Shown here: in pieces, positions 1 through 64,000 of the stretch
Position numbering within the stretch: the stretch's first letter is position 1
How the letters are laid out: every line of letters begins with the position of its first letter
From: Bolinopsis microptera
Taxonomy: Eukaryota > Ctenophora > Tentaculata > Lobata > Bolinopsidae
Direction: 5' to 3'
DNA length: 64,000 nt
Assembly: GCF_026151205.1 (NCBI RefSeq)
Contig: NC_087072.1
Coordinates: forward strand, 10,888,169 to 10,952,168
The notes under the pieces: model-generated
Database searches by the model: none
Seen by the model: the letters and a program-made list of their open reading frames with translations, nothing else
What the model was told of the DNA's origin: nothing
Translations under genes and position numbers: made by a program

Positions 1-759
1 AAACAACAGATAAATTTGGTCCAGGGTTCAGTAAGGAACAATTACAAATTACTATCAGGGAAATATTAAGGAGAGATAGAAAAACCAGACCACACCTAGA
101 CATGACCCCAAGCCAGCTGCTGGTTATACCGAAAAGTAACTTAACAGTCTGTTTCGGTGACATGGTAGGTGACAGTTCGGTTTTTGTGGTAGATAGCAAT
201 TTTACAGAAATTGCAGCTAAGGCTGTCCCAATGCCCCCCTCCCCCCTATACACAAGTTTAAAGTGTCTGAGAAAAATGGTACAAAATATTACCATAAAGT
301 AAAGATTTATGGATGACCTCAAACATGGTACAGAGTGTATTTTAGGTTGTAGGGGAGCACCAGGGAGTATATTAGCATCGATAGTCAAAGAAAATATATA
401 CAAAATAACATAAAAATAAAATATACCCAATAGAGCACATAACATATGACGAGACAGAAGACAGGACAACAAATTTTCCCCGTTACCTCTATTACTTTTA
501 CTGATGATAACATACCTAGAAAACATACCAGTTGCAACACGGTGTTGTTGAGCCGATATTCCCATGGAACTTTAAAGTATATTATTAACAGAATTGTGTC
601 TCGCCGTTGTGTTTTGTTAGGTATTGTGCTATAATATGAAGTAACATACATTATGCTATCACTTCGTTTGAATACATATAAATAACATCCAAATGATCAG
701 ATCCAATAGGATACTGATGCAGACAATGAAAAATTTAAATATTGAATTGAATTACCACA
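1..759. other. Left-edge stretch with a short unassigned open frame
   Basis: A frame on the plus strand is open from the window edge (position 3) to a stop at 300-302, about 99 residues. It contains a lysine/arginine-rich patch and then a hydrophobic stretch. I do not recognise it. It could be the 3' end of a mobile-element protein or a last exon of a gene outside the window. From 303 to 759 I see only AT-rich sequence with no convincing exon; shorter open frames overlap on both strands without domain features. Confidence 0.25.
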
Positions 760-988
760 TCAGTATCCCAATGGATTAAACCACTTTGAGTGTATGATTC
801 TGAGATAGAACTTTGCCAACACTGGCATCCCAGCCTTGGGGCTGGGATGAATATCATAGTCAACAGCAGAAAGGGGTAATATCTCATCATTGGCCAGAGA
901 AAAAATTGTTCTTGCTGCCATGTCTCCTAAATGCTTTAAATGGTAAGTCAAATTTTGATCACCGAATTTTGATCACCGAATTTTGATC

Positions 989-1062
989 ACCCAATATGAT
1001 ACATATGAGTGGCTAAGCACCTTCGCGAAGGTGCTTAGCCACTCATATGTATCATATTGGGT
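989..1062. repeat. Perfect 74-bp palindrome inside a peptidase exon
   Basis: Two 37-base arms are exact reverse complements with no spacer, centred on TTCGCGAA between 1025 and 1026. The right arm is the normal coding sequence (minus-strand reading DTYEWLSTF). The left arm is its inverted copy, so the reading frame turns into the antisense of itself. Directly beside it, at about 945-988, a 14-base unit (TTTTGATCACCGAA) is repeated about three times. Confidence 0.95.
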
Positions 1063-2599
1063 ATGATACATAGGGTATGTGCCATAGTCATTTGTGTATC
1101 CAAAAGTAACACATGATACTCCTATTTCATTGAGGAAAGCAGTATAGTCACTGCCAGAGCCAATAAGCTTCACTGGCGGTAGTTGGTAATCAATATCATT
1201 ATATTCCTTTTCTGTGCCTATCCATAATTCATACATGTTCTTATATGGCGCTTTAGGTGAATCTGTCTTATTTGCTGCATCATAGAGAAGACTGATGAGG
1301 TTTGGTGTTGACTTCATAAAGAGCTTTTCTGTGCCAAATGCAACAGCATCCATGTTGATATATGCTACTGCCTTATGCTTTAGACCTGTCATAAAGTCTT
1401 CAACAAATTCATATGAGCCCATAATTCCTGGTTCCTCAGCATCCCTACTTGCAAATATATAATGGTTCTTCTTGGCCGCCATCCTGCCTTCAGTTGCTCC
1501 CCAAATGCTCTAGAAATTTCGAGGATTGTAGACATCCCACTTACAGGGTCCACTGCTCCATGAATCTATGCATCCCCTTGCACTCCCACAAGAACATACC
1601 TGTCTGGTTCTACCTCTCCATTAATGACTCCTATTATATTTCTACAGAGAGCAAGAGTGTCATTTGTCTTGACATTCAGTTCAATCTCTTCAGCCGATGG
1701 TCCTATTTTGTAGTTACCCCATCCTTCTGGAGTAGTTGGGCTATCTGCTTCAATCAGGGCATGGATTGGTTTGATATCATTGTAGGGAATAGGAATAATT
1801 GGAATCTTTGGGGCAATTTTAGCTAGCTCCTCTCCGCTTGAGTGATACCCGCCCTCTGAAAAGTTCAGGTTTATATTTGGTAGTTCAAAGTATTTCAAAG
1901 TAAGATATTATCAACAGATGGCCAGCTAATCTACAACTTTTTATCAATATCAGAAGAAATGAAATAAGATGATAGTAAACAAAACCTGAACTAAAAACTA
2001 ACTCTAAAACGAACCATATGATGGAAACATAAAAGTTGATATGTCTCCTTGATTGACTAGACATTTCCCCTTTGCACTCCTGTATCTGGAAGCCACATAC
2101 CGTCTGGGTAAACCTAATGAGATTTTACTGTGTCAGAGGTTAATGAAACAGTCAAATGGTGTTCATTGAATGCTTTGAATACTACGATATTGATACACAG
2201 AGACCTGAGACACTGTATTAAAATAATTTACAATTTGTTTCCAATTTGTTTCCTATTCCTATAATTGTCTTTTAGAAAACTTACATCGCCTTTTCCTGAT
2301 CCAGAGTCTGAAGGATCACTGTAGAGAATCATGCCTATCATACCTTTCTCAAAGGCATTTTGTGCCTGAAAATAGAGGTCATTTACTTTAAATTGTGTTA
2401 AATCATTTAGCAATAAAACTGCAATCAAAGCGGCAACATGGTACAAGATATTTACAGTATTGTTGTGCATTATAAACAGTTCATTGAGTTCCATGAACCA
2501 GTATTTAGCAGGAACACCTTAATGCCACAAAAACTGTTCATTGGCATTAAGTCAAAACTTTAATTTACCAAACTTTAATTCATCAGGAAAAACTGTGCA

Positions 2600-2673
2600 A
2601 TTTTGTCTGCTCAAGAGTCCCCTAAAAAAGAGTCCCCTAAAAAAGAGTCCCCTAAAAAAGAGTCCCCTAAAAA
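2600..2673. repeat. Short tandem repeat, 15-bp unit
   Basis: The unit GAGTCCCCTAAAAAA occurs four times in a row inside an intron of the peptidase pseudogene. The plus-strand open frame that spells a repeating ESPKK peptide is a by-product of the 15-base period and has no other support. Confidence 0.85.
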
Positions 2674-3917
2674 TCGGGCTTCGACTGTCATTAAATATTA
2701 TAATATAATATGTTTATATTGTGCTTTCGTTATATTGACCTTACTTCCCCTGAATATCCTCCCGTATCTGCAGATGGCAATTTTGCCAACTAGATCCACT
2801 TCTAACTCAACTAGCTTCTCCAAGTCTTCAACTCTACCATAGTTGACGTATACAATTTTCCCCGAGACTTTAGCATTTTTTAGAGAATGCATTGAACGGT
2901 GGTATGATGTTGCTGTCTTCGTTGTTTTTAGGCTTGTACTGTACACTTCCTTGGTATTTAATCTAACTGAAAAGTTTGGCGTTTAATAGTTACATTTATA
3001 ATTATTTCAATAAAACCAATTTATTTTATGATTTACCTAGGCAAATCTTAGGAAATCCATTTTCTACCGAAACTTGATCATGACTACTTTTAATTAGACT
3101 AACCTCTCCTCGGTAGGAAGGGACAATAAGACCTCGTAGTCATTATTGAAAACGTCGTCAAACCCGTAGCTCTTCCATCGTCTCAACACCTCTGCTCCAA
3201 GCTCCAAGTTCCTTTTTCCTCCAGCCGGGTGCGGTTCTGCGGCGAAATACCTGACAAAAATGAAAACATTTTATATTACTCAATCAAATTTTAAATTGTA
3301 ATGTAAAATAATTGAATTTAGCCTGTTTGAGTTACATGATAGTCGATAAAGATAATTAAAATTTAATGTTAATTTAATTGATAGTACAGTGGTGTGTTTC
3401 TCAAAATCATGTAGTGAGTAGCTAATTGCAAATGTTTTGAGTAGTTGTATTGATCTTTCAGTTAATCAGAGAATCAGAGAATCAAAGAATCAGAGAATCA
3501 GACCGAACTATTGAACAATATAATATCTTGTTATCGTGTGTGCCTGTTCTCACTTTATATCCTCTCGGATGTTTTCATTGTTGATATGAGCCACAATCTT
3601 GTCCACTACCGGTACCACATCATCCTCTTCTGGGCCACTTTCTGAAATGTTGGAATTGTTATTTTACAAGCAAAATTATTGCCCAGACGATTTTCTTTTT
3701 TGACATCAAATTAGTCGCCTTGAAACAAAGATAGAATATTAACGATAACGCATAAATTACTAGAAATAAGTAGATTTAATAGGGTTATTTAATTTATTTA
3801 AGTTAAAAACACTCAAAACATTTTCTCTTTGACAACAGTTGAAATAATTACAGCCGCACCCACGATCAAAGCTAACCACTTGGGTGTGACCAAGAAGTAC
3901 TTTATATGATCTAACAT

Positions 3918-4665
3918 AACGGGGTTAACCCTGTGAGAATAGTGACAAACCAGGTGACACATTTTTAGGGGTAATTCGATTAACAAGAAAGATTAATTCG
4001 ACGAAAAATAATGTGTTTAAATTAAATGTGATCGTTAATCATGGTTTAATCACAGTAGGTCTTCTACATTTCGACCAAGCTTCTTATCTTTTGTTTCGTC
4101 TAATATATACCATGGTAAATATAATAAGGGTCTTATCATTTAGCATAGCCTTTGCCCTTTACACACATCCAGATTCCAGAAAGGCGGCAGATCTGCGCGG
4201 AAATTTTGGATTTTGGAGGAAATTTGGTGCCAAAGAGGGAATTTTTAGAAGACCTGACCTTTTTTTAGGGCATAAGAATGGATGTAGGGGCCCTTTATTA
4301 ATATTAACAGCAAAATATTCTGGCGACTGCCCCCAATTTTGTTTTATGAACGTTAAATTGAATACCACTTCATTACGAAGTGGTGACCTGTATTTGCAGA
4401 AGTGCAATGACCTGTCTTTTAAAGTATTATGAATCCGTACTCTACTGCTAATCCTTGCAAACGAATTTGTTAATCAGGAGACTTACACGAGATCCTTAAA
4501 ATTACAAATCTAACGAATTCGTAATAAGTTAAGCCTTTTCTTTTTTGTCATTGGAAAATCCCATTTAAACTGCCAGCAGTATGAGCAAAATTAATATTTT
4601 TTCATAGGTTCATGGCATAAGAAGGATGCTCCTAGCAATAACTTTGTGAACCAACAAAAGAGGTG
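3918..4665. promoter_or_regulatory. Intergenic region between divergent genes
   Basis: This 0.75-kb stretch separates the start of the minus-strand peptidase pseudogene from the start of the plus-strand CCDC102 gene, so it probably contains both promoters. A plus-strand open frame at 4013-4432 has no recognisable domain and an equally open antisense frame, and I treat it as chance. No TATA box or other named element stands out. Confidence 0.45.
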
Positions 4666-9037
<4,372 letters not shown>

Positions 9038-9806
9038 TTCCGCTTCAGGCAGTGCAGTAAACAAATCTAGGGTTATATTTGCATGTATGTACATTGTACA
9101 AGGTGATGGAGATATTCAATGCTACTTTTATTTTTATTGGCTGGAGTCTAATCGGTTTATGTAATAAGTTATATAATAAATTATATAATAAGTTATATAA
9201 TAATTGGCTTTAATGCTTCGTCTATGAAATCATGTTTTACCAATAAGACAGTCTGGTATGAAGTATGAACCAGCCCTGAAAAGATAGAAATCAGTTAATG
9301 TCTGAAATATTATTAATATCGTGTAGGAAAGGTTAGCACACTACATGCCGAGATACCAGTAGGTATACAAGTCTATTCCCCTGGGAGAACAGGTGCAGAA
9401 ATGTACCTGTTACAAATATCTCACTCTGAAAGGGCGATGACAGCGTATAACAGCTTACAGTATTATAATCTTATGTTCTAATAAGCGTTTATAATAACTG
9501 AATAAGCTGTTAAAACGTTATTAACAATATGTTGTGATTAATTGATAATTAGTTTTAATTTCTATACAAATTACAATGTACAGTAATATTGTATCTTTGT
9601 ATAAAATAATATGGTTGTTGATGTATTCAGTTCAAAAGCAAATTCCCATTTGTTTTGAACCGAAGTTATCAATAACACAAAATAATAAGGTAAAATAGTA
9701 TAAATGTATTAATTTACAAATTTCCATTGGTCTCAGAGAACCAAGTATACTACAATAATAAATGAATAAACTACTAATAAACCTCTAGACAGAGAACCCC
9801 AAATCT
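9038..9806. other. Intergenic stretch with a family-specific conserved block
   Basis: No exon is evident. Near 9340-9450 there is a diverged copy of a block also found near 25,250, 40,710 and 58,450 (core ATACCAGTAGGT and ATTCCCCTG). Elsewhere the block lies upstream of cluster genes. Here it lies downstream of gene A with no gene after it. Confidence 0.5.
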
Positions 9807-12800
9807 CTACTTACTTGTTTTCATACATTTAGGAGGGTCTGCTGTTTCTGTATCAACTACCTCATAGCTCGTTCCGTTAATACAAGTCATAGACCGTGCT
9901 CCTAAGTTGATATATCTAGGTTTACAGCTCACTCTGATCACTTCTCCTACTTCAACAGGAAACTGTGTTACTGTTACAGCGTGCTCCCAGGTTAGATCTA
10001 GTCCCGTACAACCTGAAAGTTTAATCTTAAGTATTATAAAGAGACATAACTGCTATCAAATAAGCATATAACGTCTAAAATCCAATATCTTAACGTTGTT
10101 TGAGTCTAGATTAGGTCCATTTAAGTCTATTAAGGTTATCACCTCTTCTAAATTTCAATGTGCAATTTAAATAAAAATAGAGATTTTGGAAATACTTGGG
10201 CAGCTTTCAGTGTTGCAAGTCTGAGCCTCAGTGCTGTCTCCTGCACATTGAGCTCCATCGTGAGCAGGAGCAGGATTTGTGCATGTTCTGGTTCGTGTTT
10301 GGGTTCCTGTTCCGCATTCCTTAGAACAGTCTGACCATTCAGTGAAGCTACTCCACTCGTCATCAACTGGACATTCTTGTGGGTTGCAATCTTGAGACTC
10401 AGAGTCTTGTCCCTGACAATCTTTTCCACCGTAAAGAGGAGCAGGATTTTTGCAGGTTCTGGTTCTTGACTGGGATCCTCCTCCACACGTAACAGAGCAC
10501 TCTAACCAGTCTCCATAGTTACTCCATCCGCCATTAACCGGGCAGATTTGTGGGTTGCAATCTTGAGTTTCACTGTCTTCTCCCCTACAATCTTTTCCAC
10601 CGTAAAGAGGAGCAGGATTTGTGCAGATTCTGGTTCTTGACTGGGATCCTGTTCCACACGTAACAGAGCACACTGTCCATTCTGCATACTGACTCCAACC
10701 TCCGTCAACTGGTTGAATTTGAAGAATTGATTTGAAGTTTAACTAGCTACAATCAGAGACATCAACACCAAGCACATTATGTGACACATTTGATTACCGA
10801 GGTCATGTTGAAAATTAATTTTGTTATTTTACCTGGACATGGGCTGGTACAACTTTCTTTTTCCTGCTTCCCATTAGCGCAATCAATTCTGCCGTGTTCG
10901 GGAACTGTATCTTTACAAGTTCTAGTTCGCGTCTTTGTTCCTGGTCCACACGTTACTGAGCATTCTGACCACTCAGTCCATTCTTCGTAAACCGAAAACA
11001 AGTTCTCATCGATATCTGAATGCAAAAACAGATAAATTTAATTGCAAATCAACGAGATATTCGTTTACAGAAGAAATAATATAGTTCTTAGTAAAACCTT
11101 ACCGTCAACTGGGCAACTTTTGGAAGTGTCACTGGCCCAAATAGGAATGGCTTCGCCAGAAGATATAGGGCGTCGTTTGTATAGCACAAGGTTGCCATCA
11201 TTCTGTGCTAAGAGTGTCACAACCGTACCAGCTGATGAACCGTTCCGGTTTTCTGAACTCCAAACTGCTTCCTTTCCTAGCTGTTCGTAGAGAGACATTT
11301 TGCCACTTTCCTGTATAATAATATGTAATATTATGTCTTGATTTGTGAAATGACCCAATGTTCACATAATTTTCTCTTAATTGAAACAGCATGGAAGTGT
11401 GCTACGATGCTCAACACTATGACTTAATAGTTAATAATGCTACTAATGTTCGTCTACCACAAATATTGTAATGGCCCCCAAATAAATTGATATATTTGCA
11501 CAAATATATTGGATTATAAAATACCTCTATTATAAGACCCATTTGTATGTTGTTTCCAGTATAAGTTTCCCACACCTTACTGTTATCACTATTGCAATAC
11601 AGGGCAAGGTTACCATTTGTCTCCATGACCAAGCTCATTCTTCCGCTTGTAGAGGTGATGCTTTCTCCCATTGGAAGAAGTACTCTGTTGTTTGTTTTTC
11701 TTACACACCTGTGCCCTTCACACGCTGAGGTAGGAAAGGTTACGTTTATGAAGAACAGAATATTTAGTTATAAGAACAAAATAAAGTTGATACCAAAATC
11801 ATACTTTAAAATTGAATCCGAGGCCCGAGGGTTGAATTCCGGGAGCAAAGTTAAGTTATGCTATCATACCTGACCATTTGTAACTGATACAAGGTTTATC
11901 AGAACATTCAACATGATCTCCTATACAACAGAGACTGTTCTCTTCTAAAGGTCCTCCTTTGCACTGATCTCCTAATTCATAGGATATCTCGTTATCAAAA
12001 GGTTTCTCACTGTTATTTGAACAGCATCGGTTGTGTCCAAAGAACGCAAATGGGTAGTTGGGGGGACACTCGTTACCGTTATCTGTAGATACGACAATAT
12101 AATAATGTGTTATAACTATAAGACTTGACTTGAGGTGTTGTTTAATTGCTTCAGCAACTGACCACGATTATTTACTATTTTGATTGGTCGCTGCTTAAGG
12201 TGAGTGGTAAAGGACTGTATAATTCCCACCAGAAGTCTTGTTTATTTTTTTTCGATAATCAAAATAATAATGATACGTAATTAGCGTAATTTAAAAGATT
12301 GTTTTCTAATATATTAAGTTAAATTTATATTTAGCTGTGCAATAAAACTACTGACATGGTATGATAAACTAAAACTGGCTGTTTCAACCTGAATCGGATG
12401 CTTGCTGTCATTCGAATAATGCAGGCTGTAGTATAAAATAACTGGTATCATTCGACAGTTTTAAATTCACTGCTCACCTATGATATCAGGAAGACAAAAA
12501 ACAGCTTTGGATAGCCACGGGACCGCGTTGTCAAGCCAGCCCAGATGGTTAGTGATGTTTGCTTGTGGGGAACCGTCTATTTCTATCTCAATCTGAGCGA
12601 TATTAACTTATCATGTAAAATAGCGTTCGCCAATCGCCATTCTCTAAAGTTGATACGATCGCGAATGGACCTATCGACAATTCGACAAAATAATTAGATG
12701 ACACAAAATAAGAAGAAACAATCAAAGAATATTTTCATGGGAATGGTGTTGTATGGATACCCGGATTACTATACAAGACAATAAATACCTCTTTAAAAAT

Positions 12801-13283
12801 CCAGCCGTCCCATCCGTCCATCCTTATTGAGATGCATCTGAACTCTCCAATATGTGCACTGTCCTGGAATGTCCAAGTATCTGTTTCGCCTTTCTGTCTG
12901 TCGTCACCGTAATTGTCTGCTTTTTTCTCCGCAGTGCTTCCTTTGTTTCCGAGGAAGGTGTAGTAAAAGTCTGAGCCTGACCCAGCATATTCAGTGTCGG
13001 AGGTACGTATTGTTACCTTGTACTGAGCTGAGGAATGTTACAATGTTTAAACTTACTGTTTATACCAAGTTTGCTGTTTTAACAGAATGCATTTGATGGT
13101 AGTAAAGACTGAAATAAAAGGATTGCAGAGCCCCCTGGCCCCTGTACATTGCACTACCAATAACAAATTAATAACAGAAGAAATAACCCGTTACAATTCT
13201 AAAGATAGTAAGAGGCACTCACCAGCAATGGTAGACCTTATCATTACCAGGGACACCAGTGTCACTAGAGTTATCATCACCAT
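9807..13283 (-). CDS. Gene A: secreted PLAT / bulb-lectin / TSP1 / sushi mosaic protein
   Basis: Exons 13223-13283, 12789-13027, 12478-12592, 11870-12082, 11525-11724, 11103-11310, 10833-11015, 10196-10708 and 9810-10012 join to exactly 645 codons, with the stop at 9807-9809. Order: signal peptide (MVMITLVTLVSLVMIRSTIA), a PLAT-type beta domain (YKVTIRTSD, DTWTF, IRMDGWDGW), a linker, a Cys-rich domain (NECPPNYPF, NRCC, SLCCIGDHVEC), two exons resembling bulb-type mannose lectin (NGNLALY; QNDGNLVLY), one TSP1 ([12 protein letters not shown]), three TSP1 modules of 57 residues in one exon, and a sushi-like domain (VSCKPRYINLG, TCINGT, PPKC). Most introns are phase 1. The protein should be secreted and bind glycans or matrix, inferred from domains. 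The last exon retains a CAA|GTAAGT donor, so a further exon is possible. Confidence 0.75.
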
Positions 13284-14756
13284 CTAGAGATCTAGTAATT
13301 TTACCACACGTGTGTTATAAACTTCGTAATCGTTATTCTTCAAAATCTTTTAATAAACTTTATCAGTTATAAATTATATAGTACTAGAAAGCCCGTGGTA
13401 ACAGGGACGAAGCTAGTAGTATCCTTTGAAAGAAAGTTTTAATCGCATCAAAAAATATCCATCCCAACCGAAGATACAGCCGATTTAAATATAAAACACT
13501 TTAAACACAACGTAATTACCACAAACCCGATCAAAATGACGTTAAAACAATCTTTGCACGTGTATGTGTACATTAAAACACCGTTGCTATGGAACGTTTT
13601 GGTTGTTACCTAAATTCCTATTTTTCATCTAATTTGCACGTGGGCGGTCGTACAGACAGACAAAAAGAATTCTCTGAATTATAATATAGTATAGAACAAA
13701 ACACAAGAGCAAAACGCAAAACGGTCCTTTCCTAAGTCCTAACAGTGTTTCAGTACTCCAAGTAAATAATTTCGGAAAATGTTTTACAACCATCACGGGT
13801 CAAAATAAAAAATATATTATTCACCAAGTCTTAGTTAATATTGCAGTACTAAACAACAAACAAAAAACCTTGTGCTCAATTCTGACTGTGCCGATCCAAG
13901 ACATTGCCGCAGATGCAGGATGAGTCATTTTCTAATCGTCAAGCTATTATTTTAGATACTATGTCGATACACAAGTAATCCACAAACACAAACGTCTGCA
14001 CAGTAATGCCGGACTATGACCGGCAGATTTTGTCTATAATAAAGTAATAGATTAATGATCGCAACCGGACTGTTAATATTTTCGATTTTACTAAAAAGCA
14101 TTATTTTCCTTCATAAAATAGTCAATTTCAAAATAAAATTTACCAGCTGCGCACTGCGGATAAACTGTATAATCATTTAATGGTCTCGACGATTATTAGC
14201 CTAATAAATAGATTATCCTACTCGAACAGTTTAAATCAGTTTTTGGCGCATCGTTGTACTATTTAAATCTTTAGTCAAAGCAAAAAGTTCGAGCACTAAT
14301 GTATCGAAGGTAGAACGTTATAATTGTCGGGCTTATAATTGTCACAAAATCTTAATTTCTCTTTTAAAGTAAAAGAAAATAATCTGAACATTAAGATTCT
14401 AACGAGCCAGTTAGTAAAGACAGGAAAGCCCTATTGAAAGGTCTTCACCAATTTTCAGAATGATATCACCTAAGGATCCGAAGATATGACAGAATAATTC
14501 GACAAAAATCAACGAATTTCGTCAAATTACGCGACTTTTACAGCTAATTTTGCTCCAAAAGCCGCGCACCATTAAATATGGCACCAAGGCGAAACTCACT
14601 GATCTTTCCGAAAAGGTATGACAAATTGGGTAATGTGAAAATTCTCACAGTCTCTAGAAAACAATGGGACAAAAGTTTTAAAAATCCGAGCAAGTTTATT
14701 TTTATCGTGCAACCCGGCCCTACTAAGAGAACTCTGGCCAGGTTTGTGTCCGGACA
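13284..14756. other. Region upstream of gene A
   Basis: This stretch carries no supported exon. It should contain the promoter of gene A. An interspersed repeat occupies about 13,384-13,660. A plus-strand open frame at 14,578-14,778 (66 codons, basic) overlaps an equally long antisense frame and runs into a tandem duplication; I cannot assign it. Confidence 0.45.
13384..13660 (+). mobile_element. Interspersed repeat, copy 1 (SINE- or LINE-tail-like)
   Basis: The block starts near CTAGAAAGCCCGTGG and ends in GTGGGCGGTCGTACAGACAG. It shares both ends and several internal stretches (CCGAAGATACAGC, CTAATTTGCACGTGGGCGG) with a reverse-orientation copy at about 59,110-59,298. Two diverged copies in opposite orientation point to a dispersed element. 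No coding sequence is seen. Confidence 0.6.
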
Positions 14757-15115
14757 TTGGGAGAGGGACAAATCTTAATATGCTAAACTAATGGTAAGCA
14801 CTCATTAAAATAGGATAAACTATGCTCATCCACACGAGATTCCTTGTCTAAACGTTGACCGTTTAAAGCTGATTTGCATTGCCAACTTGGAGATTTTTCC
14901 GAAAGTGGTTGGTTTCGGGCTAGGGCATTGGGAGAGCAGAAAGGGACAAATCTTAATATGCTAAACTAATGGTAAGCACCCATTAAAATAGAATAAACTA
15001 TGCTCATCCACATGGGATTCCTTGTCTAAACGTTGACCGTTTAGAACTGATGTACATTGCCAACTTGGAGATTTTTCCGAAAGTGGTTGGTTTCAGGCTG
15101 GGGCATTGGTTGTCA
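14757..15115 (+). repeat. Direct tandem duplication, unit about 178 bp
   Basis: Two adjacent copies begin near 14,757 and 14,935 and share long stretches such as AAATCTTAATATGCTAAACT and GAGATTTTTCCGAAAGTGG, with scattered single-base differences. No gene is recognised in it. Confidence 0.85.
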
Positions 15116-15193
15116 TCCGTTGTATGTTGTATGACCGGCTCCCCCTGTATCTTGAGTGCACGGCTCCTCTGTATCGTAAAAACTCTACAGGGT

Positions 15194-16200
15194 CTATAGT
15201 GAAACGACCGTGGGGGTCACGACGTGATACAATCTCATTAAACAGTATAAACTTATAAAAAATAAGTATAAAGAATAAGGAAAAGAACGGGAATGAAGCC
15301 CATACAAGAAGTGAAACCCCACCAAAGAATAATTGATCCTTAGGTAGACCTGGTGAAATAAAGTAACTGAACTGTAAGTATAAGAAAAGACGGAAGGAAT
15401 AAAGGAGAGAGGAAATAATGTTATGTGAACATCATCAGCAGATGACTTGGCACACCGGTTTCGGGGGTTTAACATTAACACCTGTACCGGTTTATAATGT
15501 GCCAAGACCCCCTAGCAATCACTCGTCAGTGATCACCTGTCCACGTTAAATGTGATGTCAAGGATGTTGCTGACATCAAGTATAGGTACTGTATTTGTAC
15601 AGAATACTAGGTCGGTCTTTCAGAAGCTTTCTGAATTTACTCTTCATGAGTCTGCCAATATAACATCTTGAAAGAAGTGTCCTATAAAGGGTGTTGGTAG
15701 AACACAGAAAATAATCAAGGTCAGAGATAATGGAAGAGTAACGAAGGACGGAAAGGTGTACATGACCACAGGAAAGTTGAAGTCATCAAGTTTGTTGTAA
15801 AGCTTGGTGGCGACGTGTCCGGAGTTATTCATCGAGATGTTGATGTCGAGATAGTTTACGGACTTATTGTCGTCACCACTCCTCTCCATAAGCAGGTCAG
15901 GTGGATAAATGGACCTGATTAGGCTAGAGAAATGCAAATAGTTCATAGTGTTGAGGTCGTCGACATATCTGCAGTTTCTTGAGAGGAGCTTAGCGAGACC
16001 GAACTTCTTTTCTTTGATTAGGCGTGTCATGTAGATGAATTCACACTTCCCTAGCGAAAGATCAGCGAACTGGCTACTAGAATTCCCTCCCATGGGAATG
16101 CCTTTCGTTTGCCTTAAAATCTGATCCCCAAAACAAACAAAAGTGTTAAACAGAATAAATGTTATAATATTTTCCGGTTCCGAATTGGAAGGGGTGTAAT
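15194..16200 (-). pseudogene. Relic of a second Penelope-like reverse transcriptase
   Basis: A minus-strand frame (16,200 down to about 15,644) reads like a reverse transcriptase: KGIPMGGNSSSQFADL (motif B), RYVDDLN (catalytic YVDD, motif C) and VNYLDINI. It lacks a full N-terminal half and any GIY-YIG domain, and the next frame (15,194-15,505) looks like decayed downstream sequence. It differs strongly from the plus-strand element next door, so it is another element or clade and not a copy of it. Confidence 0.6.
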
Positions 16201-16223
16201 CCGATACGTGCGCATGATACAAT

Positions 16224-16569
16224 ATAGTGTCTAATATATAGAACGCCAGTGTTATTTGTTTTACAACTTGCCGCCAGCCAGTCTGAGGTCTATGCTGATA
16301 ATACCTTGGCTTCCCTTGCGGGATATATCGGCAAATCATCAGCTCTCAGTGTCGAGACTTTTAGTGGATATAATTCCCGGAAGGTATTATAATATAATAA
16401 TAGCTTGGCTATTGAGTGCTGAGCGCGATAATTCCCGACAGCTTGCTGGAGGGAACGCGCGGGCACGAAATTGCCAAGCTAATTTCGTGCCCGCGCGTTC
16501 CCTCCAGCAAGCTATCGGGAATTATCGCGCTCAGCACTCAATAGCCAAGCTATTATTATATTATAATAC
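16224..16569 (+). repeat. Left terminal repeat of the Penelope-like element with large hairpin
   Basis: The first ~165 bases (starting near TGTCTAATATATAGAACGCC) repeat in direct orientation at 18,914-19,080 on the far side of the reverse transcriptase, as expected for Penelope-type pseudo-LTRs. The rest is an almost perfect hairpin (about 16,388-16,566, arms near 88 bases) rich in G and C. A 57-base sequence (TTCCGGTTCCGAATTGGAAG onwards) occurs on both sides, at about 16,172-16,228 and 16,570-16,628. Confidence 0.75.
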
Positions 16570-16626
16570 GTTCCGGTTCCGAATTGGAAGGGGTGTAATC
16601 CGATACGTGTGCATGATACAATATAG

Positions 16627-18681
16627 TGCCTTATTATCGACCCTGACCTCATCAAGCAACGGACACTGGAGAAACTGGAAAATCAGGAACTATATGAAAA
16701 GTTGGACTGTGACCCTACCCAACAGCTGTATGAGAAACTCTTCAAGCACTGGGTACAGGGAAAAGAAGAAGGACTGATATTAGCAAGGGATGCGAAAGAA
16801 GTGATGGGTGTTTCTGACAACACCAGAGCAGACCAAACTGGACCAACAAACCGCCCCAGTACCCTCCCACACTATCGCCCTGGACAGCCGTATTTCTACC
16901 CTGCTTTTAAAATCCATAAGCTGAAAAAAGAAGACCTCATACCAGGGGCAAAACCACCAGCTAGACTCATTACCGCCCTCCACGAAGGAGCCAGCAGACG
17001 ACCGGATGTCTTCCTAGCTGATAAATACCTACGTCAACTAGAAAGGGATTTTTGCGAAGACCTTCTTATTGATAATAGAGACGCCTTAGTTTGGCTCGAC
17101 AACATCAACAATACCCTGGACACAGAACTCAAAAGCAACATTAAAGCATTCACATTTGATTACAAAGCTTTATATGATTCATTGAGCCCCCACCTTACAA
17201 TCCAAGCTTTGAAGGTGGCCATGGAAGAAAAGAGACCAGAATGGTCCGCCAAATTCAAGGAGTGGTTGATAAGAAGTGTTGAACTCAGCTTTGAGTCGTC
17301 TATAGGCAAATTTAACGGAGAGTGGTACAGACAGAAACGAGGAGTACCGACAGGAGGCAGTATCTGTGTACAACTTGCAAACATAGCAGTATACCATGTC
17401 ATGCGTGAGCAAGTCTATACAGACACGGAACTAATGGAACCTGTAAAATCGGTCAAGAGATACATAGACGACGGCTGTGGAGTATTCCATGGTACGAAAA
17501 GACAGTTTTCAAAATTCATCGCGACTGTCAACTCAAGGCTAGCAGAACTTGGCCTCCACATTGATGAGAACATCATAGAAGATAACAATGTTTATGTGTC
17601 GTTCTTAGACATCAAATTTTGTTTCGACACCGCAGGTGATCTTCAGACAGACCTCCATGTTAAAGAGACTGATGCCCGCTCCTACCTGTACTTCGGTTCC
17701 CACCACCCGAACCATACATTCAGCAGCATAGTCTATAGTGCATGTCTGAGACTCCGGCGAATCATCAATGATAACGACAGACTCCGAAAACAAATTGATG
17801 AATTAAAAACCTTTTTCTTCCAATCCAACTACCCTAAAACTATGGTAGATAACATCAGTGAAAAGGTCAAAGGCTTCGAAAGATGTCTCAAACCACTGGA
17901 CAACTCAAACAGCAATGTCCTGGTACCAAAGTCTCCAGAACCAGCAGTCCGCGTTATTTCAACATTTGGCAGTGATCAAGAGTTAGTAGAATCGGTGCAA
18001 AGATTGGAACCAGAACTCAGTAGAACCAGGAGCTTCTCAGGATTATCTGGTTCCCATACAAGTGGAAACACCCCAGGCTCCCCAATATCATCTAGAGCCG
18101 GTACATCACGCCCTATCTTCAAATTCGTCAGACGTACTGGAACATCATTTAGAAGGAAGTTAGTCAAAGCAAAACAGTTTGCGGATGACTTAACCCAACC
18201 TCACACAAGACCATGTGGGGGCAGACACTGCGGTACCTGTAACATCATATCTCCACATCCATCAATAACAGTCAATGGACAGCGAGCCAAAGCAGTGACT
18301 GGTACATGTGTCAGCTACAATGTTGTATACCTCTTCAGTTGCCAACTTTGTAACATGTGTTATGTAGGAAGAACGGTGCAGCCCCTCAGGGCACGAGTAA
18401 ACGAACATCGCGCCCATTACTACAAACTCATTTCGGACAATACGTTTGTCCCTGAAGAAAACGACGACGGATTCAGCTTGGGTAAACACCTTGTAGAAGT
18501 TCATAACATGAAACAACGTGACAATTTTAACCAGGCTTATAAAGTGTCAATTCTCAGTAATAGTAGCCCAAGAACTCTAGAAGTGGATGAACACCGTTAT
18601 ATTCAGAAACTTAGAACTATACGTCCATTGGGGCTCAATGCCATGGACCCGTTTGGGATTCCATTATTGGATTTATCTTAA
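16627..18681 (+). CDS. Penelope-like retroelement: reverse transcriptase with GIY-YIG endonuclease
   Basis: The frame is open from 16,627 to a stop at 18,679-18,681. The first ATG is internal, so the 5' end is truncated or supplied by another exon. Reverse-transcriptase motifs are present in order: FTFDYKALYDSL (A), KRGVPTGGSICVQLAN (B), RYIDDG (catalytic, C) and VSFLDIKF (D/E). After a serine-rich linker come a Cys-rich knuckle (CGGRHCGTC) and a GIY-YIG nuclease (VVYLFSCQLC, CYVGRTVQPLRARVNEH). This domain order defines endonuclease-positive Penelope-like elements. No frameshift is evident from 16,627 to the stop, so the copy is fairly young, but without a clear start it may not be active. 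Confidence 0.9.
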   Translation, partial: CLIIDPDLIKQRTLEKLENQELYEKLDCDPTQQLYEKLFKHWVQGKEEGLILARDAKEVMGVSDNTRADQTGPTNRPSTLPHYRPGQPYFYPAFKIHKLKKEDLIPGAKPPARLITALHEGASRRPDVFLADKYLRQLERDFCEDLLIDNRDALVWLDNINNTLDTELKSNIKAFTFDYKALYDSLSPHLTIQALKVAMEEKRPEWSAKFKEWLIRSVELSFESSIGKFNGEWYRQKRGVPTGGSICVQLANIAVYHVMREQVYTDTELMEPVKSVKRYIDDGCGVFHGTKRQFSKFIATVNSRLAELGLHIDENIIEDNNVYVSFLDIKFCFDTAGDLQTDLHVKETDARSYLYFGSHHPNHTFSSIVYSACLRLRRIINDNDRLRKQIDELKTFFFQSNYPKTMVDNISEKVKGFERCLKPLDNSNSNVLVPKSPEPAVRVISTFGSDQELVESVQRLEPELSRTRSFSGLSGSHTSGNTPGSPISSRAGTSRPIFKFVRRTGTSFRRKLVKAKQFADDLTQPHTRPCGGRHCGTCNIISPHPSITVNGQRAKAVTGTCVSYNVVYLFSCQLCNMCYVGRTVQPLRARVNEHRAHYYKLISDNTFVPEENDDGFSLGKHLVEVHNMKQRDNFNQAYKVSILSNSSPRTLEVDEHRYIQKLRTIRPLGLNAMDPFGIPLLDLS

Positions 18682-18913
18682 ATGTTTTCTATTGCATTGG
18701 GGCACAAGAGTTATGTTTTTAAAAAATATTCATATCGTTTTTAGTTGTGTCATTTCATTTCCAATGTTACACTTTGTAGGAACTGATATTAACCGAGTTT
18801 CTGATTCAGGATGTTACTGAAGATAGTAATGAAAATGTTTTAACGCCTCAGTACTGTGTTTTACTACAGCTCAACCTGCTCAGTCTGACTATTTGGGAAT
18901 TTAAACTCTTGAT

Positions 18914-19185
18914 AGTGTCTAATATATAGAACGCCAGTGTTATTTGTTTTACAACTTGCCGCCAGCCAGTCTGAGGTCTATGCTGATAATACCTTCGCTT
19001 TCCTTGCGGGATATATCGGCAAATTATCAGCTCTCAGTGTCCGACACTTTTAGTGGATATAATTCCCGGAAGGTATTATAAGAAATAATACCTTGGCTGC
19101 TTCGGGCCGCAAATTCCCTCCAGCAAGCTGTCGGGAATTATCACGAGCGGCCCGAAGCAGCCAAGGTATTATTGTATTATAATTG
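18914..19185 (+). repeat. Right terminal repeat of the Penelope-like element with hairpin
   Basis: The copy runs parallel to the left repeat at 16,224 with a few mismatches, then diverges into its own shorter hairpin (about 19,075-19,185) whose arms read TACCTTGGCTGCTTCGGGCC and the reverse complement. The loop keeps TCCCTCCAGCAAGCTGTCGG, also present in the left hairpin. Confidence 0.75.
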
Positions 19186-19239
19186 AAAGGCTCTGTTTCG
19201 TTGCGAAATAAATTGATAATTACTACTTACAAAGAACTT

Positions 19240-20165
19240 TGAGGTCAAATGTATGGTGGCCTTTCAGAAGCCATATAGGGGCTTCTAGACGGCTTCTTCA
19301 CAGCAGTATGGTTGCCATACCTTATCACTCATTATTGCTTAGCATGAACAGGCAATTTTATCATCCGCAAAATAACTATAACAAAGGTAAACCAGACAAC
19401 AAGACAGTGGGAAAATCTATTTCCTATTCCCGGGTCAAGTTTTAACTTTTACGTTGTGTGTACGCAGTATGCCCAGTATAGCATCGTATCTACCCACATG
19501 GCAACAACCGAGAGAGTTATTGAGCAATACTTAAAGTGAGTAGCCTCAATCTTAACTCACTCTAGTGCATACTTGGCTTAATACTACAGTGTATAAACAT
19601 TAAAGAAATCTTTAGAAGTAACAAACTTAGCTTGACTCCATACGCAATGCGCATGTGTCAACTTCAACATAAAATCTAGAGTTTTTGAGAGGGATCGAAA
19701 AGGACAATTAATATGTCATGGACCACAGTAACTGCTCCATCTAAATAATAGAACAAAGCTAGTAGGAACCTGGCAACTTAACAACCGAATAAATAATCGG
19801 ACATGGTAACTACAGTTGACGTAAAAAAATATCATGACAATTTACTATTCACAGTTCAAGTTGATATGTTTCATTTCGGGCCAGTAAATAAATTCTCAAT
19901 GTAGAATAATCCATTTCTCCACTGTCTTATTTATAAAACATATTATCTATTGTGTTCTTTCTAGAGAGTATCATGCTAAAGAGGAGGTAACTAACACTAC
20001 CACTGTGGTTGTTATCATGAAGATAATGTTACTAACACTACCACTGTGGTTGCTATCATGAAGAAAAGGAACCAACCGATCTGGGGTTTTGGCTGCCGGA
20101 CCAGAAACGACCGGATATCAATATATTTTCCGGTTTGCCGGATTTCTCCGGACCGGGACAGGGTA
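19240..20165 (-). promoter_or_regulatory. Orphan copy of the gene B/D upstream region
   Basis: The sequence from about 19,349 to 20,070 repeats, in order, the region upstream of gene B (22,349-22,497 and 24,105-24,670) and of gene D (38,670-38,850 and 40,148-40,480). The transposon insertions that split those two copies are absent here. No cluster gene begins below it; the Penelope element lies there instead. Confidence 0.6.
20069..20165. mobile_element. hAT-type terminal fragment
   Basis: The sequence starting AGGAACCAACCG and rich in CCGG resembles the start of the hAT-like element at 22,498 and of the fragment at 24,675. It is a short, diverged relic with no coding capacity. Confidence 0.5.
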
Positions 20166-20214
20166 TTAAGAAGATATATTACATAATATTAAGATACATC
20201 TAGACTCTAGAGCC

Positions 20215-22173
20215 TTACATGCAATACTTACTCGTTTTCATACAATTAGGAGGATCTGCTGTTTCTCTGCCAACTACCTCATAGCTCGTTCCGTTAATAC
20301 AAGTCATAGACCGTGCTCCTAAGTTGATATATCTAGGTTTACATCGCACTCTGATCACTTCTACTGCTTCTACAGGAAACTGTGTAACTGTTACAGCGTA
20401 GTTCCATGCTGGATCTAGTCCCGTACAACCTGAAAGTTTAGTTTTATGTATAAAGTCACTTATATTAGATGTTATTTGATAGCAGTTATGTCACTTTATT
20501 AAAGTGATATAACTGCTATCAAATAACATCTAAAATCCAATAGTTCAACGTTGTTCGAGTCTAGATAAGGTCCATTTAAGTCTAATAAGGTTATCACCGA
20601 ATCGAGATTTCAATGTGCGATTTAAATAAAAGAAGCAATTTTGGAAATACTTGGGCACTCTTGAGTGTTGCAAGACTTAGTCTCAGTGATGTTTCCTGCA
20701 CATTCAGTTCCACCGTGAAGAGGAGCAGGCTTTGTGCAGGTTCTGTTCCGTGTTTCGGTTCCTCCTCCACATTCCTTAGAGCACACTGACCAGGTTCCAT
20801 ATTCACTCCATCCGCCATCAACTGGACAGTCTTGAGTGTTGCAAGACTTAGTGTCGGTGCTGTTTCCTGCACATTCAGCTCCACCGTGAAGAGGAGCAGG
20901 ATTTGTGCAGGTTCTGTTCCGTGTTTCGGTTCCTCCTCCACAGTGCTTGGAGCAGCTCAACCATATACCCCAACTAGTCCACGTTCCTTCAACTGAAACA
21001 AGTAATGATGAGTAAAGGTTAGCTTATATATAATTATGAACACTTCTGTATTTAGTTTTTGTTGGAACTTAGTTCAAGTTTTAGTTACATTATATGAATG
21101 CGTAATTATTATTTTTCATATTGACAAACCAGGGCAAGGTGACAGTGATCCATAGTCTTTCCATTTTCCGGTATCTGGTTATATGTGTGTTATATATATT
21201 GATTAGTGAAGGTTTAACTTGCTAGAAACAATAACTTGAACACCTGAAGTGGATTAGGTGACGCACTTATTTACTGATCTGTAATGATGAATTACAATTA
21301 TTGTCATTTCAGTTTAGAATATAAATAATTGCTTTTAAGACTGCCTCGTTAATTGTATGAATTAGAAACTGTATATCAATGATTCAAAATGTTGTTTAAC
21401 GTAACGGTATCGGTAGATAATAATTATGATAACGGTTATTTAAATATTTGTTATAATTTATCGAAAAACAGTGATAAAGTCTACTGATGACTAAAATGTC
21501 TTACATTCACGAGTCACCAGATAAACGTTTTGAGCCCAGGAACCTCCCTTGCCATCTTCGCAGTTAGTTGCTCTTCCATATTTCTTGTAGGTTTCAATTT
21601 CATGAGCATCCTCTGCAGTGAAACACTCCGTGTTGTATTGAACTGCAAAGACTGAGTAGCCCTTTTCCTTGGCGAAGTTGTAACATGTTTCTATTGGATT
21701 GGCGGAGTTGAATCTTATGCCGCCAGCTATTGCTCTTCGGGAATTGTCGTTCCAGCAGCCCAAGCTACAATTTCCTGGTTAATTGGTGTTACTTAAAATA
21801 TTCAACCCGGGGTGAATTTCAATATTTCTACAGTTTCTGAAAATACCCATTTCTTTGCCAGCACTCAATCGGCACATTAAATAAGTTATGCAAGCATTAA
21901 AACCTAGATGGAAAGCATTAAAACCTAATGTGGAAATACTTGAGCAGGTTGAGTCAATGTTATACCAAGAGTGCATTTGACGGCAGTGAAGACTAAAAAT
22001 AGAGCATTTTTGAGCCCCCTGTACATTGCATTACCATTTTTTTTTAAACAAGTATCAGAAGAAATAACCTGTTACAATTCTAAAGATAGTAAGACCTGAA
22101 AAAGGCACTCACCCGCAATGGTAGACTTTATGATTACCAGGGACACTAGTGTCACTAGAGTAATCCTCACCAT
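20215..22173 (-). CDS. Gene B: secreted WSC-like / TSP1 / sushi protein
   Basis: Exons 22113-22173, 21505-21774, 21130-21174, 20651-20992 and 20218-20429 join to exactly 310 codons; stop at 20215-20217. The signal peptide is MVRITLVTLVSLVIIKSTIA. Next is a WSC-like Cys domain ([42 protein letters not shown]). A 45-base exon follows ([13 protein letters not shown]), then two TSP1 modules in one 342-base exon ([37 protein letters not shown]), and a sushi-like last exon (CTGLDPAW, VRCKPRYINLG, NCMKT). Introns are phase 1. This is the smallest intact family member. The first TSP1 retains WxxW tryptophan spacing, a possible C-mannosylation site. Confidence 0.75.
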
Positions 22174-25100
22174 CTAGTAATTTTACAACACGTGTGTCAT
22201 AAACTTTGTAATCGTTATTCTTTAAAATCTCTTAATAAACTTTATCAGTTATAAATTTCAAATGATTCAAGATTAATATTTTGGTAAAGAAAAAAAATGC
22301 ATACTTCGGACGTGGTCGATATGAAAAACTGGGCTTACAAAGCAACAGGCAATTTTATCATCCGCAAAATAACTATATAAAGGTAAACCAGATAACAAGA
22401 CAACGAGAAAATCTATTTCCTATTCCGGGTCACGTTTTAACTTTTACGTTGTGTGTACGCAGTATGCCCACTATAGCATCGTATCTACCTACATGGCTAG
22501 GAACCGACCGGAATGGGCTTTTGGCTGCCGGACCGGATTTTGCCGGATATTAATCTATTATCCGGTTAGCCGGATTTTGCCGGACCGGAACCGGTTGTTA
22601 GGAAGGGCAAATATAATGCTGCCGGAACTTGCCGGAAAATTTAAATTAATCCTCATTATTGGGCTTTTGTCGTTATCAACTATGATATTTATTCTACTAA
22701 GCCATCGTTTGTAATTACACGATAAGTTCTGCATTCCTAAGAGCAATTTGATACAACCACACCGATGATATTTCCTGTTTAGGCCTAGCAGTAGACATTC
22801 ACATAGCTCAAATATCAAATCAACAAGCAGTAAGTTGTAATCAGAGTAAACAAGAAGTAACAAGAGTAGACAAGTTATTATCAGAAATGATATGCAATTG
22901 GCATATCCTGCCAGACCCCTTGAGCGCGATTGGGCTGCACGACTTAGGGGACCCCCAATTTTTAGGGGTCCCTCGGTGATCAGATCATGTCAGATCATGT
23001 CACCAATTAGTGACGTATAATTAGTGATGTGATCCTTCAGTAGAATTTAATTGTAAATTGCACACACACACACACACAGATTTATTGAGACTATTACTTA
23101 AGATATTTATAAGTATAATCACTGTTATTGTCAATTAGCGGACTAACATCGCTCGCTCGCTTTTCCCATTCATTCACGGCCTACAAATAATTTATTATTG
23201 GCGAATGAATTTCCCAAACGTTTAAGATCTTAAAAAGTTAAGAACAGCTGCCCACGCGCTACAGCTTGAGTTAGGCACTAGGCAGTGATTACAGTGATAA
23301 CTGTTGATTGACCCTTCCAGATCGTAGAGGTCTGCAACACATGCTCGATTTGCACATGCATTGTTTTTATCTCTCTATAACTATAATAATAAAGTAATAA
23401 GCAATTAAAAGTTATGTCCGTAGCCCGCTCGTCGCACGTGCATATTAATTATGAGTAATTAAACTTGCATGTTGTAGCATATTATTATATATTTTACCAA
23501 AACTCATAATTGGGTAGAGTGGACCGTTGCCAGTGTTTCACAAAACTCGGAGCCAAAACTGGATCATAATAATAAATTGTGATAAAGAGCATTACTAGAG
23601 CTACTGTTCGTAGTAAGGTTCGGTTCTCCTCTGTACATAGGTTTTGGACTCGAGGCTTCCCCCTGGTAATGCGATCTCGGAAGGCAGGCCTCCCCTTTGC
23701 AACACAATGTCGGAAGCGGGAGCTCTCGATATAGGAGGTACGTATCGATATAGGAGGTACGTATCGGACCGAGAATGTTCTAAGTCGAAACTTTTTCAAA
23801 GTTTTCTGGAAATCACTTTTCTCCACGTTTCATGCTACCATGATCATTATTATCCAAAAATATTTGTTCGGTTTTTTGAATTCCGCACTTAGTCAAAACA
23901 TTTTTGATTTTTCAAAAGATTTGAGTTAAAAAGGGAAGAAAAATATGCATTTCTAGATTTTAGAAATAAATTTTTTTGAAGAAATATCTGGCAAAAATCC
24001 GGCATATTTTCTGAAACCGGACCGGAGCCGGAACCGGATATTGAAGCCGGATATCCGGCCGGATCTGAATTCAGCCGGATATCCGGTCGGTTCCTATACA
24101 TGGCGACAACCGAGAGAGTTTATTGTGCAATACTTAAAGTGAGTAGCCTCAATCTTAACTCACTCTAGTGCATACTTGGCTTAATACTACAGTGTATAAA
24201 CATTAAAGAAATCTTTAGAAGTAACTAACTTAGCTCGACTCCATACGCAATGCGCAGGTGTCAACTTCAACATAAAATCTAGAGTTTTTGAGAGGGATCG
24301 AAAAGGACAATAATTAATATGTCATGGACCACAGTAACTGCTCCATCTTTAAATAATAGAACAAAGCTAGGAACCTGGCAACATAACAACCGAATAAATA
24401 ATCGGACATGGTAACTACAGTTGACGTAAAAAAATATCATGACAATTTACTATTCACAGTTCAAGTTGATATGTTTCATTTCGGGCCAGTAAATAAATTC
24501 TCAATGTAGAATAATCCATTTCTCCACTGTCTTATTTATAAAACATATTATCTATTGTTTTCTTTCTAGAGAGTATCATGCTAAAGAGGAGGTAACTAAC
24601 ACTACCACTGTGGTTGTTATCATGAAGATAATGTTACTAACACTACCACTGTGGTTGCTATCATGAAGAAAATGAACCAACCGGTCTGGGGTTTTGGCTG
24701 CCGTACCAGAAACGACCGGATACCAATATATTTTCCGGTTTGCCAGATTTCGCCGGACCGGGACAGGGTATTAAGAAGAGGGAACTTTAGGCTGCCGGAA
24801 ATTACCGGAAATTAATATTAATCCTTGATTGTGGGTTTTTATCAATTATAATTTTAAAAGCCTTAAGCCATGTGGACACAATAAGACAGTGCTTACAGTT
24901 CGGCTAGCTGTGTTCAAGCCCTATCTTAAATGTCAACCAAATTTCTGCTCTGCGAGCAGCAGTCACTGGTTGATAATATGTTGTGCGAGTAGTATAGAGG
25001 TCACTGATATGAGCAGAGCTAGAAACGAATTGGAATAAATCAAAATGCACATTTCAAGAATTGAATATGTAATGATATATAGCTTTACACTGAATATCCG

Positions 25101-25733
25101 CTCTTCTAAGAGATAAGGAATAAAGCTCTTTCCACAACTGGCCGGTTTTGGCTTTGGGCCAAAACCAAAACTATCTCTATCAAACCTCCTCGTTTTCTCA
25201 ATTAAGATTCATAACAACTACAGACTTGCTCAACAGTACCCTAAATATGAATAACAGATACCAGTAGGTGTAAAAGAGTATTCCCCTGAGAAAAAGAGTG
25301 TTATAGATGCTCTGAACAGGGGAAGAGATAATGTTAGTGTATAACAGTCACTGTAGAGTGTATACTGCATATGTTACTATATCAGCTGATTCAAACATAA
25401 TATATAATATAGAGTTTCTACTGTCATAATATTTTTTAATTAGTTAGTGCTGCCTGTATTATTTACAATAGTATGCACTTGTCTACGATTTAGTTGTTGG
25501 TTTGAATTTCTGTACAATGTACAGTTATATTGTAAATAATGATTATATGTTGTTGGTTTATTCAGTTCAAAAGCAAGTTCCCAATTGTTTTGAACTGAAG
25601 TTACCAATACAAAAGCGTATTAAAATATGAATTAAAGAGATATATTACATAATATTAAGATACATCTAGACTCTAAAGCCTTACATGTAGTACTTACTTG
25701 TTTTCATACATTTAGGAGGGTCTGCTGTTTCTG
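22174..25733. other. Upstream region of gene B, with insertions
   Basis: No gene is supported. Parts at 22,270-22,497 and 24,105-24,670 are the family upstream region, split by a hAT element. A CCGG-rich hAT relic lies at 24,675-24,840. From 25,140 to 25,560 lies a block also found near 40,600-40,830, with the ATTCCCCTGAGAAAAAG core. At 25,697-25,733 is the start of a duplicated sushi exon cut off by the next element. Confidence 0.55.
22498..24096. mobile_element. hAT-superfamily non-autonomous DNA transposon
   Basis: The element starts TAGGAACCGACCGG and ends with the exact reverse complement, CCGGTCGGTTCCTA. It is flanked on both sides by the 8-base target duplication TACATGGC (22,490-22,497 and 24,097-24,104). 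Eight-base duplications are the hAT signature. Sub-terminal regions are full of CCGGATATCCGG-type motifs, likely transposase binding sites. No transposase frame is present. An internal block near 23,640-23,790 (GGAAGGCAGGCCTCCCCTTT) also occurs in the element at 31,690-32,821. Confidence 0.9.
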
Positions 25734-26890
25734 GGGTAAGGCACATAATTTTGTCAGGGTACCTAATTTTGTCATTTTGCTCTGAAAAACTGCCTCGGCT
25801 CGGAATTTCAGCTTGAAAGAAAAGGATTGTGTATAAAAAGAAAGCTTAGACTTTGCTGAAACTGCTCGTACAAAGTTTAAGTTTCTAGCTCTTTTGCATC
25901 TGTGTCAAAAATGAAGGCGAAACTGTTAACCCGAAAAATAAATAAGATCCTTAAGGTTTTCTTAAGGAATTTTCAAAATTTTGATTTATTGCTATTTCAA
26001 AAGTAATTGAGCTAGCTTCATGCCATTGCATATTTCAAATATCTTCTACAGCAGAAGTATACGTACAAATTTTCAAGTCTCTAGCGCAATTATTGTTCAA
26101 GTTACAGAGGGTGACAAAATTAGGTTCGATTTTGCCAAAAGTACCTAATTTTGTCAAAAAAATCGACCTTTCTCAAATTTCTTGTAAATCACAGATTGTG
26201 TTGAAAATGGCCTTATACAACTATTCTGAAGTTGTTTTGCCCATAGGATATGTATAAGGCACTTAAATAATAGCATAACACTTATAATAGCATATTTTCG
26301 CCGAGAAATATTAGGTGGATAATCTGATTTTTTCAATCTAAAATGACTAAAAAAATATTTGATGAAATTACTAAGCAAGTGATCTATCTACAGACATGAA
26401 AATTTCAACCTAGGCCTAGAACCGATCGTTTTTCAAGATGCCAGTGGTTTCAGGGGCATTTGGGGCTATTTTCTAAGATTAGATACCCAAAAAGTGTCAT
26501 CTTTTCATCAAGCTACAAAACTATGAAAACATCATATCTTTGGGATTTTTGAGGTCAATGTTGGTAAAAAAGCGCTCGAATGATGCATCCAGGTAGTCTA
26601 AAATACCGAGAAACGGTTACTTTTTGCACAATCTTCAAGTGACAAAATTAGGTTCGGGGTGACAAAATTAAGTAAAGTCACCTAATTTTGTCATTTTTTC
26701 AAAATAATTTTTTTGAACATCTTCAACCCCAGCAATTTCGATCATTTTTGTGTTAGAACTTGCCTAGACTGTCTACTATAACATGGTGGAGGTTTCATCT
26801 AAATCGGAATTTCAGACGAGGTTAAAACCCATGGTTTATATCAGGCAGTCGGAAAATTGCCAAAAAATGACAAAATTATGTGCTTTACCC
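25734..26890. mobile_element. MITE-like element with 23-bp inverted ends
   Basis: The left end GGGTAAGGCACATAATTTTG and the right end CAAAATTATGTGCTTTACCC are inverted repeats with one mismatch over 23 bases. The motif CCTAATTTTGTCA recurs internally in both orientations (near 25,760, 26,140, 26,640 and 26,690). No transposase frame is seen. The left flank is a truncated copy of the gene C sushi exon; the right flank begins a second copy of the same 315-base region, so insertion and tandem duplication are linked. Confidence 0.8.
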
Positions 26891-27155
26891 TACTGTCATA
26901 ATATTTTTTAATTAGTTAGTGCTGCCTGTATTATTTACAATAGTATGCACTTGTCTACGATTTAGTTGTTGGTTAAATGAATTTCTGTACAATGTACAGT
27001 TATATTGTAAATAATGATTTTATGTTGTTGGTTTATTCAGTTCAAAAGCAAGTTCCCAATTGTTTTGAACTGAAGTTACCAACACAAAAGCGTATTAAAA
27101 TATGAATTAAAGAGATATATTACATAATATTAAGATACATCTAGACTCTAAAGCC

Positions 27156-30100
27156 TTACATGTAGTACTTACTTGTTTTCATACATTTAGGAGGGTCTGC
27201 TGTTTCTGTACCAACTACCTCATAGCTCGTTCCATCAATACATGTCATAGTCTGTGCTCCTAAGTTGATATATCTAAGTTTACAGCTCACTCTGATCACT
27301 TCTCCTGCTTCTACAGGAAACTGTGTTACTGTTACAGCGTGTTCCCAGGTTGGATCTAGTCCCGTACAACCTGAAAATTTAGTTTTGTAACGTTTAAAAA
27401 TCTTTTGGTGCTTAAACTGACAAACCTGCATGTATATTTTTTTATCTACCAGCACTCCATCAGCATATTGGATACGTTATACAAGTACCAGTAATTTGTG
27501 TTTGTTACAACTAAGTTTGGGTGTGGATAAGTCTAAACATTCAGTCGAATGGGTTCAGTTATGTTAAAATATTACAAATACTTGGGCAAGAGTGAGCGCT
27601 GCAATTCCGCGATAATTCTTTATGCCCTTGACATTGAGCTCCACCGTGAGCAGAAGCAGGCTCTGTGCAGGTTCTGGTTCGTGTTTGGGATCCTGTTCCA
27701 CATTCCTTAGAACACTCTGACCACTCTCCATAATCACTCCATCCGCCATCAACAGGGTAGCTTTCAGTGTTGCAATTCTGTTCCTCAGTGTTTTCTCCTA
27801 CACATTGAGTCCCGCTGTGAGCAGGAACAGGATCTGTGCAGGTTCTGGTTCGTGTTTGGGATCCTGTTCCACATTCCTTAGAACACTCTGACCACTCTCC
27901 ATAGTCACTCCATCCGCCATTAACCGGGCAGCTTTGTGAGTTGCAATTCTGTTCCTTAGTGTTTTCTCCTACACATTCAGTTCCACCGTGAGCAGAAGCA
28001 GGCTCTGTGCAGGTTCTGGTTCTTGACTGGGATCCCGTTCCACATTCTTTAGGACACCCTGACCACTCTCCATAGTCACTCCATCCGCCATTAACCGGGC
28101 AGCTTTGTGAGTTGCAATTCTGTTCCTCAGTGTTTTCTCCTACACATTGAGTCCCGCTGTGAGCAGGAGCAGGATCTGTGCAGGTTCTGGTTCTTGACTG
28201 GGATCCTGTTCCACATTCCTTAGAACACTCTGACCACTCTCCATAGTCACTCCATCCGCCATCAATAGGACAGCTTTCAGTGTTGCAATTCTGTTCCTCA
28301 GTGTTTTCTCCTACACATTGAGTCCCGCTGTGAGCAGGAGCAGGATCTGTGCAGGTTCTGGTTCGTGTTTGGAATCCTGTTCCACATTCCTTAGAACAGT
28401 CTGACCACTCTCCATAGTCACTCCATCCGCCATCAATAGGACAGCTTTCAGTGTTGCAATTCTGTTCCTCAGTGTTTTCTCCTACACATTGAGTCCCGCT
28501 GTGAGCAGGAGCAGGATCTGTGCAGGTTCTAGTTCGTGTTTGGAATCCTGTTCCACATTTCTTAGAACACTCTGACCACTCTCCATAGTCATTCCATCCG
28601 CCATCAACAGGACAGCTTTCAGTGTTGCAATTCTGTTCCTCAGTCTTTTCTCCTACACATTCAGTTCCACCGTGAGCAGGAGCAGGATCTGTGCAGGTTC
28701 TGGTTCTTGACTGGGATCCCGTTCCACATTCCTTAGAACACTCTGACCACTCTCCATAGCTGCTCCATCCGCCATCAATAGGACAGCTTTCAGTGTTGCA
28801 ATTCTGTTCCTCAGTGTTTTCTCCTACACATTTAGTCCCGCTGTGAGCTGGAGCAGGATCTGTGCAGGTTCTGGTTCGTGTTTGGGTTCCTGTTCCACAT
28901 TCCTTAGAACACTCTGACCACTCTCCATAGCTGCTCCATCCGCCATCAATAGGACAGCTTTCAGTGTTGCAATTCTGTTCCTCAGTTTTTTCTCCTACAC
29001 ATTGAGTCCCGCTGTGAACAGGAGCAGGATCTGTGCAGGTTCTGGTTCTTGACTGGGATCCCGTTCCACATTCCTTAGAACACTCTGACCACTCTCCATA
29101 GTCACTCCATCCGCCATCAACAGGACAGCTTTCAGTGTTGCAATTCTGTTCCTCAGTCTTTTCTCCTACACATTCAGTTCCACCGTGAGCAGGAGCAGGA
29201 TTTGTGCAGGTTCTGGTTCGTGTTTGGAATCCTGTTCCACATTCCTTAGAACACTCTGACCACTCTCCATAGTCACTCCATCCGCCATCAACAGTACAGC
29301 TTTCAGTGTTGCAATTCTGTTCCTCAGTCTTTTCTCCTACACATTCAGTTCCACCGTGAGCAGAAGCAGGCTCTGTGCAGGTTCTGGTTCTTGACTGGGA
29401 TCCCGTTCCACATTCCTTAGAACAGTCTGACCACTCTCCATAGCTGCTCCATCCGCCATTAATAGGACAGCTTTCAGTGTTGCAATTCTGTTCCTCAGTG
29501 TTTTCTCCTACACATTCAGTTCCACCGTGAGCAGAAGCAGGCTCTGTGCAGGTTCTGGTTCTTGACTGGGATCCCGTTCCACATTCCTTAGAACAGTCTG
29601 ACCACTCTCCATAGCTGCTCCATCCGCCATCAACAGGACAGCTTTCAGTGTTGCAATTCTGTTCCTCAGTCTTTTCTCCTACACATTCAGTTCCACCGTG
29701 AGCAGAAGCAGGCTCTGTGCAGGTTCTGGTTCTTGACTGGGATCCTGTTCCACATTCCTTAGAACACTCTGACCACTCTCCATAGTCACTCCATCCGCCA
29801 TCAACAGGACAGCTTTCAGTGTTGCAATTCTGTTCCTCAGTCTTTTCTCCTACACATTCAGTTCCACCGTGAGCAGGAGCAGGATTTGTGCAGGTTCTGG
29901 TTCGTGTTTGGAATCCTGTTTCACATTCCTTAGAACACTCTGACCACTCTCCATAGTCACTCCATCCGCCATCAACAGGACAGCTTTCAGTGTTGCAATT
30001 CTGTTCCTCAGTGTTTTCTCCTACACATTCAGTTCCACCGTGAGCAGAAGCAGGATCTGTGCAGGTTCTGGTTCTTGACTGGGATCCTGTTCCACATTCC

Positions 30101-33032
30101 TTAGAACACTCTGACCACTCTCCATAGTCACTCCATCCGCCATCAACAGGACAGCTTTCAGTGTTGCAATTCTGTTCCTCAGTCTTTTCTCCTACACATT
30201 TAGTTCCACCGTGAGCAGAAGCAGGCTCTGTGCAGGTTCTGGTTCTTGACTGGGATCCCGTTCCACATTCCTTAGAACAGTCTGACCACTCTCCATAGCT
30301 GCTCCATCCGCCATCAATAGGACAGCTTTCAGTGTTGCAATTCTGTTCCTCAGTATTTTCTCCTACACATTGAGTCCCGCTGTGAGCAGGAGCAGGATCT
30401 GTGCAGGTTCTGGTTCGTGTTTGGGATCCTGTTCCACATTCCTTAGAACACTCTGACCACTCTCCATAGTCACTCCATCCGCCATCAATAGGACAGCTTT
30501 CAGTGTTGCAATTCTGTTCCTCAGTGTTTTCTCCTACACATTCAGTTCCACCGTGAGCAGGAACAGGATCTGTGCAGGTTCTGGTTCTTGACTGGGATCC
30601 CGTTCCACATTCCTTAGAACAGTCTGACCACTCTCCATAGCTGCTCCATCCGCCATTAATCGGGCAGCTTTCAGTGTTGCAAGACTTAGTCTCAGTGCTG
30701 TCTCCTGATTCAACTCCGCATTTAGCTTCACCGTAAAGAGGAACTGGATTTGTGCAGGATTTTCTCCTTTTCTTGTGGCCTCCTCCACAAATTGTTGAGC
30801 AGCTCGACCATTTACCCCAATTAGTCCACGTTCCTTCAACTGAAACAAGTAATGATGAGTAAAGGTTTAAAGCTTGTATATTATGAACACTTCTGTATTT
30901 TGTTTTTGTTGGAACTTAGTTCAAGTTTTAGTTACATTATATGAATGCTTAATTCTTTTTTATATATGAACAAACCCGGGCAAGGTGACAGTGATCCATA
31001 GTCTTTCCATTTTCCGGTATCTGGTTATATTTGTGTTATATATATAATATTGATTAGTAAAGGTTCAACTTGCTAGAAACAATAACTTGAACACCTGAAG
31101 TTGATTAGGTGATGCACTCGTTTATTGATCTGTAATGATGAATATACATTATTATTCAAGTAATTTCAGTTTAGCGAATTTAAATAATTGCTCTTAATAA
31201 TTGCTGTTAAAAGACTGCCTTGTTATTGTATGAATTAAAAACTATATATCAAGAGTCAAAATTTTGTTTAACGGTATCGTTAGATAATAATCATTAATCA
31301 TGATAATGGTTATTGAAATATTTGTTATAGTTTATTGAAAAACAGTAAAAATGTCTACTGATGACTAAAATGTCTTACATTCACGAGTCACCAGGTAAAC
31401 GTTTTGAGCCCAGGACCCTCCCTTGCCATTGTCACAATTAGTTTTATTTCCGTATTGATTGAAAGTTTCATGAGCATCTTCTGCTGTGAAACACTCCGTC
31501 TTGTGTTGAACTGCAAAGACTGAGTAGCCCTTTTTCTTTGCGAATTTGTAACAGTCTTCTATTGGATTGTCGTAGTTTCTTTTGCCGCCAGATATTGCTC
31601 TGGTACTTGTGTCTTTCCAGCAGCCCAAGCTACATTTACCTGGTTAATTGGTTGGAGTTTTCTTTCAGCCAGCACTTAATTAACATGTAGGGGGGGGGGG
31701 GGGTGTCACGTCCGTCTATGTCCGCTTTTATAGAAATAGAAATAGCTATGGGCTTCGAGACAATACCAGCTGAATTAAAACAGGCAGAATTTATTTAATT
31801 CTTTGATCCTCATCAAAATTGTTACGGTTTAAAAAGACGAGAGAAAAAGAACGGATTACGAAGTCAGAAGAAATAACTTCCACTACTGGGTAACAATATC
31901 AGCACAGACTAAGAAGTCACTGACTTACTGGTCTGTGTGTGGGTATTTATAGACATGCAGCCCTGGAGCGGATCAGAATGCAGCCATGCAGGATCGATAT
32001 CACGTGACCATGGGCAAGCCAATGTGTGCACTACATTGGTATCACATGATCTACAATCGGTTCTGCGCTTGACAGGGCTGTTAACAAGCAGCCACTGTCT
32101 GGAACAGTGATATTCACCGTCTAGAGCTGAGTCACTGTCTTGAGTCCAATATGACCTTGATATCCCGTAGAGGATCTGTCGCCCCCATAAAATTTGGGCA
32201 AGGGGCCAAAAAGGGCAAACTTTTTTATTTAGGTTTCTAAAAATGTTGAAAAATTGGTCTAGTATATTTACATATTTGATCCTGTGACTCGGACATGTTT
32301 CATAATTCATGCTACCCTGATCATTAAGAGCCGAAAATATTTCTTCGCACCTACCCTTCGATATACGATTTTGGACTTGAGGGTTCCTCTTTGTAATGCA
32401 ATCTCGGAAGGCAGGCCTCCCCTTCACAATACGAGCTCGGAAGCGGGAGCTCTGCCTTCAGAGGTACGTATCGAGAATCACTCAGACCGAAAATTTTGTA
32501 AGTCAAAGTTTTTCTGGAAACTACTTTTGTCCATGTTTCATGCTACCCTGATCCGATTCCGAGTTCGGTTTGAAAAAGGGGAGACCTGCTTTCCGAGATT
32601 CGTAAAGGGGATGCCTCGATAGGTTATGAATATAGGCTTTTATGAATATAAGCTCGCTTCCAATTGTCCAAATTATGTACGAAAAATTCTCATAATGTTT
32701 GCCGAGCCCGCCAATGTCCGTCAATGTCCGCTAATGTCCCAAAAAACACGTCCGTTGTCTCATAGAATCCAAAAAGGACAGGACATAGGCGGACATGTCA
32801 CCCCCCCCCCCCCCCCCCCCCATATAGGATGTGCTATAATACAAGCAATTGAAATACGATAATGTGTGTTAGTTATGTCTTGGTTTGAGTATGGATAAGG
32901 ATTAAGGTCTTGATGGAGCTATCCCCTGCTATTCAAACACATTATTAAGATAGCAAGGTACTCACCAGCTAGGGTAGACCCTATGATCACCAGGAACACT
33001 ATCGTCACTAGAGTCATCTTCATCATTGTCAT
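27156..33032 (-). CDS. Gene C: secreted WSC-like / 19x TSP1 / sushi protein
   Basis: Exons 32966-33032, 31379-31639, 30976-31020, 27582-30839 and 27159-27370 sum to exactly 1281 codons; stop at 27156-27158. Signal peptide ([17 protein letters not shown]), WSC-like domain ([33 protein letters not shown]), the 45-base linker exon, then one 3258-base exon with 19 TSP1 modules (19 x 171 + 9; the first module carries the extra three residues). Typical modules read [20 protein letters not shown] and [20 protein letters not shown]. The sushi-like last exon follows ([18 protein letters not shown]). I saw no stop or frameshift. Most modules have Glu before the second Cys (CSKECG), so the usual O-fucose acceptor is missing. 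Introns 1 and downstream DNA carry transposons, but exons are spared. Confidence 0.75.
27582..30839 (-). repeat. TSP1 module array, 19 copies of a 171-bp unit
   Basis: The block GTTCCACATTCCTTAGAACA recurs about every 171 bases on the plus strand. Six cysteines per module follow the TSP1 group-1 pattern. Units fall into sub-types ([11 protein letters not shown] versus [22 protein letters not shown] versus [11 protein letters not shown]) that alternate, suggesting growth by unequal exchange of pairs or small blocks. Confidence 0.9.
31690..32821. mobile_element. DNA transposon with poly-G tipped inverted ends in gene C intron 1
   Basis: The left end is a G run followed by TGTCACGTCCGTCTATGTCC. 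The right end is GGACATAGGCGGACATGTCA followed by a C run, an imperfect inverted repeat. The paralogous gene E intron reads straight through this point (AACATTTATGATTTAGGATG near 52,420), giving an empty site. An internal piece (32,395-32,480) is shared with the hAT-like element at 22,498-24,096. A minus-strand frame at 31,909-32,427 is not recognisable. Confidence 0.7.
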
Positions 33033-34621
33033 TATTAAAAGCAAGACTTTTGGTCAGGCTTTCATAGCTGATCAAATCCAGATTATTGATGAATATTGAA
33101 TATTTTGTTTAATTTATAACATCTAATCTAATGGATGTTACGGAAAACTTGATATTAAAACAACTGTAAACTTTAATCTCGGAGAAAGAACGATTGCAAA
33201 GGTTAACTAAACAAAAAGTCCGTGACAATATTCATCAGAGAGTTACAACACTTAAAATAAGTATTAAGTATCTAACTTTGTTTATTGATTTTATGTTGAT
33301 AGAACCAAGCTTGATAACATGCACCTTACTGGATACTTAACGTAAGTTAACGGTAACTACCAAATAATTAAATAATTATGTAATCAATCTCAAAAGTATC
33401 AGACTTAGCAGGCACGTGTTTAACTCGCTCACTACCGTAGCTGTGAAGGTTTATAATTCGTCATTATAAACATTTTGAGTTTTGACCCTACACAATTCAG
33501 AACAACTACGAATTTGCTCAACAGTACACGCAACAGGCCACGGAACTTGAAATTGACGTAATACAATGGCCAGAATATTTGAGGTCGAAGAATAATATAT
33601 AATATGAGCCACAGTAACTGTTCCATTTCAATTATAGAATAAAAAAATATAGCTGACATATTATTACAACTTTGCAACTGACTCAAGCGTCGTATCGGTT
33701 GCGGTAATTACAGTTCATAATTCAAAATACTATTATATTGGGTATATTACGAAATTTGGCTATTCAAAATTCAGCATGGCATGTCTAATCACTAAACAAA
33801 TTCTTACGTATAACGATTTCTTCAGAAGGTGTCACGTTGTAGAGGAAGTATCTGTCCTAATGCTACCACTGCACGTGTGATGTGATAATAACTATTTGAA
33901 TTTCTGATTTTTTTCCTGCGAAAATTTTGATGTTTAAACACTTCTCATTCATTACAGCAGATCACGATTATGACAATGGAGAAAATATGAGAAAATTTCA
34001 CGTTTTCAGCTTGAAATTATTACTTCTCTTGGGTTGATGTGTAAGCAGTCTTTATAGCTAAAGGAGTTTCCAACCTATTCTATGTAATAATTACAGCTAC
34101 GGCTTGAAACAACCGCTCTACTTTCAAATGAAGGCTCCATTTAACGTTACATGTGGTCCCTCTGAGACAGGGTTAACAGGCCTTTATCATGATGATCTCC
34201 AATCTTGTTTATTTCTCATACAGGCTTACAGGGTAAAAACATCGAAAGAGTTGAGAACTGCTTGCTCGCAAGCACAAACTTTTATTATGAGCTAGAAGTA
34301 GCTTATTTGTTTCTGGCAATTTACCCAAGAACCTGTTTAGTTAGAATTCGAATTTAGTCACCCGAATATAATTTAATTATAATGACAAATTTAAAATAAT
34401 ATTATTTGTACTTTGTATAATAGATAATACTATATATTATTATATTCAATGATTTATGGCTTAAAATTAAAACAGTAAAATTAAATCAAATTCTCAAATT
34501 GCGATTATTGAAAATTGCATCACACATTTAAAAAATCGTTGAATAATATTGAAAATTTTTGCAAAACAAACAATTACGAACATATCATCAGTTTAATCAA
34601 TAAATATCAGAAGCTGTTTTT
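33033..34621. promoter_or_regulatory. Upstream region of gene C (duplicated upstream of gene E)
   Basis: This 1.6-kb region matches 52,640-54,190 upstream of gene E almost base for base. It contains AACTACGAATTTGCTCAACA, similar to a block upstream of genes B and D. A plus-strand segment near 34,096-34,330 (CGPSETGLTGLYHDDLQ) is present in both copies, but substitutions do not favour any frame, so I do not call a gene. Confidence 0.5.
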
Positions 34622-35201
34622 TCAGTCAGTGGGTTCAATAGCCTTGAGACAGGGAGTTAGCTCGGTTATACTATACATTCCCGTGTCTGTGTCACACAGT
34701 GCTTCCCTCTTCTCAGAGTCCATAAACACGTAGTCAAACTGGCCCCCCTCCTTGCAGTTCACCGTTATCTTGTAGTTGTAGGAATTCAGAATGTCTACCT
34801 TGGTTAGCACTGCAATTGTACGGGAGTTTAAGGATATTGGATAAAACGAAACAACGTTTGTGACTGGAACAATGTCAGGAAAATGCATGCAGATAGGAAT
34901 GTCTCAAGGAATATGAAAACTGTCCATGTCAGAAACAAAAGTAGTAAAATAAAACCAGAAACTAATGAAAAATGCACCTTTAGTAAAATGTAATTCACCT
35001 GTATTGGGTGGAGGAGTAAAAGGTCTGCACTTCTTTTTAACCGCCAGCTTCACCGGTTTACTCTGTAACTTTAAGCCTCGGGCAAATTTTACTTTGAAGA
35101 AGTACAGACCCTCGCTACTGCTGTACACATTCATTATTTGATGAGAAATCTCTATGGGATTAGATGTTGGAATGTCAGGTGACTTTACTTGAATTTCTTT
35201 G
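34622..35201 (-). pseudogene. 3' end of an unrecognised gene, truncated by a foldback element
   Basis: Exon 34999 to about 35,201 encodes a beta-rich stretch (SHQIMNVYSSSEGLYFFKV, KPVKLAVKKKCRPFTPPPNT). It joins in phase 1 to the last exon 34622-34809 (VLTKVDILNSYNYKITVNC, FMDSEKREALCDTDTG), with a TGA stop at 34622-34624. The upstream coding part ends where the foldback element begins at 35,201. I do not recognise the family. The last exon has a decayed second copy at about 54,190-54,380, where an expanded G run shifts the frame. Confidence 0.5.
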
Positions 35202-36119
35202 CTTGTAACACTTGTAACGCTTTCTTGTTACCCCCCTTTGAAGGCCCCGAATTATTTTCTGAACGGAAGCTCAAAAATAACCGAGAAATAGACCTTCTTA
35301 TTAACTCATTTTGATGACTGTTTCTGACCTAAAATTGCACGAAAAATCGATTTAGCTAGGTTTCAGAACCTATAAACACTTCCTTATCCCTCAAAATTGA
35401 TGTTTTATAGTTGATACGAGCAACAAGCAACATTTTTTTGATCCTTCGGTTCTACTCATGACCTAGGCAGTTAAGCTGAACCCGACAGATCGAGGCAATC
35501 CTCACCTTAACTGATCAAACTGGTACTAACACCATTTTCAGATATAAATGTTCTTTGCGATACGTTTATTGCAGCTTTGCAACTTGAGTGAAGACCAGAG
35601 TACAAAAACACACAGCAGGTAAGCAACTCACTTTTGGTGACTGTTCCTCACGAACATTCTGATCCTGCAACAATTTAGTATACGGTTATACGGTAGCTTA
35701 GAAGTGAAACCCACTTATTGTAGTACCAACTATGGTCATAAGCTGCAATAAACGTATCGCAAAGAACATTTATAATATCTGAAAATTGTGTTAGTACCAG
35801 TTTGATCAGTTAAGGTGAGGATTGCCTCGATCTGTCGGGTTCAGCTTAACTGCCTAGGTCATGAGTAGAACCGAAGGATCAAAAAAATGTTGCTTGTTGC
35901 TCGTATCAACTATAAAATATCAATTTTGAGGGATAAGGAAGTGTTTATAGGTTCTGAAACCTAGCTTAATCGATTTTTCGTGCAATTTTAGGTTAGAAAC
36001 AGTCATCAAAATGAGTTAATAAGAAGGTCGATTTCTCGGTTATTTTTGAGCTTTCGTTCAGAAAATAATTCGGGGCCTTCAAAGGGGGGTAACAAGAAAG
36101 CGTTACAAGTGTTACAAGC
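35201..36119. mobile_element. Foldback element with ~376-bp inverted arms
   Basis: Left arm 35,201-35,577 and right arm 35,740-36,119 are near-perfect inverted copies; a ~162-base loop separates them. The tips read GCTTGTAACACTTGTAACGC and the reverse complement. No coding capacity. It abuts the truncated exon on its left and a 57-base tandem direct repeat (GTGTATCACCTCTTCAACCT, about 36,130-36,245) on its right. Confidence 0.85.
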
Positions 36120-36457
36120 CTTCTATAATACAAAATGTGTATCACCTCTTCAACCTGCTGAATAGAGGCGCCACTTAAAACGTAAACAAATGTGTATCAC
36201 CTCTTCAACCTGCTGAATAGAGGCGCCACTTAATACGTAAACAAATGTGTTTCACCTCCCCACCAGTATCCACATCTATAAACTCACAATTCCTAAAATA
36301 GAAACATTGACCTTTGCTTGACTCAACGCTCTTTACTCATACATTTAAACGACACGAAACATTCATTTGATTGCCTTCTTGTTTCTCAATCAAGATACTT
36401 TTCCAAATCTACTCTGAACAAAGGTTTTTATGTATTCAGTATTGCCAGCTCTCTCGA

Positions 36458-37387
36458 TCATTCCGTATTTCCAAGGTCAGGATCCTCAGATCCGGGAAAC
36501 TCATCCTCTTGTCTTTGATCTCGTGAGAATGTGTTGAATGAACACTGAGCAACCATATGACCTGGTTGGTGGCATATAAAGCAACATACCTTGGGACTAC
36601 TACTCCCCCTCATATAAAGCTTTTGTCCTCGTTTTTGAGCATATGAGTTGTATCTCTGCTGTCCTCTATCCTGAGCATCAGGGTTATATCTGTTTTCTTC
36701 TCTCATTGGTTGACCCGTGAAATTCCTTTGATCCCCATTTCTGGTCCAGTGAATGTCAGACCCCAATTTGTAATCCTCAGCTAGAAAGACAGGTTCCTGC
36801 TTTACCATTTCCTCCATAGGAGTACTTTTAAAAGGTAAACTGGAGTGGTTCTCATTTCTTGTGAATCCATCTCCGAATGTCCTTTTTAGTTGTTCTTGCA
36901 TAAGGTCATATGATAATGTAGCAGTGCAAGTTGCTCGAACCAATCTAGCCTGTTCATCATTGAGGGTTGCCTGATTTAAAAGTCTATACGCTAATACCAT
37001 GTCATCGTAACGATCTTCGTTCTTTCTCAGCTGTTTGAGGATTTTATACCTCCTCTGGAAATCCAAGATGTAGTTGTCTATATCTTCTCCATCTCCTCTC
37101 CTGTATCCCTCAAAATCATCTATTGCCTTAAATAAAGACTGGGTACTGTCCTTCTTATACAGTTTGTCCAGTTCGGCAATGAGTTTATCAACTCCATCTT
37201 CTGCCCCTAGCACCTTTAATGTCATGTTTATAGAGACCTCCTGTGGTCTACCTTTCATGTTCATAATCAGCTTACTAGCTTGCTGTTTCGTTGTTGCTGC
37301 GGTGCCAAGCTGCCATATTAGCACTTTCTTCTTCCATGTGCTGTAATCAGCGCTGTCGTCTACAACTGGTATCTCACGAAGACTCAT
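36458..37387 (-). CDS. Retroelement gag-like protein with CCHC zinc knuckle
   Basis: A 309-codon frame, using the ATG at 37385-37387. The N-terminal half is helical and gag-like (WKKKVLIWQLGT, AELDKLYKKDSTQSLFKAID, DNYILDFQRRY). The C-terminal part has one zinc knuckle, CCFICHQPGHMVAQC (C-x2-C-x4-H-x4-C), followed by an acidic tail. Knuckles bind nucleic acid in retroelement gag proteins. No protease, reverse transcriptase or integrase frame and no LTR pair is recognisable nearby, so this is an orphan gag, either a fragment or a candidate for domestication. It lies where gene D should continue. Confidence 0.7.
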   Translation of the reverse strand: MSLREIPVVDDSADYSTWKKKVLIWQLGTAATTKQQASKLIMNMKGRPQEVSINMTLKVLGAEDGVDKLIAELDKLYKKDSTQSLFKAIDDFEGYRRGDGEDIDNYILDFQRRYKILKQLRKNEDRYDDMVLAYRLLNQATLNDEQARLVRATCTATLSYDLMQEQLKRTFGDGFTRNENHSSLPFKSTPMEEMVKQEPVFLAEDYKLGSDIHWTRNGDQRNFTGQPMREENRYNPDAQDRGQQRYNSYAQKRGQKLYMRGSSSPKVCCFICHQPGHMVAQCSFNTFSRDQRQEDEFPGSEDPDLGNTE

Positions 37388-37794
37388 AGTTATAGTTCGA
37401 CTCAAAAAACTCTAAAATTGTCTCTCAATTAGTCTCTAAATTAGTCTCTAAATTGTAGTCTAAATAACACACAAACAAAGTGCCACTGTCAGGTCGTTGC
37501 GTAGAACGTTTTCCGACTTCCTGCTATCACTGTTAGATGACCGTTTGTTGACCAATTAAAACCCGTAATTGTCGTATGTACAAAACCTGTAAAACAAAAT
37601 ACTTTATTACATAATAGAATAACTTTACAACCAATTTAAACCAATTCCAAATAAATACCTAATAACTAAACATTATAAATACTTACCGATTGGACGGTAG
37701 TGTGCTGCCACTGGTCTGCAACGCCCCAGTCCAATCGGTTATCCCTGTTTCCTTGTCATTGCTAGAAAGGGTAAACACGTTAGAAGTATTCCGT

Positions 37795-38507
37795 CACAAA
37801 AAAAAGATAAATGTGTGATCAGAAATAACAATGGTTGTTTGTGGGGAACCGTCTATTGCTATCTCAATCTTTTGAAAATTAAGTTATCACAAAAAATAAG
37901 AAACGATCCAAATAGTATTTTACATGGGAATGGCGTTCTAAACCCGGACTACTATAAACAGAAAATTACTATAAATAGGAAATACCCTCTTCAAAATCCA
38001 GCCGTCCGATCCGTCCAATCCGTCCATCCTTATCAAGATACATCTGAACTCTCCAATATCTGCACTGTCTGAGAATGTCCAAGTATCTGTTTCGCCTTTC
38101 TGTCTGTCGTTACTATTGTCTGCTTTTTTCTCTTCAGTACTTCCTTTGTTTCCGAGGAAGGTGTAGTAGAAGTCTGAGTCTGACCCAGCATTTGGAATGT
38201 CGGAGGTACGTATTGTTACCTTGTACTGAGCTGAGGAATTTAACGTCGTTTATACTTACTGTTTATACCAAGCTTGCTGTTTTAACAGAACGCATTTGAC
38301 GGTAGTAAAGACTAAAGTAGAACATTTGCTGAGCCCCCCCCCCCCCCCCCTGTACATTGCATTACCAATCACAAATTCATTACCAGAAGAATAAATTACA
38401 GAAGAAATAAACCGTTACAATTCTAAGGATAGTAAGAGGCACTCACCAGCAATGGTAGACCTTATGATCACCAGAGACACTATCGTCGCTAGAGTAATCC
38501 TCAACAT
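37795..38507 (-). pseudogene. Gene D: truncated PLAT-type paralogue of gene A
   Basis: Signal-peptide exon 38447-38507 (MLRITLATIVSLVIIRSTIA) joins in phase 1 to a PLAT exon 37986-38230 (YKVTIRTSDI, FYYTFLGNKGS, DTWTFSDSADIGEF), both clear copies of gene A exons 1 and 2. The next exon starts correctly (IEIAIDGSPQ) but loses similarity near 37,835 and soon meets a stop. All downstream domains are missing, and the gag-like frame and foldback element occupy the place. The PLAT exon is six bases longer than in gene A through a CCGTCC-type slippage. A poly-C run sits in intron 1 at 38,334-38,350. Confidence 0.7.
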
Positions 38508-38850
38508 CTAGTAATTTTACGACACGTGTGTCATAAACTTCGTAATCGTTATTCTTCAAAATCTCTTAATAAACTTTATCAGTTATAAATTTCAAATGAT
38601 TCAAGATGGATATTTTGGTAAAGAAAAAAGTGCAGACTTCGGACGTGGTCGATATGAAAAACTCGGCTTCCAAAACAGGCAATTTTATTATCAAAATAAC
38701 TATAACAAAGGTAAACCAGATAACAAGTCAATGAGAAAATCTATTTCCTATTCCTGGGTCACGTTTTGATTTTTACGTTGTGTATAACTATGCGCAGTAT
38801 AGCAATAAATAAAGAAATCTTTAGAAATATCAAACTTAGCTCGACCCCAT

Positions 38851-40139
38851 CAGAGGCACATATTAGGTGCGATGGGTGCGGGATCGCACAATTTACCGTT
38901 TTCCGCACATTTCTGCATAATTTATTGTTTTCCGCACATTTCCGCACATTTTGTAATTTTCTGCATATTTCCGCATAATCTAGCATTTTCCGCGTAATTT
39001 CGCATAATTTTGAAATTTTTGCGTTAAGATTTTCGAGTGTAAAAACCAAAATATGTTAAAAGTCGGGCCCTTTTAGGACCGTGACTCAGGCCCTTTGGGG
39101 ACCCTGACCCAGGCCCTTTCGGGACCGTGACCCAGGCCCTTTTGGAACTCATACCTAGGCCACGTGACCCAGTTACCACGTGACCCAGGCTCTTTCGGGA
39201 CCCTGACCCAGGCCCTTTCGGGACCGTGACCCAGGCCCTTTCGGGACCGTTACCCAGGCCCTTTCGGGACCGTGACCCAGGCCCTTTTGGAACTCATTCC
39301 TAGGCCACGTGACCCAGTTACCACGTGACCCAGGCCCTTTCGGGACCGTGACCCAGGCCCTTTCGGGACCGTGACCCAGGCCCTTTCGGGACCGTGACCC
39401 AGGCCCTTTCGGGACCGTTACCCAGGCCCTTTCGGGACCGTGACCCAGGCCCTTTCGGGACCGTGACCCAGGCCGTTATGGAACCCTCGTCGTTACCGTA
39501 CTTCGATTATAGTGTATCAGTTATCATTCGTACCTTCACCACATCATCTGATTACTCTATATCACAACGTCATGGACCGTTTCCTAAAGAAACGAACAGC
39601 TACAGACATAAACAGTGACCCATCATCAAGCTCACCACACAAAAAACAGAAGATACCTGCATGGGATCTGATCGACTCTATCAAGAGGCGTCTTCAAATA
39701 ACTGTTTCCTGATCTCTACCAGATCAAGTCACTGTTCTCAGATAACTGAATCTCAATATAGGTTCAATCATGGTCTTAGTAAAGAACTACACCCTCAGTA
39801 ACACATAAACAGACCTATTTTTAAAACTGAGTGGAGTTGGGTTAAAAACATATAAGAGATACGATGATTTAACTTGTAGAAGCTTTCAATAAACATGTGT
39901 TAATCGTCGTCAGACCTATTTTTGATAAGAGCGGCGGTTACACGTTTAGAATTTCCAAAGTCCTTGAGAAAATGCAAAAGAAAACCGCACAATTCCCGCA
40001 CAAATTTCGAAAAAGTCGCCGCACATTTGCCGCATAATTGGTAAAAATTTACCGCACCTTACCGCACATTTTACCTTTATAGTCGGGTGCGGTACCGCAT
40101 AATTTCGATTTTTTTTACCGCACCTAATATGTGCCTCTG
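38851..40139. mobile_element. hAT-type element carrying a 22-bp minisatellite
   Basis: Ends are perfect inverted repeats, CAGAGGCACATATTAGGTGC and its reverse complement, flanked by the 8-base duplication GACCCCAT (38,843-38,850 and 40,140-40,147). This is a hAT signature with the classic CAGAG tip. Sub-terminal DNA is rich in CCGCACAT/ATTTTGC motifs. The middle (about 39,060-39,480) is a minisatellite with a 22-base unit containing CCAGGCCCTTTCGGGACCG, in about 18 copies. It sits in the upstream region of gene D. Confidence 0.9.
39060..39480 (+). repeat. Minisatellite, 22-bp unit
   Basis: The unit CAGGCCCTTTCGGGACCGTG is repeated with small changes; a variant block (GGCCACGTGACCCAGTTACC) appears twice, showing a higher-order repeat of roughly 150 bases. 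Confidence 0.9.
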
Positions 40140-41687
40140 GACCCCATGCGCATGTGTCAACCTCAGCAGTCAGCATATGCTCTAAAGTTTTTGAGATCGA
40201 AAAGGAAGAACAGAAAATTAATATGTCATGAACCACAGTTATTGCGCCATCTAAATAACAAAACAAAGCTATTAGGAACCTGGCAACCGAATACATTGTC
40301 GGACATGGTAACTACAGTTGACGTATACAAAAATCATAGCATGGCAAGTTCATTGTGATCTGAATGATTTCGTGCCAGTAAATAAATTCTTATTGAATAA
40401 TTAATTTCTCTGTTCTTTAGAGAGTATCATGCTGAAGATGAGGTAACTAACACTTGTGAAGCAGGGGTTGTTATAGTGTAATGTTAGGTGACTGGTACTG
40501 TTAAAGGACTATGTAATATATAATATTATTATATATATAGATTTACACTAAATATCCGCTATTCTAATAGATAAGGAATCAAGCTCTTTCCAAAACTGGG
40601 CGGTTTTGGTTTTGGGCCAAAAACATCTTACGTACCATCTTTATCAAACCTCTTCGTTTTCTCAAATAATATTCACAACAACTACAGACTTGCTCAACAG
40701 TACGCTAAATATAAATAACAGATACCAGTAGATGTAAAAGAGTATTCCCCTGAGAAAAAGAATGTTACAGATGCTCTGAACCGGTGAAGAGATAATGTTA
40801 GTGTATAACAGTCACTGTAGAGTATAGATGTTACTATATCAGCTGAAAGACTGCAGTTTAGCATAAGGAACGATTTGTAATTTGTGAATTGTGAAAACAT
40901 TCAGGTTTACAATAGTGTTTCTTGAGCTAGTAAATGAAACTGACATTCATGACTTAAAACTCTTATATAAGTTAATCGAACTTTATATTTGATCAGCAAT
41001 TACCAGCATAAGTTGAAATACTAAAAGTAACAGCCCCATTTAAAAAACGTATTTGTCCACACAAAATTTAACGAATATCGCCTCGTATCTTAACAATGCA
41101 ACATCATATCAAATAGCATCTTCAGAAGTTACTCGGAGAACAACATCGTCGTTGTGCCAAGGAGAAGGGATTATTTCGGCAGGGTTGAGAACTGCAGTAT
41201 TGAGGCAGATTACATTATTGGCAGAGACATTTTCCAGCTTTCTACGTAAGTGTAGGAAACACAATCCAGCCATTATTGATGTTATGAAGAAAATCGCTAC
41301 CACCCCTGATGATATCCAAACTCCTAAATTATGTTGGGCTGCGTTGCCTGAAAATAACTATAGTTTTTATCACCATGCAATCGAAAATTATGAATGTACC
41401 ACAGCTAAAGCAAAAATATCCTGATAGAAACATTTTATAATGTCATAATATTTTGTAATTAGTTAGTGCTGCCTGTATTGTTTACAATAGTATGCGCTTG
41501 TCTACGATTTAGTTGTTGGTTAAATGAATTTCTGTACAGTGTACAGTTATATTATAAATAATGAGTATAAAGTGACATAACTGATATCATATAACGTCTA
41601 GATTATGTTCATTTAGGTCTATTAAAGTTATCACCTCATCTAGATTTCAATGTGCAATTTAAATAAAAGTAGCAATTTTGGAAATAC
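40140..41687. other. Upstream region of gene D and 3' flank of gene E
   Basis: From 40,148 to 40,480 the sequence is the family upstream region (matches 19,650-20,060 and 24,260-24,670). From 40,550 to 40,830 it matches 25,090-25,360. A plus-strand open frame at 41,053-41,424, lacking an ATG, is not recognisable. From 41,440 to 41,565 it matches the 3' flank of gene C (26,884-27,020), but then jumps to the intron before the sushi exon, so the sushi exon is deleted. Confidence 0.55.
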
Positions 41688-44600
41688 TTGGGCACTCTTG
41701 AGTGTTGCATGGCTGGGTCTCAGTGCTGTCTCCTGCACATTCAGCTCCATCGTGAAGAGGAGCAGGATTTGTGCAGGTTCTGGTTCTTGACTGGGATCCT
41801 CCTCCACATGTTTTAGAACACTCTGCCCAGTCTCCATAGTTACTCCATCCGCCATTAATCGGGCAGCTTTCAGTGTTGCATGGCTGAGTCTCAGTGCTGT
41901 CTCCTGCACATTCAGCTCCACCGTGAAGAGGAGCAGGATTTGTGCAGGTTCTGGTTCTTGACTGGGATCCTCCTCCACATGTAACAGAGCACTCTGCCCA
42001 GTCTCCATAGTTAGTCCATCCGCCATTAATCGGGCAGCTTTCAGTGTTGCATGGCTGAGTATCAGTGCTGTCTCCTGCACATTCAGCTCCACCGTGAAGA
42101 GGAGCAGGATTTGTGCAGGTTCTGGTTCTTGACTGAGATCCTCCTCCACATGTAACAGAGCACTCTAACCAGTCTCCATAGTTAGTCCATCCGCCATTAA
42201 TCGGGCAGCTTTCAGTGTTGCATGGCTGAGTATCAGTGCTGTCTCCTGCACATTCAGCTCCACCGTGAAGAGGAGCAGGATTTGTGCAGGTTCTGGTTCT
42301 TGACTGGGATCCTCCTCCACACGGAACAGAGCACACTGACCAGTCTCCATAGTTACTCCATCCGCCATTAATCGGGCAGCTTTCAGTGTTGCATGGCTGA
42401 GTCTCAGTGCTGTCTCCTGCACATTCAGCTCCACCGTGAAGAGGAGCAGGATTTGTGCAGGTTCTGGTTCTTGACTGGGATCCTCCTCCACACGGAACAG
42501 AGCACACTGACCAGTCTCCATAGTTACTCCATCCGCCATTAATCGGGCAGCTTTCAGTGTTGCATGGCTGAGTCTCAGTGTTTTCTCCTACACATTCAGT
42601 TCCACCGTGAGCAGAAGCAGGCTCTGTGCAGGTTCTGGTTCTTGACTGGGATCCTCCTCCACATGTAACAGAGCACTCTGACCACTCTCCATAGTCACTC
42701 CATCCGCCATCAACAGGGCAGCTTTGTAAGTTGCAATTCTGTTCGTCAGTGTTTTCTCCTACACATTCAGTTCCACCGTGAGCAGAAGCAGGCTCTGTGC
42801 AGGTTCTGGTTCTTGACTGGGATCCTCTTCCACACGTAACAGAGCACTCTGACCACTCTCCATAGTTAGTCCATCCGCCATTAACCGGGCAGCTTTCAGT
42901 GTTGCATGGCTGAGTCTCAGTGCTGTCTCCTGCACATTCAGCTCCATCGTGAAGAGGAGCTGGATTTGTGCAGGTTCTGGTTCTTGACTGGGATCCTCCT
43001 CCACATGTTTTAGAACACTCTGCCCAGTCTCCATAGTTACTCCATCCGCCATTAATCGGGCAGCTTTCAGTGTTGCATGGCTGAGTCTCAGTGCTGTCTC
43101 CTGCACATTCAGCTCCACCGTGAAGAGGAGCAGGATTTGTGCAGGTTCTGGTTCTTGACTGGGATCCTCCTCCACATGTAACAGAGCACTCTGCCCAGTC
43201 TCCATAGTTAGTCCATCCGCCATTAATCGGGCAGCTTTCAGTGTTGCATGGCTGAGTATCAGTGCTGTCTCCTGCACATTCAGCTCCACCGTGAAGAGGA
43301 GCAGGATTTGTGCAGGTTCTGGTTCTTGACTGAGATCCTCCTCCACATGTAACAGAGCACTCCAACCAGTCTCCATAGTTAGTCCATCCGCCATTAATCG
43401 GGCAGCTTTCAGTGTTGCATGGCTGAGTATCAGTGCTGTCTCCTGCACATTCAGCTCCACCGTGAAGAGGAGCAGGATTTGTGCAGGTTCTGGTTCTTGA
43501 CTGGGATCCTCCTCCACACGGAACAGAGCACACTGACCAGTCTCCATAGTTACTCCATCCGCCATTAATCGGGCAGCTTTCAGTGTTGCATGGCTGAGTC
43601 TCAGTGCTGTCTCCTGCACATTCAGCTCCACCGTGAAGAGGAGCAGGATTTGTGCAGGTTCTGGTTCTTGACTGGGATCCTCCTCCACACGGAACAGAGC
43701 ACTCTGACCACTCTCCATAGTCACTCCATCCGCCATCAACAGGGCAGCTTTGTAAGTTGCAATTCTGTTCGTCAGTGCTTTCTCCTACACATTCAGTTCC
43801 ACCGTGAGCAGAAGCAGGCTCTGTGCAGGTTCTGGTTCTTGACTGGGATCCTCTTCCACACGTAAAAGAGCACTATGACCACTCTCCATAGTTAGTCCAT
43901 CCGCCATTAACCGGGCAGCTTTCAGTGTTGCATGGCTGAGTCTCAGTGCTGTCTCCTGCACATTCAGCGCCATCGTGAAGAGGAGCTGGATTTGTGCAGG
44001 TTCTGGTTCTTGACTGGGATCCTCCTCCACATGTTTTAGAACACTCTGACCACTCTCCATAGTCACTCCATCCGCCATCAACAGGGCAGCTTTGTGAGTT
44101 GCAATTCTGTTCCTCAGTGTTTTCTCCTACACATTCAGTTCCACCGTGAAGAGGAGCAGGCTTTGTGCAGGTTCTGGTTCTTGACTGGGATCCTCTTCCA
44201 CACGTAACAGAGCACTCTGCCCAGTCTCCATAGTTAGTCCATCCGCCATTAACCGGGCAGCTTTCAGTGTTGCATGGCTGAGTCTCAGTGCTGTCTCCTG
44301 CACATTCAGCACCATCGTGAAGAGGAGCAGGATTTGTGCAGGTTCTGGTTCTTGATTGAGATCCTCCTCCACATGTTTTAGAACACTCTGACCACTCTCC
44401 ATAGTTACTACATCCGCCATTAACTGGGCAGCTTTCAGTGTTGCATGGCTGAGTCTCAGTGCTGTCTCCTGCACATTCAGCTCCATCGTGAAGAGGAGCA
44501 GGATTTGTGCAGGTTCTGGTTCGTGACTGGGATCCTCCTCCACATGTTTTAGAACACTCTGACCACTCTCCATAGTTAGTCCATCCGCCATTAACCGGTC

Positions 44601-47600
44601 AGCTTTCAGTGTTGCATGGCTGAGTCTCAGTGCTGTCTCCTGCACATTCAGCTCCACCGTGAAGAGGAGCTGGATTTGTGCAGATTCTGGTTCTTGACTG
44701 GGATCCTCTTCCACATTCCTTAGAGCACACTGACCAGGTTCCATATTCACTCCATCCGCCATTAACCGGGCAGCTTTCAGTGTTGCATGGCTGAGTCTCA
44801 GTGCTGTCTCCTGCACATTCAGTTCCACCGTGAAGAGGAGCAGGATTTGTGCAGGTTCTGGTTCGTGTTTGGATTCCTCCTCCACATGTTTTAGAACACT
44901 CTGACCACTCTCCATAGTTACTCCATCCGCCATTAACTGGGCAGCTTTCAGTGTTGCATGGCTGAGTCTCAGTGCTGTCTCCTGCACATTCAGCTCCATC
45001 GTGAAGAGGAGCAGGATTTGTGCAGGTTCTGGTTCGTGACTGGGATCCTCCTCCACATGTTTTAGAACACTCTGACCACTCTCCATAGTTAGTCCATCCG
45101 CCATTAACCGGGCAGCTTTCAGTGTTGCATGGCTGAGTCTCAGTGCTGTCTCCTGCACATTCAGCTCCACCGTGAAGAGGAGCTGGATTTGTGCAGATTC
45201 TGGTTCTTGACTGGGTTCCTGTTCCACATTCCTTAGAGCACACTGACCAGGTTCCAAATTCACTCCATCCGCCATTAACCGGGCAGCTTTCAGTGTTGCA
45301 TGGCTGAGTCTCAGTGCTGTCTCCTGCACATTCAGCTCCATCGTGAAGAGGAACTGGATTTGTGCAGGTTCTGGTTCTTGACTGGGATCCTCCTCCACAT
45401 GTTTTAGAACACTCTGCCCAGTCTCCATAGTTACTCCATCCGCCATTAATCGGGCAGCTTTCAGTGTTGCATGGCTGAGTCTCAGTGCTGTCTCCTGCAC
45501 ATTCAGCTCCACCGTGAAGAGGAGCAGGATTTGTGCAGGTTCTGGTTCTTGACTGGGATCCTCCTCCACACGTAACAGAGCACTCTGCCCAGTCTCCATA
45601 GTTAGTCCATCCGCCATTAATCGGGCAGCTTTCAGTGTTGCATGGCTGAGTATCAGTGCTGTCTCCTGCACATTCAGCTCCACCGTGAAGAGGAGCAGGA
45701 TTTGTGCAGGTTCTGGTTCTTGACTGAGATCCTCCTCCACATGTAACAGAGCACTCCAACCAGTCTCCATAGTTAGTCCATCCGCCATTAATCGGGCAGC
45801 TTTCAGTGTTGCATGGCTGAGTATCAGTGCTGTCTCCTGCACATTCAGCTCCACCGTGAAGAGGAGCAGGATTTGTGCAGGTTCTGGTTCTTGACTGGGA
45901 TCCTCCTCCACACGGAACAGAGCACACTGACCAGTCTCCATAGTTACTCCATCCGCCATTAATCGGGCAGCTTTCAGTGTTGCATGGCTGAGTCTCAGTG
46001 CTGTCTCCTGCACATTCAGCTCCACCGTGAAGAGGAGCAGGATTTGTGCAGGTTCTGGTTCTTGACTGGGATCCTCCTCCACACGGAACAGAGCACTCTG
46101 ACCACTCTCCATATTCACTCCATCCGCCATCAACAGGGCAGCTTTGTAAGTTGCAATTCTGTTCGTCAGTGCTTTCTCCTACACATTCAGTTCCACCGTG
46201 AGCAGAAGCAGGCTCTGTGCAGGTTCTGGTTCTTGACTGGGATCCTCTTCCACACGTAAAAGAGCACTATGACCACTCTCCATAGTTAGTCCATCCGCCA
46301 TTAACCGGGCAGCTTTCAGTGTTGCATGGCTGAGTCTCAGTGCTGTCTCCTGCACATTCAGCGCCATCGTGAAGAGGAGCTGGATTTGTGCAGGTTCTGG
46401 TTCTTGACTGGGATCCTCCTCCACATGTTTTAGAATACTCTGACCACTCTCCATAGTCACTCCATCCGCCATCAACAGGGCAGCTTTGTGAGTTGCAATT
46501 CTGTTCCTCAGTGTTTTCTCCTACACATTCAGTTCCACCGTGAAGAGGAGCAGGCTTTGTGCAGGTTCTGGTTCTTGACTGGGATCCTCTTCCACACGTA
46601 ACAGAGCACTCTGCCCAGTCTCCATAGTTAGTCCATCCGCCATTAACCGGGCAGCTTTCAGTGTTGCATGGCTGAGTCTCAGTGCTGTCTCCTGCACATT
46701 CAGCTCCACCGTGAAGAGGAGCTGGATTTGTGCAGATTCTGGTTCTTGATTGAGATCCTCCTCCACATGTTTTAGAACACTCTGACCACTCTCCATAGTT
46801 ACTCCATCCGCCATTAACTGGGCAGCTTTCAGTGTTGCATGGCTGAGTCTCAGTGCTGTCTCCTGCACATTCAGCTCCATCGTGAAGAGGAGCAGGATTT
46901 GTGCAGGTTCTGGTTCGTGACTGGGATCCTCCTCCACATGTTTTAGAACACTCTGACCACTCTCCATAGTTAGTCCATCCGCCATTAACCGGGCAGCTTT
47001 CAGTGTTGCATGGCTGAGTCTCAGTGCTGTCTCCTGCACATTCAGCTCCACCGTGAAGAGGAGCTGGATTTGTGCAGATTCTGGTTCTTGACTGGGTTCC
47101 TGTTCCACATTCCTTAGAGCACACTGACCAGGTTCCATATTCACTCCATCCGCCATTAACCGGGCAGCTTTCAGTGTTGCATGGCTGAGTCTCAGTGCTG
47201 TCTCCTGCACATGCAGCTCCATCGTGAAGAGGAGCAGGATTTGTGCAGGTTCTGGTTCGTGTTTGGATTCCTCCTCCACATGTTTTAGAACACTCTGACC
47301 ACTCTCCATAGTTACTCCATCCGCCATTAACTGGGCAGCTTTCAGTGTTGCATGGCTGAGTCTCAGTGCTGTCTCCTGCACATTCAGCTCCATCGTGAAG
47401 AGGAGCAGGATTTGTGCAGGTTCTGGTTCGTGACTGGGATCCTCCTCCACATGTTTTAGAACACTCTGACCACTCTCCATAGTTAGTCCATCCGCCATTA
47501 ACCGGGCAGCTTTCAGTGTTGCATGGCTGAGTCTCAGTGCTGTCTCCTGCACATTCAGCTCCACCGTGAAGAGGAGCTGGATTTGTGCAGATTCTGGTTC

Positions 47601-50600
47601 TTGACTGGGTTCCTGTTCCACATTCCTTAGAGCACACTGACCAGGTTCCATATTCACTCCATCCGCCATCAACCGGGCAGCTTTCAGTGTTGCATGGCTG
47701 AGTCTCAGTGATGTTTCCTGCACATGCAGCTCCATCGTGAAGAGGACCTGGATTTGTGCAGGTTCTGGTTCGTGTTTGGATTCCTCTTCCACATGTTTTA
47801 GAACACTCTGACCAGTCTCCATAGTTACTCCATCCGCCATTAATCGAGCAGCTTTCAGTGTTGCATGGCTGAGTCTCAGTGCTGTCTCCTGCACATTCAG
47901 CTCCATCGTGAAGAGGAGCAGGATTTGTGCAGGTTCTGGTTCTTGACTGAGATCCTCTTCCACATGTTTTAGAACACTCTGACCAGTCTCCATAATTAGT
48001 CCATCCGCCATTAACCGGGCAGCTTTCAGTATTGCATGGCTTAGTCTCAGTGCTGTCTCCTGCACATTCAGCTCCATCGTGAAGAGGAGCAGGATTTGTG
48101 CAGGTTCTGGTTCGTGTCTGGGATCCTCTTCCACATGTTTTAGAACACTCTGACCAGTCTCCATAGTTACTCCATCCGCCATTAATCGAGCAGCTTTCAG
48201 TGTTGCAAGACTTAGTCTCAGTGCTGTCTCCTGCACATTCAGCTCCATCGTGAAGAGGAGCAGGATTTGTGCAGGTTCTGGTTCGTGTTTGGATTCCTCT
48301 TCCACATGTTTTAGAACACTCTGACCAGTCTCCATAGTTACTCCATCCGCCATTAATCGAGCAGCTTTCAGTGTTGCATGGCTGAGTCTCAGTGCTGTCT
48401 CCTGCACATTCAGCTCCATCGTGAAGAGGACTAGGCTGTGTGCAGGTTCTGGTTCTTGACTGGGATCCTCTTCCACATGTTTTAGAACACTCTGACCAGT
48501 CTCCATAGTTAGTCCATCCGCCATTAACCGGGCAGCTTTCAGTGTTGCATGGCTGAGTCTCAGTGCTGTCTCCTGCACATTCAGCTCCATCGTGAAGAGG
48601 AGCAGGATTTGTGCAGGTTCTGGTTCTTGACTGAGATCCTCTTCCACATGTTTTAGAACACTCTGACCAGTCTCCATAGTTAGTCCATCCGCCATTAATC
48701 GGGCAGCTTTCAGTGTTGCAAGAGTTAGTATCAGTGCTGTCTCCTGCACATTCAGCTCCACCGTGAAGAGGAGCAGAATTTGTGCAGGTTCTGGTTCTTG
48801 ACTGAGATCCTCCTCCACATGTTTTAGAGCACTCTGACCACTCTTCATAGTTAGTCCATCCGCCATTAACCGGGCAGCTTTCAGTGTTGCATGGCTGAGT
48901 CTCAGTGCTGTCTCCTGCACATTCAGCTCCATCGTGAAGAGGAGCAGGATTTGTGCAGGTTCTGGTTCGTGACTGGGATCCTCCTCCACATGTTTTAGAA
49001 CACTCTGACCAGTCTCCATAGTTACTCCATCCGCCATTAATCGAGCAGATTTCAGTGTTGCAAGACTTAGTCTCAGTGCTGTCTCCTGCACATGCAGCTC
49101 CATCGTGAAGAGGAGCAGGATTTGTGCAGGTTCTGGTTCGTGTTTGGATTCCTCTTCCACATGTTTTAGAACACTCTGACCACTCTCCATAGTCACTCCA
49201 TCCGCCATTAATCGGGGAGCTTTCAGTGTTGCATGGCTGAGTCTCAGTGCTGTCTCCTACACATTCAGCTCCACCGTGAGCAGGAGCAGGCTTTGTGCAG
49301 GTTCTGGTTCTTAACTGGGATCCTCTTCCACACGCAACAGAGCACTCTGCCCAGTGTCCATAGTTAGTCCATCCGCCATTAATCGGGCAGCTTTCAGTGT
49401 TGCATGGCTGAGTCTCAGTGCTGTCTCCTGCACATTCAGCTCCACCGTGAAGAGAAGCAGGATTTGTGCAGGTTCTGGTTCTTGACTGGGATCCTCCTCC
49501 ACATGTTTTAGAACACTCTAACCAGTCTTCATAGTTATTAGTTAGTCCATCCGCCATTAATCGGGCAGTTTTCAGTGTTGCATGGCTGAGTCTCAGTGCT
49601 GTCTCCTGCACATTGAGCTCCATCGTGAAGAGGAGCAGGATTTGTGCAGGTTCTGGTTCGTGTCTGGGATCCTCTTCCACATGTTTTAGAACACTCTGAC
49701 CAGTCTCCATAGTTACTCCATCCGCCATTAATCGAGCAGCTTTCAGTGTTGCAAGACTTAGTCTCAGTGCTGTCTCCTGCACATTCAGCTCCATCGTGAA
49801 GAGGAGCAGGATTTGTGCAGGTTCTGGTTCGTGTTTGGATTCCTCTTCCACATGTTTTAGAACACTCTGACCAGTCTCCATAGTTACTCCATCCGCCATT
49901 AATCGAGCAGCTTTCAGTGTTGCATGGCTGAGTCTCAGTGCTGTCTCCTGCACATTCAGCTCCATCGTGAAGAGGACTAGGCTGTGTGCAGGTTCTGGTT
50001 CTTGACTGGGATCCTCTTCCACATGTTTTAGAACACTCTGACCAGTCTCCATAGTTAGTCCATCCGCCATTAACCGGGCAGCTTTCAGTGTTGCATGGCT
50101 GAGTCTCAGTGCTGTCTCCTGCACATTCAGCTCCATCGTGAAGAGGAGCAGGATTTGTGCAGGTTCTGGTTCTTGACTGAGATCCTCTTCCACATGTTTT
50201 AGAACACTCTGACCAGTCTCCATAATTAGTCCATCCGCCATTAATCGGGCAGCTTTCAGTGTTGCAAGACTTAGTATCAGTGCTGTCTCCTGCACATTCA
50301 GCTCCACCGTGAAGAGGAGCAGAATTTGTGCAGGTTCTGGTTCTTGACTGAGATCCTCCTCCACATGTTTTAGAGCACTCTGACCACTCTTCATAGTTAG
50401 TCCATCCGCCATTAACCGGGCAGCTTTCAGTGTTGCATGGCTGAGTCTCAGTGCTGTCTCCTGCACATTCAGCTCCATCGTGAAGAGGAGCAGGATTTGT
50501 GCAGGTTCTGGTTCGTGACTGGGATCCTCCTCCACATGTTTTAGAACACTCTGACCAGTCTCCATAGTTACTCCATCCGCCATTAATCGAGCAGATTTCA

Positions 50601-51612
50601 GTGTTGCAAGACTTAGTCTCAGTGCTGTCTCCTGCACATGCAGCTCCATCGTGAAGAGGAGCAGGATTTGTGCAGGTTCTGGTTCGTGTTTGGATTCCTC
50701 TTCCACATGTTTTAGAACACTCTGACCACTCTCCATAGTCACTCCATCCGCCATCAATCGGGCAGCTTTCAGTGTTGCATGGCTGAGTCTCAGTGCTGTC
50801 TCCTGCACATTCAGCTCCACCGTGAGCAGGAGCAGGATTTGTGCAGGTTCTGGTTCGTGTTTGGGTTCCTGTTCCACATTCCTGAGAACAGTCTGACCAC
50901 TCTTCATAGATGTTCCATCCGCCATTAACCGGGCAGTCTTGAGTGTTGCAAGACTTAGTCTCAGTGCTTTCTCCCGGACAATCTGCTCCACCGTGAGCAG
51001 GAGCAGGATTTGTGCAGGTTCTGGTTCGTGTTTGGGTTCCTGTTCCACATTCCTGAGAACAGTCTGACCACTCTTCATAGATGTTCCATCCGCCATTAAC
51101 CGGGCAGTCTTGAGTGTTGCAAGACTTAGTCTCAGTGCTGTCTCCCGGACAATCTGCTCCACCGTGAGTAGGAGCAGGATTTGTGCAGGTTCTGGTTCGT
51201 GTTTGGGTTCCTGTTCCACATTCCTGAGAACAGTCTGACCACTCTTCATAGATGTTCCATCCGCCATTAACCGGGCAGTCTTGAGTGTTGCAAGACTTAG
51301 TCTCAGTGCTTTCTCCCGGACAATCTGCTCCACCGTGAGCAGGAGCAGGATTTGTGCAGGTTCTGGTTCGTGTCTGGGATCCTCTTCCACATGTTTTAGA
51401 ACACTCTGACCAGTCTCCATAGTTACTCCATCCGCCATTAATCGAGCAGCTTTCAGTGTTGCAAGACTTAGTATCAGTGCTGTCTCCTGCACATTTAGCT
51501 TCACCGTGAAGAGGAGCAGGATTAGTGCAGGTTTTTCTCCTTGTCTTGTGGCCTCCTCCACATTTTGCTGAGCAACTCGACCACACACCCCAAGTAGTCC
51601 ACGTTCCGTTAA
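41688..51612 (-). repeat. TSP1 module array, 58 copies of a 171-bp unit
   Basis: Every module is 57 codons, with no net length change across 9.9 kb apart from one 7-base insertion. Higher-order structure is visible. A 2394-base block (14 modules) is duplicated in tandem: the GAG-to-TAG lesion recurs at exactly that spacing. A 1546-base offset (9 modules plus the 7-base insertion) links the GTGAAGAGGACTAGGCTGTG variants at 48,421 and 49,967. Because the period is a multiple of three, long open frames also appear in the wrong frames. Confidence 0.95.
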
Positions 51613-52628
51613 CTGAAACAAGTAACGATGAGTAAAGGTTTAAAGCTTTTATATTATGAACACTTATGTATTTTGTTTTTGTTGGAATTTTGTTCAAGTT
51701 AAATTATATGAATGCGTAATTATTATTTTTCATTGACAAACCAGGGCAAGGTGACAGTGATCCATAGTCTTTCCATTTTCCGGTATCTATTTATATTTGT
51801 GTTATATACTGTATAATATTGATTAGTAAAGGTTCAACTTGCTAGAAACAATAACTTGAACACCTGAAGTGGATTAGGTGATACAAAATAAATAATTGCT
51901 TTTAATAATTGCTGTTAATAACACTGTCGATTGCTGTTAAAAGACTGCCTCGTTATTGTATGAATTAAAAACTATATCAATGATTCAAAGTGTTGTTTAA
52001 CGGCATCGTTAGATTATAATCATGATAACGATTATCTAACTGTTTGTTATAATTCATTGAAAAACAGTGATAAAGTCTGTAAGTCTACTGATGACTGAAA
52101 TATCTTACATTCACGAGTCACCAGGTAAACGTTTAGAGCCCAGGAACCTCCCCTTCCATCTTCGCAGTTAGTTGCTCTTCCATATTTCTTGTAGGTTTCA
52201 TGAGCATCTTCGGCTGTAAAACACTCCTTGTCGTTTTGAATTGCGAACACTGAATAGCCCACTTCCTTGGCGAATTTGTAACATTTTTCTATTGGATTGT
52301 CGTAGTTTCTTTTGCCGCCAGCTATTGCTCTGGTTTTTTTGTCTTTCCAGCAGCCCAAGTTACAATTTCCTGGTTAATTGGTTAGAGTTTTTTTGTTGTT
52401 GCTAGAATTTAATTAACATTTATGATTTAGGATGTGCTATAATACGAGCAATTGATATACGATAATGTGTGTTTGTTACGTCTTGGTTTGAGTATGGATA
52501 AGGTCTTGATGGAGCTATCCCCTGCTATTCAAACACATTATTATGATAGCAAGGTACTCACCAGCTAGGGTAGGCCCTATGATCACCAGGACCACTATCG
52601 TCACTAGAGTCATCTTCATCATTGTCAT
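41688..52628 (-). pseudogene. Gene E: WSC-like / 58x TSP1 gene with frameshift and stops, no sushi exon
   Basis: Exons 52562-52628 (signal peptide, MTLVTIVVLVIIGPTLA), 52109-52369 (WSC-like, [20 protein letters not shown]), 51742-51786 (45-base linker) and one exon of 9925 bases, 41688-51612. That equals 58 x 171 + 7. The extra 7 bases lie near 49,535 (TAATAAC inside the GGWTNYEDW segment) and create a stop at 49,538-49,540, after 12 complete modules (815 codons from the start). In the frame that follows, stops occur at 46,267-46,269, 44,599-44,601 and 43,873-43,875. Modules mostly read [20 protein letters not shown], with Thr available for O-fucose. Without the lesions this would be a secreted protein of about 3400 residues. 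It may still make the 12-module form. Repeat collapse or an assembly error could mimic some of this. Confidence 0.7.
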
Positions 52629-55206
52629 TATTAAAAGCAAGACTTGTGGTCAGGCTTTCATAACTGATTAAATTCAGATCAATCAAATGAATGTTACGGA
52701 AAACTCGATATTAAAACAACTGTAAACTTTACTCCAACAGAAAGAACGATTGCAAAGGTTAACTATACAAAATGTCCGTGACAATATTCATCAGAGAGTT
52801 ACAACACTTAAAATAAGTAGAACTTTGTTACTTGATTTTATACTGATAGAATGAAAGTAAAAGCTTGATAACATGCACCTTACTGGATACTTAACCAGTA
52901 AGTTAAATGCAACTACCAAATAATTAAATAATTATGTAATCTATCTCAAAAGTATCAGACTTAGCAGGTACGTGTTTAACTCGCTCACTACCGTAGCTGT
53001 GAAGGTTTATAATTCGTCATTATAAACATTTTGAGTTTTGACCCTACACAATTCAGAACAACTACGAATTTGCTCAACAGTACGCGCAACAGGCCACGGA
53101 ACTTGAAATTGACGTAATACAATGGCCAGAATATTTGAGGTCGAAGAATAATATATAATATGAGCCACAGTAACTGTTCCATTTCAATAATAGAATATAA
53201 AAATATAGCTGACATCTTGTTACAACTTTGCAACTGACTCAAGCTTCGGTTGTGGTAATTACAGTTGATAATTCAAAATACTATAATATTGGGTATATTA
53301 CGAAATTTGGCTATTCAAAATTCAGCATGGCATGTCTAATCACTAAACAAATTCTTACGTATAACGATTTCTTCAGAAGGTGTCACGTTGTAGAGGAAGT
53401 ATCTGTCCTAATGCTACCACTGCACGTGTGATGTGATAATAACTATTTGAATTTCTGATTTTTTCCTGCGAAAATTTTGATGTTTAAACACTTTTCATTC
53501 ATTACAGCAGATCACGATTATGACAATGGAGAAAAAATGAGAAAATTTCACGTTTTCAGCTTGAAATTATTACTTCTCTTGGGTTGATGTGTAAGCAGTC
53601 TTTATAGCTAAAGGAGTTTCCAACCTATTCTATGTAATAATTACAGCTACGGCTTGAAACTTTGAAACAACCGCTCTACTTTCAAATGAAGGCTACATTT
53701 AACGTTACATGTGGTCCCTCTGATACAGGGTTAACAGGCCTTTATCTTGATGATCTCCCATCTCGTTTATTTCTCATACAGGGTAAAAACATCGAAAGAG
53801 TTGAGAACTGCTTGCTCGCAAGCACAAACTTATATTATGAGCTAGAAGTAGCCTATTTGTTTCTGGCAATTTACCCAAGAACCTGTTTAGTTAGAATTCG
53901 AATTTATTCACCCGAATATAATTTAATTATAATGACAAATTTAAAATAATATTATTAGTACTTTGTATAATAAATAATACTATATATATTCAATGATTTA
54001 TGGTTTAAAATTAAAACAGTAAAATTAAATCAAATTCTCAAATTGCGATTATTGAAAATTGCATCACACATTTAAAAAATCGTTGAATAATATTGAAAAT
54101 ATTTGCAAAACGAATAATTACGAACATATCATCAGTTTCTTTAAAATTACTATATTTAACGTTTAATCGATAAATATCAGAAGATATTTTTTCAGTCAGT
54201 GGGGTCAATAGCCTTAAAGCAGGGAGTTAGCCCGTGTCTGTGCTACACAGTGCTTCCCTCTTCTCAGAGTCCATGAACACGTAGTCAAACTGGCCCCCCC
54301 CCCCCTCCTTGCAGTTCACCGTTATCTTGTAGTTGTAGGAATTCGGAATGTCTACCTTGGTTAGCACTGCAATTGTACGGAACTTTAAAGATATTGGATA
54401 AAACGAGAGTCCAACTTTTGTGACTGGAATAACACATCTGTGAACTTAAGTGAACAATTTCAGGAAAATGCATGCAGATAGGAATGTCTCAAGGAATATG
54501 AAAACTGTCCATGTCAGAAACAAAATGTATTCTTGTGTAAATTTGTATTGATCCCGTTTGATGCGTCAAGGAAAAATGCTCTTATCAGGAAAGGAATTTA
54601 CTCAACGTTTCAATGTTACAACAGATCACGAATACTATGTTGTAACATTGAAACGTTGAGTAAATTCCTTTCCTGATAAGAGCATTTTTCCTTGTCGCAT
54701 CAAACGGGATCAATACAAATTAACACAAGAATACATTGCAACCATGCGACTCATGTCTCATAAACAACACTCCAATCCGGATTTTACATCCGTCTATCGT
54801 GACTTTCAAGGAGGTTGATTTTTATTTTTAAAGTATTGCATGATTCTTCCCCAATCATTTAAATGTTAATTGGTATGAAAAGGCATATGTTAATTGATGT
54901 ACATACGGAGTTAAAAAGTTCCGCAAATATCAAGCTATGGCTGGCTCAAATTCAGTCCACGCTGCCATCACGCAGCCGCCGAAGAGCGAGTAAGGGCTCC
55001 ACACTGCCGGCGGATCATCTGACGCCGGCGCCCATGTCTGGTGTTATCAATAATATGTGCTTGTGTACGATTTAATTGTTGGTTTATTCGGTTCAAAAGC
55101 AAATTCCCATTTGTTTTGAACTGAAGATACCGACACAAAAAGATAACGAATAAAATTATGGATTAAAGAGATATGAACAATATGTATATAAGATATTTCT
55201 AGAGCC
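52629..55206. other. Upstream region of gene E and decayed duplicated DNA
   Basis: 52,640-54,190 repeats the gene C upstream region. 54,190-54,400 is a decayed copy of the last exon of the gene at 34.6 kb, with an expanded G/C run at 54,297-54,306. A hairpin repeat lies at 54,528-54,733. From 55,030 to 55,200 the sequence matches the 3' flank of gene C (near 26,940-27,120). No intact gene is seen. Confidence 0.55.
54528..54733. repeat. Inverted repeat, ~95-bp arms with ~16-base loop
   Basis: The arms contain AAAAATGCTCTTATCAGGAA and its reverse complement, with a one-base difference. The loop is GATCACGAATACTA. It replaces the upstream exon that the 34.6-kb copy still has. It may be a snap-back insertion of one end of a mobile element. 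Confidence 0.85.
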
Positions 55207-57642
55207 TTACATGCAATACTTACTTGTTTTCATACATTTAGGAGGGTCTGCTGTTTCTCTACCAACTACTTCATAGCTCGTTCCGTTAATACATGTCATA
55301 GACCGTGTTCCTAAGTTGTTATATCTAGGTTTACAGCTCACTCTGATCACTTCTGCTGCTTCAACAGGAAACTGTGTAACTGTTACAGCGTGTTCCCAGG
55401 TTGAATCTAGTCCCGTACAACCTGAATGAGTGATGAAAGTTTAAAACTCTCTTTTTGTTTACAATTAAAAACAATGTACTATGTTTGTTACAATTCAGTT
55501 TGAGTCTGGACAAGTTTATATTTTCAGTCTGATGGGGTTATCCCCCTTATGTAGTAGACTTCAACGTGAAATTTAAAATTAAGTTAGAATTTTACAAATA
55601 CTTGGGCAAGAGTGAGTATTGCAATTCCGCGATTCTCTGTCATCTCCGTCACATTGAGTCCCGCTGTGAGCAGGAGCAGGATTTGTGCAGGTTCTGGTTC
55701 GTGTTTGGGTTCCTGGTCCACATTCTGTAGAGCACAATGACCAGTCTCCATAGCCACTCCATCCGCCATTAACCGGGCAGTCTTTAGTTTTGCATGACTT
55801 AGTCTCAATGCTTTCTCCCTGACAATCTGCTCCACCGTGAGCAGGAGCAAGATTCGCGCAGGTTATATTGTTTAGTGTTTGGGTTCCTGGTCCACATTCC
55901 TTAGAGCACTCTGACCACTCTCCATAGCTGCTCCATCCGCCTATAATCGAACTGTTTTTTACTATTTTTCTTTTAGTCAATAATTGTTAGGGTATACTGT
56001 TCTCACGTGTAAAATGGCCAGCAACATGACAGTTCGGAATATGAACGAATATAATGCTTGATACTTAAAAGTATAGTAAGAGTTTTGATGGGTCCAGTAA
56101 TGGAGATTAACTAATTTCCTTATACAATTAGAACCACCAGACTTCAGCTTCATTACAAAGGTATATAAGTATATGCTACATATTTACTTAGTGAGATAGT
56201 GGAAGATAGATAGGTGCATTTTCTAAATATTACATCTTTTCATATAATACAGAATACCTTTTGTTCCTTCTTATGTCCTTAATATTCATAAAGTTTAATT
56301 AATGAAAGTACCTGTTTGATAGCATATTTCGCTAGGACACTTGATGTAGTTGTCACCAACACAGCACTTACTGTCTCTCCGAAGCACACTACCATCACAT
56401 TGTGTACCATCAGGAGCATTGTCCTTCTCCATGTTAGATTGACAGCAGTATTGCCCGTTGTTGTAAACGTAGGGGTGGAAAGGAGGGCATGTATCTGGAA
56501 ATTATGAAATTTTATAATTCCCACATTAAATTTTGAAGCCGCAAACTTTTTAAGTTCGTACACTAATTGTGCCCCACAGTTCTGAGAGCATACCTTACCA
56601 GACTTTATTTGAACGGTCATTAATTGGACGCTGGAGGCCCCAGTGTTAATTTAATGTCCGTTCAAATAAAATCAAAGTCCGTTGAATTTTTTCCCCAAAA
56701 GTATTCCACTACGAAGGACTTGACTACTTTTTAATTTCGGTCAATTTCAATTTCTATACTATTATATTACTATTATATATATTATAGATCGGAACTTACT
56801 TTTATCAGGTCTACAGAATTGTAATACTAATTCTGCTTCATCATCAATCCAAATTTTCTCTCCATTTACAAAGTCAAATTCTTTTCTTTCGTCTACTTGA
56901 ACACTGATCTGTAAAGTGTTGCAGTTTAATTTGTATTATGATAACTTATTATAGCACGTGTTTTTTCGTAAGTTTTAGGAGCAAAACCTTATGTTATGAC
57001 TCTCCAACGCCATCTAAAGTACAACATTATTAAAATTCCGCTCATACAACAATCCATAAAAACAGAGTTTTTCGATGTCAGAGCGATGTCATGAATGAAA
57101 TTATGAATAAATACAGACAAGTCCAATGTAACAAAATCTAGGTTCAGTGGAATTTGGTCGAGCCAGTCTAATTTAAAATGGCATAAGTAAGAAAGAAGAG
57201 TTTACTGTATGAATGAGCCACCCATCAGTTCCATCCATTCTGATGGAAATACACTGGAATTCCCCGATGTCAGCATTGTCACTAAAGGTCCAAATATCTG
57301 TGTCGCCAGAGTTTCTATCATTCCCCGGGTTATCAGTCACGTGCTCTCCTGTATGTCCTGTTGTTCCGATGATTTTGTAGAAGAATTTCGAATTAGTTCC
57401 AGAGTTGGATTCAGTTGAGGTCAAAATCGTCACCTTGTATTTAGCTGGAGAAACTTGTTTCAAACTTATTATTTTATTTGTTAGCACCGATTTGTCCCGA
57501 AAGCATTATATTACCATCTATCATTCTATCAAAGTATCAAAGTATCAACAATGACAATCTGTAGAAACAGTTTGTAGCAGAGTTACTCACCCGCCAGTAG
57601 TGGTGAAATGATCGCTAAAAGCAAAACAGTAGATGTTATCAT
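55207..57642 (-). CDS. Gene F: secreted PLAT / Cys-rich / 2x TSP1 / sushi protein
   Basis: Exons 57591-57642, 57206-57444, 56800-56908, 56312-56494, 55602-55940 and 55210-55421 sum to exactly 378 codons; stop at 55207-55209. Signal peptide MITSTVLLLAIISPLLA, PLAT-like domain (YKVTILTSTES, DTDIWTFSDNADIGEFQC), a linker (ISVQVDERKEFDF), a Cys-rich domain matching that of gene A (TCPPFHPYVYNNGQYCC, SKCCVGDNYIKCP), two TSP1 modules ([40 protein letters not shown]) and the sushi-like last exon. For the TSP1 exon the acceptor is TTATAG|GCGG; using the AG 11 bases earlier would bring in a stop. It is gene A without the lectin exons. The first TSP1 has lost one basic stretch (LNNITC). Confidence 0.75.
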
Positions 57643-59316
57643 GATCGTAGTCTTGTTCGCATCCTGCTTAATCGAATTAATTGATAATTAATTGATGATG
57701 CCTTGCGCACGTCCGGGATAGCTTGGTATTAGAATTATATTATCTGAGTTTGTAGTCATAAATATCAAATCTGCTCCACAAGCACATCTGAACTGATTGG
57801 ATCTATTTAATCGGTTTTTACGTATCAAACTGACTACTGAGCCTGGAGGGGGATATTTAAAACATATAAGTGATACGAAATGATTTTATTAGCAGGAGCT
57901 TTCAAAAGACTACTGAGCGATAAGCTGGCTGGGACACAATATGAGGGCAAGATAGGGTTCCTCGCTGCCCCTCTGTGTTAGTATAAACTGTCATTGAAAG
58001 CAAAGCTAGCTCCCAATGCTCCAGACTGGTTTCTGAAAATATCTACATAATTGTAGAGAAGAGTGTGCTCGAACGACGAACGTAGGATACTCGCTATAAG
58101 ATGGCTTTGTGGCATTGTCCCATACCATCGTTCGCAAAGTATATGTTAAATTATTCAAATCCTTATAGAACCTTTCCCATTACTCCATTAGATATGATAG
58201 GTTCAATGTAAACGTGTGCTGAATTATTCAGTTGGGAGGCACCTATCTCATCATCTCTCGCCTACTTGACGTTCTCACCCTGGTTTCATTCTCTGTCTTT
58301 TGAATAAAAGAAATGTTCACATATTACATAAGTCAGCCTACTGATGAAATATGATAAACGATCAGGTAAGGAACTACTGTGACTTGCTCAAGGCTTGTGT
58401 ACAGCAAATTACTAATACTAAGTTTAAAATTGTGTTATCGAAGGACAGAATACCAGATACCATATATACCAGTAGGTGTAAAAGAGTATTCCCCTGAGAA
58501 AAAGAATGTTACAGATGATCTGAAGAGGTGAAGAGATAATGTTAGTGTATAAGTGTAGGTTTAGGGTTATTTGGACAACATCTCCGGACTGTAAGTTTAA
58601 CTACATAGTGCTGTTTAACATCATTTATTATTATCATTTAATCTTAAAATTCTCCGTTCATCCTTTCGGGAGCTACACAAGATAAACTAAATTTTGTGGT
58701 TTACATTTTCCAGTTGTTTTTGAATAAATATAACTTAAATGAATTGAAGTTTTGGCGTGATTACTGATCAAATGAAATAATGAATAATGCAACAAAAATT
58801 AACAACAGAACGAAATTCAATGAAATAATTTAAATGAAGAGTGTCTTCGGCGTCCTAAATTTACAGAAAGACTAATTTACTGGTACTAAATGTTCACACA
58901 ATAGTTTTGTAAAATTGCTGGCGTAGTTCAAGAGGTATAATTCTGAAAATGGTTGTTGACGTAATATTTGACCGGTACATTAGGACCATCTTAACATGAT
59001 ATAATTTCCCCAAAATTACCAAATATTTTCGAGGAATTTTTAAAATGTATCATAATCTTACTTATATAATTCACAGAATTATCTTTGTACAATGTACAAT
59101 GTACGTTTGTACGACCGCCCACGTGCAAATTAGACGAGAAATAGGTAGTTGCATAGTAACCATATTACGTTTTGTTTAGTGCGAGCAACATTTTAATTCG
59201 CTGTATCTTCGGTTGTGTAGGATGTTTTTTGACGCGATTTAATCTGACTGCCAAAGAATACTATTAGGTTCCTCCCTGTGGCCACGGGTTTTCTAGTATT
59301 GTATAAATAAGCATTA
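57643..59316. other. Upstream region of gene F
   Basis: No exon is supported. A copy of the family block with ATTCCCCTGAGAAAAAG lies near 58,455-58,550, about 0.8 kb upstream of the gene F start. The interspersed repeat occupies about 59,110-59,298 in reverse orientation to the copy at 13,384, ending directly beside the BPI-like gene. Confidence 0.5.
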
Positions 59317-60291
59317 TCATATTTTAAGCATGATAAATTTCTCTGTGGATTCTATCATCACCTCGTCGAGGTCCAAATCAGAGCATATTCTCAAAAAGTT
59401 TTCCATTTCTTTAAAATCTAAGTTTTCTTCACTTAGTGCTGGTACAAACTTTCTGGCCTTTTTCAGAAATTCCATTTTATGCATATTTTCTTTTCCTGAG
59501 TTTTTTACGAGTTCTTTCGATAAAATCAAGCATATCTCCCAATTACCTTCGTTCGTTTTACCAGGCATTTGATGAAGATTTGTATCTTTGGTAAGTCTTG
59601 CGTAAAATTCAATCCTGTCAGCTTCAAAAATAACACCCGGACTGTCTTTTTCTATCGAATCTTGAAAGGGAATGTTGTCTATTATGTTTAAATCACCGAA
59701 CTGCTTCTCCACGTGCTCGCAAACAGCTATCTCGATTTGTCTAGTGATGGTTCCCTCCATTAGGCTGGCAACAGCTGAGTATATGCTATTATGTAAGTCT
59801 AGATCAAATGAGCGGAAAGTAACACTGCACGCCTTGCTGACGGCTGCCAGTTGCCCCTCTGCTAAGTTATCTACTCCTGCTGTCACTTCGAGCATTAGCG
59901 ACATCTTCATGGTGATCTTTCCGTTGACCCAGAAAATGAATGCCTTAACTTCATAGTCCCCCTCAACAACAGACGAACTAATGTTCTGACTCACTTTTAA
60001 TCCGACTCCTGGAACGATCTGTATTTCCGGACGTTTCAATGTCATTTCCGAGACTTGCAGATCCGTTACTTTGTAGCTGCTGGACGAGATATCAAGGAAT
60101 TTTATTGCGCCCTTGTTCGTCAACTTTTCCTCGAATACCCTCATCTTCTTGTGAAGCACATCTTCCAGCTTCTTGACACCACTTTGGTTGATGATTATTT
60201 TTAATGATGGTAGCACCGCTTCTTGTTGACACTCCGTCGTGATAAAATGTAAACTAGCGAGCGTTAAAAACACAAAAACCAACGGCATCAT
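59317..60291 (-). CDS. BPI/LBP-like secreted protein, intronless
   Basis: A single uninterrupted frame of 324 codons from the ATG at 60289-60291. Residues 1-20 are a signal peptide (MMPLVFVFLTLASLHFITTE). The following part resembles the N-terminal lipid-binding half of BPI/LBP/CETP/PLUNC proteins: a long amphipathic first helix (LEDVLHKKMRVFEEKL), alternating beta strands (ISSSSYKVTDLQVSEMTL), a Cys pair (KACSVTF and AVCEHVEKQ, family-like spacing) and VASLMEGTITRQIE. The C-terminal half is short and lacks a convincing second barrel; family members with two domains are near 450-480 residues. BPI/LBP proteins bind lipid or bacterial lipopolysaccharide in innate defence. Being intronless among split genes, it may be a retrocopy, though no poly-A tail is seen. 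Family call is by pattern only. Confidence 0.55.
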   Translation of the reverse strand: MMPLVFVFLTLASLHFITTECQQEAVLPSLKIIINQSGVKKLEDVLHKKMRVFEEKLTNKGAIKFLDISSSSYKVTDLQVSEMTLKRPEIQIVPGVGLKVSQNISSSVVEGDYEVKAFIFWVNGKITMKMSLMLEVTAGVDNLAEGQLAAVSKACSVTFRSFDLDLHNSIYSAVASLMEGTITRQIEIAVCEHVEKQFGDLNIIDNIPFQDSIEKDSPGVIFEADRIEFYARLTKDTNLHQMPGKTNEGNWEICLILSKELVKNSGKENMHKMEFLKKARKFVPALSEENLDFKEMENFLRICSDLDLDEVMIESTEKFIMLKI

Positions 60292-61384
60292 CGTCAGGAC
60301 TTGGAAAACTAATACATTAATATGTCGTTGATAACAAAGTGAACCTTGAAACTTTGTGTGTGATTTCTCTCACAAAGCATTTTGATGATGGACGTATAGT
60401 TATAAGTGTAGTATACCGCATCAAACGACGGTTAGAGAAAGGTTATACTCTGTGTTCATACATTAGTGTATTTATTGTATTTTGACCGATGATCTCACAA
60501 TTGCAAAAAACCGGGTAAATTCTTGCACCTAAAAGTAAATGATTGATTTGGCGTTGATTTTATATATTTTTCATTTCCAACTTTACCAAAGCTGACTGTT
60601 CACTGTAGGAACCAGGCAATAAACTCACGTTTTGCAAGATTACATTTGAATTTTATATAATTTTATTTAGGATAATAATATTATAGTGAATACATCACTC
60701 TGTTTGTAACATATCAGTACATTGTGCAAGAAATAAGGACGGATTTAAAATTTGGAAGCATGTAGGTCGTAGGACACACAAGGGTAGATATTAGAAGAGT
60801 TAAAACTACGCTTTGGGGCAGTAAAATATAGAGAACTGTTTAGATAGGTTTGTGGTACACGTGATGGTAGGACTGGTTATCAGAGTGGACAAGTTAGCAG
60901 GATAATTAGATCACCATTATATAAATAATCATGGCGAGTAGTAAAACTCCAATTCAACGACTCGGCACTCCTATCAAACTGGAAAACCCAGCCCAATCGC
61001 GAACAAAATGTGGCTTTTACCACTCTACGTGTTGAACAGATCTTTGTGCCCGAGCCTTTCGTCCGTTACATAGTGCATAACATGAATTCTGGGAATTTGA
61101 GATGAAGGATAGCAGGAAATGAAGGTGGTAGTACCTGGTGTTTATAAAGTTCTTAGCTGAAAGGGTAACTATAAAAAGTATCGCTCTTAGTTTCCTTTCA
61201 TCTCTGATCAAATCTGTTTCAATCTTATGCAGAACTGGGCAACGCGTTTCAAATAAATGATTTTCCAACAATTAATTCTTTCGTGAAACTTTAAGATCAA
61301 TACAAAACAGTGCCTTAATCTGCCTTGCATTGACCTCAAATCAAGGAACATGACGTTATTGTTTATAAAATAATACCCTATATT
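60292..61384. other. Stretch between the BPI-like gene and gene G
   Basis: AT-rich DNA with no supported exon. It should hold the BPI-like promoter and the 3' flank of gene G. No sushi exon of the kind seen after the other TSP1 arrays could be found here. Confidence 0.5.
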
Positions 61385-63920
61385 TTAGCTATAAAGTTTC
61401 TTACTTGATTTGAGAAATGTTGTATTATCATCTGACATGTTGCATTCTTGTGAGTTGCAATCTTGAGTCTCAGTGCTGTCTCCTGCACATTCAGCTCCAC
61501 CGTGAGCAGGAGAAGGCTTTGTGCAGGTTCTGGTTCTTGACTGGGATCCTCCTCCACATCTTTTAGAACACTCTGACCACTCTCCATAGTCACTCCATCC
61601 GCCATCAATAGGGCAGCTTTGTGAGTTGCAATTCTGTTCCTCAGTGTTTTCTCCTACACATTCAGATCCACCGTGAGCAGAAGCAGGCTTTGTGCAGGTT
61701 CTGGTTCGTGTCTGCCTTCCTGTTCCACAAGTCTTGGAACACTCTAACCATTCACTGAAGTTACTCCACCCGCCATCAACTGGACATTCTTGTGGGTTGC
61801 AATCTTGAGATTCACTGTCTTCTCCCTGACAATCTTCTCCACCGTTAGCGGGAGAAGGATTTGTGCATGTTCTGGTTCGTGTCTGGGATCCTCCTCCACA
61901 AGTCTTGGAACACTCTAACCATTCACTGAAGTTACTCCACCCGCCATCAACTGGACATTCTTGTGAGTTGCAATCTTGAGATTCACTGTCTTCTCCCTGA
62001 CAATCTTCTCCACCGTTAGCGGGAGAAGGATTTGTGCATGTTTTGGTTCGTGTCTGGGATCCTCCTCCACAAGTCTTGGAACACTCTAACCATTCACTGA
62101 AGTTACTCCACCCGCCATCAACTGGACATTCTTGTGGGTTGCAATCTTGAGATTCACTGTCTTCTCCCTGACAATCTTCTCCACCGTTAGCGGGAGAAGG
62201 ATTTGTGCATGTTCTGGTTCGTGTCTGGGATCCTCCTCCACAAGTCTCGGAACACTCTAACCATTCACTGAAGTTACTCCATCCGCCATCAACTGGACAT
62301 TCTTGTGGGTTGCAATCTTGAGATTCACTGTCTTCTCCCTGACAATCTTCTCCACCGTTAGCGGGAGAAGGATTTGTGCATGTTCTGGTCCGTGTCTGGG
62401 ATCCTCCTCCACAAGTCTTGGAACACTCTAACCATTCACTGAAGTTACTCCACCCGCCATCAACTGGACATTCTTGTGGGTTGCAATCTTGAGATTCACT
62501 GTCTTCTCCCTGACAATCTTTTCCACCGTTAGCGGGAGAAGGATTTGTGCATGTTTTGGTTCGTGTCTGGGATCCTCCTCCACAAGTCTTGGAACACTCT
62601 AACCATTCACTGAAGTTACTCCACCCGCCAGGGTATACTGTTTTCACGTGTAGATTGCCTAGTATAGCAACATGACAGTTCGGAATATATAATTTCGTGT
62701 TTTCCCCTTCTTATGTCCTTTATATTCTTAAAGTTCAAACATGTGTTGTTAATATTCGTTTGGATCTTTATTCTTTATTCGAGCGAAAGGGTCGACGTGA
62801 TCAAGACAATTATAAGACATAATATAGGACATTCACTCAATTTTAATACAATGCTCCTTCCCTGTGACAATTAAAACCCCAATGCAAAGGGACTTTGCAT
62901 TAACACTAACACCATATTTAAAATAGCTGCAGTAAATTTATAAAATTTTACGGCCTGTAGCTGTGTTTAGTTTCCACCAAAGCTTTTTAAACCAAACCTA
63001 TTGTTAATTGTTCTAACCTTTGATAGAATTATCAACAACTGCTAGTCCCAATTCCTTGTCATATGCGAAAGATTGGAACACTTGTGTCATGATCATCGTT
63101 GTAGCTCGAAGACAGTTTCCGTCATTGGAGTTGAAATCCTTGTTGTAGAGAACTCTCATTTTGTTTAAGATGGTTAGTCTCTCCTTTGTCTTTTCAATCC
63201 TGGAATTTTTCGCGGCTGAATATTTATATTTCAAGCCCAATTATAAAGACAAACTGAAAAATGCGGTCCTTTTATGAAAATATGGTACAAAGACTAACTC
63301 TAAGCTGCTCTCAAAAAACGAACCTCAAGATTATGTTTTCCTGCTCGCACTCCATATCCTTCTCAATTAGAAAATATGTTACGGCCCCACCCCACTGATC
63401 TTTTGCTCCAGCTCCTTTACAAAAAACATTTCCATTCTTCTGATGCTTAAGCTCGACGTGAGAATTCTGAACTCTTCCTCCATACTGATTATCTTTATTC
63501 GCTCCATACATGTAGAGTTTGAAGTGCAAATTCTCAACATCCTCACAGGGGAATCTCACTAAAAATACTTCCACTGAACGACCAGTGAAGTTGGTAGTGA
63601 CATCGACCTCACTGTTGGCAGAGAATGATTTCCAGTTCAATTTATTGTTATCTGCTGCTGCTGCTGGATAATATAATATAGTATGATAGTATCTTTGCAT
63701 GAACAATGAATAAAAAGACAATGATGTAGTCAAGCTCACTGAATGAATCATTTCCATGTTCAAAACTTTCGAAAGATATTCATGGCAATCTTGTTAACTT
63801 ACGATTAGCGAATGTTAACGGCGTGATGGTAAACAGGAATGTGGCTACCATAACTCCAGCTGTCCACTTGTTGGATGAGCAGGGTGTAAAGCAGCCCCCA
63901 CTCATATTATCAGCTAACAT
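61385..63920 (-). CDS. Gene G: unknown domain plus 7x TSP1, possibly damaged
   Basis: Exon 63803-63920 encodes a leader with an internal hydrophobic stretch ([18 protein letters not shown]), either signal peptide or anchor. Exon 63324-63663 encodes an unrecognised beta-rich domain ([30 protein letters not shown]). An exon ending at 63018 ([31 protein letters not shown]) follows; from its most likely acceptor (exon from 63,253) an in-frame TAA appears after three codons, so either splicing differs or the gene is broken. The TSP1 exon from 62,637 has seven modules ([37 protein letters not shown]) and ends [18 protein letters not shown], with the stop at 61385-61387. A CAA|GTAAGA donor in phase 1 lies just before that stop. 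Intron sequence before the TSP1 exon is shared with gene F. Confidence 0.6.
61440..62637 (-). repeat. TSP1 module array, 7 copies
   Basis: Modules 1-5 are nearly identical (only KTCG/ETCG and TRTRTC/TRTKTC changes), module 6 switches to the [18 protein letters not shown] type and module 7 to the [13 protein letters not shown] type. Recent expansion at the N-terminal side is the simplest explanation. Confidence 0.9.
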
Positions 63921-64000
63921 TTGCTCCTTTCTTTCTTTTCTTTAAATGTCATTTTAGAATTTGATAAATTGTAATGCTCAAATCAATAAAATTGACGATG

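What the first reader, a model, noticed from the sequence alone, without database searches (positions are those of the whole stretch)
9807..63920. Uncharacterised tandem family of secreted TSP1 mosaic proteins with 2 to 58 repeats per gene
Seven same-strand paralogues (A-G) combine a phase-1 leader exon with an N-terminal PLAT or WSC-like domain, an optional bulb-lectin pair, a single-exon TSP1 array of variable length, and a sushi-like last exon. The shared exon phases and leaders are seen directly. Family identities come from known TSP1, PLAT, WSC, B-lectin and sushi signatures. The idea that this is a variable adhesion, allorecognition or defence locus is inference, strengthened by extreme copy-number differences and a BPI-like neighbour.
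Basis: partly seen in the sequence, partly recalled or inferred. Interest (0 to 1): 0.8.

Follow-up and report, generated by a model that had tools for sequence, protein, structure and literature searches.

The report
Comb-jelly cluster of mosaic recognition-protein genes
A comb-jelly genome holds a row of related genes built by swapping ready-made protein modules, probably for binding sugars, microbes or prey at the animal's surface, but the record-breaking 58-repeat member is a broken gene whose repeats kept multiplying after it stopped coding a full protein.

Summary
The module cluster is real. Minus strand 9.8-63.9 kb holds six TSP1 arrays (A 4, B 2, C 19, E 58, F 2, G 7 units) and one TSP1-less relic (D). 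Hand-built models of A, B, C and F splice into stop-free proteins. Heads are PLAT (A, D, F) or WSC (B, C, E). A's 'lectin pair' is one B-lectin split over two exons. The sushi exon (A, B, C, F only) is a true CCP module, ends in a donor-like GTAAGT, and may not be last.

The headline fails. The 58-unit array is not open: one 7-bp insertion and three in-frame stops, one stop copied by a 14-unit block duplication (99.3% identical). Its units show no sign of purifying selection (pairwise dN/dS 0.96; C 0.46). The largest intact array has 19 units.

The genome (264.65 Mb, 13 chromosome-sized contigs, C1 26.2 Mb) fits the ctenophore Bolinopsis microptera. The modules recur across it: TSP1 and sushi at least 150 matches each, WSC 57, PLAT 38.

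Most likely this is a birth-and-death cluster of secreted adhesion/recognition proteins made by phase-1 exon shuffling. Immune or colloblast use is untested; allorecognition has no support.

The parts
13223..13283 (-). Gene A leader exon (signal-peptide-like)
12478..13027 (-). Gene A PLAT domain, two exons (13027-12789, 12592-12478)
   Evidence: Pfam PLAT 31.9 bits
11870..12082 (-). Gene A Cys-rich module
   Evidence: no Pfam match in the A model
11103..11724 (-). Gene A B-lectin domain, two exons (11724-11525, 11310-11103)
10196..11015 (-). Gene A TSP1 units, exons with 1 and 3 (11015-10833, 10708-10196)
9815..10012 (-). Gene A sushi/CCP exon
22113..22173 (-). Gene B leader exon
21505..21774 (-). 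Gene B WSC exon
   Evidence: Pfam WSC 30.2 bits
20651..20992 (-). Gene B TSP1 x2 exon
20232..20429 (-). Gene B sushi/CCP exon
32966..33032 (-). Gene C leader exon
31379..31639 (-). Gene C WSC exon
   Evidence: 76% identical to E WSC
27582..30839 (-). Gene C TSP1 x19, single open exon
27173..27370 (-). Gene C sushi/CCP exon
38447..38507 (-). Relic D leader exon
37797..38230 (-). Relic D PLAT: first exon 38230-37986, second exon cut short by a stop (37868-37797)
52562..52628 (-). Gene E leader exon
52109..52369 (-). Gene E WSC exon
   Evidence: Pfam WSC 30.7 bits
41688..51612 (-). Gene E array of 58 TSP1 units; frame broken by a 7-bp insertion near 49540 and stops beginning at 46269, 44601, 43875
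41112..41347 (-). TM/tail exon downstream of E, ownership doubtful
57591..57642 (-). Gene F leader exon
56800..57444 (-). Gene F PLAT domain, two exons (57444-57206, 56908-56800)
   Evidence: Pfam PLAT 35.8 bits
56312..56494 (-). Gene F Cys-rich module
55602..55940 (-). Gene F TSP1 x2 exon
55224..55421 (-). Gene F sushi/CCP exon
63803..63905 (-). Gene G candidate leader exon, different from A-F
   Evidence: read by eye
63314..63649 (-). Gene G N-terminal open segment, no Pfam match at cut-off
61388..62710 (-). Gene G open frame with TSP1 x7 (units 62626-61430)
   Evidence: Pfam TSP_1 292 bits

Best explanation
This is a tandem gene cluster of a comb jelly, most likely Bolinopsis microptera, encoding secreted multi-domain adhesion or recognition proteins. 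Shown here by sequence: leader exons; N-terminal PLAT or WSC modules, with a B-lectin in A; TSP1 arrays; CCP/sushi modules; phase-1 borders between modules; segmental duplication and module swapping between neighbours (B has an A/D-type leader intron on a C/E-type body); and breakage of D and E. Inferred: the N-terminal head binds glycan or lipid on microbes, particles, prey or mucus; the TSP1 array is a rod-like, multivalent stalk of the properdin or rhamnospondin sort; the sushi module docks to another protein. Unequal exchange between 171-bp units changes stalk length freely. In E the array went on expanding after the frame was lost, so 58 repeats record unconstrained repeat growth, not a 58-domain protein; from its own start E could encode at most WSC plus 12 TSP1 units. 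Between uses I lean slightly to surface defence (about 0.35) over prey-capture glue (about 0.3).
For: Stop-free models A, B, C, F and Pfam domains. Sushi: an 18-sequence profile matches CR1, factor H and CR2 chains at E 7e-32 to 1e-26; 15 of 18 members match Pfam Sushi alone at E up to 0.1. Duplicated blocks 27631-31689 = 48406-52422 (81%) and 32822-34940 = 52425-54525 (89%). B chimera: first 150 bp of the leader intron 0.88 identical to D, 0.87 to A, 0.75 to C and 0.74 to E. E: insertion and stops; the stop beginning at 46269 recurs 2394 bp on, at 43875, inside a 14-unit duplicate that differs at 16 of 2394 sites; pairwise dN/dS 0.96 (55 units) against 0.46 (C, 17 units) and 0.53 (G, 7 units). 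Arrays are alike within themselves: nearest neighbour in the same array for 58 of 58 E, 17 of 19 C and 5 of 7 G units. Elsewhere in the genome: WSC+TSP1x3 (L072), TSP1x5+WSC (L074), PLAT..sushi without TSP1 (L071); B-lectin and TSP1 alternating in the same open frames on C5 near 15.05 Mb. Best solved relatives of the G array by sequence: properdin (1.2e-45) and thrombospondin-1 (2.1e-41).
Against: No transcript data, so every splice join is a prediction, chosen by hand. The 3' ends are unresolved: the sushi exon ends at a donor-like site and no shared following exon could be proven. Function is inferred from domain type only. Tree-based selection estimates have wide, overlapping intervals: C 0.61 (0.32-1.24), G 0.58 (0.36-0.92), E 1.26 (0.81-2.14); bootstrap P(C>=E) 0.0475. 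Pairwise dN/dS in the intact but tiny arrays A (0.84) and B (0.95) is also near 1, so a high ratio alone does not mark a dead gene. The species is named from assembly size, chromosome number and largest chromosome, not from a sequence match, and the published scaffold number (346) differs from 232 here.
Confidence: 0.6

Rival explanations
1. Tentacle glue: the proteins are made in colloblasts or tentacle glands and help to stick to prey; head modules bind prey surfaces and TSP1/sushi parts build the glue.
For: [quoted passage not shown]
Against: No expression data for these genes. Sushi and TSP1 have at least 150 matches each in this genome, so domain enrichment says little about any one cluster. 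The same paper found no BLAST support for homology of colloblast candidates with known adhesives.
Confidence: 0.3
2. The cluster is mostly decaying: D and E are broken and the others are on the way, with no present function.
For: D and E are broken; G lacks a recognised head and sushi; pairwise dN/dS near 1 in A and B arrays.
Against: A, B, C, F splice without stops, C over 1261 codons; WSC dN/dS 0.46-0.47 in 3 of 3 pairs and sushi 0.35-0.66 in 6 of 6 pairs.
Confidence: 0.12
3. E is a working giant protein: the breaks are assembly errors or are spliced or read over.
For: Leader and WSC exon of E are intact; the 12 units before the insertion are open; the array comes from highly similar repeats that are hard to assemble.
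Against: Three stops are substitutions in units otherwise 98-100% like their neighbours, one stands in both copies of a 14-unit duplicate, no sign of purifying selection, sushi exon missing.
Confidence: 0.06
4. Allorecognition locus: variable proteins that tell self from other individuals.
For: A tandem, swapped, copy-number-variable cluster is what some allorecognition loci look like (recalled).
Against: No membrane anchor shown in A, B, C, F; the modules are genome-wide rather than special to the locus; copy-number extreme lies in a broken gene; no polymorphism data. One paper search for ctenophore+allorecognition+fusion gave 11 papers, seen as a listing only, none on such a locus by title.
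Confidence: 0.04

Closest known systems
Rhamnospondin family (Hydractinia Rsp, Hydra Tsrp2-like)
   Same: Predicted secreted proteins with a lectin domain and several TSP1 repeats in a small gene family (as described in PMC4820225 section 11)
   Different: Lectin there is rhamnose-binding with eight TSRs; here heads are PLAT or WSC, one B-lectin, 2-19 intact TSRs and a CCP module; ctenophore, not cnidarian
Properdin and the expanded anthozoan TSR-only proteins
   Same: Tandem TSP1 as main body; properdin is the best solved relative of the G array by sequence (1.2e-45)
   Different: Not TSR-only. One unit each of A, B, C and E keeps WxxW and none of F or G; O-fucose-type motif in E 42/58, G 6/7, A 3/4 units but C 0/19, B 0/2, F 0/2, whereas the cnidarian TSRs described keep WXXWXXW (PMC5446238 section 5 part 1)
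Ctenophore immune-receptor mosaics (SRCR or CTLD with CCP, TSP1, Ig)
   Same: Same phylum; unusual combinations that include CCP and TSP1 reported in Mnemiopsis (PMC11797021 passages)
   Different: WSC, PLAT and B-lectin are not mentioned in the passages I saw; no SRCR or CTLD in A, B, F by Pfam
Mega-TSP and sushi-TSP (thrombospondin superfamily)
   Same: Large extracellular proteins of early animals; sushi-TSP has CCP repeats (PMC6526912 passages)
   Different: Defined by the thrombospondin C-terminal region, not found by Pfam in A, B or F; that paper reports only mega-TSP in ctenophores

Membership tests
TSP1-repeat (TSR) superfamily protein | TSP1 domains above Pfam cut-off, six cysteines | tested here: met
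   Pfam TSP_1 in A, B, F models, the G frame and a two-unit piece of E (C not scanned); six cysteines in 54/58 E, 17/19 C, 7/7 G, 4/4 A, 2/2 B, 1/2 F units
Rhamnospondin family | rhamnose-binding lectin domain joined to TSRs | tested here: not met
   Pfam on A, B, F finds PLAT, WSC, B_lectin and TSP1 models only, at E up to 0.5
Properdin-like TSR-only proteins | signal peptide and TSP1 repeats only | tested here: not met
   A, B, C, F carry PLAT or WSC and sushi modules
Thrombospondin superfamily (mega-TSP, sushi-TSP) | thrombospondin C-terminal region | tested here: not met
   no such Pfam match in A, B, F; C not scanned whole
CCP/sushi module | four-Cys CCP profile similarity | tested here: met
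   A copy alone is below the Pfam cut-off (18.6 of 20.7 bits); the 18-member profile hits complement CCP chains
PLAT domain | Pfam PLAT above cut-off | tested here: met
   A 31.9, F 35.8 bits, cut-off 23
WSC domain | Pfam WSC above cut-off | tested here: met
   E exon 30.7 bits, B 30.2 bits, cut-off 27.8
Bulb-type (B_lectin) domain | Pfam B_lectin above cut-off | tested here: inconclusive
   joined exons alone 34.7 bits, whole A protein 28.2, cut-off 32.4
Allorecognition locus | polymorphism that predicts fusion or rejection | not testable with these tools
   one genome only; no relatives held
Allorecognition locus | membrane-anchored receptors (recalled for Hydractinia) | tested here: inconclusive
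   scan for phase-1 exons with a TM stretch: none after A, F, G; 3 rows after B and 3 after C that I judged unconvincing; one near broken E of doubtful ownership

The most novel reading that the evidence does not exclude
The cluster is a diversifying recognition system of ctenophores: heads (WSC, PLAT, B-lectin) are swapped between genes, and in some gene pairs their exons differ more than the intron beside them, while stalk length is tuned by unequal exchange of 171-bp units and two stalk classes differ in the O-fucose-type site (C, B and F without it; most E, G and A units with it). It would be a soluble lectin-TSP1-CCP system in a lineage that may be sister to all other animals.
Probability: 0.13. 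Interest if true: 0.75.

Novelty: new variant of a known kind. Interest (0 to 1): 0.42.

Why it matters
[quoted passage not shown] The cluster gives concrete genes to test in colloblasts, mucus or immunity. It also holds a lesson for repeat-protein hunting: the most spectacular repeat number belongs to a broken copy, in which a nonsense codon was itself multiplied, so array length must be checked against frame and selection before it is read as adaptive.

Tried and rejected
Rejected: a functional 58-repeat protein. E as a membrane-anchored receptor: two of the TM exon's closest relatives, on C7, lie downstream of a Cys-rich receptor-like open frame and have longer tails, so ownership is doubtful. 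'Sushi-like' as a chance match: rejected by the profile search. Cnidarian or sponge origin, my first guess: dropped after the assembly size and contig lengths (published values in PMC11797021) and 18 innexin matches of 35 scored candidates. A Rel-homology search found 0 matches, but the tool warns that nothing rang in its controls either, so I do not count it.

Led nowhere: Rfam and tRNA scans of the window, 0 hits. Scans of viral contigs and prokaryote genome contigs with the G array, 0 relatives. Structure models of the Cys-rich exon (mean pLDDT 48.0) and the G N-terminal segment (53.6) were too poor for a fold search, so none was run. A phase-1 exon finder of my own kept only 4 candidates and missed known exons. 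A terminal exon after sushi is hinted at by a segment shared by C, its duplicate, F and A, but A lacks the AG acceptor and the short B stretch compared does not show it. Paper searches: WSC domain + thrombospondin + PLAT domain, 0 papers; thrombospondin type 1 / WSC domain / lectin / domain architecture, at least 3 of 4 terms, 37 papers, 8 listed, none by title this family; only openly licensed papers are held.

Rows dropped before counts: first and last units of C and E and the unit E12 in selection tests, and codons with stops in the pairwise counts; A01 in the nearest-neighbour count. Only the best 150 candidates were scored for TSP1 (of 737) and sushi (of 474). In the exon-against-intron comparison, alignment to a shuffled intron already gives 0.72-0.74 identity over the aligned columns, so those figures are relative.
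Full report
WHERE IT IS. The window is G000:C1:10888169-10952168 in an assembly of 264,652,675 bases and 232 contigs. C1 is 26,206,493 bases; the ten of C1-C13 whose length I saw are 16.3-26.2 Mb, and matches on C6, C10 and C12 reach 19.4, 17.1 and 15.0 Mb. Later-numbered contigs matched only at small coordinates. A published table gives Bolinopsis microptera 265 Mb, 13 chromosomes, largest 26.2 Mb, GC 38.5%, but 346 scaffolds (PMC11797021, passages). B. microptera is a lobate ctenophore. Innexin matches (18) fit. The species name is an inference.

THE OBSERVATION. The TSP1 units found lie on the minus strand. Counts: A 4 (1+3), B 2, C 19, E 58, F 2, G 7, together 92. A TSP1 core motif occurs 85 times in six frames, and 0 times in each of 20 Markov-1 controls. 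A local search with window peptides places WSC exons in B, C, E; PLAT in A, D, F; sushi in A, B, C, F plus a fragment at 25.7 kb.

GENE MODELS. Joining exons at consensus splice sites by hand gives A (643 aa), B (290), C (1261) and F (373) without stops. PLAT is in two exons in A and F. The two 'bulb-lectin' exons of A join into one B_lectin match (34.7 bits alone; 28.2 in the whole protein; cut-off 32.4). Of 19 joins, 16 are phase 1, all at module borders; the 3 phase-0 joins are inside domains. Because frames had to fit, part of this regularity is built in. Leaders of A-E are homologous and F has the same kind of donor. G has its own leader, N-terminal segments without a Pfam match at cut-off, and no sushi match.

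THE 58-REPEAT ARRAY IS BROKEN. Units 1-12 read in one frame; a 7-bp insertion near 49,540 adds stops and shifts the frame; later units read in another frame, with stops beginning at 46269, 44601 and 43875. Unit-against-unit comparison shows block duplications at offsets of 9, 14 and 7 units. The 14-unit pair E24-E37/E38-E51 differs at 16 of 2394 sites; units E32 and E46 (numbered from GW) are identical and both carry the stop. The simplest reading is that the frame was lost before this duplication. Pairwise dN/dS among units is 0.96 in E, 0.46 in C, 0.53 in G, but also 0.84 in A and 0.95 in B, which are intact and tiny. Tree-based estimates agree in direction and are imprecise: E 1.26 (0.81-2.14), C 0.61 (0.32-1.24), G 0.58 (0.36-0.92), bootstrap P(C>=E) 0.0475. 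E also lacks the sushi exon; its sequence jumps from just after the array to what follows sushi in C. The largest intact array is C with 19 units.

HOW THE CLUSTER GREW. Blocks 27631-31689 and 48406-52422 (81%), and 32822-34940 and 52425-54525 (89%), are duplicates. B is a chimera: the start of its leader intron resembles D and A (0.88, 0.87) rather than C or E (0.75, 0.74), while its WSC-TSP1 intron resembles C and E (0.93, 0.91). Arrays are most alike within themselves. The WSC exon differs more than the following intron in B-C (34/259 against 34/501, p 0.005) and C-E (40/261 against 42/475, p 0.01) but not in B-E (26/258 against 44/472, p 0.79); the first 200 bp of the TSP1 exon do so in B-C (38/191, p < 0.0001) and B-E (35/198, p 0.004) but not in C-E (21/191, p 0.38). 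Synonymous divergence in the WSC exon is high too (dS 0.23-0.30), so exon conversion explains this as well as selection does. The F-A PLAT exon is saturated at synonymous sites while their sushi exons differ at dS 0.105, so the 3' module is much younger or homogenised.

MODULES ACROSS THE GENOME. TSP_1: 150 matches of 150 scored, 737 candidates. Sushi: 150 of 150 scored, 474 candidates; only A, B, C, F above 80% identity, the rest 50% or less. WSC 57 of 67, PLAT 38 of 97, the Cys-rich module 38 of 64, B_lectin 12 of 38. PLAT followed within 2 kb by the Cys-rich module on the same strand recurs at 8 places outside the window (positions; 4 of them seen in loci). WSC+TSP1x3, TSP1x5+WSC, and three PLAT..sushi pairs without TSP1 (partial sushi matches) occur elsewhere (L072, L074, L071). 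On C5 near 15.05-15.07 Mb, B_lectin and TSP1 matches alternate in the same open frames. The 7.8 kb right of the window has no module match (L073). In most distant sushi copies looked at, a GTGAGT-type donor follows just after the last cysteine; the window copies end in GTAAGT. Hence sushi is probably an internal, symmetric module, and the protein ends are unresolved.

SITES IN THE REPEATS. WxxW occurs in one unit each of A, B, C and E and in none of F and G; other units mostly read WxxYxxWxxC or the like. The O-fucose-type motif Cx2-3[S/T]CxxG is in E 42/58, G 6/7, A 3/4, and in C 0/19, B 0/2, F 0/2. The meaning of both motifs is recalled knowledge. C thus differs in kind, not only in length.

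FUNCTION. Nothing here measures function. By domain type the proteins look like soluble adhesion or recognition proteins with a head, a stalk and a docking module. Two readings stay open. One is defence, by analogy with rhamnospondin (PMC4820225, section 11) and the expanded TSR proteins of anthozoans (PMC5446238, section 5 part 1 and section 15). The other is colloblast or tentacle secretion: colloblast candidates in Mnemiopsis are over-represented for sushi and lectin categories and include TSP1 (PMC6278862, section 7 and passages). Allorecognition is not supported.

PAPERS SEEN. PMC5446238: abstract and outline, section 5 part 1, section 15. PMC4820225: passages and section 11. PMC6278862: passages and section 7. 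PMC11797021, PMC10232365 and PMC6526912: passages only. Other papers: search listings only.

VERDICT. A real, orderly module-shuffling gene cluster in a ctenophore; a new variant of the known TSR-mosaic kind.

Noticed in passing
59317-60369 (-): Single open frame of 350 aa with a signal-like start and a BPI/LBP N-terminal domain (46.4 bits); the C-terminal part is unusual.
   Followed up: partly
36458-37411 (-): Gag-like open frame with a CCHC knuckle match below cut-off, in the remains of gene D.
   Followed up: partly
35201-35577 and 35740-36119: Inverted repeat of about 380 bp, 97.6% identical, between D and C.
   Followed up: no
15647-18681: Minus-strand frame with a reverse-transcriptase-like YVDD motif (recalled) near a 684-aa plus-strand frame: probably retroelement remains.
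   Followed up: no
39066-39474 and 8246-8444: Minisatellites: 23-bp units in a 145-bp higher-order unit, and a 44-bp unit.
   Followed up: no
G000:C5:15048011-15066958: B_lectin and TSP1 matches alternate in the same open frames: a second lectin-TSP1 repeat family.
   Followed up: partly
L071 (G000:C5:10407500-10414400): Three tandem PLAT..sushi pairs without TSP1 match.
   Followed up: partly
L069, L070 (G000:C7): TM/tail exons related to window 41112-41347, downstream of a Cys-rich receptor-like frame; both tails carry NDVVL and Y-rich motifs.
   Followed up: partly
25418-25733 and 26890-27208: 98.4% identical duplicate carrying the end of a sushi exon downstream of gene C.
   Followed up: no
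54230-54391 and 34679-34834 (-): Conserved open segment upstream of the leaders of E and C, in the duplicated block; no Pfam match at cut-off; could be the 3' exon of the gene before.
   Followed up: partly
about 760-3000 (-): Open segments that look like an M28 / glutamate-carboxypeptidase-type gene (recalled, not searched).
   Followed up: no
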